Shown here piece after piece: positions 1 through 56,495 of a stretch of DNA of 56,495 bases. Both the position numbers and the translations under genes were made by a program. Below the pieces are notes generated by a model, which was given only the letters and a program-made list of their open reading frames with translations, was not told where the DNA came from and did no database searches. The number at the start of each line of letters is the position of its first letter. The first letter of the stretch is position 1. Source of the DNA: Lachnospiraceae bacterium (GTDB lineage: Bacteria > Bacillota > Clostridia > Lachnospirales > Lachnospiraceae); assembly GCA_022796475.1 (NCBI GenBank), contig JAAWIS010000015.1, positions 1 through 56,495 on the forward strand, written 5' to 3'.

Positions 1-143
1 TAAAGAAGATTGCAAAATACCTGGCAGGGCTTCCCGGATATGAGAAATGCCCTAGATATGAGCGGAGCGCCCACACGGCTACCCCAAGGGCCATGCTTGC
101 TAAATTTGACGCTGCAGCCACAGCTAAAAAAGACAATAAATAA
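1..143 (+). CDS. 4-hydroxybutyryl-CoA dehydratase-like protein, C-terminal end (partial)
   Basis: Only the last 46 codons are present (reading frame from base 3, stop TAA 141-143). They match the C-terminus of the next gene almost residue for residue (the KKIAKYLAGLPGY stretch and the YERSAHTATPRAML stretch are shared), so this is a tandem paralogue of the HpaB/AbfD flavoprotein family. The last ten codons diverge (ATAKKDNK here, AAAKKSAK in the neighbour). The gap to the next start is 39 nt and holds only its ribosome binding site, so the two are probably cotranscribed. The active-site part lies outside the window, so activity cannot be judged. Confidence 0.85.
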   Translation, partial: KKIAKYLAGLPGYEKCPRYERSAHTATPRAMLAKFDAAATAKKDNK

Positions 144-182
144 GTAGTTTAAAATAATAAAGTGAAAAGGAAGGTACAAACT

Positions 183-1802
183 ATGGCAATCGGCACATAC
201 GAACAGTACAAAGAAAGATTATTAAAAATGAAACCCAACGTATACTTAAATGGGAAATGTGTTGACCGTTCCAACGGAAAGCAAGGCCCGGAACGGGACT
301 TAGCCGACTGGATCGTAGGCGGAACTTATGTGATGAAGCAGTGCTATGACACGGCAAATGATCCGGATTATGAAGATGTATGTGTAACCACTTCCCATAT
401 TACCGGAGAAAAGATTAACCGCTGCACTCATATCCATCACAGCAAGGAAGATTTGTTGAAGAAGCAGCTAATGACCCGCCTGATCTGCCACCGTGTAGGC
501 GGATGTATGCAGCGGTGTATGGGTACAGATGCTATGAATGCCCTGTACTCGGTTAGCTACGACTGTGACCAGGCCTGCGGCACCGAATATCACCAGAGAT
601 TATTAAAGTATATTGAGTACTGCCAAAAGTATGATCTGGTATGCAACTGTGCACAGACTGATGTAAAGGGTTCCCGCAATCCCAAATACAAACGTGCTTA
701 TATGCAGCCGGATCCGGACTCTTTTGTCCATGTAGTAGAAACTGATGTAGACGGTATCGGCGTAGATGGAAAGCCCTGCAAAGGCATTATCGTCCGGGGC
801 GCCAAGATCTGCAACTCCAATGCTCCATACGTAGATGAGATTATTGTAACCCCCACTAAGTTCATGGCTCCTGAAGACGCTGATTATGCTGTAGCATTCG
901 CACTTCCAGGCGACTGGGACGGCGTTAAGCTGATGGCACTTCCGGGACTTCACCACAAGAGAAGCCATCTGGAGGCCCCCTTCGCAAAGATCGGCGATGT
1001 AGAAAGCCTTACGATTTTTGATGACTGCTTCGTTCCCTATGACCGTGTATTTATGTGCGGCCGGGACAATGAAGGAGTTCCCCGCTATGCCGGATATCTG
1101 GCGCTGATGTTTGCCCACTATCACCGTCATTCCTATACCGGATGCAAGACCGCTGTTTCGGAAGTAATCGCTTCCCAGGCTGCTCTTGTTGCTGATGTTA
1201 ACGATATTGCAAGAGAATCTCACGTAAGGGAAAAGCTGTGTGATATCATCCAGACTGCAGAGCTGGTATTCGCTGCCGGGGAAGCATCCGCACACCATGC
1301 AATCCAGTTCCCCTCTGGTCAGTGGGTTCCTGATGAAGTGTTAACCAATGCCGGGCGCCGTCTTGCCGGGCACAATATCTACCATGAGTACGAAACGTTA
1401 GCTGACTTAACTGGCGGCGTATGTGCATCCCTTCCCACTGAGGAAAGCTTTTTTGCTCCTGAAACGGCTGAGCTCTGCAATAAATATATCCGCCGCAATC
1501 CGGCCTACAGTGCAGAAGATACTCATCGGGTTATGCGCATGATGGAAAACAAACTGTGCGATTCCTTTGAAGCTGCCCAGGCGGTAGCCGGCGTACACGG
1601 CGGCGGTTCCCCGTTAATGGAAACCATCACTATGATGAGCCGCTACGATCTGGAGGAGTTAAAGAAGATTGCAAAATACCTGGCAGGGCTTCCCGGATAT
1701 GAAGAATGTCCTAGATATGAGCGGAGCGCTCATACGGCTACCCCAAGGGCAATGCTTGCCAGATTCGATGCCATGGCTGCAGCAAAAAAATCAGCAAAAT
1801 AA
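183..1802 (+). CDS. 4-hydroxybutyryl-CoA dehydratase/vinylacetyl-CoA isomerase-like flavo-Fe-S protein (AbfD/HpaB family)
   Basis: AbfD uses FAD and a [4Fe-4S] cluster to dehydrate 4-hydroxybutyryl-CoA to crotonyl-CoA through a ketyl radical. The four cluster ligands known from the Clostridium aminobutyricum enzyme are all recognisable: two Cys in GGCMQRCMG (about residues 108 and 112), His in HYHRHSY (about 314) and Cys in TGCK (about 321). This argues against a plain 4-hydroxyphenylacetate 3-hydroxylase, the label often given to the family. Start: ATG 183 follows AGGAAGG by 8 nt; an upstream in-frame GTG at 162 overlaps that site and is rejected. The length, 539 aa, is somewhat above the roughly 490 aa of AbfD. 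The substrate is inferred only, since paralogues of this family have diverged, and the tandem copy suggests expansion. A hairpin terminator follows. Confidence 0.82.
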   Translation: MAIGTYEQYKERLLKMKPNVYLNGKCVDRSNGKQGPERDLADWIVGGTYVMKQCYDTANDPDYEDVCVTTSHITGEKINRCTHIHHSKEDLLKKQLMTRLICHRVGGCMQRCMGTDAMNALYSVSYDCDQACGTEYHQRLLKYIEYCQKYDLVCNCAQTDVKGSRNPKYKRAYMQPDPDSFVHVVETDVDGIGVDGKPCKGIIVRGAKICNSNAPYVDEIIVTPTKFMAPEDADYAVAFALPGDWDGVKLMALPGLHHKRSHLEAPFAKIGDVESLTIFDDCFVPYDRVFMCGRDNEGVPRYAGYLALMFAHYHRHSYTGCKTAVSEVIASQAALVADVNDIARESHVREKLCDIIQTAELVFAAGEASAHHAIQFPSGQWVPDEVLTNAGRRLAGHNIYHEYETLADLTGGVCASLPTEESFFAPETAELCNKYIRRNPAYSAEDTHRVMRMMENKLCDSFEAAQAVAGVHGGGSPLMETITMMSRYDLEELKKIAKYLAGLPGYEECPRYERSAHTATPRAMLARFDAMAAAKKSAK

Positions 1803-1819
1803 GCAGTAAGATAAGCAGC

Positions 1820-1872
1820 ACAAAATCCCCTTTGCTATCCCGCAAAGTTAGCAGAGGGGATTTGCTTTTCCC
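1820..1872 (+). terminator. Hairpin terminator or attenuator between the dehydratase and the MFS gene
   Basis: Arms 1823-1837 (AAATCCCCTTTGCTA) and 1849-1863 (TAGCAGAGGGGATTT) pair along almost their whole length with one mismatch, followed by GCTTTT. The MFS start lies only about 30 nt further on, so read-through or partial termination could set the transporter level. Confidence 0.7.
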
Positions 1873-1900
1873 TGTCACACAAAGCGAAAGGAATATAGAT

Positions 1901-3142
1901 ATGGAGAATGAAAAAACTTCTGCCCGCCTGGATTCTGCAGGTAATTTTCGTTGGATCCTGCTGGTTTTCGGCACAATATGCCTGTTGTTTGCCGGCATTA
2001 TTTACGGCTGGTCCATCTTAAAAGGTGCTTTTGCCGATGAATTCGGCTGGAGCGCCGGGGATCTGGCTACCAACTACACCATAACCATCAGTTTATTTTG
2101 CATCGGATGTATCGCCGGAGGATTTATGATGAAAAAGTTTTCCCCTAAGATTCCTGTTATACTAGGCGGAATTCTTGTATTTACCGGATTTTTCCTCACT
2201 TCCCGTTTAAGCGGCGGCAGTGTAGTTTCCCTTTTTATCACCTACGGCGTATTAGCCGGACTGGGAATTGGGATCGCCTACAATGTGATCTTAGCTGTCC
2301 TTGGCGCATGGTTCCCGGATAAAAAAGGCTTTGCTTCCGGATGTCTGATGATGGGATTTGGAGCCAGTACCTTAATTCTGGGAAACCTTGCATCCTCTCT
2401 TATGGCAAGTCCATCCTTCGGCTGGAGAATGGTATTCCTTTTACTGGCTGTCTGCACCGGAGTTCTCCTGATTCTCATGGGACTTCTTATCCGCCTTCCG
2501 GGGCCAAATGATCATCTCCCCAAACCAAATGCAGCGGCTTCTAAAAAAGAAGAGTTTGAAACTACCGATATGACCACAAGCCAAATGCTTGCCCGTCCTT
2601 CCTTCTGGAAATTTTTCGCCGCCATGATTCTTTTAGGTGCTGGCGGCAGCTCTGTTATCAGCTTTGCAAAAGATTTCTCCATTTCGGTGGGAACAACTGC
2701 TGCCGCTGCCGGGCTTTTCGTGGGCGTTCTGTCCATTTTTAACGGCTTTGGACGTATCATCGCCGGATCCGTCTTTGACCGTTTTGGAAGGAAGACCTGT
2801 ATGATATATGTAGGAATCGTAACTCTCGCCGCTAATATCCTGTGCCTGGGAGCTGCTTTCACCGGTTCTGTCATACTCTGCCTTCTGGGATTCTGCGCTA
2901 TCGGCCTTAGCTACGGCGGCAATACCAATGTGGTGTCCGTATTCATTACCGCTTTCTACGGAAATAAATACTATGCACAAAATTTAAGCCTTGGGCTGCT
3001 GACCATCATGCCCGCATCTATCCTGGCCAAATTTTCTACCACCCTGCTTACTGTTACCGGCTCTTACGTGGTTCCATTTGCCGTCCTAACCGGTTATGCG
3101 GCGGCTGCCATGGCTTTAAATTTAAGCAACAAAAGGCCGTAA
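1901..3142 (+). CDS. MFS transporter, oxalate/formate antiporter (OFA)-like family
   Basis: This 413-aa integral membrane protein has about 12 hydrophobic segments, beginning with WILLVFGTICLLFAGIIYGW near residue 15. The short stretch GWSILKGAFADEFGWS and the loop DRFGRK between helices are typical of OFA-type major facilitator carriers, which exchange small carboxylates. Start ATG 1901 follows AAAGGA by 8 nt; an in-frame ATG at 1832 lies inside the preceding hairpin and is rejected. The gene sits between the dehydratase pair and an Fe-S carrier gene on the same strand, so uptake of the acid used by the pathway, or export of its product, is a reasonable inference. The substrate is not readable from sequence. 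Confidence 0.8.
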   Translation: MENEKTSARLDSAGNFRWILLVFGTICLLFAGIIYGWSILKGAFADEFGWSAGDLATNYTITISLFCIGCIAGGFMMKKFSPKIPVILGGILVFTGFFLTSRLSGGSVVSLFITYGVLAGLGIGIAYNVILAVLGAWFPDKKGFASGCLMMGFGASTLILGNLASSLMASPSFGWRMVFLLLAVCTGVLLILMGLLIRLPGPNDHLPKPNAAASKKEEFETTDMTTSQMLARPSFWKFFAAMILLGAGGSSVISFAKDFSISVGTTAAAAGLFVGVLSIFNGFGRIIAGSVFDRFGRKTCMIYVGIVTLAANILCLGAAFTGSVILCLLGFCAIGLSYGGNTNVVSVFITAFYGNKYYAQNLSLGLLTIMPASILAKFSTTLLTVTGSYVVPFAVLTGYAAAAMALNLSNKRP

Positions 3143-3199
3143 CCCTTGGAATCCTTTTAACCTTGGTATAATCTTTAATAATTAAGGAAGGTATCTATT

Positions 3200-3511
3200 A
3201 TGAATGAAGAACTTAGAAAAGACATAGAAGCTGTACTAAATCTCTTTGTACGTCCTCAGCTTTCCAACCACGGCGGAGATATGGAAGTGGTGGATTTGGA
3301 TGAAGAGGGCATCTTATGGATTGAAATGTTAGGGGAATGTTCCGGATGTCCTTCTGCTGATGATACAGCGAAAAATCTTGTTCAGAAAGAATTAGTAACC
3401 CGTATTCCTCAGATTAAGGGAGTAGAAATCGATTCTGGGATCAGCGATGAAATAATTGCAGAAGCAATGAAACTATTTACCCATCGCTCAGAAAAAAAGG
3501 CTGCCCGGTAA
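3200..3511 (+). CDS. NifU-like Fe-S cluster carrier (Nfu C-terminal domain)
   Basis: This 103-aa protein is a single Nfu domain. It opens with a helix followed by VRPQLSNHGGDMEVVDLDE, a family hallmark, and carries the cluster-binding C-x-x-C in GECSGCPSAD at about residues 47-50. Such proteins hold a [4Fe-4S] cluster between subunits and pass it to apo-enzymes in the cytoplasm. AAGGAAGG precedes the ATG by 8 nt. Its place right behind a 4Fe-4S dehydratase gene suggests help with cluster loading, although Nfu proteins usually serve many clients. A strong terminator follows, so it ends the plus-strand transcription unit. Confidence 0.88.
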   Translation: MNEELRKDIEAVLNLFVRPQLSNHGGDMEVVDLDEEGILWIEMLGECSGCPSADDTAKNLVQKELVTRIPQIKGVEIDSGISDEIIAEAMKLFTHRSEKKAAR

Positions 3512-3584
3512 ATCTCATCCTTCCGGCTAAGATTTGTTTCAGACATGTTTTTACTTTATACACCAGATTTCTGCTTAATGATGC

Positions 3585-3625
3585 TGGCGGCAGGAAGAAT
3601 CCTGTCTTCCTGCCGCCAATTTTTC
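3585..3625 (+). terminator. Rho-independent terminator after the Nfu gene
   Basis: A perfect 13-bp stem (GGCGGCAGGAAGA at 3586-3598 with its complement at 3605-3617), a 6-nt loop and AATTTTT downstream. It separates the plus-strand genes from the converging minus-strand operon. On the minus strand the same stem has no T-run, so how that operon ends is unclear. Confidence 0.9.
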
Positions 3626-3720
3626 TGATTCTCTTGTTCCATCTATCTTTTTTGACTGATCTTTGTTTAATTTATTTTAAAAGTAAACTATTTTTGACCA
3701 ATATCCTGATCGCGAAACAA

Positions 3721-5109
3721 TTACTTGTTTTTTAAATACTCATGTATGCCTCTGGCCCCGGCTTTTCCGGCCTCCATAGCAAGAATTACCGTAGCAGCTC
3801 CCGTCACAGCGTCGCCGCCTGCGTATACACCTTCCTTTGTTGTTTTGCCATTGGTTTCATCTGCAATAATGCATTTCCACTTATTGATCTCCAAACCTTC
3901 TGTAGTGGAGGAAATCAATGGGTTAGGTGACGTTCCAAGGGACATAATCACCGTATCCACTTCGATTGTAAAGTCTGATCCCGGAACTTCAACTGGCCTT
4001 CTCCTTCCGGAAGCGTCCGGCTCGCCCAGTTCCATCTTCCGCACTACCATTCCCTTTACCCAGTCGTTCTCATCTGTTAAAATCTCTACCGGATTTGTCA
4101 GCAGGTCAAAAATTACGCCTTCTTCTTTCGCATGATGGACTTCCTCCACACGGGCGGGAAGTTCTGCCTCCGAACGGCGGTACACGATATGCACCTGGGC
4201 TCCTAGGCGCAGAGCTGTTCTGGCTGCATCCATAGCCACATTTCCGCCGCCTACTACCGCAACTTTCTTCCCGCCTATAATCGGAGTATCGTAGTCCTGT
4301 CGGAAGGCTTTCATTAGGTTATTTCTGGTTAAATATTCATTGGCAGAAAATACGCCGTTGGCGTTTTCCCCAGGAATCCCCATAAACTTAGGCAGACCTG
4401 CACCAGAACCGATAAAGACTGCCTGAAAGCCTTCCTCTTCCATCAACTGGTCAATGGTAACGGACTTTCCAATAATTACATTCGTTTCAATGGTTACGCC
4501 AAGCCTTTTTACATTTTCTACTTCGTGGCGGACTACGGTGTCCTTTGGCAGACGAAACTCCGGAATTCCGTAGATCAGTACGCCGCCTGGTTCATGGAGA
4601 GCCTCAAAGATGGTCACTTCATAGCCAAGCTTTGCCAGATCACCAGCACAGGTTAATCCGGCAGGACCGGAACCGATTACTGCTACCTTTTTTCCGTTGG
4701 TGCGTTCAGGTTTCGCCGGAACAAATCCTGCTTCCCTGGACCAGTCCGCCACAAATCGCTCCAGCTTTCCGATGGAAATAGGCTCGCCCTTAATTCCACG
4801 GATACATTTCCCTTCACACTGGCTTTCCTGGGGACATACACGTCCGCACACTGCCGGCAGTGCGGAGGCCTCTGCAATAATCTCTGCCGCCTTTAAGAAA
4901 TCCCCTGCCTCCACTTCTTTAATAAAGGCTGGAATATTAATGGCTACCGGGCAGCCGCTTACACATTTCGCATTCTGTTTGCACTTCAGACATCTGGAAG
5001 CTTCTTCCATTGCCTCTTCTTTTCCATATCCCAGACAGACTTCCTCAAAATTGGAAGCACGGACTTTCGGATCCTGCTCCCGCACCGGTACTTTCTTTAA
5101 CACATCCAT
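3721..5109 (-). CDS. nfnB: NADH-dependent ferredoxin:NADP+ oxidoreductase, large subunit (NfnL/NfnB, GltA/SudA-like)
   Basis: The 462-aa protein has two N-terminal [4Fe-4S] sites (Cys 40, 43, 49, 53 and Cys 88, 92, 98, 102), an FAD motif GSGPAG at 146-151 and an NADPH-binding GGGN at 287-290. This is the layout shared by NfnB and the glutamate synthase small subunit. Identity as NfnB rests on the neighbour: the gene for the small Nfn subunit lies directly upstream and overlaps by one base (TAATG), the usual clostridial nfnAB order. The cytoplasmic complex interconverts NADH plus reduced ferredoxin with NADPH by electron bifurcation. It is the last gene of the sigma-54 gene set. No glutamate synthase large subunit is present in the window. 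Confidence 0.88.
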   Translation of the reverse strand: MDVLKKVPVREQDPKVRASNFEEVCLGYGKEEAMEEASRCLKCKQNAKCVSGCPVAINIPAFIKEVEAGDFLKAAEIIAEASALPAVCGRVCPQESQCEGKCIRGIKGEPISIGKLERFVADWSREAGFVPAKPERTNGKKVAVIGSGPAGLTCAGDLAKLGYEVTIFEALHEPGGVLIYGIPEFRLPKDTVVRHEVENVKRLGVTIETNVIIGKSVTIDQLMEEEGFQAVFIGSGAGLPKFMGIPGENANGVFSANEYLTRNNLMKAFRQDYDTPIIGGKKVAVVGGGNVAMDAARTALRLGAQVHIVYRRSEAELPARVEEVHHAKEEGVIFDLLTNPVEILTDENDWVKGMVVRKMELGEPDASGRRRPVEVPGSDFTIEVDTVIMSLGTSPNPLISSTTEGLEINKWKCIIADETNGKTTKEGVYAGGDAVTGAATVILAMEAGKAGARGIHEYLKNK

Positions 5110-5999
5110 TACCTGTCACCTCCGCACTGTCCGCATCCACCGTGATGGGTATCTCCTTCTTGCACCCTTAACATGGCACGTCCTTCTTCTGTCCGATACA
5201 TCTGCTGACGCTTCATGGCCTGGTCAAAATTCACCAGATGGCCGTCAAACTCCGGCCCGTCCACACAGGCAAACTTTACCTGATCCCCTACGCTTAACCA
5301 GCAGGCCCCGCACATTCCTGTTCCGTCTACCATAATGGGATTCATGCTGACAATGGTGGGAAGATTCAGCTCCTTAGTCAATTTACAGACAAACTTCATC
5401 ATAATCATGGGGCCAATGGCCACACAGACATCGTAATGCTTCCCCTGTACAGTTACCAGATCTTGAATTACATCTGTTACCATGCCTTTTCTCACATAGG
5501 AACCATCGTCTGTGGTGATGTAAAGGTGTTCTGCCGCTTCCTTCATCTTATCCTCTAAGATCACCAGTTCTTTGCTTTTCGCCCCCACGATCACGTCCAC
5601 AGCAATGCCCTTTTCCTTCATCCATTTTACCTGGGGATATACCGGAGCTGCGCCCACTCCTCCTGCCACAAACAAATAGCTTCTCTTTTTCACCTCTTCC
5701 AGCTCTTCAGACACAAACTCAGAAGGCCGCCCTAAGGGACCGGTAATATCCTGAAACCCATCTCCTGCCTGGAGGGATGCCATCTTTAAGGTAGAAGCCC
5801 CCACTGTCTGAAACACAATGGTTACTGTCCCTTTTTCCCTGTTATAGTCACAGATTGTTAAGGGAATCCGCTCCCCCGTTTCATCCATTTTTACGATGAC
5901 AAATTCTCCTGGCTGACACCCTTTTGCTACCCGTGGCGCCTCTACGTCCATCAGATAAATCTTATCTGCCAGCTTCTCTGCTTTTAAGATTTTGTACAT
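5109..5999 (-). CDS. nfnA: NADH-dependent ferredoxin:NADP+ oxidoreductase, small subunit (NfnS/NfnA)
   Basis: This is a ferredoxin-reductase-type flavoprotein with an FAD domain (GEFVIVKMDETGERIPLTIC), a nucleotide-binding domain (VAGGVGAAPVYPQ) and a C-terminal [2Fe-2S] site (GMCGACW followed by KFACVDGPEFDG). The tail is rich in Gly, His and Cys. Start ATG 5999 follows GGAGG by 8 nt; another in-frame ATG at 6014 overlaps that GGAGG and is rejected, which gives 296 aa and the family N-terminus MYKILKAEKL. It forms the heterodimer with the next gene. A hairpin lies between it and the upstream dehydrogenase gene, so Nfn level may be tuned separately from the rest of the operon. Confidence 0.88.
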   Translation of the reverse strand: MYKILKAEKLADKIYLMDVEAPRVAKGCQPGEFVIVKMDETGERIPLTICDYNREKGTVTIVFQTVGASTLKMASLQAGDGFQDITGPLGRPSEFVSEELEEVKKRSYLFVAGGVGAAPVYPQVKWMKEKGIAVDVIVGAKSKELVILEDKMKEAAEHLYITTDDGSYVRKGMVTDVIQDLVTVQGKHYDVCVAIGPMIMMKFVCKLTKELNLPTIVSMNPIMVDGTGMCGACWLSVGDQVKFACVDGPEFDGHLVNFDQAMKRQQMYRTEEGRAMLRVQEGDTHHGGCGQCGGDR

Positions 6000-6038
6000 C
6001 AACCGTACCTCCATAGATTTTCATTATGTAATGCAAAA

Positions 6039-6086
6039 GGGCAGAACCAGACATTCTCTAGTGAAAAAAGCCGGGTTCTGCCTTTC
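6039..6086 (-). terminator. Hairpin between the dehydrogenase gene and nfnA (possible attenuator)
   Basis: A 9-bp stem, GGCAGAACC with GGTTCTGCC, encloses a loop of about 25 nt. On the minus strand it is followed by CTTTTGC, a weak T-run. It may terminate part of the transcripts or protect the mRNA end. Confidence 0.45.
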
Positions 6087-6108
6087 AGGCTTCCCTATCA
6101 GAGTTCCC

Positions 6109-7080
6109 TTATTTATTTTCTTCCTCAAACTGGTTCATCATCTTATACATAGCCACAATCCGCTTATTTCTCTTTTTGATATATCCATCCACATCCGCCG
6201 GATATTTGCCTAACATGCCTTCTCCTGCCCGAACTCCGGTTTTTCCTTCTGCAATCAGCTTATCCGCATAAGGAATCTTATCGGTACTGTTGCAAAGAGT
6301 TGGGAGAACATCAGCCGCCACTGCAATGGGAATCTGCAAACCTACGAAATCCCACAGCTCCAGAGGGCCTTCAAAGCTCCACCGAAGTCCGTCGGTGTAT
6401 TTTAAAGCGTTTTCTGCATCCTGTGGGGAAACCCAGCCTTGATCGATCATATAGTATAATTCACGACAAATTACTGTTGCCATCCGGTTTACAATAAATC
6501 CTGGCATAAACTTATTTAATACGGAAGGTTTCTTCCCGCATGCCTCCAGCAAATCACGCACAGCCAGAGCCGTTTCATCGGAGGTCTTCGGCCCCTTTAC
6601 CACCTCAATAATCTTCATCAGATGGGGCGGGTTGAACCAATGTGTGATAATTAACCGCTCCGGGTTCTTTAATACATCCTGGGTTACGCCAAATACATCC
6701 ATTCCGGAAGTATTGCTTGCGAAGATACAATCCTCCCGGCAGTTATCAGACAGAAGTTTGTATAAATCCCGTTTTGCATCTTTATTCTCAAAAATAACTT
6801 CCACTACCAGATCAAACCGGGAGGCATACTCCGGAATCTGGCTGTTCACTATGGTACTTAAATTTGCCTTTACGGTCTGGCCGTAAGACTCATCAGCCAG
6901 TCCATTTTCAACCATTCCGTCAATATTCCCCTCAATTCGCTTTACAGCCGTTTCCAGATACTCTTCCTTTAAATCTGCCATAACCGTTTGATAACCATTT
7001 GCTGCAAAAACCTGAGCAATGCCGCTGCCCATTACCCCTGCTCCTACTACCAGAATGTGGCTGATATTTGTTTTTCCCAT
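6109..7080 (-). CDS. 3-hydroxyacyl-CoA dehydrogenase-family protein (NAD-dependent)
   Basis: The N-terminal Rossmann motif GAGVMGSG (residues 13-20) and the segment THWFNPPHLMKIIEV carrying the expected catalytic His place this 323-aa protein in the 3-hydroxyacyl-CoA dehydrogenase family, which oxidises or reduces beta-hydroxyacyl substrates with NAD(H). It is about 40 residues longer than the usual 280-aa clostridial 3-hydroxybutyryl-CoA dehydrogenase. Relatives of this length include carnitine dehydrogenase-type enzymes, so the substrate may not be 3-hydroxybutyryl-CoA. AGGAGG lies 7 nt before ATG 7080. It follows the adenylating enzyme gene by 11 nt in the same operon. Confidence 0.8.
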   Translation of the reverse strand: MGKTNISHILVVGAGVMGSGIAQVFAANGYQTVMADLKEEYLETAVKRIEGNIDGMVENGLADESYGQTVKANLSTIVNSQIPEYASRFDLVVEVIFENKDAKRDLYKLLSDNCREDCIFASNTSGMDVFGVTQDVLKNPERLIITHWFNPPHLMKIIEVVKGPKTSDETALAVRDLLEACGKKPSVLNKFMPGFIVNRMATVICRELYYMIDQGWVSPQDAENALKYTDGLRWSFEGPLELWDFVGLQIPIAVAADVLPTLCNSTDKIPYADKLIAEGKTGVRAGEGMLGKYPADVDGYIKKRNKRIVAMYKMMNQFEEENK

Positions 7081-7091
7081 GATTCTTCCTC

Positions 7092-8588
7092 CTAATATAA
7101 GGTTTCTAAAAGCTTATAGTCATTGAGTTCCTTTGGAGCTTTCAGTGCCTGCCTGTCAATCTTGTTATTGACATTTCGCACAAAACGCTCCAACTGGAAC
7201 ATGGCGGTAGGCACCATATAATAAGGAATAATCTGCTTCAGCTTCCGCTTCAGTTCTTTTACATCAATCTGTTCCTCTGCAACGAAGTAAGCGCACAGAA
7301 TGTTGCATCCACCATTATCCTCAAATGCTTTTACTACCACCTCTTTAATGGAACTGCATTTTAAAATAGCAACTTCCACTGCCCCGGATTCCACCCGGAA
7401 ACCCCGTATCTTAAACATATTGTCTTTTCTGCATATGTATCTCAGATTGCCGTCCTCTGCCAGGCAAACGATATCTCTCGTTTGAAACACCCGTTCAAAT
7501 CCTTCCGGATGAGGAAAGGGATTTTCGATAAACTGAGCCTTTGTTGCTTCCGGGCGTTGATAATATCCCCGGCAGACCTGAGGGCCGGAAAGCCACAGCT
7601 CCCCTTCTTCCCCAGGTTTTGTCAGATTTCCTTTGTCATCCACAATATAACCTTTTATGGTTGGGTTAAATGTGCCGATAGGATAGGATTTTTCACTGCT
7701 GGTAATTTCGTACAGGGTAATAACTCCGCACAGTTCCGAAGCAGCATACGTGTTGATAATTTGATAACTTTTTGGCTGCAAATTTCTAACCGGCTCACTG
7801 CCCACTAAAAGCAGCCGCAGATGAAACTGGGAATCATCACACTGCATTAGCTTCATTGCCATATGGGGCGGCAGGAATGTAACTGTGATCCCTTTCTCCC
7901 GGTAAAACTGAGTAATCAAATCGATCTTCCTTCTTCTGTATTCCGGAATAATTACCAGGGTTGCCCCTACCAGAAGGGTGCTGAACACATCGTATACAGA
8001 AGCCACAAAGCCGAAGCTTGCAAATGCGCAAAACTTATCATTCTGGTTTAAGCCAAGCCGATCCATATTGCTGATGGAAGCCATAATATTTCGGTGTTCC
8101 AGCATCACTCCCTTAGGGGCAGAAGTAGAACCGGAAGTATAAATCATCACAGCCAACTCCTCCCTTTTGGAACGGTCAAAAAACTTTGCTCTCCGCTCCC
8201 AGGCAAGATTTTCAAAATATTCCCTGGTCAGCGTAACCTTAAACTGGCATTCGCGCTGCATAATCTCCCGCCTTGCCTCCGGATAGCTTTCATCGATATA
8301 AAGATAGGCGGCCCCTGCTTTTAAAACAGCCAGTATTCCGATAATCGTTTCCACATCTCTTCCTGTTTGGATGGCGACAAACTCTTCTCTTTTTACCCCG
8401 CTTCCAACCAGGATCCTTGCCAGAAAATTGCTGTATTCATCTAATTCCTGATAGCTTAATGAACGGGATTCACTTTCTACAGCAATCTTATCCGGATATT
8501 CCATGGCAGTTTTATGGAAAATCTGGCAGAATGTATGTTCAAAAAACACGTTCTTATCTTCACTGCACATTTTTAAACCCCACTTCAT
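7092..8588 (-). CDS. Stand-alone adenylate-forming enzyme (acyl-CoA synthetase/NRPS adenylation-domain fold)
   Basis: The core motifs of the ANL superfamily are present: YTSGSTSAPKGVMLEH (AMP/phosphate loop), GELWLSGPQVCRGY, QTRDIVCLAEDG (hinge Asp region), and near the C-terminus NNKIDRQAL with the catalytic Lys. The sequence reads more like an NRPS adenylation domain than a classic fatty acyl-CoA ligase, but no carrier or condensation domain follows (498 aa) and no carrier-protein gene is nearby. In a CoA-pathway operon the simplest role is ATP-dependent activation of the carboxylic acid substrate to its CoA ester. AGGAG precedes ATG 8588 by 7 nt. The specificity pocket was not decoded. Confidence 0.8.
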   Translation of the reverse strand: MKWGLKMCSEDKNVFFEHTFCQIFHKTAMEYPDKIAVESESRSLSYQELDEYSNFLARILVGSGVKREEFVAIQTGRDVETIIGILAVLKAGAAYLYIDESYPEARREIMQRECQFKVTLTREYFENLAWERRAKFFDRSKREELAVMIYTSGSTSAPKGVMLEHRNIMASISNMDRLGLNQNDKFCAFASFGFVASVYDVFSTLLVGATLVIIPEYRRRKIDLITQFYREKGITVTFLPPHMAMKLMQCDDSQFHLRLLLVGSEPVRNLQPKSYQIINTYAASELCGVITLYEITSSEKSYPIGTFNPTIKGYIVDDKGNLTKPGEEGELWLSGPQVCRGYYQRPEATKAQFIENPFPHPEGFERVFQTRDIVCLAEDGNLRYICRKDNMFKIRGFRVESGAVEVAILKCSSIKEVVVKAFEDNGGCNILCAYFVAEEQIDVKELKRKLKQIIPYYMVPTAMFQLERFVRNVNNKIDRQALKAPKELNDYKLLETLY

Positions 8589-8671
8589 GGTATTCTCCTA
8601 TCCCTGTTTCAACTCCCCCAATGCAGTAACCCCTTAGATTCCCTGGTGTACTGACACGGTTATGCCATACA

Positions 8672-9961
8672 TTAGTCAATAACGCCTTTGCCCTTCAGTG
8701 CCTCAATTTCCTCTGGCGTATAGTCTAACAGCTTCTTCATAATTTCCTCGGTATCCTGTCCAAGCTTTGGAGCGCCTCTCCACACCTGGCCTGGAGTTTC
8801 AGACAGCTTGGGAGCAAATCCAAAGGCAGTAACTTCCTTTTCCAGAGTCTGATCCTGGTAAGATACCCAGTCGCCTCTTTCCTTCCAGTGCTCTTCTTTC
8901 ATCACATCGTCACAATTTTTGATTACGGCTGCCCCGATCCGGTTGTCAATTAAGATATCGATGGCTTCCTGTGCAGTATGCTCCATAAAGTAGTCGGCAA
9001 ATTTCTGATCCAGTTCCTTGCCAAGATCGCTTTCCAGTGCTTCTTTGCTTCCGCCTGCTGCCTCATAGGAATATTTTTCAAGGTCAAAGCCAAAGCCTTT
9101 CATTACCTTCTCATAAGAACCTTTTCCGTATGCCCCCAGATTAATAAACTTGCCGTCCTTTGTTGGGAAAATGCCTGCCGGCTGATAGGTGTTCTGCTTG
9201 ATTCCCTGTCTTTGCTTCTGGATGCCTGCCTCACCCCATAAAGTAAAGTTATCATCCATCACTCTCATGTAGCTTTCGCACAGGGTAGAATCAATTACCT
9301 GTCCCTTTCCGGTCTGCTCTGCATGGCGCAGAGCCATCAAAATTCCGTTTACTGCAAACAAGCCGGATAAATAATCGCCAATATACTGCTGAGCATAGTA
9401 AGGCGGCTTGTCCGGGAATCCCTGAAGCAGGCACCAGCCAGATTCAGCCTGTGCCAGCGGATCGTAGCAGGCGCGGTTTAAGTGCCGTTCCAAACCGCCA
9501 AATTTTGGTGTTCCAAAACCGCTTACATGACAGATAACCAGCCTTGGATTTACCTCTAAAAGCATTTCATCTGTAATGCCCAGCTTGTCGATCCAAACCA
9601 TATTTTCAATCCATACATCACAGTTTTTAATCAGGGAAAGAAAAATCTCTTTTGACTCCGGAACCTTCTTTAAATTCGTTTCCAGAGAAAAGCTAAGCTT
9701 ATTGCGGGCATTCTGCATCCAGGAACCGCTAATGTGTTTCTCACCATTTTTAATCTGAGGCTGCTGATGCCTTGCAGTGTCACCGCCTACCTTAGGCCTT
9801 TCCAGCGCAATCACCTCTGCGCCGAAATCACTTAACATGGTAGCGGCAAAAGGAGCCGCTACTACAGAACCATTTAACAATACGCGGATTCCGCTTAACG
9901 GGCCGAATTCTTTCGTTAACAATGGCGCCGGTTTCTTTTCTAATTTTTCCCAACGATTCAT
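8672..9961 (-). CDS. Class III acyl-CoA transferase (CaiB/BaiF/Frc family)
   Basis: The 429-aa protein opens with GPLSGIRVLLNGSVVAAPFAATMLSDFGAEVIALERP cut short, i.e. the family pattern from GPLSGIRVL through DFGAEVIALE, and contains GFG, the RACYDPLAQAESG segment with a candidate catalytic Asp, and GKGQVIDSTLCE. Class III enzymes move CoA between carboxylic acids through an aspartyl-CoA intermediate in the cytoplasm. With an ATP-dependent activating enzyme in the same operon, the likely division of labour is priming by the ligase and ATP-free cycling by the transferase, as in carnitine and bile acid pathways. AGGAG lies 8 nt before ATG 9961. Confidence 0.88.
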   Translation of the reverse strand: MNRWEKLEKKPAPLLTKEFGPLSGIRVLLNGSVVAAPFAATMLSDFGAEVIALERPKVGGDTARHQQPQIKNGEKHISGSWMQNARNKLSFSLETNLKKVPESKEIFLSLIKNCDVWIENMVWIDKLGITDEMLLEVNPRLVICHVSGFGTPKFGGLERHLNRACYDPLAQAESGWCLLQGFPDKPPYYAQQYIGDYLSGLFAVNGILMALRHAEQTGKGQVIDSTLCESYMRVMDDNFTLWGEAGIQKQRQGIKQNTYQPAGIFPTKDGKFINLGAYGKGSYEKVMKGFGFDLEKYSYEAAGGSKEALESDLGKELDQKFADYFMEHTAQEAIDILIDNRIGAAVIKNCDDVMKEEHWKERGDWVSYQDQTLEKEVTAFGFAPKLSETPGQVWRGAPKLGQDTEEIMKKLLDYTPEEIEALKGKGVID

Positions 9962-10027
9962 ATATCTTTCTCCTTTTTGATTTCATGTTCTGTTTTGTTA
10001 TATTATTAACAATATAATGTCCAAGTT

Positions 10028-10058
10028 AGAGCGTGTCCGTTTTTTCCGGACACACTCT
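10028..10058. repeat. Intergenic perfect-arm hairpin with AGAGCGTGTC arm
   Basis: Arms AGAGCGTGTCCG (10028-10039) and CGGACACACTCT (10047-10058) pair over 12 positions with one G.U, around a T-rich loop. On the minus strand no T-run follows, so it is not a normal terminator. The arm shares AGAGCGTGTC with the ends of the MITE-like element at 26211-26376. Confidence 0.6.
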
Positions 10059-10073
10059 GCTGGCTTGTACCTT

Positions 10074-10907
10074 TTAGCATTCTGCCGGCTCATTCATGAT
10101 CATTCTGCCCACTGTGCCGCCAGTAACTTCAATAACTGCCCCATTCACATAGGAAGAAAGGTCAGTTGCCAAAAATTCGATTACATTTGCACAGTCTTCC
10201 ACTGTTCCGAAACGCTTCATGGCGACATTGCGCAGGAACGTTCCTTCACCGGCCTTCTTATAATTTTCAACCAGCCTTCCAGTTGCAATAAATCCTGGGG
10301 CAATACAGTTTGCCGTCACATTATAGCGTCCTGCCTCCTGGGCAAGAAGCTTGGTGTACTGTGCGATTGCTGCTTTTGAAGATGCGTAGTGGGCATAGCT
10401 TCCGTCGCTGTTTGCCACCAGCCCGCCTACAGAGATTACATTGACCACTTTGCCGTATCCTCTTTCTTTCATGCCAGGCACTACTGCATTACATGTATAT
10501 ACCGTACCATAATAATTCCGTTCTGTCACGGCGTAGAACTGTTCCCAGTTTAACTGGCTGGCTTTATTTCCGTCGGGAGCGCCCATCCCGCCGCCTGCGT
10601 TGCAGACTACGATGTCAATTGGGCCAAGCTCCTTTTCTATCTGTGCCACTGCCGCAAACACTTCTTCCCGTTTTGTAATATCTGCCTCAGCTCCGGCAGA
10701 TTTTACTCCAAGGGCGCGGCACTCATCCATAGTGGTTTCTGCAGTCAGCAGGTCAGCCTCTCCCTTAAAATCCTTATAGGATTTCAGATCGATATCAATA
10801 ACGCCTACATCCGCCCCCAGTTCTGCCAGGCGCAGGGCATAGGCCCTTCCTAAGCCTCTTGCCGCCCCTGTTACCAGTGCTACTTTTCCATCCAATCTCT
10901 TCGGCAT
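10074..10907 (-). CDS. Short-chain dehydrogenase/reductase (SDR)
   Basis: Classic SDR features are visible in 277 aa: the nucleotide motif TGAARGLGRAYA near residue 15, NAGGG, the catalytic Ser in NVISVGG, and Y-x-x-x-K in YASSKAA. Such enzymes oxidise or reduce hydroxyl/keto groups with NAD(P)H. AAGGAGG lies 6 nt before ATG 10907. Its position between the CoA-transferase and EtfA genes recalls the BaiA-type SDR of bile acid operons, but nothing in the sequence proves a steroid substrate; a hydroxyacyl-CoA is equally possible. Confidence 0.85.
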   Translation of the reverse strand: MPKRLDGKVALVTGAARGLGRAYALRLAELGADVGVIDIDLKSYKDFKGEADLLTAETTMDECRALGVKSAGAEADITKREEVFAAVAQIEKELGPIDIVVCNAGGGMGAPDGNKASQLNWEQFYAVTERNYYGTVYTCNAVVPGMKERGYGKVVNVISVGGLVANSDGSYAHYASSKAAIAQYTKLLAQEAGRYNVTANCIAPGFIATGRLVENYKKAGEGTFLRNVAMKRFGTVEDCANVIEFLATDLSSYVNGAVIEVTGGTVGRMIMNEPAEC

Positions 10908-10997
10908 ATTGCTCCTCCTTTTTCTTTCATTTTTTATAAATTTTATAAACGTCTTTATCCGTTTTTGAGAATCAGACTGCCGTTTTCAGCAGTTCTG

Positions 10998-12176
10998 CTA
11001 CCCCCATGCTTCCATCAGCTCCGGAATCACCTGGTACAAATCTCCTGCAATCCCATAATCTGCAACATCAAAAATTGGAGCCATGGGGTTTTTATTGATG
11101 GCTATAATCACATCTGATGTCTGCATTCCTGCCAGATGCTGAATTGCTCCGGATATTCCGCATGCAATATAAATTTTAGGCTTTACTGTGGTTCCAGTCT
11201 GTCCAACCTGGTGGGAATGGTCAATCCATCCAGAATCTACAGCCGCCCGGGATGCGCCTACCACGCCGCCTACTTTATCTGCAAATTTGCGGATCAGCTC
11301 AAACCCGGAAGCATCTCCTAAGCCAGCCCCGCCGGATACAATAATTTCTGCATCTGTCAGAGAAACCAGATCCTTTGCTGTCTTTACGATCTCAAGCACC
11401 TTTGTGCGGATATCCGATTCCTGAAGGTTTAAGGTAACCGGAATCACTTTCCCGGTACGCCCTTTTACTGCAGGTGCTTTTTCCATAACGCCTGGTCTTA
11501 CAGTAGACATCTGAGGCCTGTGATCCGGACATTTAATGGTTGCCATCAGGTTTCCGCCAAATGCCGGCCTGGTCTGTAGGATTCCCTTGGTATCCGGGTC
11601 AATTTCCAGCTTCGTGCAGTCGGCTGTCAGGCCGGTATTCACCCTTGCCGCGATCCTGGGTGCAAGATCACGGCCAATATGGGTTGCCCCATAAAGCACG
11701 ATCTCCGGCTTAAATTCATTGATCGCTTCAGAAATCACCTTTGTATAGCCATCTGATGTATAATTTGCCAGCAGGCTGCTCTCAGCCGTATATACAATAT
11801 CTGCCCCGGCCTCAAAAAGCTGTGCCGTCATATTCCCCAGGTTCTCCCCCAGCAGGACGGCGCAAAGGTTAACTCCTCCAATATCAGAGGCAAGGCCGCG
11901 GCCCTTTCCCAATAATTCAAATACTACCGGAGTAATCACGCCTGCCCTCTGTTCCGCAAATACCCACACATCCTGATAAGCCGACAGATCAGCTCCCTTT
12001 TCCTCTTCTTCCTTCGTAATCGCGCCAAACTTACAGGCTTCTACACACGTGCCGCACATGGTACATTTATCATTCAGCACAGCTTTTTTCTCCACCATGT
12101 CAATCGCGGAAAATGGGCAGGCCTTTACGCAAAGTGAGCATCCTTTACATTTGTCCTTACTGATTAATACAGCCAT
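10998..12176 (-). CDS. Electron transfer flavoprotein alpha subunit with N-terminal 2[4Fe-4S] ferredoxin domain (CarE-like)
   Basis: Residues 1-60 form a bacterial ferredoxin with two cluster motifs (Cys 10, 13, 16, 20 and Cys 38, 41, 44, 48), fused to a normal EtfA (residues about 65-392) ending with the FAD-binding [20 protein letters not shown] region (read from SGAIQHL to IIAIN). Plain EtfA lacks the ferredoxin part. The same fusion is known from CarE of the Acetobacterium woodii caffeyl-CoA reductase, an electron-bifurcating complex. The gene order here, acyl-CoA dehydrogenase, EtfB, EtfA, is also that of carCDE. AGGAGG lies 6 nt before ATG 12176. Bifurcation to ferredoxin is inferred. 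Confidence 0.88.
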
Positions 12177-12186
12177 ATCTTACCTC

Positions 12187-12975
12187 CTACAAAATATGTT
12201 TCTTCTTTAACTCCTCTACTACTTTTCCTGCTGCTTCCTTCGGCGTTCCCTCGATGAGCATTCCTTTTCCCTTTGGCTCTGGAGTAAACGAACGGAATAC
12301 TTTGGTTGGAGATGCGTTAATGCCGATTTCATCAAGCTTTACTAATATGTCATGTTCATTCCAGACCGTAATTTCTTTTTCATATGCCTCATAAATTCCC
12401 TTTACAGACATATATCTCGGTATATTTAACTCCTTCACTGCAGTCAAAAGGCAAGGCATTGGGATTTCAATAATTTCATATCCATCCTCTAACTGCCTCT
12501 TGACTGTCAGCGTTTTGTCATCCCATTTTAAAACTTCCTCTACATAAGTAACTTGAGGAATTCCCAGCCTTTCTGCAATCTGAGGCCCTACTTGTGCCGT
12601 ATCGCCGTCGATTGCCTGGCGGCCGGCAAAAATAAGGTCATAGCCGCCTATTTTTTTGATTGCTCCTGCAATTGTATTGGAAGTTGCCCAGGTATCTGCC
12701 CCGCCAAATGCCCGGCTGCTTAAAAGAATCCCATCGTCAGCTCCCTTGGCCAGACATTCCCGCAGAACTTCTGCTGCCTGAGGCGGCCCCATCGAAATAA
12801 CCGTGACCGTCGTTCCTTCCTTGGCATCCTTAATCCGGAGAGCTGCCTCCAATGCATTATCATCATCGGGATTTAAAATGCTTTCCACACCATCCCGGAT
12901 CAATGTTCCTGTTTTGGGATTGATTTTTACCTCATTGGTATTCGGAACCTGTTTGACACAAACTAATATTTTCAT
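12187..12975 (-). CDS. Electron transfer flavoprotein beta subunit (CarD-like)
   Basis: This 262-aa EtfB begins MKILVCVKQVPNTNEV, the family N-terminus, and holds the nucleotide-binding region FAGRQAIDGDTAQVGPQIAE around residue 115. GGAGG followed by 5 nt precedes ATG 12975; an in-frame ATG 33 nt upstream is rejected because it lacks the site and the family start. EtfB of bifurcating complexes binds NADH and FAD. It ends 10 nt before the EtfA start and follows the acyl-CoA dehydrogenase gene by about 110 nt, so the three are produced together. Confidence 0.9.
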   Translation of the reverse strand: MKILVCVKQVPNTNEVKINPKTGTLIRDGVESILNPDDDNALEAALRIKDAKEGTTVTVISMGPPQAAEVLRECLAKGADDGILLSSRAFGGADTWATSNTIAGAIKKIGGYDLIFAGRQAIDGDTAQVGPQIAERLGIPQVTYVEEVLKWDDKTLTVKRQLEDGYEIIEIPMPCLLTAVKELNIPRYMSVKGIYEAYEKEITVWNEHDILVKLDEIGINASPTKVFRSFTPEPKGKGMLIEGTPKEAAGKVVEELKKKHIL

Positions 12976-13083
12976 CCTTTCCTCCATTCTGTGCACACTT
13001 CGCAGCATTACAAGTCACCCCATTACAGGGTACAGACATGTATGAGTGAATTATTTTTCTTTCACCTGTTGCCTTCACAATTC

Positions 13084-14220
13084 TTACTTCAGCAAATTTC
13101 CGGAAATAACAAGTTTCTGAATTTCTGAAGTTCCCTCATAGATTGAAACCAGCCTTGCCGCCCTGGTCATCCGCTCAATGGCGTAATCCTGCATATAGCC
13201 ATATCCGCCGTGAATCTGAAGGGCTTTATATGCAACGGAATTACAAGTTTCGCCTGCCTTATATTTTGCCATAGCCGCCTGCATGGTTACTTTCTCATGC
13301 TTATCCAGCCGGTCTGCCACATCGTAGACCAAAAGCCTTGTAGCCTGTACCTCTGTGGCCATATCTGCAAGTTTAAATGCCACATCCTGCAGCTTGCAGA
13401 TAGGTTTGCCAAACTGTACCCTTTCCTTGGAATACTGGACTGCCAGATCAAGACAGCCGGCTGCAATGCCAAGGCCCTGAGCAGCTACTGTTACCCGTCC
13501 TGCATCCAGAATTCCCATCGCAATCTTAAATCCCTGGCCTTCCTCACCTAACAAATTTTCCTTGGGAACCTTTACATTATTAAAGATCAGATCCGATGTA
13601 ACGGAAGCGTGCATTCCCATCTTCTCTTCCGTCTTTCCCCGGGAAAAGCCTTCCCATGCTGCCTCTACGATAAATGCGCTGATGCCCCGTGTTCCCTTGG
13701 CTTTTAAGTCGGATTTTGCAAATACCACTGCGTAATCACAAACTGGCCCCATGGTAATAAAACACTTTCGTCCATTTAAGATATAGCAGCCTTGCTTCTC
13801 ATCCCACAGACAGGTGGTTTGAGTAGCTGCTGAGTCGGAACCAGCTCCCGGCTCAGTCAGTGCAAACGCACCGATGGCTTCTCCCAGCACCATAGGCTTT
13901 AAATATTTCTGCTTTTGTTCTTCCGTTCCATAGTATAAGTAGGGAGCCCCTGACAGGGAATTGCTCATCAGCAGGGAGGAGGCAGAGGCGTCTTTTTTAC
14001 AAAATTCCTCTACTACAATTGCAAGTGACTTATAATCGCCGCCTGCGCCGCCATATTCCTTTGGGATCGTGATTCCGCCAAATCCATATTTTGCTGATTT
14101 CTTCAGCAGTTCTTCCGGATATTTCCCATCCTTCTCTGCATCTGCAGCTATCGGCTCAAGTTCTCTTTCTGCAAACTCTTTTGCCAGCTTCCTTAGCATT
14201 TCATGTTTCAGTTCAAACAT
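13084..14220 (-). CDS. Acyl-CoA dehydrogenase/enoyl-CoA reductase (CarC- or Bcd-like)
   Basis: The 378-aa protein has the standard layout: helical N-terminus, the FAD/substrate segment ALTEPGAGSDSAATQT, ITMGPVCDY, and the C-terminal YEGTSEIQ with the catalytic Glu. With adjacent EtfBA it should form a complex that reduces an alpha,beta-unsaturated acyl-CoA with NADH while reducing ferredoxin, though reversible oxidation is possible. Start: AGGAGG at 14232-14227 lies 6 nt before ATG 14220, and the site itself spans the stop of the upstream gene, so translation is coupled. An in-frame ATG at 14235 overlaps the site. Substrate chain or ring cannot be read from sequence. Confidence 0.88.
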   Translation of the reverse strand: MFELKHEMLRKLAKEFAERELEPIAADAEKDGKYPEELLKKSAKYGFGGITIPKEYGGAGGDYKSLAIVVEEFCKKDASASSLLMSNSLSGAPYLYYGTEEQKQKYLKPMVLGEAIGAFALTEPGAGSDSAATQTTCLWDEKQGCYILNGRKCFITMGPVCDYAVVFAKSDLKAKGTRGISAFIVEAAWEGFSRGKTEEKMGMHASVTSDLIFNNVKVPKENLLGEEGQGFKIAMGILDAGRVTVAAQGLGIAAGCLDLAVQYSKERVQFGKPICKLQDVAFKLADMATEVQATRLLVYDVADRLDKHEKVTMQAAMAKYKAGETCNSVAYKALQIHGGYGYMQDYAIERMTRAARLVSIYEGTSEIQKLVISGNLLK

Positions 14221-14231
14221 CATTAACCTCC

Positions 14232-16235
14232 TCATTCTAGATCATTCGCTAGTATAAAAGCATCCTTTACTGCCTCTGTTATCCTTCCCGGTCTTCTGGC
14301 ATCTCCGATAAGCACCAGACGATCCCCATACAGTTCCTTCAGACCGTCAAAGTCCTTATTTTCCTTCCAGCCCTGGCTGATGATCACCAAATCACAAGGG
14401 ATTTCTTTTCTGGCTCCTCCTGCCTGGTAAATCATTCTTCCCTGGCTCATCTGCTCTGCCGCTGCCTCCGGTTCTATAAAAATGCCCTGCCGTTCTGTTT
14501 CCTTCAACATGATCCAGCGGGTGCTTTTACCAAATCCTCTACCAACTCTTTTTTCCGGGCTTAACAGTGTTACCCGGCTGTCCTCCCAGCCCATAACACC
14601 TTTGGCAAATTCGGAATACTCCGGAATATAATGGCTTAAAAATTCCTTCTCCCTGTCACCCTTTTTCCTGGCCATGGCACAGTACTGGGCTGTCTGGACT
14701 GCCTTATATCCGGATCCGATAATAACAATATTTCTTCCGTTTACCTCATCCGACAAAATAGCCTCTTCTGCCGCAACAACTGTCGTACTCCCTTTTTCCT
14801 TGTACCGGGATACATCTACGGAGCTTCCGGCGGCTATCACAACCTGGTCAAACCGGTTCTGATCCAGCAGTTCTTTCAGCTCCTCCGCTCTGCCTTCTCT
14901 GCCCCATTGAAACGCCACGCCAAGAGAAATGCATTTCTGAAACAGATAGTCCAGATAAACTCTTACATCACCTCTGCCAGGAAGCTTTGCAACGGCTCTC
15001 GCAGCACCTCCGTAATGCAGGCCTTTTTCCCAAATCGTAACCTGGTTTCCAATAGCTTGAAGCGCTGCATATACCATCCCGCTGATCCCGGCTCCGATTA
15101 CCAGGATCCGTTTTCCTTCATGCTTTAACCGGAAAGGCGCCCCTTCTCTTCCTGCAAAAGGATTGACTGCACACGCCAGCCCTTCTCCGGAAAAAATCCG
15201 TTCCAGGCACTGCTGGTTGCAGGCCAGGCATGGCCGGATCGGTTCTGTTTTTCCATCTTTCCATTTATTTACCAGATCCGGATCTGCAATCAGCCCTCTG
15301 AGTATCCCTGCCATATCGCAGCAGTTTTGCTCAACAGCCTCTGCAGCGCTTTCAGCATCCAGCCTGTTGCAGCCAATCACCGGAATACCTGCCGATTTCT
15401 TTACCACTTTTGCAAGATAAAGATACATTCCTCTGGGAACGTGGTAAGTAATCTGGGGAACTGCCGATTCATGCCAGCCGCCCGTAATATTTATGGCATC
15501 CACCTGGTTTCTGACTGCACCTACAATCGTTTCCAGTTCATCTGGCCCATTGCCTCCCGGAATAAAATCGGAACCAGACAACCGGAGTATAACCGGATAA
15601 TCTTCTCCCACACCCTTCCGAACGGCTTCCAGGATATCCGTTAAAAACCGGATCCGCCCGGAAAGCGTTCCTCCATATTCATCCTGCCTTTGATTGACAG
15701 CCTTTGAGAGAAATTCTGCAATCAGGTATCCGGCACTTCCGATCAGCTCGATACCGTCAAAACCAGCCTTCTGTGCCCTTACTGCACCATCCTGAAACCA
15801 GGAAATAATCTGGCGGATCTCTGATTCGGTTAAAGCAAACGCAGTTTCTCCAGTAAATTTACACAAATACGATGACGGCGCCACTGCCGGAAGTCCTCCA
15901 TGCTCACTTTGTTTTGCATATGCGCCGGCATGCATCAACTGTAAAAATAGTTTCCCGTCTTTTTTGTGAACCGCCTGAACAAGACGCTTCATTCCAGGAA
16001 TAAAACGGTCATCATAAATCTGCATCATGCCTGCATGATTCACCCTTACCGGGTCAATCCCTGCTGCTCCTGCTATGATCAGTCCAACTCCGCCCTCTGC
16101 TCTCTTTTGGTAAAACGAAATTACTTTTTCAGAAACGAAACCTTCCCTGCACCAGCCTAAATTTACTGCCGGCATAACAAAACGGTTTTTCACCCTGCAT
16201 CTGCCTATTGAACAAGGCGTCAGCATCAGACTCAT
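14232..16235 (-). CDS. NADH:flavin oxidoreductase of the 2-enoate reductase/BaiCD-BaiH/2,4-dienoyl-CoA reductase group
   Basis: A 667-aa three-part flavoenzyme: an FMN TIM barrel of the Old Yellow Enzyme type (residues 1-330, with HAGAYA near 102 and DEYGGTLSGRIRF near 185), a [4Fe-4S] site (Cys 336, 339, 343, 355) and a C-terminal FAD/NAD(P) reductase part (GAGISG at 381-386). Such enzymes reduce C=C bonds conjugated to a carbonyl, in free enoates, dienoyl-CoA or 3-oxo-delta4-steroid-CoA. It is the first gene after the sigma-54 promoter, with a leader of about 80 nt and a GAGGAAG site 8 nt before ATG 16235. Its stop overlaps the Shine-Dalgarno site of the next gene. Confidence 0.85.
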   Translation of the reverse strand: MSLMLTPCSIGRCRVKNRFVMPAVNLGWCREGFVSEKVISFYQKRAEGGVGLIIAGAAGIDPVRVNHAGMMQIYDDRFIPGMKRLVQAVHKKDGKLFLQLMHAGAYAKQSEHGGLPAVAPSSYLCKFTGETAFALTESEIRQIISWFQDGAVRAQKAGFDGIELIGSAGYLIAEFLSKAVNQRQDEYGGTLSGRIRFLTDILEAVRKGVGEDYPVILRLSGSDFIPGGNGPDELETIVGAVRNQVDAINITGGWHESAVPQITYHVPRGMYLYLAKVVKKSAGIPVIGCNRLDAESAAEAVEQNCCDMAGILRGLIADPDLVNKWKDGKTEPIRPCLACNQQCLERIFSGEGLACAVNPFAGREGAPFRLKHEGKRILVIGAGISGMVYAALQAIGNQVTIWEKGLHYGGAARAVAKLPGRGDVRVYLDYLFQKCISLGVAFQWGREGRAEELKELLDQNRFDQVVIAAGSSVDVSRYKEKGSTTVVAAEEAILSDEVNGRNIVIIGSGYKAVQTAQYCAMARKKGDREKEFLSHYIPEYSEFAKGVMGWEDSRVTLLSPEKRVGRGFGKSTRWIMLKETERQGIFIEPEAAAEQMSQGRMIYQAGGARKEIPCDLVIISQGWKENKDFDGLKELYGDRLVLIGDARRPGRITEAVKDAFILANDLE

Positions 16236-16326
16236 GGCATCTCTTCCTCTCTTTTGTTATTTCCGCAAGGGATCTTTAACCGATCCTGCCTGCTGGGGGA
16301 CAGTTCACTCTCCTATTAATGTTAAT

Positions 16327-16342
16327 AGCAATTCACGTGCCA
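16327..16342 (-). promoter_or_regulatory. Sigma-54 (-24/-12) promoter of the catabolic operon
   Basis: On the minus strand the sequence reads TGGCACGTGAATTGCT, matching the sigma-54 consensus TGGCACG-N4-TTGCA/T at every defined position, with the GG and GC dinucleotides correctly spaced. It lies about 90 nt upstream of the ATG of the first operon gene, and the neighbouring gene encodes a sigma-54 activator. Confidence 0.92.
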
Positions 16343-16351
16343 AATCACTAT

Positions 16352-16387
16352 ATTGAAAAACAGCAGATTTTTCCTGTTTTTTTCAAT
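16352..16387. promoter_or_regulatory. Inverted repeat next to the sigma-54 promoter
   Basis: ATTGAAAAACAG (16352-16363) faces CTGTTTTTTTCAAT (16374-16387), an inverted repeat with two extra T. It starts 10 bp upstream of the -24 element. It may be a secondary regulator site or help DNA bending; no protein can be named. Confidence 0.4.
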
Positions 16388-16427
16388 GCCTATGTCTTTT
16401 TTTCAGATATTTAGAGCTTTCATCCCG

Positions 16428-16459
16428 AAAAACTGTACGATATTCATACAGCAGTTTTT
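16428..16459. promoter_or_regulatory. Candidate upstream activator site for the sigma-54 regulator
   Basis: CTGTA (16433-16437) and TACAG (16447-16451) form an inverted repeat with a 9-bp spacer, overlapped by a longer one, AAAAACTG/CAGTTTTT (16428-16435 and 16452-16459). The centre is about 100 bp upstream of the -24 element, the usual distance for an enhancer bound by a dimeric Fis-type HTH. The assignment is inferred from position and symmetry. Confidence 0.55.
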
Positions 16460-16645
16460 CTATTGTCCTTCTATTAATCACAGAATACCACAGCGCCATC
16501 CCCTGGAGCGTTTATTTCATAGAACCCACTTTCCTATGAACCTTCATGCACCCGGAAGCGGCTCCAGCGCTAAGCTGTTACAGTCCCCCCATGCCCCGCT
16601 TAGGGCACAGCGAACCCAGCGCCGAGCTTTCACCATAAATACATA

Positions 16646-16697
16646 AAAAGTCCCTGGCTGACAAGAAATCTGCTTTCTTATCAGCCAGGGACTTTTA
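16646..16697 (-). terminator. Terminator of the sigma-54 activator gene
   Basis: A long stem pairs GTCCCTGGCTGA (16650-16661) with TCAGCCAGGGAC (16681-16692), extended inside by AAGAAA/TTTCTT and flanked by A and T runs on both sides, so it can work in both directions. It isolates the regulator gene from the operon that it likely controls. The remaining part of 16236-16746 holds the promoter elements listed and nothing coding. Confidence 0.88.
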
Positions 16698-16746
16698 TTT
16701 TTATCGTAACCGTTCCATAAGGGGAGCTTCTTCCTTATCTGAACCG

Positions 16747-18150
16747 CTATTTTGATTCCTCTTCCTCTGTATCATCAACATCGATTTCGTACTTTTTTAT
16801 CTTATCATAAAAAGAGCTTCTTGATATTCCCAGTTTTTGGATCGCCTCTGTTTTATTGGAAAATTTTTTCAGCGCTTTCTGAATTAAATCCTTCTCCAAA
16901 ATTTCCGTCATATCCTTCAGATTATAATTCATATCCTTAGCTCTGGGAACCTCCATATCCTCTGCAGACCGCAGATACTGCGGCAGAGCATAGACATCAA
17001 TTAAATTATCATCACGCATAATACAGGCGTGTTCGATTACGTTTTGCAGTTCCCGGATATTTCCCGGCCAGTCATATAGATTTAAACAGGTCATCACCCT
17101 GGGATCTACATTGATATTCTCGCCGGTAATCTTTTTTACCAAATGATGCACCAGAATCGGGATATCTTCTTTCCTGGAGCGCAGAGGTGTAATTTTTAAT
17201 TCAATCACATTTAACCGGAAATACAGATCTTGTCTGAATTTACCGATCCGAATCAATTCCTCCAGATTCTGATTTGTGGCTGCCACAATCCTTACATTTA
17301 ACGGAATGGGCCTGGAGCCTCCGATCCGTTCTACCTCCCGCTCCTGAAGCACCCTGAGCAGCTTTACCTGCATATTAACCGGCATATCCCCAATTTCATC
17401 CAAAAAAATAGTTCCGTTTTGGGCCAGCTCAAACTTTCCCGCTTTTCCCTCTTTCCTGGCTCCCGTAAAAGCCCCTCCTACATAACCGAATAATTCGCTT
17501 TCCAAAAGGTTATCCGGGATTGCGGCACAGTTTACTTTTACAAAAGGCCCTTCATGCCGCTGGCTGTTTGCATGGATAATTTTGGCCATAATCTCTTTTC
17601 CTACTCCGCTTTCTCCCCGGATTAGGACATTGGCTGAAGATTTCGCCACCCGGATGGCAAGCCCTAATACATGCTTCATATGGGAATTTACTGTAACAAA
17701 CTCCCTGGCCTGCTGAGCTGTCACAGAAGAGTCAAACTGCTCCTCCAGATACCGGTTCATCTCCTTGGTACGCTGGAGCTTTGATACAAGCTTAATATAT
17801 TCTGTCGTATTATTAAAAACAGAAACGCCTCCTACCACTTCTCCATGATACCGGATTGGACAGGAGATCCCCACTGAGTCCATATTGGCAGATTTCAGAT
17901 ATTCCGTCCTGTGGATCAGGGCAGTTCCTGTTTTTAATGCCTGGATAGCAGGTGTATGCTCCTCCTCAATATCGCAGAGCTTTTTCCCGATAATCTGCTC
18001 TACTTTACGGTTAAAGGTTTTTTCATAGGCCTGGTTGATATATACAACTCTGGTTTCCTGATCAATCACCATCACGACATCCGTAACATTATCCATTATT
18101 TCACAAAACAGCTTATTCTCAAACAACTTTCCGTACTCTTCTGGCATCAT
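16747..18150 (-). CDS. PAS-domain sigma-54-dependent transcriptional activator (bEBP)
   Basis: A 467-aa activator with an N-terminal PAS domain (VVMVIDQETRVVYINQAY, residues about 20-120), a complete AAA+ domain with Walker A GESGVGKE (about 179-186) and the sigma-54 contact loop GAFTGA (about 226-231), the FLDEIGDMP Walker B, and a Fis-type HTH at the end (KTEAIQKLGISRSSFYDKI). Since all motor motifs are intact it should be able to open sigma-54 promoters. The PAS domain probably senses the pathway substrate or its CoA form. Start ATG 18150 or 18147 after AGGGG; the reading frame continues upstream to a TTG at 18249 but without a site. A terminator follows, then the operon promoter. Confidence 0.9.
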   Translation of the reverse strand: MMPEEYGKLFENKLFCEIMDNVTDVVMVIDQETRVVYINQAYEKTFNRKVEQIIGKKLCDIEEEHTPAIQALKTGTALIHRTEYLKSANMDSVGISCPIRYHGEVVGGVSVFNNTTEYIKLVSKLQRTKEMNRYLEEQFDSSVTAQQAREFVTVNSHMKHVLGLAIRVAKSSANVLIRGESGVGKEIMAKIIHANSQRHEGPFVKVNCAAIPDNLLESELFGYVGGAFTGARKEGKAGKFELAQNGTIFLDEIGDMPVNMQVKLLRVLQEREVERIGGSRPIPLNVRIVAATNQNLEELIRIGKFRQDLYFRLNVIELKITPLRSRKEDIPILVHHLVKKITGENINVDPRVMTCLNLYDWPGNIRELQNVIEHACIMRDDNLIDVYALPQYLRSAEDMEVPRAKDMNYNLKDMTEILEKDLIQKALKKFSNKTEAIQKLGISRSSFYDKIKKYEIDVDDTEEEESK

Positions 18151-18300
18151 ACCCCTGCACCGCCTTCTATATTCATTACTGTTCACGCTAACCGTTTGCA
18201 GCAACAAAGATGCACAAATAACGATTGCTTTCCCCCAAGAATAGCACAAATTTTGAAAGTTGGGAAGAGGTTATGAGCAAAATTCCTTTTCAGCCACTTT

Positions 18301-19764
18301 CTAAGCCGCTTGTTTTTCTCCCTTTTTCTCCTCCTCTATCATCTCTTTCAACACTTCCAAAGCCTTTTCCAACTGGTTGTCGGAAACCCGGTTTTCCTCT
18401 TCCAAAGCTTCCATATGGCTGTCTGTTTCTTCTTTTCCTTCTTCAGCCGGCTCATCCTCTTCTTGTGATTCCTCTTCTTCGTTCTTTCTTTCTGCTTCTT
18501 TCGATTCTTCCGGTTCCTCTGCCGATGCTTCCTCTTTTTGCAGCATCTCCTCTGGAATTTCATACTCGATTTCCACATCCGGCTCTAATCCGATTCCGTG
18601 AAGATCAAATCCGCTGGGGCTATAGTAATGTGCAGTAGTCAGTTTTACTGCTGAACCATCCCCTAACGGCAGAAGTGTCTGGACAATTCCTTTTCCAAAG
18701 GTTGTAGTTCCTACCAGCTTGGCTTTCTTATAGTCCCGCATCGCTCCGGCAAATACCTCAGAAGCGCTGGCAGAATTTCCATCCACTAAAATCACCACAG
18801 GAAGTTCCATGCTGTGCCCGTCTTTACAGTAATATTTCTCTCCCTGTTCATTTTTATCTGCGGTCGAAACGATAAGGGTTTTTTTACCTTCTTCCGAGTA
18901 CTCATCCAAATCATCCGGAAGCATATAGTCAATCATATCCACTGCCGTATCCAGCACACCCCCGGGATTTCCTCTGAGATCGATTACCAGGCCTTCCATT
19001 CCCTGGCTGTCCAGATCGTCCAAGGCAGCTTTAAACTGTTCCGTTGTGATATCGTCAAACTGGCTGACCATAATATATCCCATCTGCTCTGCCTCCATCC
19101 GGTATTCTACCGTAGGAACCTCGATCTGCCGCCTTACTACATCCACCTCTACATAATCCTCTGCTGACGGACGGAACATTTTTAAATGAACAGTAGTCCC
19201 TTCCTCCCCTTTTACATGCTGTTTTACCAGAATATCCAAGTCAATATCTGCCGTTACTTCCACATCATCTACCTGATAAAAAATATCACCTACCCGAAGG
19301 CCTGACTCCTCAGCAGGAGTCCCTTTAAATACTTTCGCAATAGACACGGTTCCAGTTACCATATTTTTCGAAACCATAGCACCGATTCCGCAGTATTCTC
19401 CTGATGTTTCCTCAATCAAATCATAAAATTCCTCTTCCGTATAATAAACGGAATAGGGATCATTTAATCCTGCCATCAGCCCTTTATAAATATACTCTTC
19501 TACATTTTTCCCATCTTCATCAAATAAAAAATAATTCTCAATAATGCTTTGCAGCTTCCTTGTTTTCCCTTCCACCTGGCTCCAGTTAATATCCGAACTA
19601 TTTCCCGCCTGTACCGGGCTGCTTTCTGCCTGCATCTGACGGTCAATCATTGCCTTGCCAATCATAAAAATCCCCGCAGACATCCCTACAATTACTAACC
19701 CTGCAAAAGCAGTTACCAGTGAACCAATCAAGATACCTTTCCAAAATTTATTTTTACTCTCCAA
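18301..19764 (-). CDS. Carboxy-terminal processing protease (S41, CtpA-like)
   Basis: An N-terminal membrane anchor (residues 8-38), a PDZ domain (about 125-205) and an S41 protease core are present. The catalytic pair is Ser333 in GNSASASE and Lys358 in TTFGKG, spaced 25 apart as in known enzymes. A C-terminal tail from about residue 415 is very rich in Glu and Lys and probably unstructured. It acts outside the membrane, trimming wall or envelope proteins. Start is TTG 19764, 9 nt after AGGAG; no suitable ATG is close. It closes a run of ftsE, ftsX and an EnvC-like gene, suggesting a link to septal wall hydrolysis. Confidence 0.9.
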   Translation of the reverse strand: MESKNKFWKGILIGSLVTAFAGLVIVGMSAGIFMIGKAMIDRQMQAESSPVQAGNSSDINWSQVEGKTRKLQSIIENYFLFDEDGKNVEEYIYKGLMAGLNDPYSVYYTEEEFYDLIEETSGEYCGIGAMVSKNMVTGTVSIAKVFKGTPAEESGLRVGDIFYQVDDVEVTADIDLDILVKQHVKGEEGTTVHLKMFRPSAEDYVEVDVVRRQIEVPTVEYRMEAEQMGYIMVSQFDDITTEQFKAALDDLDSQGMEGLVIDLRGNPGGVLDTAVDMIDYMLPDDLDEYSEEGKKTLIVSTADKNEQGEKYYCKDGHSMELPVVILVDGNSASASEVFAGAMRDYKKAKLVGTTTFGKGIVQTLLPLGDGSAVKLTTAHYYSPSGFDLHGIGLEPDVEIEYEIPEEMLQKEEASAEEPEESKEAERKNEEEESQEEDEPAEEGKEETDSHMEALEEENRVSDNQLEKALEVLKEMIEEEKKGEKQAA

Positions 19765-19788
19765 TGTTTTTATCTCCTATCTGTTTTA

Positions 19789-21012
19789 TCAAGGGCTTAC
19801 ATAGAAAGACGGATTCACATAAACCCCGCCGCTGCGGATGCCAAAGTGCAGATGAGGCCCTGTGGAAAATCCGGTAGAGCCTACTGCTCCAATTACCTGC
19901 CCCTGTTCCACTGTCTGGCCTGCAGATACATCCAGTTTGGAACAATGCATATAGACGGTAAAAATCCCGCCTCCATGGCTGATCATCACATAATTCCCTG
20001 CTGAATAACTGTAGGCGGCAATGCTTACCACCCCTTTGGCAGCAGCTACAATACTGCTTCCAGTACTGGCACCAATATCAATACCCTGATGATTTGCAGA
20101 AGCCCCTTCCATAGGTGAAGTTCTGTTTCCAAAGCCGGATGTAATCCTGGCGCTGGAAGGGCAGGGCCATATAAACTTAATATTCCCTAAATCAGCCGTA
20201 GTATACGAATTCCCCTGAGCCTGAGCTTTCTTTCGCTCCTCTTCCTCTCTTCTTCTGGCTTCTTCCTCTTTCCGCTTAATTTCTTCTTCCAATTGGCGGA
20301 TTTTTTCCTCTTGCGCAGCGATATTTTTTTGGTATTCGGCAATCTGGTCCTGAGCTGATGCAATCTTTCCTTCATAGCGAACCAGCTCTTCCTGCTTTGC
20401 CTGCAAAAGCAGCTCCACAGAAGCCTGTTTTGCCTGAACAGAAGCCTGGAAGGCCATAAGCTCCTGCCGTTCGTTTTCCAAAACCTCTTCCTGCTGGGCT
20501 ATGGCCTGTTTTGTAGCTTGATATACATCTAACTGTTTTCTGTCATATTCCGATATTTTGCTGATATATTCAGCCCGGTTCAAAAGCTGGGCAAAATCTT
20601 TTGATTCGATCAGAAGATCCAAAAAAGAGGTATCACCTTTCTCATACATATATTTTATGCGCAGCTTCATTGAAGCATACTGTTTTTCCTCTGTCTGCTT
20701 TGCCTCTTCTAGCTGTATCTGAGTAGCGGCAATCTCCTCTTCCTTTAACTGAATCTGACCATTTAGCACTTCCTGTTCCTTTTCAAGTTCCTCCAGATTG
20801 ACATCCAATTGTCGGATATATTCCGCTACATCATGTTTCTGCCCTTCCAGCCCTGACAGTATCTGCTCCGTCTTTTTCTTTTCCTCTTCCAGTGCAGACG
20901 CCTCTTTCTTGGCTGCATCTATCTCCTGATTCGTTCCGTATACAGGAAATACGATTCCTGCTGCCAGAAGAAGGCCCATTCCAGCAATTCCCATCCGCTT
21001 CCATGGTTTCAT
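19789..21012 (-). CDS. Murein hydrolase activator/M23 peptidase (EnvC-like)
   Basis: This 407-aa protein has a signal peptide (residues 1-26), a long coiled coil (about 30-275, heptads rich in Glu, Lys, Gln) and a C-terminal LytM/M23 domain. The metal-site motifs HQGID and GPHLHFGI are intact, so unlike Escherichia coli EnvC it may be an active peptidase. Coiled-coil LytM proteins are docked to FtsX and released for activity by ATP hydrolysis in FtsE. AGAGG lies about 9 nt before ATG 21012. The gene directly follows ftsX, which supports this partnership in cell separation. Confidence 0.88.
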   Translation of the reverse strand: MKPWKRMGIAGMGLLLAAGIVFPVYGTNQEIDAAKKEASALEEEKKKTEQILSGLEGQKHDVAEYIRQLDVNLEELEKEQEVLNGQIQLKEEEIAATQIQLEEAKQTEEKQYASMKLRIKYMYEKGDTSFLDLLIESKDFAQLLNRAEYISKISEYDRKQLDVYQATKQAIAQQEEVLENERQELMAFQASVQAKQASVELLLQAKQEELVRYEGKIASAQDQIAEYQKNIAAQEEKIRQLEEEIKRKEEEARRREEEERKKAQAQGNSYTTADLGNIKFIWPCPSSARITSGFGNRTSPMEGASANHQGIDIGASTGSSIVAAAKGVVSIAAYSYSAGNYVMISHGGGIFTVYMHCSKLDVSAGQTVEQGQVIGAVGSTGFSTGPHLHFGIRSGGVYVNPSFYVSP

Positions 21013-21085
21013 CTTAATGTACCTCTAATCAATTCCTTTTCTTGCCCTCTGGCTTTATTCAAACAGACCTGTTCCCCTGCCGGGA

Positions 21086-21994
21086 TTACACCTTTAAATG
21101 CTTACAAATAGTAAAGAAACTTGCAAAAAATCCAATCCCTCCGCCCAGAAAAAATGCAGCGGCAATCATGTAAGGAAGCAGCGTTTCAATTGGAAGCGGC
21201 GTAAAAATCCCGCTGATAATCGTATAATGCTGAGCCACATAAGAGGATGCTTTTTGATACAAAACATACGTTCCTATCAAAGGAAGCACAGCTCCTGCTA
21301 TCCCAAGAACAAGGCCTTCCACTACAAAGGGTGCACGAATCATGCTGTTCGTTGCACCAATCAGCTTCATAATTTGATTTTCATTTTTTCGGAAAGCTGC
21401 AGCTACAGAGATGGTATTGCTGATCAAAAAAACTGCAACCGCCAAAAGAATTGCAATAATCCCTCCGGATACAAGCCCTGTCATATGGCTGATATTTTCA
21501 AGCCCCTCTGCCACAGAAGTTGAATAATTTACTTTCCGAATCCCCTCCACAGAAGAAAGAAATTCCACCATATCAGCCTGCATTCTGATATCATGCAGAA
21601 AAATTTCAAAAGAAGCAGAACCAGCCAGGGGATTGTCATCAGCAAACCCTTTTGCCAGCTCCTCCATGCCGGCAAAATACTCCATTTGAAAACTTTCCCA
21701 CGCTGCCTCCGGAGAAATATAGTCCATCTCCCGCACTGCTTCCATCCCACTAATCTGATTTCCAATCTCTAAAATCTGCTCTTCTGTAAGGTTTTCATCG
21801 AAAAATACTGTAATCCCCACAGTTGTTTGAGCCGACTTTGCAAAGTGGGCTACATTTCCAATAATTGCAAAGAACAGGCAAAATAAAAAAATACACGCAG
21901 AAATCGTAGCCGCCGAAGCCAGCGAATGAAGGAAATTTCTGCGTATATTTACAAGACCTTGTTTCAGGCAATAAAAAAATGTACTAAATTTCAT
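21086..21994 (-). CDS. ftsX: Cell division protein FtsX
   Basis: A 302-aa membrane protein with one N-terminal helix (AATISACIFLFCLFFAII), a large extracellular loop (residues about 50-165) and three C-terminal helices, the FtsX topology with the FtsX-type permease domain (NTISVAAAFRKNENQIMKLIGATN region). The extracellular loop should contact the EnvC-like protein encoded next. Its ATG overlaps the ftsE stop by four bases (ATGA at 21994-21991), giving coupled translation at equal amounts. Confidence 0.92.
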   Translation of the reverse strand: MKFSTFFYCLKQGLVNIRRNFLHSLASAATISACIFLFCLFFAIIGNVAHFAKSAQTTVGITVFFDENLTEEQILEIGNQISGMEAVREMDYISPEAAWESFQMEYFAGMEELAKGFADDNPLAGSASFEIFLHDIRMQADMVEFLSSVEGIRKVNYSTSVAEGLENISHMTGLVSGGIIAILLAVAVFLISNTISVAAAFRKNENQIMKLIGATNSMIRAPFVVEGLVLGIAGAVLPLIGTYVLYQKASSYVAQHYTIISGIFTPLPIETLLPYMIAAAFFLGGGIGFFASFFTICKHLKV

Positions 21995-22689
21995 CGGGAT
22001 ACCGCCTTTGTATTTTGTAAACAGCGTTTTTTCGTATCGCTGACCACCTGCCCTTTATCCATGGTAATCACACGCTTCTTCATGGTATCCACCATTTCCT
22101 GGCTGTGGGTTACCACTATAACCGTAGTTCCCTGCCGGTTCACCTCATCCAAAAGTTTCATGATCTCACTGGCATGGAAAGGATCCAGGTTCCCTGTAGG
22201 CTCATCCGCCAAAAGCACTTTAGGACGGTTAACCAGCGCCCTGGCGATTGCTGCCCGCTGCTGTTCCCCGCCTGAAAGCTGCCTGGGATTTGCTTTATAT
22301 TTGGAGGACAAGCCTACCATGCGAAGCATCCGGGGAACCGATTCCCGGATCGTCCGGTTCGATTCCCCGATTACCCTTTGGGCAAAAGCAACATTTTCAA
22401 AAACAGTACGATCGGTTAAAAGCCTGAAGTCTTGGAACACCACGCCCAGTTTCCTGCGGTATTTCGGGATATGGCGGCGCTTCATCCTGCCTAAATCCAT
22501 ATCATCCACCACAATTCTTCCTGACGTAGGTTCGGACTCTTTTAACAACAGTTTCAACAGCGTGGTTTTTCCCGATCCGCTCCGGCCTACAATAAATACA
22601 AATTCCCCGTCTGCTATACTGAAAGACACATCCCTCAGCGCTTTATTTCCTGTTTCATATACTTTGCTGACTTTTGTAAAACGGATCAT
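21991..22689 (-). CDS. ftsE: Cell division ATP-binding protein FtsE
   Basis: A 232-aa ABC ATPase with Walker A GRSGSGKTT (residues about 35-43), the signature LSGGEQQRAAIARAL, Walker B VLLADEPTGNLD and the switch His in VVTHSQEM. The LLKESEPTSG segment after Walker A and pairing with ftsX identify it. It forms a dimer on the inner face of the membrane and drives FtsX. The start lies 3 nt after the stop of the upstream CdaR-like gene with no good Shine-Dalgarno sequence, so it probably depends on translational coupling to that regulator gene, which is unusual. Confidence 0.93.
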   Translation of the reverse strand: MIRFTKVSKVYETGNKALRDVSFSIADGEFVFIVGRSGSGKTTLLKLLLKESEPTSGRIVVDDMDLGRMKRRHIPKYRRKLGVVFQDFRLLTDRTVFENVAFAQRVIGESNRTIRESVPRMLRMVGLSSKYKANPRQLSGGEQQRAAIARALVNRPKVLLADEPTGNLDPFHASEIMKLLDEVNRQGTTVIVVTHSQEMVDTMKKRVITMDKGQVVSDTKKRCLQNTKAVSR

Positions 22690-22692
22690 TCT

Positions 22693-23781
22693 TTAGTATT
22701 CCATACTTTCCATATACTTCATGTACTTTACTACCATCAAGGCAATCTTAAAGGTAATGGCATCCTCAAATACCCTCAGATCAAGACCGGTGCTTTTTTG
22801 CAGCTTGTCCAGACGATAAACAAGAGTATTTCTGTGAATATAAAGCTGCCTGGAAGTTTCTGAAACATTCAGGCTGTTCTCAAAAAACTTATTAATGGTG
22901 GTTAATGTTTCCTCGTCAAAATCATCCGGCGATTTATTGTCGAAAATTTCCTTGATAAACATGCGGCATAACGGAAGAGGAAGCTGATAAATCAATCGTC
23001 CGATTCCAAGATGGGAATAAGCTACTACATTTTTATTGCTGTAGAAGATTTTTCCTACATCCAGTGCCATCTTAGCTTCTTTATAAGACCGGGATACCTC
23101 TTTAATCTCATTTACAATGGTTCCAAAAGCTACATGAACCTTGGTCATGGCTTCTGTATTCAGCATATCCAAGATGGTGCTTGCCGTCTTTTCTAAATCT
23201 TCATAGGTTTCGCCCTGCTTAATCTCTTTTACCAGAATAATATTTTTTTCATCTACTGCCGTTATAAAGTCCTTGGTTTTAGCCGCGAACAGACTTCTAA
23301 CGGTTTCTAACGCATTCACATCTTTTTCATGCTGGGTTTCAATTAAATAAACCACACGCTTTACATTGGTTTCAATGTGAAGCTTTTTGGCCCGGTTATA
23401 AATATCTACCAGAAGCAAATTATCCAGAAGCAGATTTTTAATGAAGTTATCTTTGTCGAACCGTTCTTTGTATGCTACCAAAAGATTCTGCACCTGAAAT
23501 GCTGCAAGTTTCCCTACCATATAAACATCGTCACTGCCGCCCCTGGCAAGCAAAATATACTCGAGCTGGTGTTCGTCAAACACTTTAAAAAACTGATATC
23601 CCTGAATCACCTGGCTGTCCGCAGGAGAGTCTACAAATGCCAGGATTGAACTTTCGTATTCCTCCGCATCATTAAAGGTAGTTGCCAGCACTTTGCCTTC
23701 TGTATCACAAATGCATAAATCAATTCTGGTGATTCCCTTTAATCCCTCGATGGTAGTTTGAAGTATTTGATTTGAAATCAT
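22693..23781 (-). CDS. CdaR/PucR-type helix-turn-helix regulator
   Basis: The 362-aa protein has a weakly defined N-terminal sensory part (residues 1-110), a GGDEF-like central region and a C-terminal PucR-type HTH (SLNVSETSRQLYIHRNTLVY followed by RLDKLQ, about residues 310-340). Family members regulate sugar diacid, purine or amino acid genes, but the ligand here is unknown. Start ATG 23781 follows AAGGAG by 9 nt; an earlier in-frame start lacks a site. The gene ends 3 nt before ftsE, so it appears to head the ftsEX-envC-ctpA transcription unit. Confidence 0.8.
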   Translation of the reverse strand: MISNQILQTTIEGLKGITRIDLCICDTEGKVLATTFNDAEEYESSILAFVDSPADSQVIQGYQFFKVFDEHQLEYILLARGGSDDVYMVGKLAAFQVQNLLVAYKERFDKDNFIKNLLLDNLLLVDIYNRAKKLHIETNVKRVVYLIETQHEKDVNALETVRSLFAAKTKDFITAVDEKNIILVKEIKQGETYEDLEKTASTILDMLNTEAMTKVHVAFGTIVNEIKEVSRSYKEAKMALDVGKIFYSNKNVVAYSHLGIGRLIYQLPLPLCRMFIKEIFDNKSPDDFDEETLTTINKFFENSLNVSETSRQLYIHRNTLVYRLDKLQKSTGLDLRVFEDAITFKIALMVVKYMKYMESMEY

Positions 23782-23865
23782 TCCAATTCTCTCCTTTTCG
23801 TCAAAATTACAGGTCAATAAACTTACGTTGTTTTATCCTTTCTTCTATATCTTAATGCAAATAGC

Positions 23866-23899
23866 TAAAAAAAGCAAGCGAGTATCATACCCGCCTGCT
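23866..23899 (-). terminator. Terminator after the sugar-ABC ATPase gene
   Basis: On the minus strand an 11-bp stem (two G.U pairs) joins 23888-23898 and 23874-23884 around a 3-nt loop, followed by seven T. It ends the ATPase transcript before the CdaR-like gene. Confidence 0.88.
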
Positions 23900-23922
23900 T
23901 GATTTTACAAATTTTTCAGAAA

Positions 23923-25038
23923 CTAGTTCAGAACAACTTTCTCAGTTTCTTTATCGAATACATGGATCTTATTTAAATCCATAGCTAATTTAACAGTATC
24001 ACCAGGTCTTGCAGTTGTACGCGGATTTACACGTGCTGTACAGCTTGTGTCGTCAATGTCAAAGTATAAGAATACTTCAGCACCTAACATTTCGTATACA
24101 CGGATCGTAGTGGTCAAAACAGCCTTTGGATTAGCAGCTAACCAAGCCTCATCATCATGTAAATCTTCCGGACGGATACCCATGGTAACGGTTTTTCCTA
24201 CATAACCGCCTGCTTCCAGCTTCTTTGCCTTTTCTGCCGGCAATGCGATGGTGTTATTTCCGCCAAAGGTTAAAGTAACGTCAGCTCCGCTCTTTGCTAC
24301 AGTTGCTTCTACCAGATTCATCTGAGGAGCTCCGATAAAGCCTGCAACAAACTTATTGCCTGGCTTATCGTATAAGTTCTGAGGAGAATCTACCTGCTGA
24401 ACGATACCGTCCTTCATAACAACGATTCTGGTACCTAAAGTCATAGCTTCGGTCTGATCATGGGTTACGTAGATAATGGTAGCTTCCAATCTCTGATGCA
24501 GCTTGGAAATCTCAATTCTCATCTGTCCTCTTAACTTCGCATCCAGGTTGGACAGCGGCTCATCCATCAGGAATACCTTAGGACTACGAACAATCGCACG
24601 GCCCATGGCAACACGCTGTCTTTGTCCGCCGGAAAGAGCCTTTGGCTTTCTGTCTAACAAGTGGGATAAGTCAAGGATTCTTGCTGCTTCCTGAACCAGC
24701 TTGTCAATCTCATCCTTTGGTGTCTTTCTTAACTTTAAGCCAAATGCCATGTTGTCATATACTGACATATGAGGATACAGAGCATAGTTCTGGAATACCA
24801 TCGCAATATCACGATCTTTTGGCTCTACGTCGTTAACCAGCTTGTTGTCGATATATAATTCACCAGAGGAAATATCTTCCAAACCTGCAATCATACGAAG
24901 GGTTGTGGACTTACCACATCCGGATGGTCCTACGAAAATAACAAATTCCTTATCTGCAATCTCTAAATTAAAGTCTTTAACAGCTACAAATCCATTTGGA
25001 TACCTTTTCTCAATGTGTCTTAAAGATAAACTTGCCAT
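23923..25038 (-). CDS. Sugar ABC transporter ATP-binding protein (MsmX/UgpC-like, shared ATPase)
   Basis: The 371-aa protein has an ABC domain with Walker A GPSGCGKSTTLR (about 38-49), signature LSGGQRQRVAMGRA, Walker B VFLMDEPLSNLD and the switch His in THDQTEAM, then a C-terminal TOBE region ending near NKIHVFDKETEKVV. This is the CUT1 carbohydrate importer ATPase type. No permease or binding-protein gene is nearby and the gene stands alone between a hairpin and its own terminator, which fits a multitask ATPase that serves several sugar importers, as MsmX does in Bacillus subtilis. AGGAGG precedes ATG 25038 by 7 nt. Confidence 0.9.
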   Translation of the reverse strand: MASLSLRHIEKRYPNGFVAVKDFNLEIADKEFVIFVGPSGCGKSTTLRMIAGLEDISSGELYIDNKLVNDVEPKDRDIAMVFQNYALYPHMSVYDNMAFGLKLRKTPKDEIDKLVQEAARILDLSHLLDRKPKALSGGQRQRVAMGRAIVRSPKVFLMDEPLSNLDAKLRGQMRIEISKLHQRLEATIIYVTHDQTEAMTLGTRIVVMKDGIVQQVDSPQNLYDKPGNKFVAGFIGAPQMNLVEATVAKSGADVTLTFGGNNTIALPAEKAKKLEAGGYVGKTVTMGIRPEDLHDDEAWLAANPKAVLTTTIRVYEMLGAEVFLYFDIDDTSCTARVNPRTTARPGDTVKLAMDLNKIHVFDKETEKVVLN

Positions 25039-25178
25039 AACAAATCCTCCTACTTTTTCAATTAATTATGATAATACCTTTAATTCAAACATGCTTCAGC
25101 TTCGCGGCCCCCACCGTTCTGCCTTTTTGTTTCTGGTGTAATCATACTTTATTTTTTGCCTTTTTGCTATGCTTGAAA

Positions 25179-25208
25179 TAGCCAAAAAGAATTTTTTTCT
25201 TTTGGCTA
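25179..25208 (-). terminator. Probable terminator of the YitT-family gene
   Basis: TAGCCAAAAAGAA (25179-25191) pairs with TTCTTTTGGCTA (25197-25208) with one bulge. On the minus strand it lies about 70 nt after the YitT stop and is followed by TTTC. The rest of the 238-nt gap (25039-25276) holds no other recognisable signal. Confidence 0.6.
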
Positions 25209-25276
25209 ATCTGTATATGCAAAATAAAAACTATCCGAAATGTCAAATTTATACTTTAAAAATTTGCAGAGGCTTG

Positions 25277-26119
25277 TCAATATTCGATAAAGCCCTCTCC
25301 CAGCACTTCCCTGGCATCACTAACCGTAACAAAGGCCCTTCTGTCATATCTTTGCACCAATTCTTTTAATTGGCTGATTTCCTTTTTTGATACCACACAA
25401 TATATCATCTGCTTTTCTGATTTTGAATACATTCCCGTAGCCGCCAGTCCGGTTACGCCCCGGGACATTTCCCCCATAATTGCTTCTGCAATTTCCTGGC
25501 ATTGGTCAGAAATAATAAATACGGCCTTTGAAAACTTTAATCCCTCAATCATCCCGTCAGAAACTCTTGCCAGCCCGTAAATGGCGATTAAAGCGTATAA
25601 AGCTGGCCGGATTCCAAATACAGCGGCGCCTAACATTACGATCAGCGCATCCAGCACCTGCATGATCTGGGAAATCGAATAATGAGGCATTTTTTTCTGG
25701 ATCAGCGCTGCCAACATATCCGTTCCCCCTGTAGTAGACTGGGCAAGAAAAACAAGCCCTGTCCCCACTCCGCTGATCAGCCCGCCAAAGAGGGCTGTTA
25801 ACAGCATATCATCCTTCGGAATCAAGGCAAGTTCGGGAATCATGTAGAGGGAAACTGACAAAGCTGCTGTGGCCACAAAAGTCCTCTTTATAAAACGCCA
25901 GCCTTTTATCTTTAAAGATACCAAAAATAGCGGGATATTCAGAAATGTATTGGTACACCACAGCGGAATTCCTGCCAGATTTTTTAAAATAATGGCAGCG
26001 CCGGATACGCCTCCAGTTACCAGTCCCGCCGGATCATAAATATTTTTAATTGCAAATCCCATAATAAATGAACCGGCTATCATCATGATATAGTCTGTCA
26101 CAGGTGCCCGTTTAGTCAT
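25277..26119 (-). CDS. YitT-family membrane protein (DUF161 + DUF2179)
   Basis: The 280-aa protein has about five hydrophobic helices in residues 10-190, with the family motifs NIYDPAGLVTGGVSGAAII and FLAQSTTGGTDMLA, followed by a soluble C-terminal DUF2179 domain (residues about 200-280). The family is widespread in Firmicutes, and its transport substrate is not established. AAGGAGG lies 9 nt before ATG 26119. It seems to be transcribed alone. Confidence 0.88.
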   Translation of the reverse strand: MTKRAPVTDYIMMIAGSFIMGFAIKNIYDPAGLVTGGVSGAAIILKNLAGIPLWCTNTFLNIPLFLVSLKIKGWRFIKRTFVATAALSVSLYMIPELALIPKDDMLLTALFGGLISGVGTGLVFLAQSTTGGTDMLAALIQKKMPHYSISQIMQVLDALIVMLGAAVFGIRPALYALIAIYGLARVSDGMIEGLKFSKAVFIISDQCQEIAEAIMGEMSRGVTGLAATGMYSKSEKQMIYCVVSKKEISQLKELVQRYDRRAFVTVSDAREVLGEGFIEY

Positions 26120-26210
26120 GTCTGCACTCCTCCTTACTGCTCCTATGTACTCTCGGAATCTCTCTGTGCCTGATTTTGTGAGTTAAGCGTTTAACTCCAA
26201 GAGTACATTC

Positions 26211-26376
26211 CTAGAGCGTGTCTGAAAATTGCTTTCCATCAGATGTACCTTCCACTTCGTGGGAGATTTCGGCCAAACGAAGGAGGCATAGTGGGCTATG
26301 CTGACTGAATTTGGCCCAAATATACCGCGAAGTGGATGGTGCAGATGGCGGGAATGAATTTTCAGACACGCTCTAG
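26211..26376. mobile_element. MITE-like element with perfect 20-bp terminal inverted repeats
   Basis: CTAGAGCGTGTCTGAAAATT (26211-26230) is exactly inverted at 26357-26376. Internal segments (CCACTTCG near 26252 and CGAAGTGG near 26328; ACCTTCC and GGATGGT) also pair, so the entire 166 bp can fold into a long hairpin. There is no coding capacity. CTAG stands at both outer ends and could be terminal-repeat sequence or a target duplication. It lies between the YitT gene and a second repeat. Confidence 0.85.
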
Positions 26377-26407
26377 CATTTCCAAATCTTATCAATCCTA
26401 TCCAAAA

Positions 26408-26534
26408 GAACAAAGAGTCCGGCAAGCCGGACTCCCCCGCCGGAGCGCGTCTGCATCAGCAGACAGTTTCCTTAGGCGCAAAGTGCGCATCCCCCGGAGG
26501 ATTTCGCTTTATAGGAACGCCCTATAAAGCGAAA
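26408..26534 (+). repeat. Multi-hairpin dispersed repeat, copy A
   Basis: Four hairpins in order: GAGTCCGGC/GCCGGACTC (26415-26434), GTCTGC/GCAGAC (26449-26464), GCGCA/TGCGC (26476-26488) and TTTCGCTTTATAGG/CCTATAAAGCGAAA (26502-26534). The joining sequences CCGGAGCGC, AGTTTCCTTA and GCATCCCCCGGAG recur in other copies (31718-31840 inverted, 41968-42098, partial 40119-40202, decayed 48238-48330). Together with the MITE it fills the 26120-26583 gap. Confidence 0.8.
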
Positions 26535-26558
26535 AAGGCAGCCATGTCCGACCGCCTT
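26530..26558 (-). terminator. Terminator of the thioesterase-CvfB-methyltransferase operon
   Basis: On the minus strand AAGGCGGTCG pairs with the complement GGCTGCCTT side over ten positions (three G.U) with a 4-nt loop, followed by TTTTTC. It lies 26 nt after the methyltransferase stop. Confidence 0.8.
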
Positions 26559-26583
26559 ATAATGATGGAATCCCATTCCTCTT

Positions 26584-27168
26584 TTATTTTTTTCTGGCCA
26601 GCAGATGGATCAGCCGGCTGTCCGGATGATTGGCTCTGGTATCTTTTGCCACCCATTCTTTTTCTACCTTAAAATATCCGTCCCCTTCTAATAAGGAACA
26701 CAGCTCTTTTTCTGAGAATGCGTTAAAATACCGCTCTCCTCTGAAACCGTCAGAATCTCCCAGTTTCATGGACAGAAAGAAAATACCGTCTTCTTCCAAA
26801 GCTTTTGCAACCCGTTTGAAAATACCGGGAAGTTCCTCTTTCGGAATATGGATTAAAGACTGATATGCCCAAACTCCGTCAAAAGCCCCGTCAAACTCCA
26901 TTTCCTCATAGGTCATCTGCAGCACATCAAGCCCGGTATGTACCTCCGCAAGCCTGCACATCTCTTCCGCGCCGTCAAGAGGTGTTACATCGTAACCAAG
27001 CTCATAAAAGATAAGACTGTCCCGTCCGGAACCGCATCCCAAATCCAGGATGGTATCTCCCTCCTCTAAAAGAGCCAGAAACTCCCGGATGGTATCTTCT
27101 GTATCCAATTCTACTGTATTTTCAAAAACATTTGCTGCGTACTTATTATAATAATCGATCGGGTCCAC
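26584..27168 (-). CDS. Class I SAM-dependent methyltransferase
   Basis: A 194-aa Rossmann methyltransferase with the SAM-binding motif ILDLGCGSGRDSL (about residues 39-51), the acidic residue after strand 2 in VTPLDGAEEM, and GVWAYQSLIHIP after strand 4. The substrate is not predictable; the group resembles small-molecule (tellurite/thiol type) methyltransferases. The start is GTG 27168, 5 nt after AGGAGG, read as MDPIDYYNKY. It is the last gene of a three-gene operon, 14 nt behind the CvfB-like gene. Confidence 0.82.
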   Translation of the reverse strand: MDPIDYYNKYAANVFENTVELDTEDTIREFLALLEEGDTILDLGCGSGRDSLIFYELGYDVTPLDGAEEMCRLAEVHTGLDVLQMTYEEMEFDGAFDGVWAYQSLIHIPKEELPGIFKRVAKALEEDGIFFLSMKLGDSDGFRGERYFNAFSEKELCSLLEGDGYFKVEKEWVAKDTRANHPDSRLIHLLARKK

Positions 27169-27182
27169 TTCTTCCTCCTAAA

Positions 27183-28016
27183 TCATAACCGCTCAATGGT
27201 TTTTTCTGTTATTCGTATCCTGCCTTCTTTTAACAGCCGCCCCACGGCCCGCTTAAATGCATTCTTGCTCATACAGAATTCTCTTTTTATTACCTCTGGG
27301 CTGGCCTTATCATTAAAGGGCAGGACACCTTCAAATTCTTCAATTACCTTCATTACCTGCTCCACATCTTCGCTCATCTGGATATGGGCTTTTTTCCTGG
27401 GGCTTAAGTCCAGCTTTCCGTCACTGCGCACCTTAGTTACCCGGCACAGGACCTCATCCCCCTCCCGGTAATGTTCAAACAGTTCTTTTTTGGGAATCAG
27501 GCCATAATATTTATAGTCTACAGCCACAAATGCTCCCAGATTCTCATTCAGCTCGTAAATCCTTCCAAGAACCTCATCATCCTGGTGATAAGGCGACTGA
27601 TTGCTCATATAAGCGTATACTTTCATAGTGGCCGCCAATCTCTGGCTTTTATCCACATATAGGGCTACCAGGCAAGATTCCCCTTTCTTAACGGGATGGT
27701 TCTGCTCTTTAAAAGGAAGCAGCAGATCCTTTTCCAGACCAATATCCAAAAATGCACCGATTTTAGAAACGTCCTTCACTTCCAAAACCCCGCACTGCCC
27801 AATTTCCAGCTTAGGCGTTCCCGTAGTGGCAATCAGCCTGTCCTCTGAATCCTTATAAATAAATACAGTCAGCTTGTCGCCTGTTTTAGTCCCTTCCGGA
27901 ACCTGCTTTTTGGGAAGAAGCACGCTGGCTTCACTTTCTGTATTTTCACTTAAGTATACTCCGAATTCTTTTATCCGGACCACTATCAGCTCCTGTACTT
28001 TTCCTAACTCAATCAT
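27183..28016 (-). CDS. CvfB-like S1 RNA-binding protein
   Basis: The 277-aa protein holds tandem S1-like OB folds (GQCGVLEVKDVSKIGAFLDIG about residues 72-92 and a second at LGAFVAVDYKYYGLIPKKEL, about 160-180) and a C-terminal winged helix (MSKNAFKRAVGRLLKEGRI). This is the layout of CvfB/YitL, an RNA-binding regulator of virulence and stress genes in staphylococci. GGAAAGGA lies 5 nt before ATG 28016. The first 8 bases overlap the end of the thioesterase gene, so the two are translationally linked. Confidence 0.87.
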   Translation of the reverse strand: MIELGKVQELIVVRIKEFGVYLSENTESEASVLLPKKQVPEGTKTGDKLTVFIYKDSEDRLIATTGTPKLEIGQCGVLEVKDVSKIGAFLDIGLEKDLLLPFKEQNHPVKKGESCLVALYVDKSQRLAATMKVYAYMSNQSPYHQDDEVLGRIYELNENLGAFVAVDYKYYGLIPKKELFEHYREGDEVLCRVTKVRSDGKLDLSPRKKAHIQMSEDVEQVMKVIEEFEGVLPFNDKASPEVIKREFCMSKNAFKRAVGRLLKEGRIRITEKTIERL

Positions 28017-28740
28017 TCTTTTCCTTTCCTGGCTCCTCTTTCATCCACACAACTGCATAGGGCTCCCCCTGGCTGTTTAAAAGTGCAACAGTAACAGCTC
28101 CGTCTTCTCTGCCGATTCTGGGATACACCAAGTCGCCTGCTGCAGCCGCTTTTTTATATTCCACGCGAAGCTGGCAAATGGGGCGGCAGCTATGGGCTGC
28201 TTCCCTGGCAAATTCTACGTATTGCGCATTATTCACGTGATGGTTGGTATCAATGTGATGAGCATCAACGGCAATCGGGCTGCCTTCCTCATACTCCTCT
28301 GGAAGGAGGATCTTCCCAGGAACCGGAGCCATAGGAATTGGACTGCCCGGCAGCCCATAAGCTGCCACATCTTCCTCCGTTACCCGGCAGGGCAGCCTAT
28401 TTTCCAGATTCAATAAAAACCAACGGGAATCTGCTTCCACAAGCCGGTTTCCAAACTGGTCTTCCATAACAAAATTACGGAATCCGTAAATTCCCTTATT
28501 TCCACAGTGCCATGTTCCTACTGTGATTTCCTCCCCAAGCTTTGGATACCGGTTAATAAAAATCCGCCATGCAGAAAGCATCCAGGCTTTTTTCTTTTCT
28601 TCCAGGTATCGGATTCCCACTTTGCAGTCTTCTGACTGAAATGTGCTGCAGTCCTGTAAGTAGTTAATTATGCCAGTTAAGGTTAATCGCCCGTTTTCCC
28701 CGATTTCACTGTACCGAACCCGGCTGTTAAATTGATACAT
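28009..28740 (-). CDS. Acyl-ACP thioesterase (FatA/FatB-like)
   Basis: The 243-aa protein has two hotdog halves: residues 1-125 with YSEIGENGRLTLTGIINYLQDCST, and residues 150-235 with the active-site stretch DTNHHVNNAQYVEFARE, containing the Asn/His residues of acyl-ACP thioesterases. These enzymes release free fatty acids from acyl carrier protein in the cytoplasm. It heads an operon with the CvfB-like and methyltransferase genes. GTGAGG stands very close to ATG 28740. Confidence 0.88.
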   Translation of the reverse strand: MYQFNSRVRYSEIGENGRLTLTGIINYLQDCSTFQSEDCKVGIRYLEEKKKAWMLSAWRIFINRYPKLGEEITVGTWHCGNKGIYGFRNFVMEDQFGNRLVEADSRWFLLNLENRLPCRVTEEDVAAYGLPGSPIPMAPVPGKILLPEEYEEGSPIAVDAHHIDTNHHVNNAQYVEFAREAAHSCRPICQLRVEYKKAAAAGDLVYPRIGREDGAVTVALLNSQGEPYAVVWMKEEPGKEKND

Positions 28741-28812
28741 ATCCTCACACTCTCTTACATCCAGCCGGTATTCTTCTTACAATTTAGCCGGACTATCATT
28801 GAAAACATTATC

Positions 28813-28841
28813 ATTATATATGATTCCAGCCCGCTTGTCCA
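28813..28841 (-). promoter_or_regulatory. SigA-type promoter of the thioesterase operon
   Basis: On the minus strand TGGACA (28841-28836), 17-bp spacer, TATAAT (28818-28813), about 70 nt before the thioesterase start. Confidence 0.75.
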
Positions 28842-28862
28842 GATAAGATATAACCAGAAACC

Positions 28863-28891
28863 TTTACTTTCTTTCCTTTTTTTGTTATGAT
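28863..28891 (+). promoter_or_regulatory. SigA-type promoter of the GntR gene
   Basis: TTTACT (28863-28868), 17-bp spacer, TATGAT (28886-28891), some 75 nt before the GntR start. Its -35 lies about 20 bp from that of the divergent thioesterase promoter, so one bound regulator could affect both. Confidence 0.6.
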
Positions 28892-28965
28892 ACCCTAAGC
28901 GGGCCAGGATGACACCTGTTTGGCGCCGCGTAAAAGCAATACATCACAAAGGATGGAGATTGCCA

Positions 28966-29592
28966 ATGAAGCAAAAAAACAGTTTAAAATCAATCGTTTA
29001 CCAGAAAACCCTGGATGGGATTATCCGGGGCGAATATAAAGCGAACCAGATCATAAATGAGCAGGAATTGGTGGAGAAATTTGGATTCAGCAAAGCGCCT
29101 ATCCGGGAAGCACTTCAGGCACTGTGCAATGAAGGGGTTCTTCACAACATTCCGCGCTACGGCTATGAAGTAGTCCGCTTAACCAGCGAAGACGCAGCCC
29201 AGATTCTCCGCTGCCGCTTTCATCTGGAAGGCGGATTTTTAAAGGATTCTTACCAGAAGATTTCCCAAAACCAGTTAGATGAGCTGGCACAGCTTGATGA
29301 GCTTTGCAATGATTCCTGTCATGATTTATGGCTCCACTGGGAGCATAACACCCAGTTCCATTTAAAATTAATTTCCTGCTCCGGAAACGATTATGCCCGC
29401 CATGAGCTTATGCGCTCTATGGATATTTTAAAACGCGCCTATGCGCAAACCTACTGGAACCGGTGGAACCATATCTGTTCTCCCATTGACATGCGCTACC
29501 ATAAGCAGATCCTGTCCTGTATCCGCAGTCAGGACATTGACGGGGCGCTCAGCTTTCTGGAATTAGATTTAAAAGAATTTGGATGTATGTAA
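28966..29592 (+). CDS. GntR-family regulator, FadR/FCD subgroup
   Basis: The 208-aa protein begins with a GntR winged helix (residues 8-75, INEQELVEKFGFSKAPIREAL the recognition region, shown here from INEQELVEKF to APIREAL) and ends with an all-helical FCD ligand domain containing the metal-binding pattern HNTQFHLKLI and a later His (MRYHKQIL). Regulators of this type respond to carboxylic acids or amino acids. Start ATG 28966 follows GGAG by 7 nt; an in-frame ATG at 28909 has no site. It is divergent from the thioesterase operon, but its target is unknown. Confidence 0.85.
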   Translation: MKQKNSLKSIVYQKTLDGIIRGEYKANQIINEQELVEKFGFSKAPIREALQALCNEGVLHNIPRYGYEVVRLTSEDAAQILRCRFHLEGGFLKDSYQKISQNQLDELAQLDELCNDSCHDLWLHWEHNTQFHLKLISCSGNDYARHELMRSMDILKRAYAQTYWNRWNHICSPIDMRYHKQILSCIRSQDIDGALSFLELDLKEFGCM

Positions 29593-29595
29593 TAC

Positions 29596-29624
29596 TTGAC
29601 AACTTATTCCAAAAAACCTAAACT
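29596..29624 (+). promoter_or_regulatory. Promoter of the small wall-binding protein gene
   Basis: TTGACA (29596-29601), 17-bp spacer, TAAACT (29619-29624), beginning 4 nt after the GntR stop and about 45 nt before the next start. Confidence 0.6.
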
Positions 29625-29668
29625 AAAGATATAGGAATTCACAAATAGAATTTCGAAAGGAGAGGCGT

Positions 29669-29998
29669 ATGAAACAAAACAAAAAACGGCTGGCAGCTTT
29701 AGGTCTGGCAGCAGCAATGGTATTAGGGAGTGCCATAACAAGCTTTGCAGGAGAATGGAAGCAGGATGCAGTGGGCTGGTGGTATCTGAAAGACGATGGT
29801 TCCTATCTGATCGATACCTTCTGGGAAGACGCAAATGGATATACCTACTATTTCACCGGGCGCGGTTATATGGTAACTGGATGGAAGATGATTCAAAACA
29901 ACTGGTACTATTTCGATGTAAATACCGGGGCAATGTGGAAAAACGGCCAGACACCTGACGGCAACTGGGTAGGCGCTGACGGCGTTTGGGTACAGTAA
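29669..29998 (+). CDS. Small secreted protein with choline-binding-type wall repeats
   Basis: The 109-aa protein is a signal peptide (residues 1-28, KKRLAALGLAAAMVLGSAI, cleavage after SFA) followed directly by about three aromatic cell-wall-binding repeats (WWYLKDDGSYLID, YTYYFTGRGYMVTGW, NWYYFDVNTGAMW). There is no catalytic domain, so it is a bare wall-binding module. AAAGGAGAGG lies close before ATG 29669. Such short proteins are common in Lachnospiraceae and their role is unknown. A hairpin at 30094-30139 ends the unit. Confidence 0.85.
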   Translation: MKQNKKRLAALGLAAAMVLGSAITSFAGEWKQDAVGWWYLKDDGSYLIDTFWEDANGYTYYFTGRGYMVTGWKMIQNNWYYFDVNTGAMWKNGQTPDGNWVGADGVWVQ

Positions 29999-30093
29999 TT
30001 TTCATACCAGGCAGGATATGACAATATTTTCATGAATGCCGCTGTCTGCCTTCAAATGATTTTCCACCACGAACACAGTTTGTTTGTGAATGC

Positions 30094-30139
30094 AAATACC
30101 GCAGATTTTCCTGGAATCAGGACTTTCTGCGGTATTTTC
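30094..30139. terminator. Bidirectional terminator between converging genes
   Basis: AAATACCGCAGA (30094-30105) pairs perfectly with TCTGCGGTATTT (30126-30137). T-rich sequence follows on the plus strand (TTTTCT) and TTTGC on the minus strand. It lies between the wall-binding gene and the converging desulfidase gene. Confidence 0.75.
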
Positions 30140-30146
30140 TAATGGA

Positions 30147-31445
30147 CTACATCTTATCCACATCAACCCGGTCAATCATAATATTTAAAATCTCCGTATC
30201 TGTCAGCTTCATTCCAACACGGCCAATATATCCCATACTTTTAATTGTGGCTTCTAAATCCTCCTGTACGATCCCTTCTCCAGGCTGGAAGGATACGTGC
30301 TTCATTGCCATATAATGGGCTAAAATCGCTGCATCTACAGCAGAGGCAATTTTAGCTGCACAGGAAGATTTTGCGCCGTCACAGACAATTCCTCCCACAT
30401 TCCCAATGGTATTAATAATGGTCAATCCAACTTCCTCGTAAGTTCCGCCTCTTAAGTATGTGATAGCCGCCCCTGCTCCGCAGGCAGCGCTGACTGCTCC
30501 ACAGTAGGCCGATAAACTGCCTATGTACTTTTTCTGGTGGATGGAAATTAAATTACCTACAATTAACGCCCGGTATAACTGCTCTTTCGTGGCTTCATAT
30601 TCCTTTGCATATTCAATTACGGGCAGCGATACGGTCATTCCCTGGTTTCCGCTTCCGGAGTTAATTACTACAGGCATAGAGCAGCCTCCCATCCGTGCAT
30701 CGGACCCGGCGGCAGCCTTCGCACGTGCCCTGGTCCGCACATCATTCCCAAATACATCCAGCAAGGTCCGTCCAATCTGCGCTCCATAAGGATGAATAAC
30801 GCCTTCCTGGGAAATCGCTGTATTCTTTTCAATCTGCTCTCTTAACACTTCCTCCACATCTTTTAAATCAGCAGTATCAGCAAAGGTTAAGATATCTTTT
30901 ACATTTAGAAGTCCCTTATCTCCCTTTTCCGAAGCGCTTTCACTGATTTTATGTTCATAAATCACCTGCCCGTCTTTTACAATCTTGGTTATCAGCGTAT
31001 GTCGGTTAATAATGGTAACTTCTGCACTGTGCTCACCGGAAAATACTTTGGCTACGATATAAAGATTTTCTACTCCCTCCTGCAGTGTGCACTGACAGAA
31101 TCCTTTTGAAACCAGTTCCTTTGTTTGCCTGATATGCTCTTCTGTTACCTGTTCCAATACTTCCAGTTCTTTCCCGGCATTTCCTCCCACTACGCCTAAA
31201 ACAGCCGCTACGTCAATTCCTTTCAGCCCTCCGGAATTGGGAACTGTAACGCCTTTTACATTTTTAATAATATTGCCGCTGCAGCACATCTCCATGGATT
31301 CTGGCATCTGGCCCAGCACTTCCCTGGCCTTGGCTGCCCCATAGGCAATGGCAATCGGTTCCGTACATCCCAGGGCAGGCACCAGCTCGTCCTTTAAAAT
31401 CATAACATAATTATTATACAGTTTTTTTGCTAACTGTGGTTTCAT
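30147..31445 (-). CDS. L-cysteine desulfidase/serine dehydratase-alpha-like protein (CdsB, YhaM/UPF0597 family)
   Basis: The 432-aa protein carries the family marks PALGCTEPIAIAYGAAKAR near residue 23, the Cys-containing CSGNIIKNVKGVTVPNSGG, SGSGNQGMTVSLPV and GAGAAITYLRGG. Relatives are oxygen-sensitive [4Fe-4S] enzymes that break L-cysteine down to pyruvate, ammonia and sulfide; the conserved Cys residues fit such a cluster. AAGGAGG lies 4 nt before ATG 31445. It is a single-gene unit behind a strong promoter that overlaps a palindrome, so expression is probably repressed or induced by a dedicated regulator. Confidence 0.85.
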   Translation of the reverse strand: MKPQLAKKLYNNYVMILKDELVPALGCTEPIAIAYGAAKAREVLGQMPESMEMCCSGNIIKNVKGVTVPNSGGLKGIDVAAVLGVVGGNAGKELEVLEQVTEEHIRQTKELVSKGFCQCTLQEGVENLYIVAKVFSGEHSAEVTIINRHTLITKIVKDGQVIYEHKISESASEKGDKGLLNVKDILTFADTADLKDVEEVLREQIEKNTAISQEGVIHPYGAQIGRTLLDVFGNDVRTRARAKAAAGSDARMGGCSMPVVINSGSGNQGMTVSLPVIEYAKEYEATKEQLYRALIVGNLISIHQKKYIGSLSAYCGAVSAACGAGAAITYLRGGTYEEVGLTIINTIGNVGGIVCDGAKSSCAAKIASAVDAAILAHYMAMKHVSFQPGEGIVQEDLEATIKSMGYIGRVGMKLTDTEILNIMIDRVDVDKM

Positions 31446-31490
31446 TTGTCCTCCTTATCCTTTTCTTATCGGATGTCTTCTTTTTGCTTT

Positions 31491-31535
31491 ATTAATTATG
31501 TTATTAATCATATCAGTAGTCATATTAATTGTCAA
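31491..31535 (-). promoter_or_regulatory. Promoter with overlapping palindrome upstream of the desulfidase gene
   Basis: On the minus strand: TTGACA (31535-31530), 17-bp spacer, TATGAT (31512-31507), then the inverted repeat ATTAAT-N6-ATTAAT (31508-31491) at the likely transcription start. That position suits a repressor operator. The part of 31446-31672 outside this element shows nothing else. Confidence 0.75.
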
Positions 31536-31671
31536 GAATAATTTAGATGAATTTTACCAACTGAAGCTTTTTCTGACGGATAGTTCCCCGGCACTGGAAA
31601 ACAATGATTGAATCGCAGACAGGAACTAATAACATTGTCCGGATTTTTGTATTGTACCGTTGGAAAAGGAA

Positions 31672-31712
31672 CGCAAAAAAAGGCAAAACACTGTATCTAC
31701 AGTGTCTTGCCT
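31672..31712 (-). terminator. Terminator downstream of tRNA-Gln copy 1
   Basis: On the minus strand GGCAAGACACTG and CAGTGTTTTGCC form a stem around 31682-31711, followed by seven T. It lies beyond the multi-hairpin repeat, so the tRNA precursor may contain that repeat. Confidence 0.8.
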
Positions 31713-31717
31713 CTTCC

Positions 31718-31840
31718 TTGCTTTATAGGAAATTGTGTCCTATAAAGCAAAAACCCTTCGGGGGATGCGCACTCCGCGCCTAAGGAAACTGTCTGCTGAC
31801 ACAGACGCGCTCCGGCACGAGAGTCCGGCTTGCCGGACTC
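31718..31840 (-). repeat. Multi-hairpin dispersed repeat, copy B (inverted)
   Basis: This is the same element as 26408-26534 in opposite orientation: on the plus strand the GCTTTATAGGA hairpin (31718-31750) comes first and the GAGTCCGGC/GCCGGACTC hairpin (31821-31840) last, 9 nt from the tRNA 3' end. The second stem reads GTCTG/CAGAC, the third GCGC/GCGC. Confidence 0.8.
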
Positions 31841-31848
31841 TCTTTTAA

Positions 31849-31920
31849 CTGGGCTACAAGGATTCGAACCTTGAAATGACGGAGTCAGAGTCCGTTGCCT
31901 TACCATTTGGCGATAGCCCA
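31849..31920 (-). tRNA. tRNA-Gln (anticodon CUG), copy 1
   Basis: A 72-nt cloverleaf: acceptor TGGGCTA/TAGCCCA with discriminator G, D arm GCC..GGC, anticodon stem ACGGA/TCCGT with loop CTCTGAC (anticodon CTG), T arm with GGTTCGAATCC. No CCA is encoded. It matches bacterial tRNA-Gln in the unusual U1-A72 pair. It differs from the copy at 42129-42200 by one base in the variable loop. Confidence 0.95.
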
Positions 31921-32019
31921 ATTTTCACGATGCAATCACAGTTATCAAAAACTTGATTTTGCTTTAGTACAGCTTGATTTTCATCCTGCCTCTTGTCCAT
32001 AACTGCAACCGCGAGATTT

Positions 32020-32048
32020 ATTATACTCACTTTTCCTGAATTCGTCAA
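32020..32048 (-). promoter_or_regulatory. Promoter of tRNA-Gln copy 1
   Basis: TTGACG (32048-32043), 17-bp spacer, TATAAT (32025-32020) on the minus strand, followed by AAATCTCGC. The same arrangement precedes copy 2. The leader to the tRNA is about 95 nt, longer than usual. Confidence 0.85.
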
Positions 32049-32202
32049 GCACTTTTTTACTTTTTAGAAATTTGCCTTTTTAGAAATTCTTTTAGAAGCT
32101 AGTTAGACGTTCTGGATCTTTCATAATTTAGCAGCAACTAACCTGTCTGAAATGTGTGCGGCAGCGGCACGAAGTATTTGCTTAGCCAGGTTTTCTTCCA
32201 GA

Positions 32203-32234
32203 AAACCCCGGGAAATCCCCGGGGTTTCTTTTTT
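32203..32234. terminator. Terminator downstream of the adhesin gene
   Basis: AAACCCCGGG (32203-32212) pairs perfectly with CCCGGGGTTT (32218-32227) around a 5-nt loop. The T-run is best on the plus strand (TTTTTT), and the minus strand has TTTTC. It lies about 145 nt past the adhesin stop. A degenerate tandem repeat of CTGC-TCGCT words fills about 32253-32320. Confidence 0.7.
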
Positions 32235-32372
32235 ATCACAATACTGCTTTTTTGCTGCATCGCTGTGCTGGTGTGCCGCTATATTGCTGCGTCGCTATAT
32301 CACTGCATCGCTTTATTGTATTACTTTTTTACCTTAAACTCACCGGCAAGCCGTTCCTGTGAGAAAATAGTT

Positions 32373-35300
32373 TTAGCCTTCCTCCTCATCTTTCCTCTTT
32401 TTTGCAACGCCAAGGACGCCCAAAAGAGAAACCAGCATCAAGCCTACCAGCGCACCAATCGGGATACTGCGGTCGCCTGTTTTTGCAAGCCCGGCTAAAG
32501 GAACGTCCTCATCCAGGATTACGAGAGGCGTATCTTCTACTGGTTCGTTTGGCAGATTTGCCAGGGGCACTGCTTCGGGATCAATGCTTATCAGCGGAAC
32601 TTCCTCATCAGGAATATCCACACCTGGATCCGGGTCCCGGTCTCTTCCGCCTCCTCCGCCGCCACCTCCGCTGCCTAACGGAGTGGAGGGTTCCGGAACT
32701 GTGTTTTCTTCCGGCGCTGTAGTTTCCTCAGGATCTGTGCTTCCTTCTGGTGCTGTGGTTTCTTCAGGATCTGTGCTTCCTTCCGGAGTTTCTGGTTTTT
32801 CCGGTTCCTTTGTATACCGGTTTCGTGCAGTAACTTCCACTACCTGATCCTGCTCTGCAATCATTACCTGGAATCCTTCTGCTTCCTGGTCTGCGTCAGC
32901 AACGCCGCCAAATACTACTTCCTTCCAGTCATAATTGCCTATACTTGCCCGGCTGATTTCCGCAATGGTATAAATTCCATAATCCAGTGTCCCTGACTGT
33001 ACTGCACTGCCGTCTGCCAATACCTTCAGCGTCTGAATTGGGGTTCCTTTTGCAGCAGTTCCGGGATAAATGCCAAATGTATAGTGAGTTGCCTGGTAAA
33101 CCGGATCGGTAACGGGCTGTCCATCCAGTTCCAAGGTTTTAACAATGCTGACAGAACCTTGAATCAAATCATTTTCTACTGTAAGCTGATTTTTGTTCTC
33201 TTCATTGCCTTCAATCGTGGTGGTCCACAGCCATTCGTTAATCCACAAGGACGGGTTTTCTTCCGAATTCCTTACATCAACCAATTCCTTTTCTACCGTT
33301 ACCTTCCACTGGGTATCCAGCTTCTGGCGGCCTTCAGGGGCCTTTGTTTCCATCAGCGTGTATTGGCCTTCCGGCAGATCCTGAAAAGTAATGCTTCCGT
33401 TCTCATCTGTGGTATAACTCATGGTAACATCGCCTACAGCCATTTCAAAGGTTGCTCCGGCCAGAGGCTCCTGATTCTCAGAAGCTACCTTCGTTATCGA
33501 GAAGTTTGCATCTCCTTTGTGAACTGGCAGGGCGGAATTCCAGATATTGCGGATAGCAATTGGCTTTACCTTGCTTCCGTCCTCCTGCTCAATTTCCTCT
33601 GCCTCCGGATAGAAGGCCTCAAATACGCCCAGAACTTCATTGAAACCGTTGGTTTTCTGCACACGCATCACCTTAAAGAAGCTTGTGCCTTCAATCGGCT
33701 CAACAAAATACTCTGCTTCCTGGGTATCAGTGCCAGAATAATGAATATTGGTTTCCTCCACATAATAATAATACGGAGTTTCTGCTTTTTCGCCTGCATA
33801 CTGGGGCTGCTGAGTAAAGGTATGCTTCCACAGATTTTCCCTGCTGATGATCCCACTTTCTACTACTACTGCATCTTCCCCATCCAATCCGGTCTTCCGC
33901 ATCAGGTTCACTTCTATGGAATCCGGAATCAGGTCCTTTAACAGGCTGCTTTCTGCCATATCCTGATTATTCACATCTTTCCAGGATTTTTCCGCTTCAA
34001 TGGTGATCATCTTTTCCTCAAAATAGTGGTTGGTGATAGTAACGGTTTCCGTCCACTCTTCTGCCCCGTGATCCCCTATGATATCTTCCAGCTTCTGGTT
34101 TTCTTCTGTCACTTCCCCAAGGGCTGTCCCCGTTTCTGTAACGATCCCGCCAAAGGTATAGCAAAGATCTGCTTCGCCCGATTCCGTTTCCACAGGATAT
34201 TCCTTAACAACGTAAGGCATACTGGTTGGGATACCGGTAATGACAATGGTTTCTTCTGCCTTCATCCCAAAGAGGTAAATGCCTTCTTTTTGGAATGTTG
34301 TGGTATACGTAAGACTTCCCGGATTTTCCTCCTCTGGTTCTTCCGCTTCTAACTCTGCATGTTCAATCAGCTCATCGCTGCTGCCTAACTGAACCTCCAC
34401 CCAGAACTCCTGATTCGGATCGGGCTGATAACTTGTGGTTTCATCATATGCTACCTTTTTGCTAATCGCCAGATTTGCCTTATTATGGGCAAACTGATTA
34501 ACAGCCTGGATGGCAATGGGAACATTGTGATCCTTAATTTCCACCTGGATTCCGCCATTTTCCTGTAAATTCAGCTCAGTTCCATCAACTTCAAACCTTA
34601 CTTCCTTCCAGGTGTAATCCGGCATATCAAGTCCATTCGTTTCTTCAACAATGGTATATTTGCCATAATCCAATGGTTCTGTTTCCTTTACTTCCCCATT
34701 GTCGGAAACTTCTAAAACAGCAACCGGATCTGCCGTTGTATCCGTACCCTTGTAGATAGAAAACTGGTATGTATTCTTCCGGTAACCGGAAACATCCTGT
34801 CCGGCATTTTCCAGTTGGCTGAGGGCAGCATCGTCTAATTCAACTACCTTGCTGATCTGAATCGGCGCCTTAATCCGCTTATTTTCTACAGTCAGGGTAT
34901 TTGCTGCCTGTTCAAATTCACCAGGGCCTTCCACTTGAATCGAGAACTGCCATTCATTTATCCAATGAATCTTGTCACTGCTGGCAGTGTTCTTAATGGA
35001 TTTTGTAATGGTTACCCTCCATTCCGGTTCCAGATTTTGATAGCCTTCCGGGGCAGCCGTTTCTTTTAAGAGATACACACCTTCGTCCAGATCATCAAAT
35101 TCTATCTGGCCATTCTGATCTGTGATTTCTGTCTGAACTGCACCTTCACGATCGGTTAAGGTAAATACGGCTCCTTTTAAGGGCTTTTTATCTTCTTCAT
35201 CTTTCTTCCAGATCGAGAAGCTGGCCTTCCCCAGATGATCCGCATAATGCCATGTATTCTTAACATTATCCGTCTTTTCCGGTACAGATGATTCAAACAC

Positions 35301-38300
35301 ACCCAGAATTTCATCTTTCTTTTCTCCCGGGATTTTGAATATGCCAGTTCCTTCTATCGGTGCAATTTCCTGGCCCTTCCAATTGATCGAAATTTCCTTT
35401 ACTGCATAAGTAAACCGATTGCCATCTGCATCTTCATACAGCGGCAGGTCCGTAAAGGAATACTTCCACTGGCCATTCGTATCAGCAGTAACGGTTTTCG
35501 TTTGAAGCTGGATTTCCGAACCGTCTGTGCTTTTCTGCATCAGCCCAATTGTTACGGAATCCGGCAGCAGCCTGCTTTCTTCATCAGCAGGCAGATCCCA
35601 TATTTTCTCTCCGCTGATACTTGTAGTTTGAGATTTAAAATAAGTATTGGTTACGGTGATCAGATGGCTATTAGTTCCTTTCCTATCACCAGCTATGGTT
35701 CCGGAATTGTTTGGAATGCTGGCAGTGTAATCAGGAACTGACGTTTCGCTGATTTCATATGTTGTACCTACCGGAATCTTTTCAATAGTAATGGTTTGGC
35801 CTGCTTTTATGTCCCAGCTATAAATGCCCTCTGCTGCATAGTCTACCGTAAGGGATGTTTGAGGAATCACAGTTCCTCCGCCGCCCAGCTTCACCATAAT
35901 ATGGAACGTTTCCTTTGTTGTTTCTTCAAGAGAAGATGGCTTCTGGCTGGTACTGGAATCATACATTACCTCTTTTGTGACAGACAATTTTGCCGTTTCT
36001 TTATTGGCCACGGTTACAATATTACCTGGAAGAAGAGCTCCATTCTCACCGTGTACTTCCAAATCACCGCTGTTATTGACAACAATGTCAAATTTGGTTT
36101 CTTTACTTCCCATAACCGTATACCCATCAGGAACTCTTGTTTCTACCAGGGTGTAACTGCCTACTCCAAGGTTCTGGAAGCGGATTTCTCCATTGGCATC
36201 TGTGGCGCCTTTGCCTACTTCAGCATTCCCTTTCTTTAAGGTAAATTCTGCACCAGGCAGGAATGTTTCGTTTCCATCCGTTTTCTTAAGGGTAACATCC
36301 GTCTTCTTCGGAGTATTTTTCACCGTTATGATCGTTAAGGCGCTGCCGTTAAGATCCTGAACCTGCAGTGAACCGTTCTTTGTTTCCACTACCTTAAACT
36401 TGGTTTCCTCCTGGGTTATGGAATATCCGTCAGGAGCTTTTGTTTCCACTAAAGTGTAAATCCCTACGCCCAGATTCTTTATTGTTATCTTGCCTTTTGA
36501 CGAAGTAGTGATATCCTCTTGGAATTTTTTACCCTTTCCATTTCCTTCCTCAAATAACCCCTTCTTATATAAATCAAACGTTGCGCCAGACAGCAGGTTG
36601 CTGCCTTCTGCATTCTTCTTTTCCAGGGTTACGGAAGTGGTGGTTGCTTTGCCTATGGTGACGGTTACTTTTTTCACAGCGTAATCTATAACTTTAGAGG
36701 TACTGTAATAAACAACATCTTGCTGATTTTTATCACCTGCATTTGGCCCATACTTCCCATCCGACCATACAATCAGCCCGTATCTCATTTCTTTATTTTT
36801 CTTAGACGCCGTAATCAAAATATTGGTTGTGTTTGATGGCCTTGTTTTTGTAAACGCGGTAATTTGATTGCCATTTTTGCTTCTCGTAAAGGAGATTCCG
36901 TCTACCGTAATCGTTTTATTTTTCTTCAATTCCTTAGAACCAATTGTAACCGTAAAATCTTTAAGAAGCCCCAGTTCGTCTTTCAAAACAGCCTGATACT
37001 GTCCTGCTGACTCATTCCAGGTAAGTGTAGCGTCCGAAATAGCAGGTAACTTGCTAAGCTTTGTTACATCGTCCACAATATTATCATAATGCTTCTTAAT
37101 ATTATCTCTCCATGCATATTGGTCTATGATATCCAGTATTTTATTGGTATTCTTCGGCGGGGCAATCTTCTCAAAATTATCTGCCCTTTCTCCGACAACC
37201 ACTTCCCAAACTAACAACTGGGTGGCCATTATTTTACATAGTTTATTTTTATCATTTGTTGGAGTCCAACTCAAAGAAATCGCACCATTATAAGCTTTAT
37301 CAGAAGAAATAATTCTTCCAATCAAAGCTTTTTGTGAATCTGTCAAAAGATTCGTTTGCCCTTCTGGTTGTTCGCCATCACTGCTAATTGAGCCATCACG
37401 CCCAACACCGGGTTCAATACAATAGGCCACTTGCATTTCTGTCCATGTACCAACTCCATGGATATTTAGTTTACTTCCTTTCCCTTTCTTCCATCCTCCC
37501 ATAAACGTTAAGGCTCGTTGTGGAAAAATATTTTGATAACTAGCCCAGTTAGCATTACTTCGGGGATATGATATCATAAATACCTGTTCCCCAGTCAGCA
37601 GCATCGTTTCCCAAAGGACAGAATAGGCTTCCAGTTTTTCACGGTTAACTACCTGTTCCTTCTGCTCGTCAGTAAGCGCCTGGTACAGTTCCCAAACCGG
37701 CATGGCCAGCTCACTAATTTCCATTATGTATTCAAAGTAACCTACATCATCCCCCGCATCTTCTAAAGCAGCAAGTTTTTCTGCCACTTCCTCAAGCTCC
37801 GGAAGCTCTTCAATTAATGCTGTCACATGCGCTACTGCATCGTCCAGTTCTTCCAGTTCCTCAAGCTCTTCCTCTTCCAATTCCATAGTATCATTGGATA
37901 TTATCATCTGGAAGCCTTGGGTGGTCTGAAATTTTTTGCTTCCGATCTGATAGACTGCAGTTACTTCCCCATAATAAATCCCTGGCTTTGTAGTTTCATC
38001 TACCTGGAATGTGCATACGGCAGATGTGCCGTAGTCCTCATCTCCCTGTTTTTCCACAGAAAATTTGTTCAGCTTTACGCCCTTCGTTTCCACAGTACAT
38101 TTCAGGTTCTTGATAATAGGCTGTTCTTCCTTCTTTTTGGAAACACTGGAATCCTCTGCCCACTTAATCCAGGCGTTGGAGCTGCTGGCCCGTTTTGCCT
38201 GGGCGGGACTGGCAGTAGAACCACTGGCCTTTTTGGACGGATCCGAATCCTCATTTTCGGATTCCATTTCTTTTTCCAGGATCCGATCCTGGATTTCACC

Positions 38301-39086
38301 TAATTCAAAATCCAGCCATATCTTACCTTGTTCTCCGGCTTCCAGTTTGCCCTGGTTTCCGATTTCCACCGGCATCAGGTTCATAGCGCCCACTGCATAG
38401 CGGAAGGTTTCTTTCACCTTAACATTTCTGGTATTCTCTGTGTCATATTGAAACGTCAGATTAACGCTTTGGCTCTTATTTCCCTCAATGCTGTCGTCAA
38501 TAGTAAAATAAAACTGTACATAGCGGACTTCTCCCGGGGCAATCGTCAGATCCCTTAACTGGCCAAGGACCTCCTTTTCCTCATCCATCTCTGACATTTC
38601 CCCGTTATCGCCCTCATCGCCTTCCTCTTCTGTATAAAATTCTGAATCTGCCCCCCCGTCTGTGAAAAGCAGCTTGCTGCTTTCTCCTCCGGAAGGCGCC
38701 ATTTCTTCCAAAAGCTCTTGGCCGATCGTTCCTACATCTTCAAAACAGCCGCTGTCTTCCAAAATTCCTTTTGCCTTAAATTTTAATGAGCCGTCTGAAA
38801 TTTCCTGATCTGTGTTATTTTTTATATACACATCCAGGCAGACCGTATCCCCGGCTTCATATGATGCCTCGTCAGACATTATAATCATCTGGACATCATC
38901 TGCATTTTTGTATTCCAGAGATACTTGTCCGCTTCTGACCGCGTCGGATGCGCTTGCCGCATGGCCAGACATACCTGCATAGGACAGCGATACAAAAAAC
39001 TGCTCAAACACAAATACAAATGCCAGGACGGACGCTAAAAATCCGCTGATCCGCCTTCTGGCGTCACGCCTTTTTCTCTGCCACAT
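32373..39086 (-). CDS. Very large sortase-anchored adhesin with thioester domain and multiple CnaB/SpaA-type domains
   Basis: About 2,237 aa. A signal peptide (about residues 10-40) is followed by beta-rich regions, an acidic Glu/Leu helix region (about 430-480), a thioester domain with Cys in VAYCIEPG (about 555) and its partner Gln in ATQLLVWEVV (about 620), then about ten CnaB-like domains from residue 815 on (LYTLVETKAPDGYS type Glu-containing strands and VTLEKKN type Lys strands, as needed for isopeptide bonds). A PEGSTDPEETTAPEGS repeat, a Gly stretch, the sortase motif LAKTG, a membrane helix and KKRKDEEE close it. It is a wall-anchored surface fibre that could bind host or glycan nucleophiles covalently. 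Start ATG 39086 follows GGGGG by about 8 nt. Confidence 0.9.
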   Translation of the reverse strand: MWQRKRRDARRRISGFLASVLAFVFVFEQFFVSLSYAGMSGHAASASDAVRSGQVSLEYKNADDVQMIIMSDEASYEAGDTVCLDVYIKNNTDQEISDGSLKFKAKGILEDSGCFEDVGTIGQELLEEMAPSGGESSKLLFTDGGADSEFYTEEEGDEGDNGEMSEMDEEKEVLGQLRDLTIAPGEVRYVQFYFTIDDSIEGNKSQSVNLTFQYDTENTRNVKVKETFRYAVGAMNLMPVEIGNQGKLEAGEQGKIWLDFELGEIQDRILEKEMESENEDSDPSKKASGSTASPAQAKRASSSNAWIKWAEDSSVSKKKEEQPIIKNLKCTVETKGVKLNKFSVEKQGDEDYGTSAVCTFQVDETTKPGIYYGEVTAVYQIGSKKFQTTQGFQMIISNDTMELEEEELEELEELDDAVAHVTALIEELPELEEVAEKLAALEDAGDDVGYFEYIMEISELAMPVWELYQALTDEQKEQVVNREKLEAYSVLWETMLLTGEQVFMISYPRSNANWASYQNIFPQRALTFMGGWKKGKGSKLNIHGVGTWTEMQVAYCIEPGVGRDGSISSDGEQPEGQTNLLTDSQKALIGRIISSDKAYNGAISLSWTPTNDKNKLCKIMATQLLVWEVVVGERADNFEKIAPPKNTNKILDIIDQYAWRDNIKKHYDNIVDDVTKLSKLPAISDATLTWNESAGQYQAVLKDELGLLKDFTVTIGSKELKKNKTITVDGISFTRSKNGNQITAFTKTRPSNTTNILITASKKNKEMRYGLIVWSDGKYGPNAGDKNQQDVVYYSTSKVIDYAVKKVTVTIGKATTTSVTLEKKNAEGSNLLSGATFDLYKKGLFEEGNGKGKKFQEDITTSSKGKITIKNLGVGIYTLVETKAPDGYSITQEETKFKVVETKNGSLQVQDLNGSALTIITVKNTPKKTDVTLKKTDGNETFLPGAEFTLKKGNAEVGKGATDANGEIRFQNLGVGSYTLVETRVPDGYTVMGSKETKFDIVVNNSGDLEVHGENGALLPGNIVTVANKETAKLSVTKEVMYDSSTSQKPSSLEETTKETFHIMVKLGGGGTVIPQTSLTVDYAAEGIYSWDIKAGQTITIEKIPVGTTYEISETSVPDYTASIPNNSGTIAGDRKGTNSHLITVTNTYFKSQTTSISGEKIWDLPADEESRLLPDSVTIGLMQKSTDGSEIQLQTKTVTADTNGQWKYSFTDLPLYEDADGNRFTYAVKEISINWKGQEIAPIEGTGIFKIPGEKKDEILGVFESSVPEKTDNVKNTWHYADHLGKASFSIWKKDEEDKKPLKGAVFTLTDREGAVQTEITDQNGQIEFDDLDEGVYLLKETAAPEGYQNLEPEWRVTITKSIKNTASSDKIHWINEWQFSIQVEGPGEFEQAANTLTVENKRIKAPIQISKVVELDDAALSQLENAGQDVSGYRKNTYQFSIYKGTDTTADPVAVLEVSDNGEVKETEPLDYGKYTIVEETNGLDMPDYTWKEVRFEVDGTELNLQENGGIQVEIKDHNVPIAIQAVNQFAHNKANLAISKKVAYDETTSYQPDPNQEFWVEVQLGSSDELIEHAELEAEEPEEENPGSLTYTTTFQKEGIYLFGMKAEETIVITGIPTSMPYVVKEYPVETESGEADLCYTFGGIVTETGTALGEVTEENQKLEDIIGDHGAEEWTETVTITNHYFEEKMITIEAEKSWKDVNNQDMAESSLLKDLIPDSIEVNLMRKTGLDGEDAVVVESGIISRENLWKHTFTQQPQYAGEKAETPYYYYVEETNIHYSGTDTQEAEYFVEPIEGTSFFKVMRVQKTNGFNEVLGVFEAFYPEAEEIEQEDGSKVKPIAIRNIWNSALPVHKGDANFSITKVASENQEPLAGATFEMAVGDVTMSYTTDENGSITFQDLPEGQYTLMETKAPEGRQKLDTQWKVTVEKELVDVRNSEENPSLWINEWLWTTTIEGNEENKNQLTVENDLIQGSVSIVKTLELDGQPVTDPVYQATHYTFGIYPGTAAKGTPIQTLKVLADGSAVQSGTLDYGIYTIAEISRASIGNYDWKEVVFGGVADADQEAEGFQVMIAEQDQVVEVTARNRYTKEPEKPETPEGSTDPEETTAPEGSTDPEETTAPEENTVPEPSTPLGSGGGGGGGGRDRDPDPGVDIPDEEVPLISIDPEAVPLANLPNEPVEDTPLVILDEDVPLAGLAKTGDRSIPIGALVGLMLVSLLGVLGVAKKRKDEEEG

Positions 39087-39541
39087 AAGTTGTTCCCCCA
39101 CTTTCTGGTTTTTGATTTTGTTGATTTGTCCCGCTTCCTACCTAACATCCTTCTGCTTCCTGATTTCCTGCAGGCGCCTTAAGCTTTTGGTTTTCCTTTT
39201 TTTCAATTTCAATCTTCCTTTCTTTGCGTAAAATCGGATGCAAAGTTTCCGGCGGCCGGGCTGGCATAGCGTATGTTTGCCTTAGCCCCCTGGCTTTGCG
39301 TCCTGCCGTTTCCGGCAGTTTGCCAAAATTTGCGGTATTCTCTGTCTTGACATCTCAGTCTTACAGATTTCTCCTTCCGCCGCGCTGCCGTCTTGACAGC
39401 GGCAGATCCACGGCGGCATCTTTTTTACCCCGCACTCCTCCTATGGCCGCCCTCCTTTCTCCCCCTTCGTTAATCGTCAGCAGTTTCATTTATGTCATCT
39501 GCCATGCTGTCTTTTAAGCCTCCGGCAGGACATAACAAGAT

Positions 39542-39766
39542 TTACCTCATCTCTTTGCAGCAGTCATCCTGCCCTTCTGCATCTGCCTGTTCCACGGCAC
39601 TGTCAATTAATTTCAGCATTTCCAGTGCACTTCTAAAGTGTGAAGCCTGATTTTCTTCCGTCCAAACAATCCTTCCCTGCCAGGTAGCGTTCTGACGGTA
39701 TTGTATGTGCACTATGAACGTAGCCAGCCTTCCCTGTTTATTTTCTGAATAATTTCTTTCCTCCAC
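39542..39766 (-). CDS. Small conserved-looking protein between adhesin and BTAD regulator
   Basis: A 74-aa protein starting at GTG 39766, 7 nt after GGGGAG (MEERNYSENKQ). Its core GRLATFIVHIQYRQNATWQG and FRSALEMLKLIDSAVEQ looks like a folded beta-alpha unit; from memory, similar short proteins occur beside BTAD-type regulators in Clostridia, which supports it being real. The frame stays open upstream to 39901 without a better start. Function unknown. The gaps on both sides are long: 39102-39541 shows only a CTGCCG/CGGCAG hairpin near 39390, and 39767-40118 is AT-rich without signals that I can name. Confidence 0.6.
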   Translation of the reverse strand: MEERNYSENKQGRLATFIVHIQYRQNATWQGRIVWTEENQASHFRSALEMLKLIDSAVEQADAEGQDDCCKEMR

Positions 39767-40118
39767 ACTGTTTCTCCCCTTTTCTTTCCCAATTCCACTT
39801 TCAGAACTGCTGAAAGCAGCGCTCATTCTGTTGTTTTGCCAACCCTTTTCTGTCAGGCTAATCTCCTTTTGTCCTCCCCCTTCCAAATCAATACAGCGCA
39901 AACCAGGAGTTCATAATCCAAACGTCTTATTTCCCTCCGTTTTCTAATTATTACTGTACCAAACCTGCTATCACGAAAATTATCACATTTTTATTTTTTT
40001 GCTACTATTTTTCCATTTCTGTGATTTAACTGGAAATTTTTTTCAATTTTGGTACAAAGTACAGAAATAGACATCATAAAAAATATTCAAAAAATACCCG
40101 CCAGACTTTCCTGTGTGG

Positions 40119-40202
40119 TGCATCAGCAGATATTTTCCTTAAGTGTGAAGCGCCCATCCCCCGAAGGATTTTTGCTTTATAGGGCATTCCTATAAAGTAA
40201 AA
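40119..40202 (+). repeat. Multi-hairpin dispersed repeat, copy D (5'-truncated)
   Basis: It retains the second stem in reduced form (TGCATCAGCA), TTTTCCTTA, a GTGT/GCGC stem, CATCCCCCG and the TTTGCTTTATAGG hairpin. The first GAGTCCGGC hairpin is absent. It lies directly before the BTAD gene terminator. Confidence 0.65.
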
Positions 40203-40247
40203 AAGCCTGGCAGTCAATATCCTATCGATATTTGACCTTCCAGGCTT
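40198..40247 (-). terminator. Terminator of the BTAD regulator gene
   Basis: On the minus strand AAGCCTGG pairs with CCAGGCTT, with an inner TCAAATATC/GGATATTGA stem, followed by TTTTTAC. It begins 12 nt after the stop. Confidence 0.85.
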
Positions 40248-40258
40248 TCTCTGCTTTC

Positions 40259-41527
40259 TTATTTAATTTTCCTTTTCCAAATTTCTGATTCTTTTTGAAA
40301 CCTGCATCTTCCTGTTTTTTCCGGAAGCATAGCTAATGATGTTACATAATAACGGATCTCTGGCCGAATGCCCTGACTCAATTCCTGATATTTCCTGTCA
40401 ATCCGTTTGGAAATAGTAGAACAGTCTTCCTGTCTGGTTCCAAGAAGCAGCGCCAGATACTGGCAGGAACTATATTTTGTAAATGCATCGCCCCGCCTCA
40501 TGGTCTTTTGCATTGCCTGAAACAGCCACCCCATCTTCTGAGAAACATTTTTCTGCTCTCCCAAAGGCATCCCCTTAGAATCCACTAACGTACAAAGCAT
40601 CAGAAATATGGACTGGCCGCTTCTCTCCATCAGGCGCACCATCAGCCGATAGCTGTCAACAAAGCTTGGGTAATTGCAAAAATAAGCGCCTCCATCCAAT
40701 TGATTTTCCTGCAAGTCTTCCTGGATCGCCCTCAGATCTTCTGAATGTCCGAACATTCTTTTTCCCATATCCTGAAACCGGTTTAAATATTCGCTGGCAG
40801 GCGGAGCCCCAAGTTCATCAATATACATCTTGACCGTATTTTTATAAAGCTGATATGCCTCCTGGCTTTGATTCATCAGCACCAGGCACTCGATTTCTTT
40901 CTCCTGCCAATTCTCAAATGGATAAATCTTTGCAGCTTTCCCATAAATCTGAAATAACTGCCTCATCTTTCTTTCCGGCTTTAAAAGCCCTTCCAGTTCC
41001 TTTATGGCTGCTTCAAACATGCGCTTTAGCTGTATACTTTCTGTCATTACCCACAGTTCAGTTGAAATCTGCGGAAGCAGCTCCCCCTGATACAGTTCCA
41101 CAGCCTGAAGCAAATGCCATTTTTTCTCATCCCCTTTTGCTTTGCCTGCCTGTTCCAAACACTGCCTGAATTCCAATACATCCAGCCGAATCGGTTCCTC
41201 ACTGGCAAACCAGCATCTTCCGTTTTTAATCACAATGTCATCCGACTCCGGAAATCCTAACCCTGACAGGTGTTTCCGCAGTCGGAAGATCAGGTTATTT
41301 AAGCTGTTATTTTGATTTGAACTCTCCCGCATGCCGTACAAATGTTCCAAAAGCATATCCTTTGCGATTCCATTTGTCTGATTCAAAAGTAAGATTTGAA
41401 ACAACTGGATATACCGTGAGCGGTATGCCCTTCCGAATGCAATTGGGATATCGCCATATTTCATGGAAAACCCGCCAAACATATTAATCCGCAATACTGT
41501 TGCTTCCTTGTTCTGCTCTGCCTTCAT
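40259..41527 (-). CDS. BTAD (SARP/AfsR-type) transcriptional regulator
   Basis: The 422-aa protein has an OmpR-like winged helix (residues 14-105, INMFGGFSMKYGDIPI then SLNNLIFRLRKHL) followed by a helical bacterial transcriptional activator domain (residues 120-260, typically TPR-like). The C-terminal 150 residues resemble a small receiver- or cyclase-like domain that I cannot name. AAAGG lies just before ATG 41527. In Lachnospiraceae such regulators often sit beside large pilin/adhesin genes on the same strand, so control of the adhesin downstream is likely. A promoter about 300 nt upstream implies a long 5' leader. Confidence 0.82.
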   Translation of the reverse strand: MKAEQNKEATVLRINMFGGFSMKYGDIPIAFGRAYRSRYIQLFQILLLNQTNGIAKDMLLEHLYGMRESSNQNNSLNNLIFRLRKHLSGLGFPESDDIVIKNGRCWFASEEPIRLDVLEFRQCLEQAGKAKGDEKKWHLLQAVELYQGELLPQISTELWVMTESIQLKRMFEAAIKELEGLLKPERKMRQLFQIYGKAAKIYPFENWQEKEIECLVLMNQSQEAYQLYKNTVKMYIDELGAPPASEYLNRFQDMGKRMFGHSEDLRAIQEDLQENQLDGGAYFCNYPSFVDSYRLMVRLMERSGQSIFLMLCTLVDSKGMPLGEQKNVSQKMGWLFQAMQKTMRRGDAFTKYSSCQYLALLLGTRQEDCSTISKRIDRKYQELSQGIRPEIRYYVTSLAMLPEKTGRCRFQKESEIWKRKIK

Positions 41528-41830
41528 ACCTTTTCACCCCGTTTGTCCGTCAGCAAAGCAGCAATCACATGGATAAATAATTCGCTAATAATAGCCTGGT
41601 ACAGCCAAGTACCATATGAGATTTCTTATTTTAACAGATGTTTTAATCGAGTTCCTTCCAAAAAATAACTGTAAAATCGAGCGTCATTTATCATTTATTC
41701 ATTCATGCGTTTGCCGTATGTTTATTTCGGAACAAAAGCTCTTGTTCCCTGGTAACTGCCTGATAATCTATTAAAAACTGTAAACAACTCTCGAAATAAC
41801 TCTAATTTATGCAACATACAGTTTTCTTTC

Positions 41831-41859
41831 ATTATATCGTAACCTGGATATAATGTCCA
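41831..41859 (-). promoter_or_regulatory. Candidate promoter of the BTAD regulator gene
   Basis: TGGACA (41859-41854), 17-bp spacer, TATAAT (41836-41831) on the minus strand, about 300 nt before the start. The -35 to -10 region contains the near-palindrome GGACATTATATCC. The leader 41528-41830 has no evident ORF. Confidence 0.6.
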
Positions 41860-41967
41860 CTGATTTCCCTGATTTTAACCAGCAAATAATTGAGAAAGCT
41901 TCCATATTCTTACTATTGGCTGGCTGCCAAAAAGCAGGCGTCTGATTGAAGCTTATCTTGTGATATA

Positions 41968-42098
41968 GAACAAAGAGTCCGGCTTGCCAGACTCTCGTGC
42001 CGGAGCGCGTCTGCGCCAGCAGACAGTTTCCTTAATCGCGATGTTCGCATCCCCCGGAGTTTTTTTGCTTTATAGGAAGCAATTTCCTATAAAGCAAA
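41968..42098 (+). repeat. Multi-hairpin dispersed repeat, copy C
   Basis: Same order as copy A and preceded by the same GAACAAA: GAGTCCGGC/GCCAGACTC (one mismatch), GTCTGC/GCAGAC, GCGA/TCGC, and TTTGCTTTATAGGA with its complement. It lies directly beyond the terminator of tRNA-Gln copy 2. Confidence 0.8.
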
Positions 42099-42122
42099 AA
42101 AGTCTTCTCACAAAGAGAAGAC
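42095..42122 (-). terminator. Terminator of tRNA-Gln copy 2
   Basis: A perfect 8-bp stem, GTCTTCTC/GAGAAGAC, 5-nt loop, and six T on the minus strand. It starts 7 nt after the tRNA 3' end. Confidence 0.88.
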
Positions 42123-42128
42123 CATGTA

Positions 42129-42200
42129 CTGGGCTACAAGGATTCGAACCTTGAAGTGACGGAGTCAGAGTCCGTTGCCTTACCATTTGGCGATAGCCCA
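42129..42200 (-). tRNA. tRNA-Gln (anticodon CUG), copy 2
   Basis: It is identical to the copy at 31849-31920 except for one base in the variable loop (CACTTC here, CATTTC there): acceptor TGGGCTA/TAGCCCA, anticodon loop CTCTGAC, discriminator G, no encoded CCA. Same strand, 10.3 kb apart. Confidence 0.95.
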
Positions 42201-42306
42201 ATTTTATTATCCTGCAGTCTAACTGATGGACTACTTACTTATCTAATCCATACCTTAAGTTCAGTATAATTCTTAGTTTTTCACCTTAGCCGTGACTGCG
42301 AGATTT

Positions 42307-42335
42307 ATTATACTGATATTTTACTGATTCGTCAA
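42307..42335 (-). promoter_or_regulatory. Promoter of tRNA-Gln copy 2
   Basis: TTGACG (42335-42330), 17-bp spacer, TATAAT (42312-42307) on the minus strand, followed by AAATCTCGC as in copy 1. The 100-nt leader between this and the tRNA has diverged from that of copy 1. Confidence 0.85.
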
Positions 42336-42448
42336 GTACTTTTTTCTATTTCTTTTGTATTTCTTTTATTTTTTATTAAGTTCTTTCCCTTTTGGCAATC
42401 ATTCGTTTGATCTGCAATGGTTCCTGCCTTTTTCTCATTCCCATATAG

Positions 42449-42489
42449 AAAAAAGCCCTGAAGCCCAATCCTTGGCTGCAAGGCTTTTT
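42449..42489 (-). terminator. Terminator of the sigma/anti-sigma operon
   Basis: On the minus strand AAAAGCCTTGCAGCC pairs with GGGCTTCAGGGCTTTT (small mismatches), followed by further T. It lies about 27 nt after the anti-sigma stop. Confidence 0.82.
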
Positions 42490-42515
42490 GTCATCCCGTC
42501 ATTCATATAAACAGG

Positions 42516-45074
42516 TTAATTACTTTTTTTGATATTCTGTTTTTCCAATGGATACACCCAGCCTTGCAGCGGCATAATCCGCACTCCCAAAAAATATGCG
42601 GCTTCTAAATCCTTCATAGAATCTCCGTAAAGGCAGAGAAAGCCAGGGCCTAGCTGCAGCAGTGATTCCGGGTTTTCTGCTGACAGCAGCCCGGCAAAAA
42701 CACCTGGTCCCATCTGCAGCAGGCTTCTCTCAGAACCGGTAAGCAACTGGGAGGCGTATACAGGTTCTTTCCATTCTTTTTCTTCTACTGCTTCAAATAT
42801 AATCGTGGTTCCGCTGCTGGTGGTAGTTAAGCCTTCCTCCCGCTCCCCTGCTAAATCCCCCGGTTCAAAGGTATCAATTTCCTCCGATGGAGTGTGGATA
42901 ATTTGATTGCTCCCTTTCCTTTCCGGCAAGTCCCCTTCTCCTTCGTCAGAAGAAGCTTCCGTATCGGAACGTTTCTTTTGAATCCCCATGAACAGAGGCA
43001 TTTCTTCTTTAAAAGCTTTATCCCTGCTGCCTATCTGCTCTTGTTGGAAAGGCTTCTCTTCTGGGTTTGAATGCTCTTGACTTGGCATTTGCGCTTTGGA
43101 AGAATCTTCCTCCTGGGCTATTTCCTCTAAAATATCCCTGCTTTCTTCTTCAGGTTCTTTCTCTGAAGAAGCTTTGCTTTCCTCAGCAGATTCCCCCTTA
43201 GAAAGCTCCCTGTCTTCTTTAGCAGATTCCTCTTTTGAAGAAGCCCTGCTTTCTTCTGGGTTATTTTCCCCTGATAACTGGTCACTTTCCTCTGGGATTT
43301 CTTCCTCAAAGGAAGGCAGCGTTTCTTCTGCAATTTCCTGCTCCGGCATAGACGGATTTTTATCCGGAATCTCCGGTTCTGTCTGGCTTTCCCCTGGCAT
43401 CGGATCTTCTTTTTCATCTTGATCGCTCTGATTGTCCGCTGCCTGGGTTTCCTCTGTTTCTTTTATGCTGTTTGATTCTTTTGGTACATCTTCGTCTTTT
43501 AATTCCTCATGTATATTTCCAGTTTCTGGTACTGCATTAATGTCTTTTGTTTCTTCCTCTGCTTTCGAAAGAGGTGAATTCTCAGGGGCTTCTATTTTTT
43601 CTAATTCCCCCTGTGCCTGCACTGACGGTTCTTCCGGATTCTCACTTTCCTGGTTTTGTTTCGAACCGTTAAGATCCTCTTCCTCTTTCTGCTTCGTTTC
43701 CCCATTGGTACAGCCACCGTTGTCCGCTGGTTTTCCATCCCCTGCTGTGCTTTTGCTGCCAATGGAGTTTCCATCGTCTTCCGGTTTCTTGGCATCTGCT
43801 GGCTTTTGGCCGTCCGGGTACTCTTCTGGATCCTCTATCTTTCCATTGTCTTCCCTTTCCCTGCTGTTTTCTGGGGTTTTGTTGTCTTTTGCGGCCTTAT
43901 CATCTGCCGGGTTCCCACTTTTTACTGGTTTTGTACTGCTGTCCTCACCATTCCTGTCTTCTGCTTTTTCCCCATCGTCTGATGGATTTTTACCAGAATC
44001 CCTTTGGTTCCCTATCTCTGACAGTTCTATTGCAGATTCCCTTTCTTCCTGGCCTTTTTTCTCATTACTGTTCTCTGTATTTTTTTCATCATCTGGCTTC
44101 CTCCACCGTTCCGGCAAAGTCTGGGATGAATTTCCCTTTTCCCAATCCCCGCTTCTTTCATTTCCATCTTTCACCTCTTTGGATGAAAGAGCTGGGCTGG
44201 TTTTTATCACAGTAACTCCAGAACCAATCTGATAGGAATTTTGATCAATTTCCTGTGTCAGTTCTTCCATAGTCTGCCCCATCATTCTGGAATAGGAATC
44301 CTGCTGATTTTCATTTAACGGCAAATTTTCCTGAACCAACTGGCCAATAAACTCTGCCTTGCCCAAAGAAACCTGGTACGTTTCTGCTAATTCCTCTAAT
44401 TCCTCCGTAATCTGAATTACCTGATCATAAACCACCGCTTTTACTTCCTTTTGGGCCAGAGCAGCCTCCACATCAGAAGTTACTGCCGCTTTAATCTGCT
44501 CTGCTGCTTTTCTGTCATTTCCAGATACTGACACTAATACTGCGTATTCGCCTGTTTCACGTTCCAAATATCCCTTCTCAACTAATGAATCCACCACTTG
44601 ATTCACTGCATCCTGCACGCTTTGACCTTTTAAGCTGCTGCTGTTAATCAGCCCTTCTCCATCTTCGTTTAAAGCTTGAGCCTTAAGTACCTGCTCTTTT
44701 CTGTTTAAAAAAAGACGAAGACTGGGATTCACATCGATTTCTACCTGGGAAACTACTTGAAGATAGGCATAGTGATAATAACTTCCACCGGCTGCTGCCA
44801 AACAAAGGCAGGCTGCTATGGCCGCCCCCAGTTTCTGGAACTTTTTAAAACCAGTGGCTTTTATCTGAGATTTTGGAAACTTCTTTCCAACACTTTCAAA
44901 AACAGATTTTTGATCCGGAAGAGCCTCTGCTGACAAATTCCCTGCCTTAAGAGCTGCTTCCAGCTCAGGCCAGATGTCTGGGGTCGAGGCCGCCAAAGCA
45001 GACTTAAGATGCTGCTCAATATCCTGCTGCGTAAAAGCCGTATTCACTTTTTTCTCCCGCTCCACGTGCCTCAC
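42516..45074 (-). CDS. RsgI-like membrane anti-sigma factor with a very long acidic extracellular region
   Basis: About 850 aa. The cytoplasmic part (residues 1-90) should hold the sigma factor. One membrane helix follows (AAIAACLCLAAAGGSYYHYA, about 93-112). Next comes the RsgI-type periplasmic domain (VEIDVNPSLRLFLNRKEQVL and its repeat-like continuation to about 290), which recurs in the anti-sigma protein at 49549-50322. Residues about 300-750 are low-complexity, rich in Glu, Ser, Lys and Asn. The end has two LLQxGPG units. The start is uncertain: GTG 45074 overlaps the sigma stop (GTGA), while GTG 45065 and GTG 45047 have better spacing to AGGAG or GGGAG. Transcribed with the ECF sigma gene. 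Confidence 0.82.
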   Translation of the reverse strand: MRHVEREKKVNTAFTQQDIEQHLKSALAASTPDIWPELEAALKAGNLSAEALPDQKSVFESVGKKFPKSQIKATGFKKFQKLGAAIAACLCLAAAGGSYYHYAYLQVVSQVEIDVNPSLRLFLNRKEQVLKAQALNEDGEGLINSSSLKGQSVQDAVNQVVDSLVEKGYLERETGEYAVLVSVSGNDRKAAEQIKAAVTSDVEAALAQKEVKAVVYDQVIQITEELEELAETYQVSLGKAEFIGQLVQENLPLNENQQDSYSRMMGQTMEELTQEIDQNSYQIGSGVTVIKTSPALSSKEVKDGNERSGDWEKGNSSQTLPERWRKPDDEKNTENSNEKKGQEERESAIELSEIGNQRDSGKNPSDDGEKAEDRNGEDSSTKPVKSGNPADDKAAKDNKTPENSREREDNGKIEDPEEYPDGQKPADAKKPEDDGNSIGSKSTAGDGKPADNGGCTNGETKQKEEEDLNGSKQNQESENPEEPSVQAQGELEKIEAPENSPLSKAEEETKDINAVPETGNIHEELKDEDVPKESNSIKETEETQAADNQSDQDEKEDPMPGESQTEPEIPDKNPSMPEQEIAEETLPSFEEEIPEESDQLSGENNPEESRASSKEESAKEDRELSKGESAEESKASSEKEPEEESRDILEEIAQEEDSSKAQMPSQEHSNPEEKPFQQEQIGSRDKAFKEEMPLFMGIQKKRSDTEASSDEGEGDLPERKGSNQIIHTPSEEIDTFEPGDLAGEREEGLTTTSSGTTIIFEAVEEKEWKEPVYASQLLTGSERSLLQMGPGVFAGLLSAENPESLLQLGPGFLCLYGDSMKDLEAAYFLGVRIMPLQGWVYPLEKQNIKKSN

Positions 45075-45649
45075 TCCTCTCTTAAATATTGTTCTAGTTT
45101 TTTCATGGCACGATTATATTTAGACAATACGGTAGCCAACGGCATGCCAAGCCCATCCGCAATCTCCCTGTGCTTTAACCCGGAAGAATTTTTCAGAAGC
45201 ACTATCTGCCGCTCATCCTCCTTCAAAGTTTCCAGAGCCGCTTTCAGAACCATTTTATCTGCCGCATTTTCTATCTGCGGGCAAAATTCACCTGTTTCTG
45301 TGCCGTTTAATTCATCCAGACCAATATCCGACTGGTGCTTCTGCTCACGGAATTTCATATAGCAAAGGTTTCTGGCTATGGTAAATATCCAGGCCAATGG
45401 CTTTCCCTGAGCATGATAACCGGAAGCAGAGGTCCAAATCTTAATATATGTTTCCTGCATCACCTCTTCTGCATCCTGGGGATTTTTGAGAATTGATAAA
45501 ATGAAACTATATATCGTTCGATCTGTATTTTGATATAATTGTCGAAAGGCATCCTGATCTCCTGAGGCAATTCGGAGCAAAAGCTTTTCATCCACTGCCA
45601 AACTGCTGTCTGGAGAATCTAAAATGCTGAAGGTATCCAAATGTAACAT
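45071..45649 (-). CDS. ECF-type RNA polymerase sigma factor
   Basis: The 192-aa protein has sigma region 2 (LYQNTDRTIYSFILSILKNP and AEEVMQETYIKIWT, about 35-95) and region 4 (LLKNSSGLKHREIADGLGMP and LATVLSKYNRAMKKLEQYL, about 145-190). There is no region 3, as usual for ECF factors. The last bases overlap the downstream anti-sigma start, giving coupled synthesis of the pair. AAAGGA lies about 12 nt before ATG 45649. An inverted repeat TGCAATAAG... around 45695 lies in the 80-nt upstream gap, where an autoregulated promoter would be expected; no consensus was assigned. Confidence 0.88.
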   Translation of the reverse strand: MLHLDTFSILDSPDSSLAVDEKLLLRIASGDQDAFRQLYQNTDRTIYSFILSILKNPQDAEEVMQETYIKIWTSASGYHAQGKPLAWIFTIARNLCYMKFREQKHQSDIGLDELNGTETGEFCPQIENAADKMVLKAALETLKEDERQIVLLKNSSGLKHREIADGLGMPLATVLSKYNRAMKKLEQYLREE

Positions 45650-45730
45650 GCCATGGAATTCCTTTCCTACTAAGTTAATGCAAAATTTTTTTAACTTATT
45701 GCATGGATTTCAAAAAATTTTCAAACTATT

Positions 45731-46909
45731 TTAATGCTCTGCACAATAGCTGTTTTCCATTGTAATCACACAGCAGCACTTGGGATCCTGGTTTTGGATT
45801 TCCTTTGCAACCTGTGCCTTCACCAGCTCATACTGGTTTTGCTGGTAATCTCTTGGGATTACCAGGTCAAAAATCAGGTTCACCTGCTGGCTTCCTTCCG
45901 TCATGCGGAGATCGTGGAATGCCAGGCGGGAGTCCACTTCTTTTAAAACATTTCCAAGCATTTCCTTATAATATAAGAGCTGCTGGTTCTTTGTTTCGAT
46001 GGGATCCATGTGAATAACCAAAGACATCTGAAAACGCTGATATGCCTCCCGTTCAATCCGGTCAATAATCTCGTGGGACTTCCGGATGTCCACATCACAG
46101 GGAACTTCAGCGTGTATAGAAGCCATACTTCTTGAAGGACCATAATTATGTATAATCAAATCATGAGTCCCTACAATTCCGTCAAAACTTTTTACAAAAT
46201 TATTGATCTCTTCATACAGCTTGGGATCAATAGGGGCCCCAATCAGCGGCTTCAGCGTATCCCTGGCAATATTTACTCCTGCAATCATTACCACTGCTGA
46301 AACTGCCAGCCCCACGATTCCGTCAATATTTTTTCCTGCAAACCGGTAAACTAAAATGGAAAACAGCGTTGCCGCTGTGGCCGCCACATCCCCCATAGAA
46401 TCTGCCGACGCTGCAAGCATAACAGAAGAATGGATTCTGTTTCCCAGTTTTCTGTTAAAAATCCCCATCCAAAGCTTAATGCCAACAGACATAAGCAGAA
46501 TGAACACAGAAACCCGGTTAAAATTCAGCTCCTCTGGGTGGAAAATCTTTCCTAACGAACTTTTAAATAAGGAAAATCCCACTTCAATTACAATAAAAGC
46601 CACTACAAAGGCAGAAATATATTCGATTCGGCCGTGACCAAAGGGATGATTCTCATCTGCCGGTTTTCCCGCCATCTTCATGCCTACAAAGCCAATCAGA
46701 GAAGAAGCCCCGTCTGACAAATTATTAAAAGCATCTGCCATAACTGAAATGCTATTAATCAGCATTCCCACTGACAATTTGGAAATAAAAAGAATCAGAT
46801 TGCAGATAATCCCCACGATGCCAGACAGCATTCCATACCGCATCCGCACAGTCTGATTTTCCGTATGGCCGTAGTCTGGAATTAACCGTTTTACTAAAAA
46901 ATCTGTCAT
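45731..46909 (-). CDS. Cation diffusion facilitator (CDF) metal transporter
   Basis: A 392-aa membrane protein with six helices in residues 25-215 and a cytoplasmic C-terminal domain. The metal-binding Asp residues of CDF proteins are present in MADAFNNLSDG (helix 2) and SADSMGDV (helix 5), with HPFGHGRIEY between. The C-terminal 80 residues extend past the usual CDF end. Proton-driven export of Mn, Zn or Fe is the family role; the helix 2/5 pattern (N..D and D..D) is typical of the Mn/Fe-type subgroup but does not decide the metal. GGAGGGA lies close to ATG 46909. Confidence 0.87.
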   Translation of the reverse strand: MTDFLVKRLIPDYGHTENQTVRMRYGMLSGIVGIICNLILFISKLSVGMLINSISVMADAFNNLSDGASSLIGFVGMKMAGKPADENHPFGHGRIEYISAFVVAFIVIEVGFSLFKSSLGKIFHPEELNFNRVSVFILLMSVGIKLWMGIFNRKLGNRIHSSVMLAASADSMGDVAATAATLFSILVYRFAGKNIDGIVGLAVSAVVMIAGVNIARDTLKPLIGAPIDPKLYEEINNFVKSFDGIVGTHDLIIHNYGPSRSMASIHAEVPCDVDIRKSHEIIDRIEREAYQRFQMSLVIHMDPIETKNQQLLYYKEMLGNVLKEVDSRLAFHDLRMTEGSQQVNLIFDLVIPRDYQQNQYELVKAQVAKEIQNQDPKCCCVITMENSYCAEH

Positions 46910-46994
46910 AGCTCCCTCCGCACGCTCATCCGGTTATTTTCACATCTCTTAGTTTCTCTCAAATACTGCTTTTTAATTCTATTTAACTGTAAGT

Positions 46995-47525
46995 TTACCA
47001 TCTCCGCCTTCTGCGGCGTCTTCCTCTTCTGGTCTTGATTCCGAACATTACCGGAATCTGACAAAGTAAAATTCCAAAACAGCTTCCTGCCATATCAAGC
47101 CATACATCCGTAATCTGGGCAGACCTTCCTGCAACAAAAAGCTGAATGGTTTCATCCACAAAGGGCACAAAAATAACAGCCAGCATAATGGGATATATCT
47201 GCCCCATTTCCAATTCCCTGTGGCCATATCTTCGCTTGGGACGGTGTTTTAAATAGTACATCAGCAACATGCCGAAAATACAATACTCGCAAAAATGAGC
47301 TGTCTTCCTTATTATATACTCCGTCAGCCACTTGGCCTCTATCCCTGCTATTTCAAAAAAACGTTCCGTCAAAAGCAGAACCCAGCCGCTTTCCTCTGAT
47401 GAGATATCTGCCGGAGTCATGGAATGTCCATACATAACCAGGATCCATACAGCCAAAAGCAAAAGGGAAAACTGGCTCGTATCAATACTCATAAATGCTG
47501 AAATCACTCTTTTTACAAACTGCAT
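46995..47525 (-). CDS. VanZ-like membrane protein
   Basis: The 176-aa protein has four hydrophobic segments and the VanZ-family features YIIRKTAHFCEYCIFGMLL and FVPFVDETIQLFVAGR (conserved Asp-Glu, Gln, Arg). It ends in a run of Arg residues. VanZ proteins affect teicoplanin tolerance in vancomycin clusters, but most chromosomal members have no known role. GGAGG lies 7 nt before ATG 47525. No van genes are nearby. Confidence 0.85.
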   Translation of the reverse strand: MQFVKRVISAFMSIDTSQFSLLLLAVWILVMYGHSMTPADISSEESGWVLLLTERFFEIAGIEAKWLTEYIIRKTAHFCEYCIFGMLLMYYLKHRPKRRYGHRELEMGQIYPIMLAVIFVPFVDETIQLFVAGRSAQITDVWLDMAGSCFGILLCQIPVMFGIKTRRGRRRRRRRW

Positions 47526-47558
47526 CTTTTGTCCTCCGGATTTTGGTTTATCTTTCCT

Positions 47559-47587
47559 ATTATATTACAAACCCCCTGTAAACACAA
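47559..47587 (-). promoter_or_regulatory. Promoter of the VanZ-like gene
   Basis: TTGTGT (47587-47582), 17-bp spacer, TATAAT (47564-47559) on the minus strand, some 35 nt before the start. The rest of 47588-47831 has an open frame on each strand, but neither protein looks real. Confidence 0.6.
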
Positions 47588-47831
47588 GAAAATAAATTAA
47601 AAAAGAGCCATGCTCTGCCAGTCAGATTTTACGGAAGCGCTCCAGATGTGTCTAAAAGTTATTTGGCTCCACAATGCAAGAGATTTTTTATCTCGATTGC
47701 GGCATACCCGAGATATGGGGATTGTTAAGCCGCTATTATGGCTGATATGCTTTATTCGACAGGAAATAAATAATCCGCCACTTATAGACATCATGCGCTG
47801 CGGCAGAAAGGGGGCAGGATCCTACATACAT

Positions 47832-48062
47832 ATGATATCTTACGAACCCTTTTTTAACACATTAAAGAAAAAGAAGATCACTACATACCGTCTAGTAAAT
47901 CACTATGGTTTTTCCAAAGGTACTTTAGACAGTCTAAAGCAAGGACGTAATATTAATATCAGCACTCTCGACTATCTTTGCCAGCTTCTGGAATGTGAAC
48001 CAGGTGATATTATCCAGTATATTCCGGAGGTATATCATCCAAACCCCGGGTACAAACTTTAA
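47832..48062 (+). CDS. Small XRE/Cro-type DNA-binding protein
   Basis: The 76-aa protein is a single Cro/C1-type HTH: TYRLVNHYGFSKGTLDSLKQG and NISTLDYLCQLLECEPGDIIQY, the classic five-helix pattern ending with CEPGDI. Start ATG 47832 (MISYEPFFNTLKKKK); an in-frame ATG at 47610 adds 74 residues with no family resemblance. The Shine-Dalgarno site is weak (AGGA 12 nt upstream). Such orphan regulators are common in remnants of conjugative elements, and decayed repeats follow directly. Target unknown. Confidence 0.75.
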   Translation: MISYEPFFNTLKKKKITTYRLVNHYGFSKGTLDSLKQGRNINISTLDYLCQLLECEPGDIIQYIPEVYHPNPGYKL

Positions 48063-48237
48063 TCCGGCTGTATTGCCAGGCCTACTGCTCTCATAAGTGT
48101 GCTGTTTCTTTCATATGCGGCAAAACTCTGCAGAATATTTTCTGAAAGTGCTGCCCAACAAGCGAAGGCCTGTCGGGGGATACTCCAAGACATGGAAAGT
48201 GAAACTATGAACAACGGGAACGGCTTTCCGGACCCGC

Positions 48238-48330
48238 ACCGGAGCGCGGCTGATGCTGCAGCCATATTCAAACGCAAAGTCACCATCCTCCGGAAGGGTT
48301 TTGTTTTATAGGACGCACTTTCTTATGATT
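48238..48330 (+). repeat. Multi-hairpin dispersed repeat, copy E (decayed)
   Basis: CCGGAGCGC is followed by GGCTG/CAGCC in place of GTCTG/CAGAC, then CATCCTCCGGA and TTGTTTTATAGGA. The stem is kept although its bases changed, which marks it as a true member of the family. The closing hairpin is poor. Confidence 0.55.
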
Positions 48331-48359
48331 TAGTGTGCTGACACATTTACTTTCAGCCA
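48331..48359 (+). repeat. Partial copy of a 48-bp palindromic repeat
   Basis: TAGTGTGCTGACACATTTAC and the following TTTCAGC match the left 29 bp of the element at 50338-50385 with few changes, but the right arm is missing. The rest of 48360-48645 is A/T-rich with a GCCTTCCGGC-type hairpin near 48400 and no gene. Confidence 0.6.
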
Positions 48360-48645
48360 AATGACACAGAATAAATTTTCAGTCTGCAATGCGGTGGCAT
48401 TGCCTTCCGGCAACAACGCAGCAGATGGAAATTCAGGCAAGTCATTTGGCGAATTGTAAACGTCCAGAGAATCGTAATCTTATATGCCGGAAATAAAAGA
48501 ACGGATAAAAATTTAAGGAAATATGATAAAAAGTCCAACCTTAAATAGTACTAAAATATTTTTAAATATTTGAATGGATTCTTCCTCCCCAGTCGTATTA
48601 ATATTATAGAAGCTAAAATAACTGTAAAAGTAATGGAGGAATATC

Positions 48646-49053
48646 ATGAAAAAAACATTTTGGGGAGTTTTAGCAACAGTCATCGCACTATCAGCCGGAA
48701 CCACAAACGCTTTAGCAGCATGTCCAGGAACTGGATGTCGTTATGTGGATTCAAACCAAGACGAAGTCTGCGACTATGCCGGCAGTTTTTGCTATGCTGA
48801 TACAGACGGGGATGGCATTTGCGATAGCTGCGGCGCATATCACAGAAACTGCTTTACTGAAGGTGAGGAAATCTTTGTTGATGCAGATGGGGATGGAATT
48901 TGTGATAACTGCAATGCATATCATTGGTGTGGCAGTAATTTTGCTGACACTGATGGAAATGGCATCTGCGACCAGTATGAAACAGGGTACAGCAAAGGAT
49001 ATGGGCATGGATGCGGATATCGGAACGGATACTGGCATAGAGCAGGCAGATAA
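48646..49053 (+). CDS. Secreted Cys-rich protein with four Asp/Gly (Ca-loop-like) repeats
   Basis: The 135-aa protein has a signal peptide (residues 1-25, cleavage after ALA) and then four repeats of the form [YF][VA]D[TAS][DN]xDxxCD: YVDSNQDEVCD, YADTDGDGICDSCG, FVDADGDGICDNCN and FADTDGNGICDQYE. The DxDxDGxCD spacing resembles dockerin or thrombospondin type 3 calcium loops, with paired Cys able to form disulfides. The tail is rich in Gly, His and Tyr. GGAGG lies 7 nt before ATG 48646. A sigma factor gene starts 20 nt after its stop, so the operon links this exported protein to a sigma/anti-sigma switch. Function unknown. Confidence 0.8.
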   Translation: MKKTFWGVLATVIALSAGTTNALAACPGTGCRYVDSNQDEVCDYAGSFCYADTDGDGICDSCGAYHRNCFTEGEEIFVDADGDGICDNCNAYHWCGSNFADTDGNGICDQYETGYSKGYGHGCGYRNGYWHRAGR

Positions 49054-49073
49054 CAGATAAAAAGGTAACCATT

Positions 49074-49556
49074 ATGCGGAGCGAACAAGAGGTAACCCAG
49101 GCAATCGAACGATATTCCGATACCGTTCGGCGGCTTTGCATGATACATTTGAAAAACTATGCTGATACTGAGGACATATTTCAAACGGTATTTTTGAAGT
49201 ATGTCCTTAGTTCCATTTCCTTTGAAAATGAGGAACATGAAAAAGCATGGTTTATTCGAGTTACAATCAATGCCTGTAAAGATTTTCTGAAAAGTTTTTT
49301 TCGCAGCCGTACCGTATCATTGGATGAATTAATCGAACAGCCGGCACAATTGCCGCCGGATCACAGAGAGATTTTAGATGCTGTGTTTTCGCTTCCTCAA
49401 AAATACAGAGATGTGGTTTATTTACATTATTTTGAAGATTACACTGCTCCACAGATTAGCCGCATTCTAGGAAAAAATGTAAATACCATATATACGCTCC
49501 TGACTCGTTCCAAACAAATGCTAAGGGAAAAGCTGGGAGGTGATGGATATGAATAA
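49074..49556 (+). CDS. ECF-type RNA polymerase sigma factor (second system)
   Basis: The 160-aa protein has region 2 (YADTEDIFQTVFLKYVL and EKAWFIRVTINACKDFL) and region 4 (LPQKYRDVVYLHYFEDYTAP and QISRILGKNVNTIYTLLTRS). It is only distantly like the sigma factor at 45071-45649. AAAAGG lies 8 nt before ATG 49074. It overlaps the anti-sigma gene by 8 nt, so the two are made together. Confidence 0.9.
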   Translation: MRSEQEVTQAIERYSDTVRRLCMIHLKNYADTEDIFQTVFLKYVLSSISFENEEHEKAWFIRVTINACKDFLKSFFRSRTVSLDELIEQPAQLPPDHREILDAVFSLPQKYRDVVYLHYFEDYTAPQISRILGKNVNTIYTLLTRSKQMLREKLGGDGYE

Positions 49557-50322
49557 TAAGCTGAAAGAAATCTTCAGTCAAGTACAGGCAGAAGAAGAAT
49601 TAAAAAATAATACCAGAGTATTTCTGGCAAAGAAGACACATGGATATACTAACATGAGGGCAGGAAAGCGCCATTATCATGTTTACGCTGCAGCATGTGC
49701 ATGTTTCCTGTTTATAATGCTTGGCGGACGCTGGCTATACTTTACCCCCACATCAGAAATCAGCATTGACATTAACCCTTCCATTGAATTGAGTGTTAAC
49801 CGGTTTGATCAGGTTATTTTTGTAAATAGTTTTAACGAGGATGGACAAGAACTTTCAAAATCCCTTAATATAAAATTCAAAAATTATGCAGATGCCATGG
49901 AACAAATACTAAATAATGATAACATCATAACCTTACTGTCACAAAACGAAATCATGACCATTACGGTCACAGGATTAGACGAAATCCAATCCTCTAAAAT
50001 ACTTTCCGATGTAGAAGCATATACGACAGAGCAAAAAAATACCTATTGCTATTTCGCTCCATCGGAAGAAGTTGCTGCTGCTCATGACCTGGGCCTTTCA
50101 TGCGGAAAATACAAAGCCTTTCTAGAGGTGCAGCTTCTCGATCAAACGATTACACCTGAAACCATACAAGGTATGACTATGAGAGAAATCCGGGAGTTAA
50201 TCGATACGTTATCGTCTGATCCTACAGATGAAAATCCGCCCTCTGATAACTGTGGGAACGGGCATCATGGTTATAGCAATGGACATGGAGGAAACCACGA
50301 GAATAAAAGGAATGGTTGGTAG
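49549..50322 (+). CDS. RsgI-like membrane anti-sigma factor (second system)
   Basis: The 257-aa protein has a cytoplasmic N-terminus (residues 1-45), a membrane helix (VYAAACACFLFIMLGGRWLY) and an extracellular domain opening with SEISIDINPSIELSVNRFDQ, clearly the same domain as in the 850-aa protein at 42516-45074. The last 30 residues are rich in Gly, His and Asn, a likely metal-binding tail that echoes the tail of the secreted protein in the same operon. Start ATG 49549 follows GGGAGG by 8 nt; in-frame GTG 49540 and ATG 49543 overlap the site. Confidence 0.85.
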   Translation: MNNKLKEIFSQVQAEEELKNNTRVFLAKKTHGYTNMRAGKRHYHVYAAACACFLFIMLGGRWLYFTPTSEISIDINPSIELSVNRFDQVIFVNSFNEDGQELSKSLNIKFKNYADAMEQILNNDNIITLLSQNEIMTITVTGLDEIQSSKILSDVEAYTTEQKNTYCYFAPSEEVAAAHDLGLSCGKYKAFLEVQLLDQTITPETIQGMTMREIRELIDTLSSDPTDENPPSDNCGNGHHGYSNGHGGNHENKRNGW

Positions 50323-50337
50323 CGGACAAGACACGCT

Positions 50338-50385
50338 CTAGTGTTCTGACACATTTACTTTCAGCTAAACGCGTCAGAACACTAG
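50338..50385. repeat. 48-bp palindromic element with 13-bp perfect inverted ends
   Basis: CTAGTGTTCTGAC (50338-50350) is exactly inverted at 50373-50385. Its left CTAG is shared with GACACGCTCTAG (50330-50341), which is the right end of the 26211-26376 type element, so the two meet at CTAG. A partial second copy is at 48331-48359. Confidence 0.75.
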
Positions 50386-50461
50386 TATGCTTTATAATTT
50401 TTTCTACGCAGAATTTTCATGACAGGCTGCAAAATCAGCCGCCATATTAAAGTGCGCAAAA

Positions 50462-50507
50462 GCTCCAGAAAGAAGCAAAACTTATAAGATTCTTTCTGGA
50501 GTTTTTG
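50462..50507 (+). terminator. Terminator after the second anti-sigma gene
   Basis: CTCCAGAAAGAA (50463-50474) pairs perfectly with TTCTTTCTGGAG (50490-50501), followed by TTTTTG. On the minus strand AGCTTTTG follows. The remaining part of 50508-50698 holds a GAGGGTATT/ACACCCTC hairpin near 50519-50567, which may end the converging FprA transcript. Confidence 0.85.
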
Positions 50508-50698
50508 TACATATAGAGCGAGGGTATTGCTCCATCATCTGATTTGATGATTTTGTAACACCCTCTTAATTATTTTTTAATTTCATACCACCAATGGTAA
50601 AAAGTATAGCTGCCGCCTTTTATTCTGTCTGCTGTCTGCATTAAGATTCAATACAATGTAACAAGCTTTAAGAGGGCCCGCAGTACCGGATGCAGTGA

Positions 50699-51868
50699 TT
50701 AAGCCAGAAGTTCTTCCGCCAAAGCTTTCAGATTCGTTTCATCCTCAGCTTTCATTGCAGACCGGATTGTTACGATCGTGTCACAGAATGTCAGGTTTTT
50801 CATTCCTTCCAGGATCCCTTTCATAGCCTTAGCTGCTACCGGCCCCCAGCTTCCATTCTCCACCAGGGCTATTTTTCGGTTCTGATATGCCTTTGCTTTT
50901 AAATGATGAAGGAAGTCTTCCATAGGCGGGAACACTCCGCCGTCATAAGTTGCAGCAGCCAGCACCAGTTTATCAAACCGGAATGCCGCTTCTACTGCTT
51001 TCGACATATCACATCGGGATAAATCAAACAACTCTGCCTTCTCTCCGCTTTTCTCCTCCAAAATCTCTGCAAAACGTTTTGCCGCCTTTGCCGTATGTCC
51101 ATGAATGGAAGCGTATACAACGGCTGCTCCCTTTTCTTCTGGGCGATAACTGCTCCAGGTATCATACAGTCCCACATAATACCCGATATTTTCCGTTAAC
51201 ACTGGGCCATGAAGGGGGCAGATAATCTGGACATCCAAACCTGATGCCTTTTTTAATAAAGTCTGCACCTGAGTTCCGTACTTTCCTACTATGTTAAAAT
51301 AATACCGTCTAGCTTCACCAGCCCAATCTTTTGTACCGTTTACTGCCACTCTGCCGAATTTTCCAAATCCATCTGCTGAAAACAATACCTTTTGGGAAGC
51401 TTCATACGTAACCATTACTTCCGGCCAATGAACCATTGGCGCCATAAAAAACTGAAGGCTGTGGCTGCCTAAACTTAAGGTATCGCCCTCTTTCACAACC
51501 ACTTTTCTTTCTTCCAGATCCATATCAAAAAATTGGGCCATCATAGCAAAGGTTTTAGCATTCCCTACCAGTTTCATCTCAGGATAAGCTTCTGCTAAAA
51601 TCTGAACACTTCCGGAATGATCTGGCTCCATATGGGAAACGACCAGATAGGACGGCGCCTTTCCCTCCAGGACTTCTTTTATCTTTTCCATCCATTCCGT
51701 TACAGCGCGGCTGTCTACTGTATCCATAATTGTTATTTTATCATCTAAAATTACGTATGAATTATAGGAAACCCCTTCTGGTACAATATATTGACTTTCA
51801 AATAAATCAATTGTGGTATCATCTACCCCTACATAGCGGATAGAATCAGTAACTGTTATATGTTCCAT
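50699..51868 (-). CDS. fprA: A-type flavoprotein FprA (diiron beta-lactamase fold + flavodoxin)
   Basis: The 389-aa protein has a metallo-beta-lactamase-like half with the diiron motif HMEPDH (about residues 79-84) and further His in HWPEVM and PLHGPV, then a flavodoxin half (from about 252, VVYASIHGHTAKAAK binding FMN). It lacks a rubredoxin tail. Such enzymes reduce O2 or NO in the cytoplasm of anaerobes, giving protection against oxygen. Start ATG 51868 follows AAGGAG by 7 nt and matches the family length; an in-frame ATG at 51907 also has AGGAGG at 6 nt, so a form 13 residues longer is possible. Confidence 0.92.
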   Translation of the reverse strand: MEHITVTDSIRYVGVDDTTIDLFESQYIVPEGVSYNSYVILDDKITIMDTVDSRAVTEWMEKIKEVLEGKAPSYLVVSHMEPDHSGSVQILAEAYPEMKLVGNAKTFAMMAQFFDMDLEERKVVVKEGDTLSLGSHSLQFFMAPMVHWPEVMVTYEASQKVLFSADGFGKFGRVAVNGTKDWAGEARRYYFNIVGKYGTQVQTLLKKASGLDVQIICPLHGPVLTENIGYYVGLYDTWSSYRPEEKGAAVVYASIHGHTAKAAKRFAEILEEKSGEKAELFDLSRCDMSKAVEAAFRFDKLVLAAATYDGGVFPPMEDFLHHLKAKAYQNRKIALVENGSWGPVAAKAMKGILEGMKNLTFCDTIVTIRSAMKAEDETNLKALAEELLA

Positions 51869-52025
51869 ACTATTTCTCCTTTCAGATTCTTCTTTCTCCT
51901 CACGCATAACTATCCTCCTCTGCTGACAATCTGACGCTTAATCCAACCACCTCAGAATGTATAAAAACGTGTTTTCAAACAGACTTTTTATCATACTTTC
52001 TTTTCAGATAATTATGCTATGGATT

Positions 52026-52054
52026 AGATTACACAGAATTCCTTCTTTTGTCAA
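52026..52054 (-). promoter_or_regulatory. Promoter of fprA
   Basis: TTGACA (52054-52049), 17-bp spacer, TAATCT (52031-52026) on the minus strand, some 120-155 nt before the two possible starts. Confidence 0.65.
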
Positions 52055-52088
52055 GTGATGCCATGATTTTTTATAAATTATCATTAAC

Positions 52089-52171
52089 AAACGATAACTT
52101 TTACATCGTTTCTCATTGTAATTCCTTATATTCCGTATTATAATCAAATAATAGAATGTAAGCACTTACAT
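52089..52171 (+). promoter_or_regulatory. Promoter and operator-like palindromes of the MATE exporter gene
   Basis: TTGTAA (52116-52121), 17-bp spacer, TATAAT (52139-52144). AAACGAT-N9-ATCGTTT (52089-52111) ends just before the -35, and ATGTAAG-CA-CTTACAT (52156-52171) sits at the transcription start, directly before AGGAGG. The positions suit one activator or repressor upstream and a repressor downstream. No regulator gene is adjacent. Confidence 0.7.
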
Positions 52172-52187
52172 ATAGGAGGAATCGAAT

Positions 52188-53525
52188 ATGGCAGCAGTTC
52201 ATATGGCAGAAGGAAACATTGTCAAACATTTAATTTCCTATTCCATCCCATTAATTCTGGGAAACTTATTTCAGCTCACCTACAATACTGTAGACTCTAT
52301 TATCGTAGGCCGGTTTATCGGGAAAGAAGCCTTAGCTGCTGTAGGCACGGCTAATCCGGTAATGAATATTACAATTTTAGGGATTTCAGGGATTTGTATC
52401 GGTTCTTCTGTGATCATGAGCGAATTTTTCGGTGCAAATGAATATGAAAATCTGAAAAAAGAAATGGCCACCACTGTTGTTTTCGGACTCTATTTTTCTG
52501 TCATTCTTGCTTTTTTAGGCCTTTTTATTTCTCGTCCGCTGCTTCAGATACTACAGGTTCCATCGGAAATTTTAGGCATCGCCTCTACTTATCTGCGCAT
52601 CGTTTTCCTTGGTACTCCTTTTACTTACTTTTATAATGCTATTTCTGCATCTTTAAAAAGCATAGGCGATTCCAAAACACCACTAAAATTCCTGGCCTTT
52701 GCTTCTATATTAAATGGCGTTTTAGATATTATTTTAATCGGCATCTTTCATATGGGCATTATTTGCTCTGCTGTCACAACCGTAATTGCGGAAGGAACCT
52801 CCGCTGTTTTGTGTATTTTTTATGTGTATCGGAAAATCCCCGCTCTTCAGCTTTACAAAGGGGAATTTCGAATCCATCCCCTGCTGCTGCGGCGCACGCT
52901 TCAATACGGAAGTATTACTGCACTTCAGCAGGCCTGCCAGCCGGTAGGCAAGCTGCTGATCCAGGGCTCTGTCAACACGATGGGCATTAATGCAATGGCC
53001 GGTTACAATGCAGCAACCCGGATTGATGATTATGCCTGTTTGCCTGAGCAAAGCATTGCACACAGCATTACTACATTTACGGCTCAAAACCGGGGAGCAA
53101 AGCAGTACCAGCGGATTCGAACCGGCTTTTTAACCGGTCTTTCTCTGGAATTTACCTACTGGATTTTCATATGCGCTCTTACCTGGGTTTTAAAACGTCC
53201 ATTTATGCAGCTTTTTGTTACTGAGGGCAGCGAAGAAGTGGTAGCTCTTGGATGCAGCTATTTAAGTCTTATGGCTGTTTTTTATATTTTCCCAGGTTTT
53301 ACTAATGGATTCCAGGGATTTTTCCGCGGAATGGGAAACATGAATATTACTCTTTTAGGAACCTTCATTCAAACTTCACTTCGGGTAATCTTCGTATATC
53401 TTCTGGTCCCCAAAATCGGGATTAACGGAATCGCCTCAGCCTGTGCCATAGGGTGGAGCGTTATGCTGCTGGTAGAAATCCCATACTACTTTTACTTTAC
53501 GAAACGTACTCTTAAGCGCGTTTGA
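52188..53525 (+). CDS. MATE-family multidrug/metabolite exporter
   Basis: A 445-aa protein with 12 hydrophobic helices in two halves. The first half opens LISYSIPLILGNLFQLTYN and VDSIIVGRFIGKEALAAVGT, the second half has AGYNAATRIDDYACLPEQS and GFFRGMGNMNI, standard MATE (DinF/NorM type) features. Na+ or H+ driven export of drugs or metabolites is the family role. AGGAGG lies 8 nt before ATG 52188. It is a single-gene unit behind a symmetrical operator, so it is probably inducible. No clear terminator follows; the gap 53526-53751 holds a short decayed coding stretch (around 53625-53705). Confidence 0.92.
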   Translation: MAAVHMAEGNIVKHLISYSIPLILGNLFQLTYNTVDSIIVGRFIGKEALAAVGTANPVMNITILGISGICIGSSVIMSEFFGANEYENLKKEMATTVVFGLYFSVILAFLGLFISRPLLQILQVPSEILGIASTYLRIVFLGTPFTYFYNAISASLKSIGDSKTPLKFLAFASILNGVLDIILIGIFHMGIICSAVTTVIAEGTSAVLCIFYVYRKIPALQLYKGEFRIHPLLLRRTLQYGSITALQQACQPVGKLLIQGSVNTMGINAMAGYNAATRIDDYACLPEQSIAHSITTFTAQNRGAKQYQRIRTGFLTGLSLEFTYWIFICALTWVLKRPFMQLFVTEGSEEVVALGCSYLSLMAVFYIFPGFTNGFQGFFRGMGNMNITLLGTFIQTSLRVIFVYLLVPKIGINGIASACAIGWSVMLLVEIPYYFYFTKRTLKRV

Positions 53526-53751
53526 TGATTTTTATTATCTTTCCATCTGTAAACCGCCCCTCTTCACAGGCGATGGAATTTCGAGAACTCACTTTGACAG
53601 GCCAGGCTTTACAGCCATGATGCAGATTTGATTGATGGGGAGTTTTTTATGAAAACAGTGTTGAACAGATATAACCGACTGATCAGATTTGTCCTCTTGT
53701 GCTAAACTGGTGACGGTACACGCCAAAATTTCAAACAAGGAGGACATGAAA

Positions 53752-54117
53752 ATGGTCTACACAAAGAAAGAAAAAAACAAGATTGAACGAGTACGCGAAG
53801 TATTTGCAGAGCACATCCGGCAAAGTCCCAATTATGACCTGCTTTGGTCAGATAAAGTGGGATATATCTGGTTGAGCATTGGAATCAGCCCGCTTTATGT
53901 TGACACAGGGCGCTGGATAGAATCAGCCGCTGATCTCTGCTACATTCTGCTGGATGATGTAGCAGACGATGTGTTTGAAATGACAGGAAACGAGCACTCT
54001 CTGGAAGATGCTGACCCACTGGAACTTGCTGAGATAATGCGGCGTTGGGAAGTCTATATCGGCCAACTGCCGGAATATGCGTATCTCTGCGAAAATCTGT
54101 TGAACAGGAACAAGTAA
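53752..54117 (+). CDS. Unknown 121-aa protein
   Basis: The protein begins MVYTKKEKNKIERVREVFAE and has a hydrophobic core GYIWLSIGISPLYVDTG, then an acidic helical part (ILLDDVADDVFEM, LEDADPLELAEIMRRWEVYI). No domain is recognised. Start ATG 53752 follows AAGGAGG by 8 nt; an ATG 6 nt upstream is too close to the site. It has its own perfect-stem terminator. The style recalls cargo genes of clostridial conjugative elements, which is only an impression. Confidence 0.65.
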   Translation: MVYTKKEKNKIERVREVFAEHIRQSPNYDLLWSDKVGYIWLSIGISPLYVDTGRWIESAADLCYILLDDVADDVFEMTGNEHSLEDADPLELAEIMRRWEVYIGQLPEYAYLCENLLNRNK

Positions 54118-54129
54118 CTGTTCCATGCC

Positions 54130-54169
54130 AGAGTATCAGAGCTTTCAAAGGCTTCTGATACTCTTTTTT
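54130..54169 (+). terminator. Terminator of the 121-aa protein gene
   Basis: AGAGTATCAGA (54130-54140) pairs perfectly with TCTGATACTCT (54154-54164), followed by TTTTTTG. Confidence 0.88.
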
Positions 54170-54275
54170 GCGGATTTTCTGTGAATTTCATTCAAAAGTC
54201 CTTGGTGCTTCGTTTCCGGATCGGCTTTAAAGTATGTAAGCTTCCGCAGGAAACACTCCCTTTTTGATTCCTTTT

Positions 54276-54719
54276 CTATTCGATTTTTATCGCTCCCATA
54301 TAGTGTCCGCATATCAGAACAAGTAGCACAAAGGTGGTCATCAGGAAAATGTAGTAAATTTGATCGGCAACCAGCATAATACTGGTTGCATCGTAATATA
54401 ATTTTCCGTTATAGAGTATTGCCGAAACGGGAGTCCGGAAATTTTTGCTGGACTTCATTTGAAAATGCTGTCCGCTTGGAACGCCCTTTAATTTGTACTC
54501 TTCCCCCTTATAGGAAACAGTGACCGAAAGAGAACCTGCCCTCAGTCCCCCTGCTCTTACCTTAATATCAGTAACCCTTACGGATACCTTCGTTCCCAAA
54601 GATTCTTTATCTTGTTTTCCTGCAATACCATTGAATACAATGGTCAGGAAAAGCATAACCACAAAACCAATGAACATTAATAAAATTTTTCTGTTTGTTT
54701 TCTTTTCTGTACCTTTCAT
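54276..54719 (-). CDS. Unknown membrane protein with two helices
   Basis: The 147-aa protein has an N-terminal helix (ILLMFIGFVVMLFLTIVFNG, about 12-31), an extracellular beta-rich middle of about 80 residues (SVRVTDIKVRAGG, SLSVTVSYKGEEYKL) and a C-terminal helix (IYYIFLMTTFVLLVLICGHY). No family is recognised; the arrangement resembles DUF3592-type proteins. TAGGAG stands 4 nt before ATG 54719. A likely promoter (TTGACA 54973-54968, 18-bp spacer, TAAATT 54949-54944, minus strand) would give a leader of about 220 nt. The rest of 54720-55213 has no supported gene. Confidence 0.6.
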   Translation of the reverse strand: MKGTEKKTNRKILLMFIGFVVMLFLTIVFNGIAGKQDKESLGTKVSVRVTDIKVRAGGLRAGSLSVTVSYKGEEYKLKGVPSGQHFQMKSSKNFRTPVSAILYNGKLYYDATSIMLVADQIYYIFLMTTFVLLVLICGHYMGAIKIE

Positions 54720-55213
54720 ATTCTCCTACCCCCAATCCTGTTCTTCTCAAACATAGTAAAACCGAATTCCGCTTTATAAGATTTCCTGCATACAGCGCCC
54801 CTTCTTAAAGGTATTGCTTCTGATTTTATCTTTCGTGTGCTCTCTTGTTCACTGAGAATATCCCAATAAAATCAAAAAACATATGCGCTGCCTGCCGGTT
54901 ATCTACAAGTTTTCTATTGTTCATTTTAATCTGCTTAAAGTAAAATTTACCATATGTCCAAGAAAATTGTCAAGGGATCTGCAGAGTCAATTTATTTTTC
55001 AATTTATTTTGTAGCGTTTCATTCATTCAATGCGATCCGTGAAAATGGATCCGATCAAAACCACATAGGGAAACTGCTTAATTCTTTTATTTTTGAGCAC
55101 TACAGACTCAAAACACGGTTTACCAAGCTTATGCTTTTTGTAATGGTTAAAATACTCCCCAAAGTTGAAAAAAGCCAGATTAGAAGTGATTTCCCCTAAT
55201 CCAGCCTTAATTC

Positions 55214-56125
55214 CTATTTTACTCTAATAAGTATATCTCCATCTATTTCAATTGTATTGTTATCTATAACCTTTAAGTCAGCACTTCCCATATTTCTGTC
55301 ATACACCATAGTAGCCCTATCATTCCCTTTCCATATTATGCTGCCACTAATAAGACCTTTTCCTCCTATACCTTGTTCCGCTGTTAGTGAAAATCCATCG
55401 CTACTTATATGTGTTTCAACCCAATATAAATCTTTTATCTCTGGATAATAAGTAGCTGCTAGCTTACGCATTTCATATTCATTATAGCCTTTCTTTACTC
55501 TTTCATCATTTATGATGGTATCTTCATTTTCTATCCACCATTGATAGGATTCATATTCCGTTTTTGAAATAAATGTTCCCTCCAGGATATTTGCGTAATT
55601 TATCTCTGCTGGCTTTGCCTCCTCTTCTGCAACAACTTTTGCACCTGTGCCATCTACCTTGAAGCCATCAGGAGTAGTAGTATTGACATACATAGCTCCG
55701 TATGGAACTTTGCTGTTAACCACATACAGCCACTTCTCCTGCTCATTATTAAAATGATAGTTTCCCATATCTCTTACCGGCTGAAAAAAGTATTCCTTAC
55801 CCTCTATAGTTTGCCAACCTGTAACCATTTTTCCATCAGAAAGATTCAGATAATACCAATACCCATCTTCATCGTCATGATGCCAGCCTGTCTTCATAGT
55901 CTTATTGGATTCATTAAAGTAGTACCAATCTTCCTTTGAATCAATAAACCAGCCGGAATATTTCTCACCTTTTGAATCCGTAAGGAATTTTGTTCCATCC
56001 TGTGTTATTATTGTTCCATTCGGTAATGACTGAGTATTTGCATATGCGGAACTGACTCTCCCGCATACCATAGCCTCTGATAAAGAAATGATCATCACTT
56101 TTCTCATTCGATTTTTGTTACCCAT
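55214..56125 (-). CDS. Secreted protein with choline-binding-type repeats and an unknown C-terminal domain
   Basis: The 303-aa protein has a signal peptide (about residues 1-30, ending SSAYA), then wall-binding repeats (YSGWFIDSKEDWYYFNES, MKTGWHHDDEDGYWYYLN, GKMVTGWQTIEGKEYFF; about 55-140), then a C-terminal beta-rich domain of about 130 residues (from NILEGTFISKTEYES to the end) that resembles a lipocalin-like stability domain but is not identified. AGAAGG lies 8 nt before ATG 56125. Probably attached non-covalently to wall polymers. Its sequence is more A/T-rich than the adhesin gene, suggesting a different origin. Confidence 0.8.
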   Translation of the reverse strand: MGNKNRMRKVMIISLSEAMVCGRVSSAYANTQSLPNGTIITQDGTKFLTDSKGEKYSGWFIDSKEDWYYFNESNKTMKTGWHHDDEDGYWYYLNLSDGKMVTGWQTIEGKEYFFQPVRDMGNYHFNNEQEKWLYVVNSKVPYGAMYVNTTTPDGFKVDGTGAKVVAEEEAKPAEINYANILEGTFISKTEYESYQWWIENEDTIINDERVKKGYNEYEMRKLAATYYPEIKDLYWVETHISSDGFSLTAEQGIGGKGLISGSIIWKGNDRATMVYDRNMGSADLKVIDNNTIEIDGDILIRVK

Positions 56126-56220
56126 TTTTACAGCCTTCTACAAATTATTTTTATAATCCTACTTTATACGATAAGTCAATATTAAAAGCCACAAAATGCT
56201 ATATTGTACGAAAAAGGAGT

Positions 56221-56390
56221 ATGATTGTGAAACATTAAAAACCAAGGTGAGTATAACCTTGAATACTGATGGTATTGAACCATTAAAAGAGTTGGCCGAA
56301 AAAGATGAGCGCTCTTTTTCCTAATATATAAATGTGATTTTAAAAGAATTTTTGTTAAAAAATATTTGTATCGATTTCAACAAAAAGTAA
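56221..56390 (+). pseudogene. Broken ribbon-helix-helix (CopG/Arc-like) regulator or antitoxin
   Basis: One frame reads VSITLNTDGIEPLKELAEKD then ERSFS, a TAA at 56322-56324, and YINVILKEFLL. Together they form a typical RHH protein in which a Gln codon (SFSQYIN pattern) has become a stop. The likely start GTG 56227, after AAAAAGGAG, is one base out of frame with this segment, so a frameshift in the ATTAAAAACC run is also likely. No toxin gene is seen before the next start. Confidence 0.65.
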
Positions 56391-56432
56391 TGATTCGGTA
56401 GTGTAAAATAGTTTGTGTCTTTGGAAAAAAAT

Positions 56433-56484
56433 AGCTCCTTTTTGGTAAGAATTCAGATATGACAATTCTTATCGAAAAGGAGTA
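56433..56484 (+). promoter_or_regulatory. Shine-Dalgarno-sequestering hairpin
   Basis: Arm 56434-56453 pairs with 56464-56483 over 20 consecutive positions (three G.U) around a 10-nt loop. The second arm contains AAAAGGAG, the ribosome binding site of the gene starting at 56490, so the folded RNA would block translation. Confidence 0.75.
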
Positions 56485-56489
56485 TTTTT

Positions 56490-56495
56490 ATGGCA
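56490..56495 (+). CDS. Start of a gene cut off by the window end
   Basis: ATG GCA follows AAAAGGAG by 7 nt at the last bases of the window. Only two codons are visible, so the product is unknown; the hairpin that covers its ribosome binding site is the only clue. Confidence 0.5.

Follow-up and report, generated by a model that had tools for sequence, protein, structure and literature searches.

A sigma-54-linked gene set from a Lachnospiraceae bacterium may encode a car-like reductive CoA pathway extended with 4-hydroxybutyryl-CoA-dehydratase-type enzymes

Several described gene sets resemble parts of the locus analysed here. In the caffeate (car) system of Acetobacterium woodii, which includes the CarCDE complex (6fah), the locus presumably also contains CoA ligase and CoA-transferase genes, and we take the combination of ligase, CoA-transferase and CarCDE-like set to be the CoA-recycling layout of caffeate reduction. 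The bai operon for bile acids is assumed to contain a CoA ligase, an OYE, a short-chain dehydrogenase (SDR) and a class III CoA-transferase. In the 4-hydroxybutyryl-CoA dehydratase (4HBD) of Clostridium aminobutyricum, E455 is presumably a catalytic residue. For Clostridiales, the XanR and YctR sigma-54 regulons are predicted to include abfD-nifU and caiB-bcd-etfAB operons, and their sites are distinct motifs, according to the accessible parts of the study (PMC6615313). The bbu cluster of Emergencia timonensis encodes two class III CoA-transferases, a di-[4Fe-4S] ferredoxin, a betaine/carnitine/choline carrier and a thioesterase, as given in the sections available to us (PMC8364193).

We examined a 56,495-nucleotide stretch of a Lachnospiraceae genome (the window), in which a sequence-only reading had proposed an operon of ten same-strand genes. 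All ten ORFs were present and form one co-directional unit on the minus strand (3721-16235). The promoter-proximal gene encodes an OYE-type flavoenzyme with Fe-S cysteines (14232-16235), which had been taken for an enoate reductase but is instead 2,4-dienoyl-CoA-reductase-like (1ps9, E 2.4e-79): the Tyr, His and Fe-S Cys columns are identical in the alignment to 1ps9, and we assume these to be the catalytic residues and Fe-S ligands of FadH-type 2,4-dienoyl-CoA reductases. It is followed by an acyl-CoA dehydrogenase-family (ACAD) enoyl-CoA reductase (13084-14235; CarC 6fah_C, E 9.5e-125; Glu367), EtfB (12187-13008; NF040731, 470.8 bits, above the cut-off of 445) and a CarE-like EtfA with an N-terminal two-[4Fe-4S] ferredoxin domain carrying two Cys motifs (10998-12176; CarE 6fah_A, E 2.4e-164, residues 1-389). 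EtfB was assigned by its curated model, ACAD and EtfA also by solved structures. Downstream lie SDR-A, the short-chain dehydrogenase typical of the cluster (10074-10907; domain search and relatives), a class III CoA-transferase of the CaiB family (8672-9961; CaiB 1xk6, E 1.1e-43) whose Asp196 is kept in 18/18 relatives, and a stand-alone adenylating enzyme resembling an NRPS A-domain (7092-8588; curated-model and domain searches). The latter has V195 at what we take to be the A-domain position of the amino-group-binding Asp, and Val is also found there in all nine matched relatives. A 3-hydroxyacyl-CoA dehydrogenase-like protein (HAD, 6109-7080; 3HCDH_N, 168.7 bits; 6aa8, E 1.7e-44; H147) precedes an NfnS-like FAD/NAD subunit (5109-6014; PRK06222, 408.1 bits, cut-off 220) and an NfnL-like subunit of the GltA family (3721-5109; TIGR01316, 578.1 bits, cut-off 471.75). 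The two adjacent genes correspond to the N-terminal and C-terminal halves of the fused PRK12778, each alone falling under the cut-off of that model; an Nfn-type pair, as proposed, is supported.

The window thus holds the CarCDE feature set, with a CarC-like ACAD, EtfB and an EtfA with N-terminal ferredoxin; CarC and CarE are the nearest solved structures to ACAD and ferredoxin-EtfA, respectively. Since ACAD-EtfAB is of the Car type, the complex is, by homology, probably electron-bifurcating, as had been suggested, and the adenylating enzyme and CoA-transferase genes in the unit agree with the predicted CoA activation. As in the car system, CoA ligase and CoA-transferase genes lie next to the ACAD/Etf genes. 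Unlike in car, the ligase is A-domain-like, and the locus adds the dienoyl-CoA-reductase-like enzyme, SDRs, HAD, gamma-dehydratases, the Nfn-like pair and sigma-54 control; that dehydratase and SDR genes are present in addition speaks for an acid other than caffeate. CoA ligase, OYE, SDR and class III CoA-transferase are shared with bai, whereas the gamma-dehydratase and Etf genes are not. Bile acids were rejected as a candidate, the OYE reaching 322.3 bits against the BaiCD cut-off of 825. The expectation that bai, car and 4-hydroxybutyrate systems each differ in gene set was borne out, and among the literature matches listed we found no pathway with a matching gene set.

The interval 3721-18150, to which the operon and its regulator had been confined, proved too narrow, as linked genes also occur at 1-3511 and on contig C30 of the same genome. 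The resemblance to 4-hydroxybutyrate systems noted earlier does hold, but becomes concrete only through genes outside that interval, namely two dehydratases, a carrier and a NifU-like protein, together with a second SDR and a lactonase on C30. A convergent set at 162-3511 on the plus strand consists of a 4HBD-type flavin/[4Fe-4S] enzyme, 4HBD-1 (162-1802, likely start ATG 183; HpaB_N/HpaB domains), an MFS carrier of the lactate/oxalate-formate type (1832-3142; MFS_1; SfMCT, 241.5 bits, under the cut-off of 320) and a NifU-domain protein presumed to supply Fe-S to the dehydratase (3200-3511; PF01106, 73.8 bits). A terminator-like hairpin at 3585-3618 (plus strand; 14 pairs, 9 G-C, T run) separates the two convergent units. 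At its very start the window encodes the C-terminus of another 4HBD-like dehydratase, distinct from 4HBD-1 (3-143, plus strand, coding bases 3-137; 46 residues then stop; equivalent to residues 501-545; 87% identical over 45 residues). Only three 4HBD pieces were detected in the genome at E<=0.001, and the N-terminal part of this second enzyme is probably the gene cut at the end of C30, which would then adjoin the window start. C30 also encodes the second SDR, a DUF1097 protein and the lactonase (PTE family) near divergent sigma-54-like sites.

The best PDB match of 4HBD-1 is 1u8v (E 4.2e-78). Like that 4-hydroxybutyryl-CoA dehydratase, it retains the Fe-S ligand, Tyr, Lys and Glu257-equivalent positions, with C115, C119, H321, C328, Y325, K329 and E281 at the aligned positions; the first four are, we assume, the [4Fe-4S] ligand positions of the 4HBD family. 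The ligand columns are kept in 30, 31, 30 and 29 of 32 aligned rows. Unlike 1u8v, which it matches with only 266 bits, 4HBD-1 has Ser for T190, Ala for E455 and other neighbour genes. In the E455 column, located via the alignment of 4HBD-1 to 1u8v, the 32 rows show Ala (23), Ser (3), Gly (1), Asp (1) or a gap (4) in place of the Glu of the family.

The proposed near-consensus -24/-12 promoter, TGGCACGTGAATTGCT (16327-16342, minus strand), was confirmed by pattern search as the sole exact match to TGGCACGNNNNTTGCW in the genome (3,766,310 bases scanned). With one mismatch allowed, 29 matches (16 + 13) were obtained vs 14 (5 + 9) for a reversed control pattern. The symmetrical upstream site reported at 16428-16459 contains the palindrome TGTATGAATATCGTACA (16434-16450, minus strand), a putative activator site of the TGT-N11-ACA type at a distance of 91 bases 5' of the -24 element; the palindrome score was reached by 10 of 1000 Markov-resampled sequences. 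TGT-N10-12-ACA sites are described for 15 other sigma-54 activator groups in the portion of PMC6615313 at hand, and TGT/ACA palindromes also lie upstream of promoters in relatives. At other sites the palindromes often resemble resampled sequence, their scores being reached, per 1000, by 79 (L003 first gene), 72 (L003 dehydratase site), 149 and 172 (L036) and 89 (L006 DUF1097 site). The activator gene (16747-18150, minus strand) is intact as read before, with PAS, sigma-54-interaction and Fis-type HTH domains (Pfam) and GAFTGA at ORF residue 259; its ORF extends to 18249, and the ATG at 18150 agrees with the match start in relatives. A terminator-like hairpin (16648-16694, minus strand; 20 pairs, 9 G-C) lies 3' of it. 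The OYE gene stands directly behind the activator in six relatives (L003-L008), and a promoter with 0-1 mismatch lies directly 5' of OYE in 6/6. Together with the single rpoN match in the genome, these features point to sigma-54 control of the operon. In L004 (Pfam) and L007 (same BLAST cluster) the activator is immediately preceded by an rpoN gene, and sigma-54-like sites occur 5' of dehydratase genes both in L003 (1 mismatch) and in L036 (2 mismatches). No promoter site with <=2 mismatches was found in L009, where SDR-A is behind the activator. Such operons under sigma-54 activators recall the XanR/YctR regulons, whose gene sets differ as far as the available text of PMC6615313 goes.

Five of 18 loci share the arrangement of genes one to seven, but the full ten-gene order was not seen: NfnS-NfnL directly after HAD was seen in none, several of the 18 ending too early for that position to be visible. 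In two of the five (L004 and L007) a crotonase gene interrupts the order and the EtfA has no ferredoxin domain, the EtfA match beginning at residue 58-60. In L009 and L010 a FabK-like gene is present, without OYE. SDR-A is 92-95% identical across L003-L007, and at E<=1e-75 it was found in 1 of 398 sampled genomes of the phylum, namely its own. Dehydratase genes lie <=10 kb from a homologous CoA-transferase in 10/18 loci; in L066 the neighbours are CoA ligase, SDR, OYE and Etf genes and an aromatic-acid-type MFS carrier. In L005, EtfB/EtfA were masked by antisense frames in the mechanical ORF calls and were recovered by tblastn. The dehydratases of L008 were masked likewise; one was found by frame translation, and a pair of antisense frames suggests a second. 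Among named isolates, Clostridium vitabionis YH-T4B42 has the closest layout, and Pseudoramibacter alactolyticus and Sporomusa sp. KB1 have relatives in other layouts.

From gene content, conservation of promoter and upstream site, catalytic residues and nearest families, we consider it moderately likely that these genes specify a reductive pathway that is inducible, depends on CoA and resembles car, with a radical dehydratase as an extension. The promoter shared with 6/6 relatives, the CarC and CarE kinship, the dehydratase genes near CoA-transferases in 10/18 loci, the neighbourhood in L066, the kept dienoyl-CoA-reductase residues and the Val of the ligase speak for this reading. The EtfA form and the crotonase of L004 and L007, the HAD gene, the FabK-like gene in place of OYE in L009 and L010, the Ala at the E455 position, the degradative-looking setting of L067 and the weaker palindromes at other sites speak against it. 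This rare, switchable gene set would probably convert an acid bearing hydroxyls to a more reduced one via CoA intermediates, and we infer the following order of reactions. The MFS carrier would import the acid, and the activator would sense it or a derivative and open the sigma-54 promoters. The adenylating enzyme would perform the first activation, after which the class III CoA-transferase could take over, moving CoA off the reduced product and onto incoming substrate. Hydroxyl or keto groups may be adjusted by HAD and both SDRs, and the flavin/[4Fe-4S] dehydratases would expel a gamma-hydroxyl as water, giving an enoyl- or dienoyl-CoA. Reduction of the double bonds would fall to the dienoyl-CoA-reductase-like enzyme and to a CarCDE-like complex that probably uses electron bifurcation to charge ferredoxin from NADH; NADH, NADPH and ferredoxin may be kept in balance by the Nfn-like pair. 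The C30 lactonase could reopen gamma-lactones formed spontaneously from gamma-hydroxyacyl-CoA. Radical gamma-dehydration, dienoyl-CoA reduction and CarCDE-type enoyl-CoA reduction would thus be united in one sigma-54-controlled locus; no report of the three together was found among the literature matches listed. With the exact gene set, promoters and relatives in named isolates at hand, candidate acids become testable, and the genes may become assignable to a conversion known so far from its products only.

The pathway had been read as degradative. Reduction with CoA recycling looks likelier because thiolase and hydratase are absent from the ten genes; a ring hydrolase was not found among them either by curated-model and domain searches. 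Degradation would take the form of gamma-dehydration and reduction followed by beta-oxidation by housekeeping enzymes, bringing a growth substrate into central metabolism, and we regard this as rather unlikely. The HAD gene of the unit, the crotonase of L004 and L007 and the setting of L067, where a 68% identical dehydratase lies among degradative-looking genes that resemble, on visual inspection, those for thiolase, BKACE and CoA-transferase, fit such a route. The three missing enzymes, the lack of any HAD match in 21 kb of L009 and the resemblance of the ligase, CoA-transferase and CarCDE-like set to a CoA-recycling layout speak against it. Plain fermentation of 4-hydroxybutyrate or another short gamma-hydroxy acid under sigma-54 control is very unlikely: two SDRs, a dienoyl-CoA reductase and an A-domain-like ligase would have no role, the dehydratase is present in two copies and E455 is replaced, even though 1u8v is the best solved relative, a NifU-domain gene adjoins the dehydratase, and a comparable abfD-nifU operon (XanR) is predicted for Clostridium in the part of PMC6615313 consulted.

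Reduction of 4-hydroxy-5-arylvalerate from dietary flavan-3-ols to 5-arylvalerate appears quite unlikely. The gamma-hydroxyl and gamma-lactone form would suit a PTE-family lactonase, the ACAD has its nearest solved relative in CarC, which reduces an aryl-enoyl-CoA, and some cluster-bearing genomes are labelled as gut MAGs; against this, a single gamma-hydroxyl leaves the two SDRs and the dienoyl-CoA reductase without an obvious task, and relatives also occur in Sporomusa and Pseudoramibacter. No gene assignment for the flavan-3-ol lactone conversion was found among the literature matches listed. The first suspect had been gamma-butyrobetaine (bbu), which shares a class III CoA-transferase and an ACAD-family enzyme with the locus. 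It was set aside: the ten genes include one CoA-transferase, the carrier is an MFS protein, and the bbu gene set and its TMA-lyase chemistry, as the available sections of PMC8364193 present them, differ. Carnitine (cai) was rejected as well; L-carnitine CoA-transferase (PRK03525) is the best curated model of the CoA-transferase, but 234.6 bits fall below its cut-off of 413. A bbu/cai-like reduction of gamma-butyrobetaine or carnitine is therefore highly improbable.

For the favoured reductive pathway, our guess at the substrate is a hydroaromatic acid that, like shikimate or quinate, is polyhydroxylated. The gene set could then serve to remove hydroxyls reductively, under anaerobic conditions, from hydroaromatic acids of plants such as shikimate, quinate and their relatives, leading towards cyclohexane-type acids. 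The pair of radical gamma-dehydratases, together with the dienoyl-CoA reductase and a bifurcating enoyl-CoA reductase, would form an energy-conserving electron sink in the gut and other anoxic habitats; this extended version is tentative and, taken as a whole, unlikely. A search for extra shikimate/quinate dehydrogenases gave only one shikimate dehydrogenase-domain match in the genome, which lends no support to the guess, and visual inspection of translations, with part of the ORFs annotated, revealed no gene specific to quinate or shikimate. In acids of this type the C3 and C5 hydroxyls are both gamma to the thioester. The carrier in the window resembles lactate/oxalate carriers, which counts against the favoured reading.

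ORF calls and domain and family profile matches showed the ten reverse-strand genes and the PAS-AAA+-HTH activator gene to be present as described in the sequence-only reading. The unit runs on the reverse strand from the gene of a 2,4-dienoyl-CoA-reductase-like flavoenzyme (OYE, 14232-16235) to NfnL (3721-5109), and between adjacent genes there is either an overlap of at most 4 bases or a gap of 10-112 bases. Terminator-like hairpins were found behind the activator gene (16648-16694, 20 pairs) and between the ten-gene unit and a convergent unit (3585-3618, 14 pairs); since the hairpin scan of the region gave 24 such sites vs 18.7 in shuffles, only long stems are informative.

The proposed sigma-54 control was supported. 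One rpoN match was detected in the genome (170 contigs, 3.77 Mb, 95.6% complete), and the -24/-12 sequence TGGCACGNNNNTTGCW has a single exact occurrence there (16327-16342). Allowing one mismatch gave 29 genome matches vs 14 for the reversed control pattern; from 29 per genome, we calculated a probability of ∼0.001 that a correctly oriented site falls within 200 bases by chance. For comparison, a CoA-transferase search of a species-level genome set yielded 18 loci. Six of these (L003-L008) have a homologous OYE gene after the activator, and all six carry a site with 0-1 mismatch directly before it; in L009, with SDR-A (the SDR of the ten-gene unit, 10074-10907) after the activator, no site was found at up to two mismatches. 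The activator is directly preceded by an rpoN gene in L004 (Pfam) and by another member of that gene's BLAST cluster in L007. We concluded that the locus is real and conserved and very probably sigma-54-controlled.

Upstream lies a palindromic site of the form TGT-N11/12-ACA, which was assessed by the number of 1000 resampled sequences that reach its score. At the first-gene promoters this number was 10 (window), 79 (L003), 9 (L004), 1 (L005), 1 (L006), 1 (L007) and 3 (L008). Eight further sites before other genes gave 149 (SDR-B, a second SDR), 172 (DUF1097) and 23 (dehydratase) in L036, a locus on contig C30 of the same genome, 16 (SDR-B) and 72 (dehydratase) in L003, 0 (Etf) in L008, 24 (SDR-B) in L005 and 89 (DUF1097) in L006. 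The palindrome is therefore convincing at L008 Etf and at the majority of first-gene promoters, and weak at the remaining sites. PMC6615313 gives TGT and ACA, 10-12 bases apart, as the motif of 15 Clostridiales activator groups. The sigma-54 regulons of XanR (abfD-nifU) and YctR (caiB-bcd-etfAB) predicted there, with gene sets other than that of the window locus, are the nearest published regulatory parallels.

The order activator, OYE, ACAD (a CarC-like acyl-CoA dehydrogenase-family enoyl-CoA reductase), EtfB, EtfA, SDR-A, CoA-transferase and ligase (a stand-alone A-domain-like adenylating enzyme) is kept in five of the 18 loci (L003-L007), at identities of 92-95% for SDR-A, 86-90% for CoA-transferase, 53-58% for OYE and 57-66% for the ligase. 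L004 and L007 have an inserted crotonase gene and an EtfA without the N-terminal ferredoxin domain (L004:7185-8198 and L007:7100-8110); these otherwise collinear operons offer a natural comparison for the role of that domain. L008 has a main set of activator, OYE, a 42% ACAD, SDR-A, CoA-transferase, ligase and HAD (3-hydroxyacyl-CoA dehydrogenase-like), and a divergent unit of EtfB, EtfA without the ferredoxin domain and a 51% ACAD. NfnS-NfnL was seen directly after HAD in 0/18 loci, several of which end too early to show it; L010 has the pair ∼8 kb from the CoA-transferase gene. Where the OYE-type gene is absent, a FabK/nitronate-monooxygenase-family gene was seen (L009:16176-17144, NCBIfam and Pfam; L010:5953-6948, by eye). 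The CoA-transferase lies near molybdenum-enzyme genes in L011, L012 and L014. At L011:6116-11284 and L014:9872-14538 the enzyme is of the DMSO-reductase family (by Pfam in L014, by shared BLAST cluster in L011). A gene judged by eye to encode a small Fe-S protein accompanies it, and sigma-54-like sites with one mismatch lie upstream, perhaps for another CoA- or acid-dependent dehydroxylation.

The best solved relatives are CarC for ACAD (E 9.5e-125), CarE for ferredoxin-EtfA (residues 1-389, E 2.4e-164) and 2,4-dienoyl-CoA reductase 1ps9 for OYE, with identical columns for the catalytic Tyr166 and His252 and for the Fe-S cysteines. Among those of the 18 loci with a match, the following residues are kept: CoA-transferase Asp196 (18/18), ACAD Glu367 (11/11, of which five have 90-92% identity and six 30-50%), SDR Tyr174 (12/12, L019 only via an SDR-B-like gene), HAD His147 (7/7) and ligase Val195 (9/9), a position at which Asp binds the amino group in amino-acid adenylating domains.

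The interval 3721-18150 proposed earlier covered the ten genes and the activator, but did not take in the convergent dehydratase, carrier and NifU-like genes or those of C30. The product of 162-1802, on the opposite strand to the ten genes, has 4-hydroxybutyryl-CoA dehydratase 1u8v as best solved relative (266 bits, E 4.2e-78), followed by vinylacetyl-CoA delta-isomerase 6vjr (246.5 bits); hydroxylases of the same family reached 103.6 bits or less. The residues at the Fe-S ligand positions, C115, C119, H321 and C328, are kept in 30, 31, 30 and 29 of 32 aligned rows (some partial); of the eight exceptions, six are gaps and the other two a Val and a Lys. Downstream lie genes for a lactate/oxalate-type carrier and then a NifU-domain protein. 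Three dehydratase pieces were detected in the genome at E<=0.001: the full gene, an end piece (residues 501-545, window bases 3-137) of a second copy, and a piece with residues 6-343 that lies right at the end of C30. The simplest reading is that the latter two are one gene interrupted where the assembly breaks, in which case C30 would abut the window. Also encoded on C30 are SDR-B, a membrane protein of the DUF1097 family and a lactonase of the phosphotriesterase family. Sigma-54-like sites precede SDR-B and DUF1097 (divergent, one mismatch each) and the dehydratase gene (two mismatches). The DUF1097 protein, possibly for transport, is divergently paired with SDR-B at L036:7099-7614 and L003:309-830. 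Dehydratase genes lie within the fetched flanks of 10/18 loci (L003-L010, L013, L017), the flanks of several of the other eight being short; L003, L004, L006 and L013 have two copies or parts of two. Two further loci were fetched. L067 has a 68% dehydratase relative with thiolase-, BKACE-, AtoDA- and Ptb/Buk-like neighbours (by eye) and an OYE-like gene, apparently for fermentation of a hydroxy acid. In L066 an aromatic-acid-type carrier gene adjoins the dehydratase gene, and the ligase shares 75% identity with a Sporomusa sp. KB1 ligase.

Ligase, CoA-transferase and CarCDE together form the caffeate-reduction layout, in which ATP is used for a single priming step and CoA is then passed from product to substrate. 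Here the ATP-dependent ligase would likewise prime once and the CoA-transferase recycle CoA; the 4-hydroxybutyryl-CoA dehydratase-type enzyme would carry out gamma-dehydration to an enoyl- or dienoyl-CoA, to be reduced by the OYE-type and Car-type enzymes, and the two SDRs and HAD may deal with hydroxyl groups. Gamma-hydroxyacyl-CoA tends to lactonise, which a lactonase role would fit. These gene roles point to an electron sink in which a polyhydroxylated acid is reduced. A substrate with two gamma-hydroxyls would match the presence of two dehydratases, and shikimate or quinate could be guessed; against this guess count the lactate/oxalate type of the window carrier, the single shikimate dehydrogenase-domain match in the genome and the lack of any hydroaromatic-specific gene recognised by eye in the translations examined (ORFs partly annotated). 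Our preferred reading of the locus is a reductive CoA pathway, a new car-type variant with radical gamma-dehydration. The bbu, bai and cai systems failed on the features tested. Among the matches listed in the open literature, no pathway with this gene set was recognised.

The cluster is an accessory trait, and a rare one. In genome samples, which besides this genome may miss carriers such as those of the 18 loci, the CoA-transferase (E<=1e-60) was found in 1/11 genus and 2/200 family genomes (with 49% identity in the second), the dehydratase (E<=1e-120) in 1/392 order, 1/391 class and 26/398 phylum genomes (five, this one included, at >=57% identity), and SDR-A (E<=1e-75) in 1/398 phylum genomes. 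Horizontal transfer is likely, and the higher G+C over 1-16000 (0.466-0.472 vs 0.394-0.457 in the rest of the window) lends it weak support. Farther along the window are genes for a protein of 2242 residues with SpaA/Cna_B repeats and for two anti-sigma proteins of RsgI-like type (32373-39101, 42516-45074 and 49540-50322).
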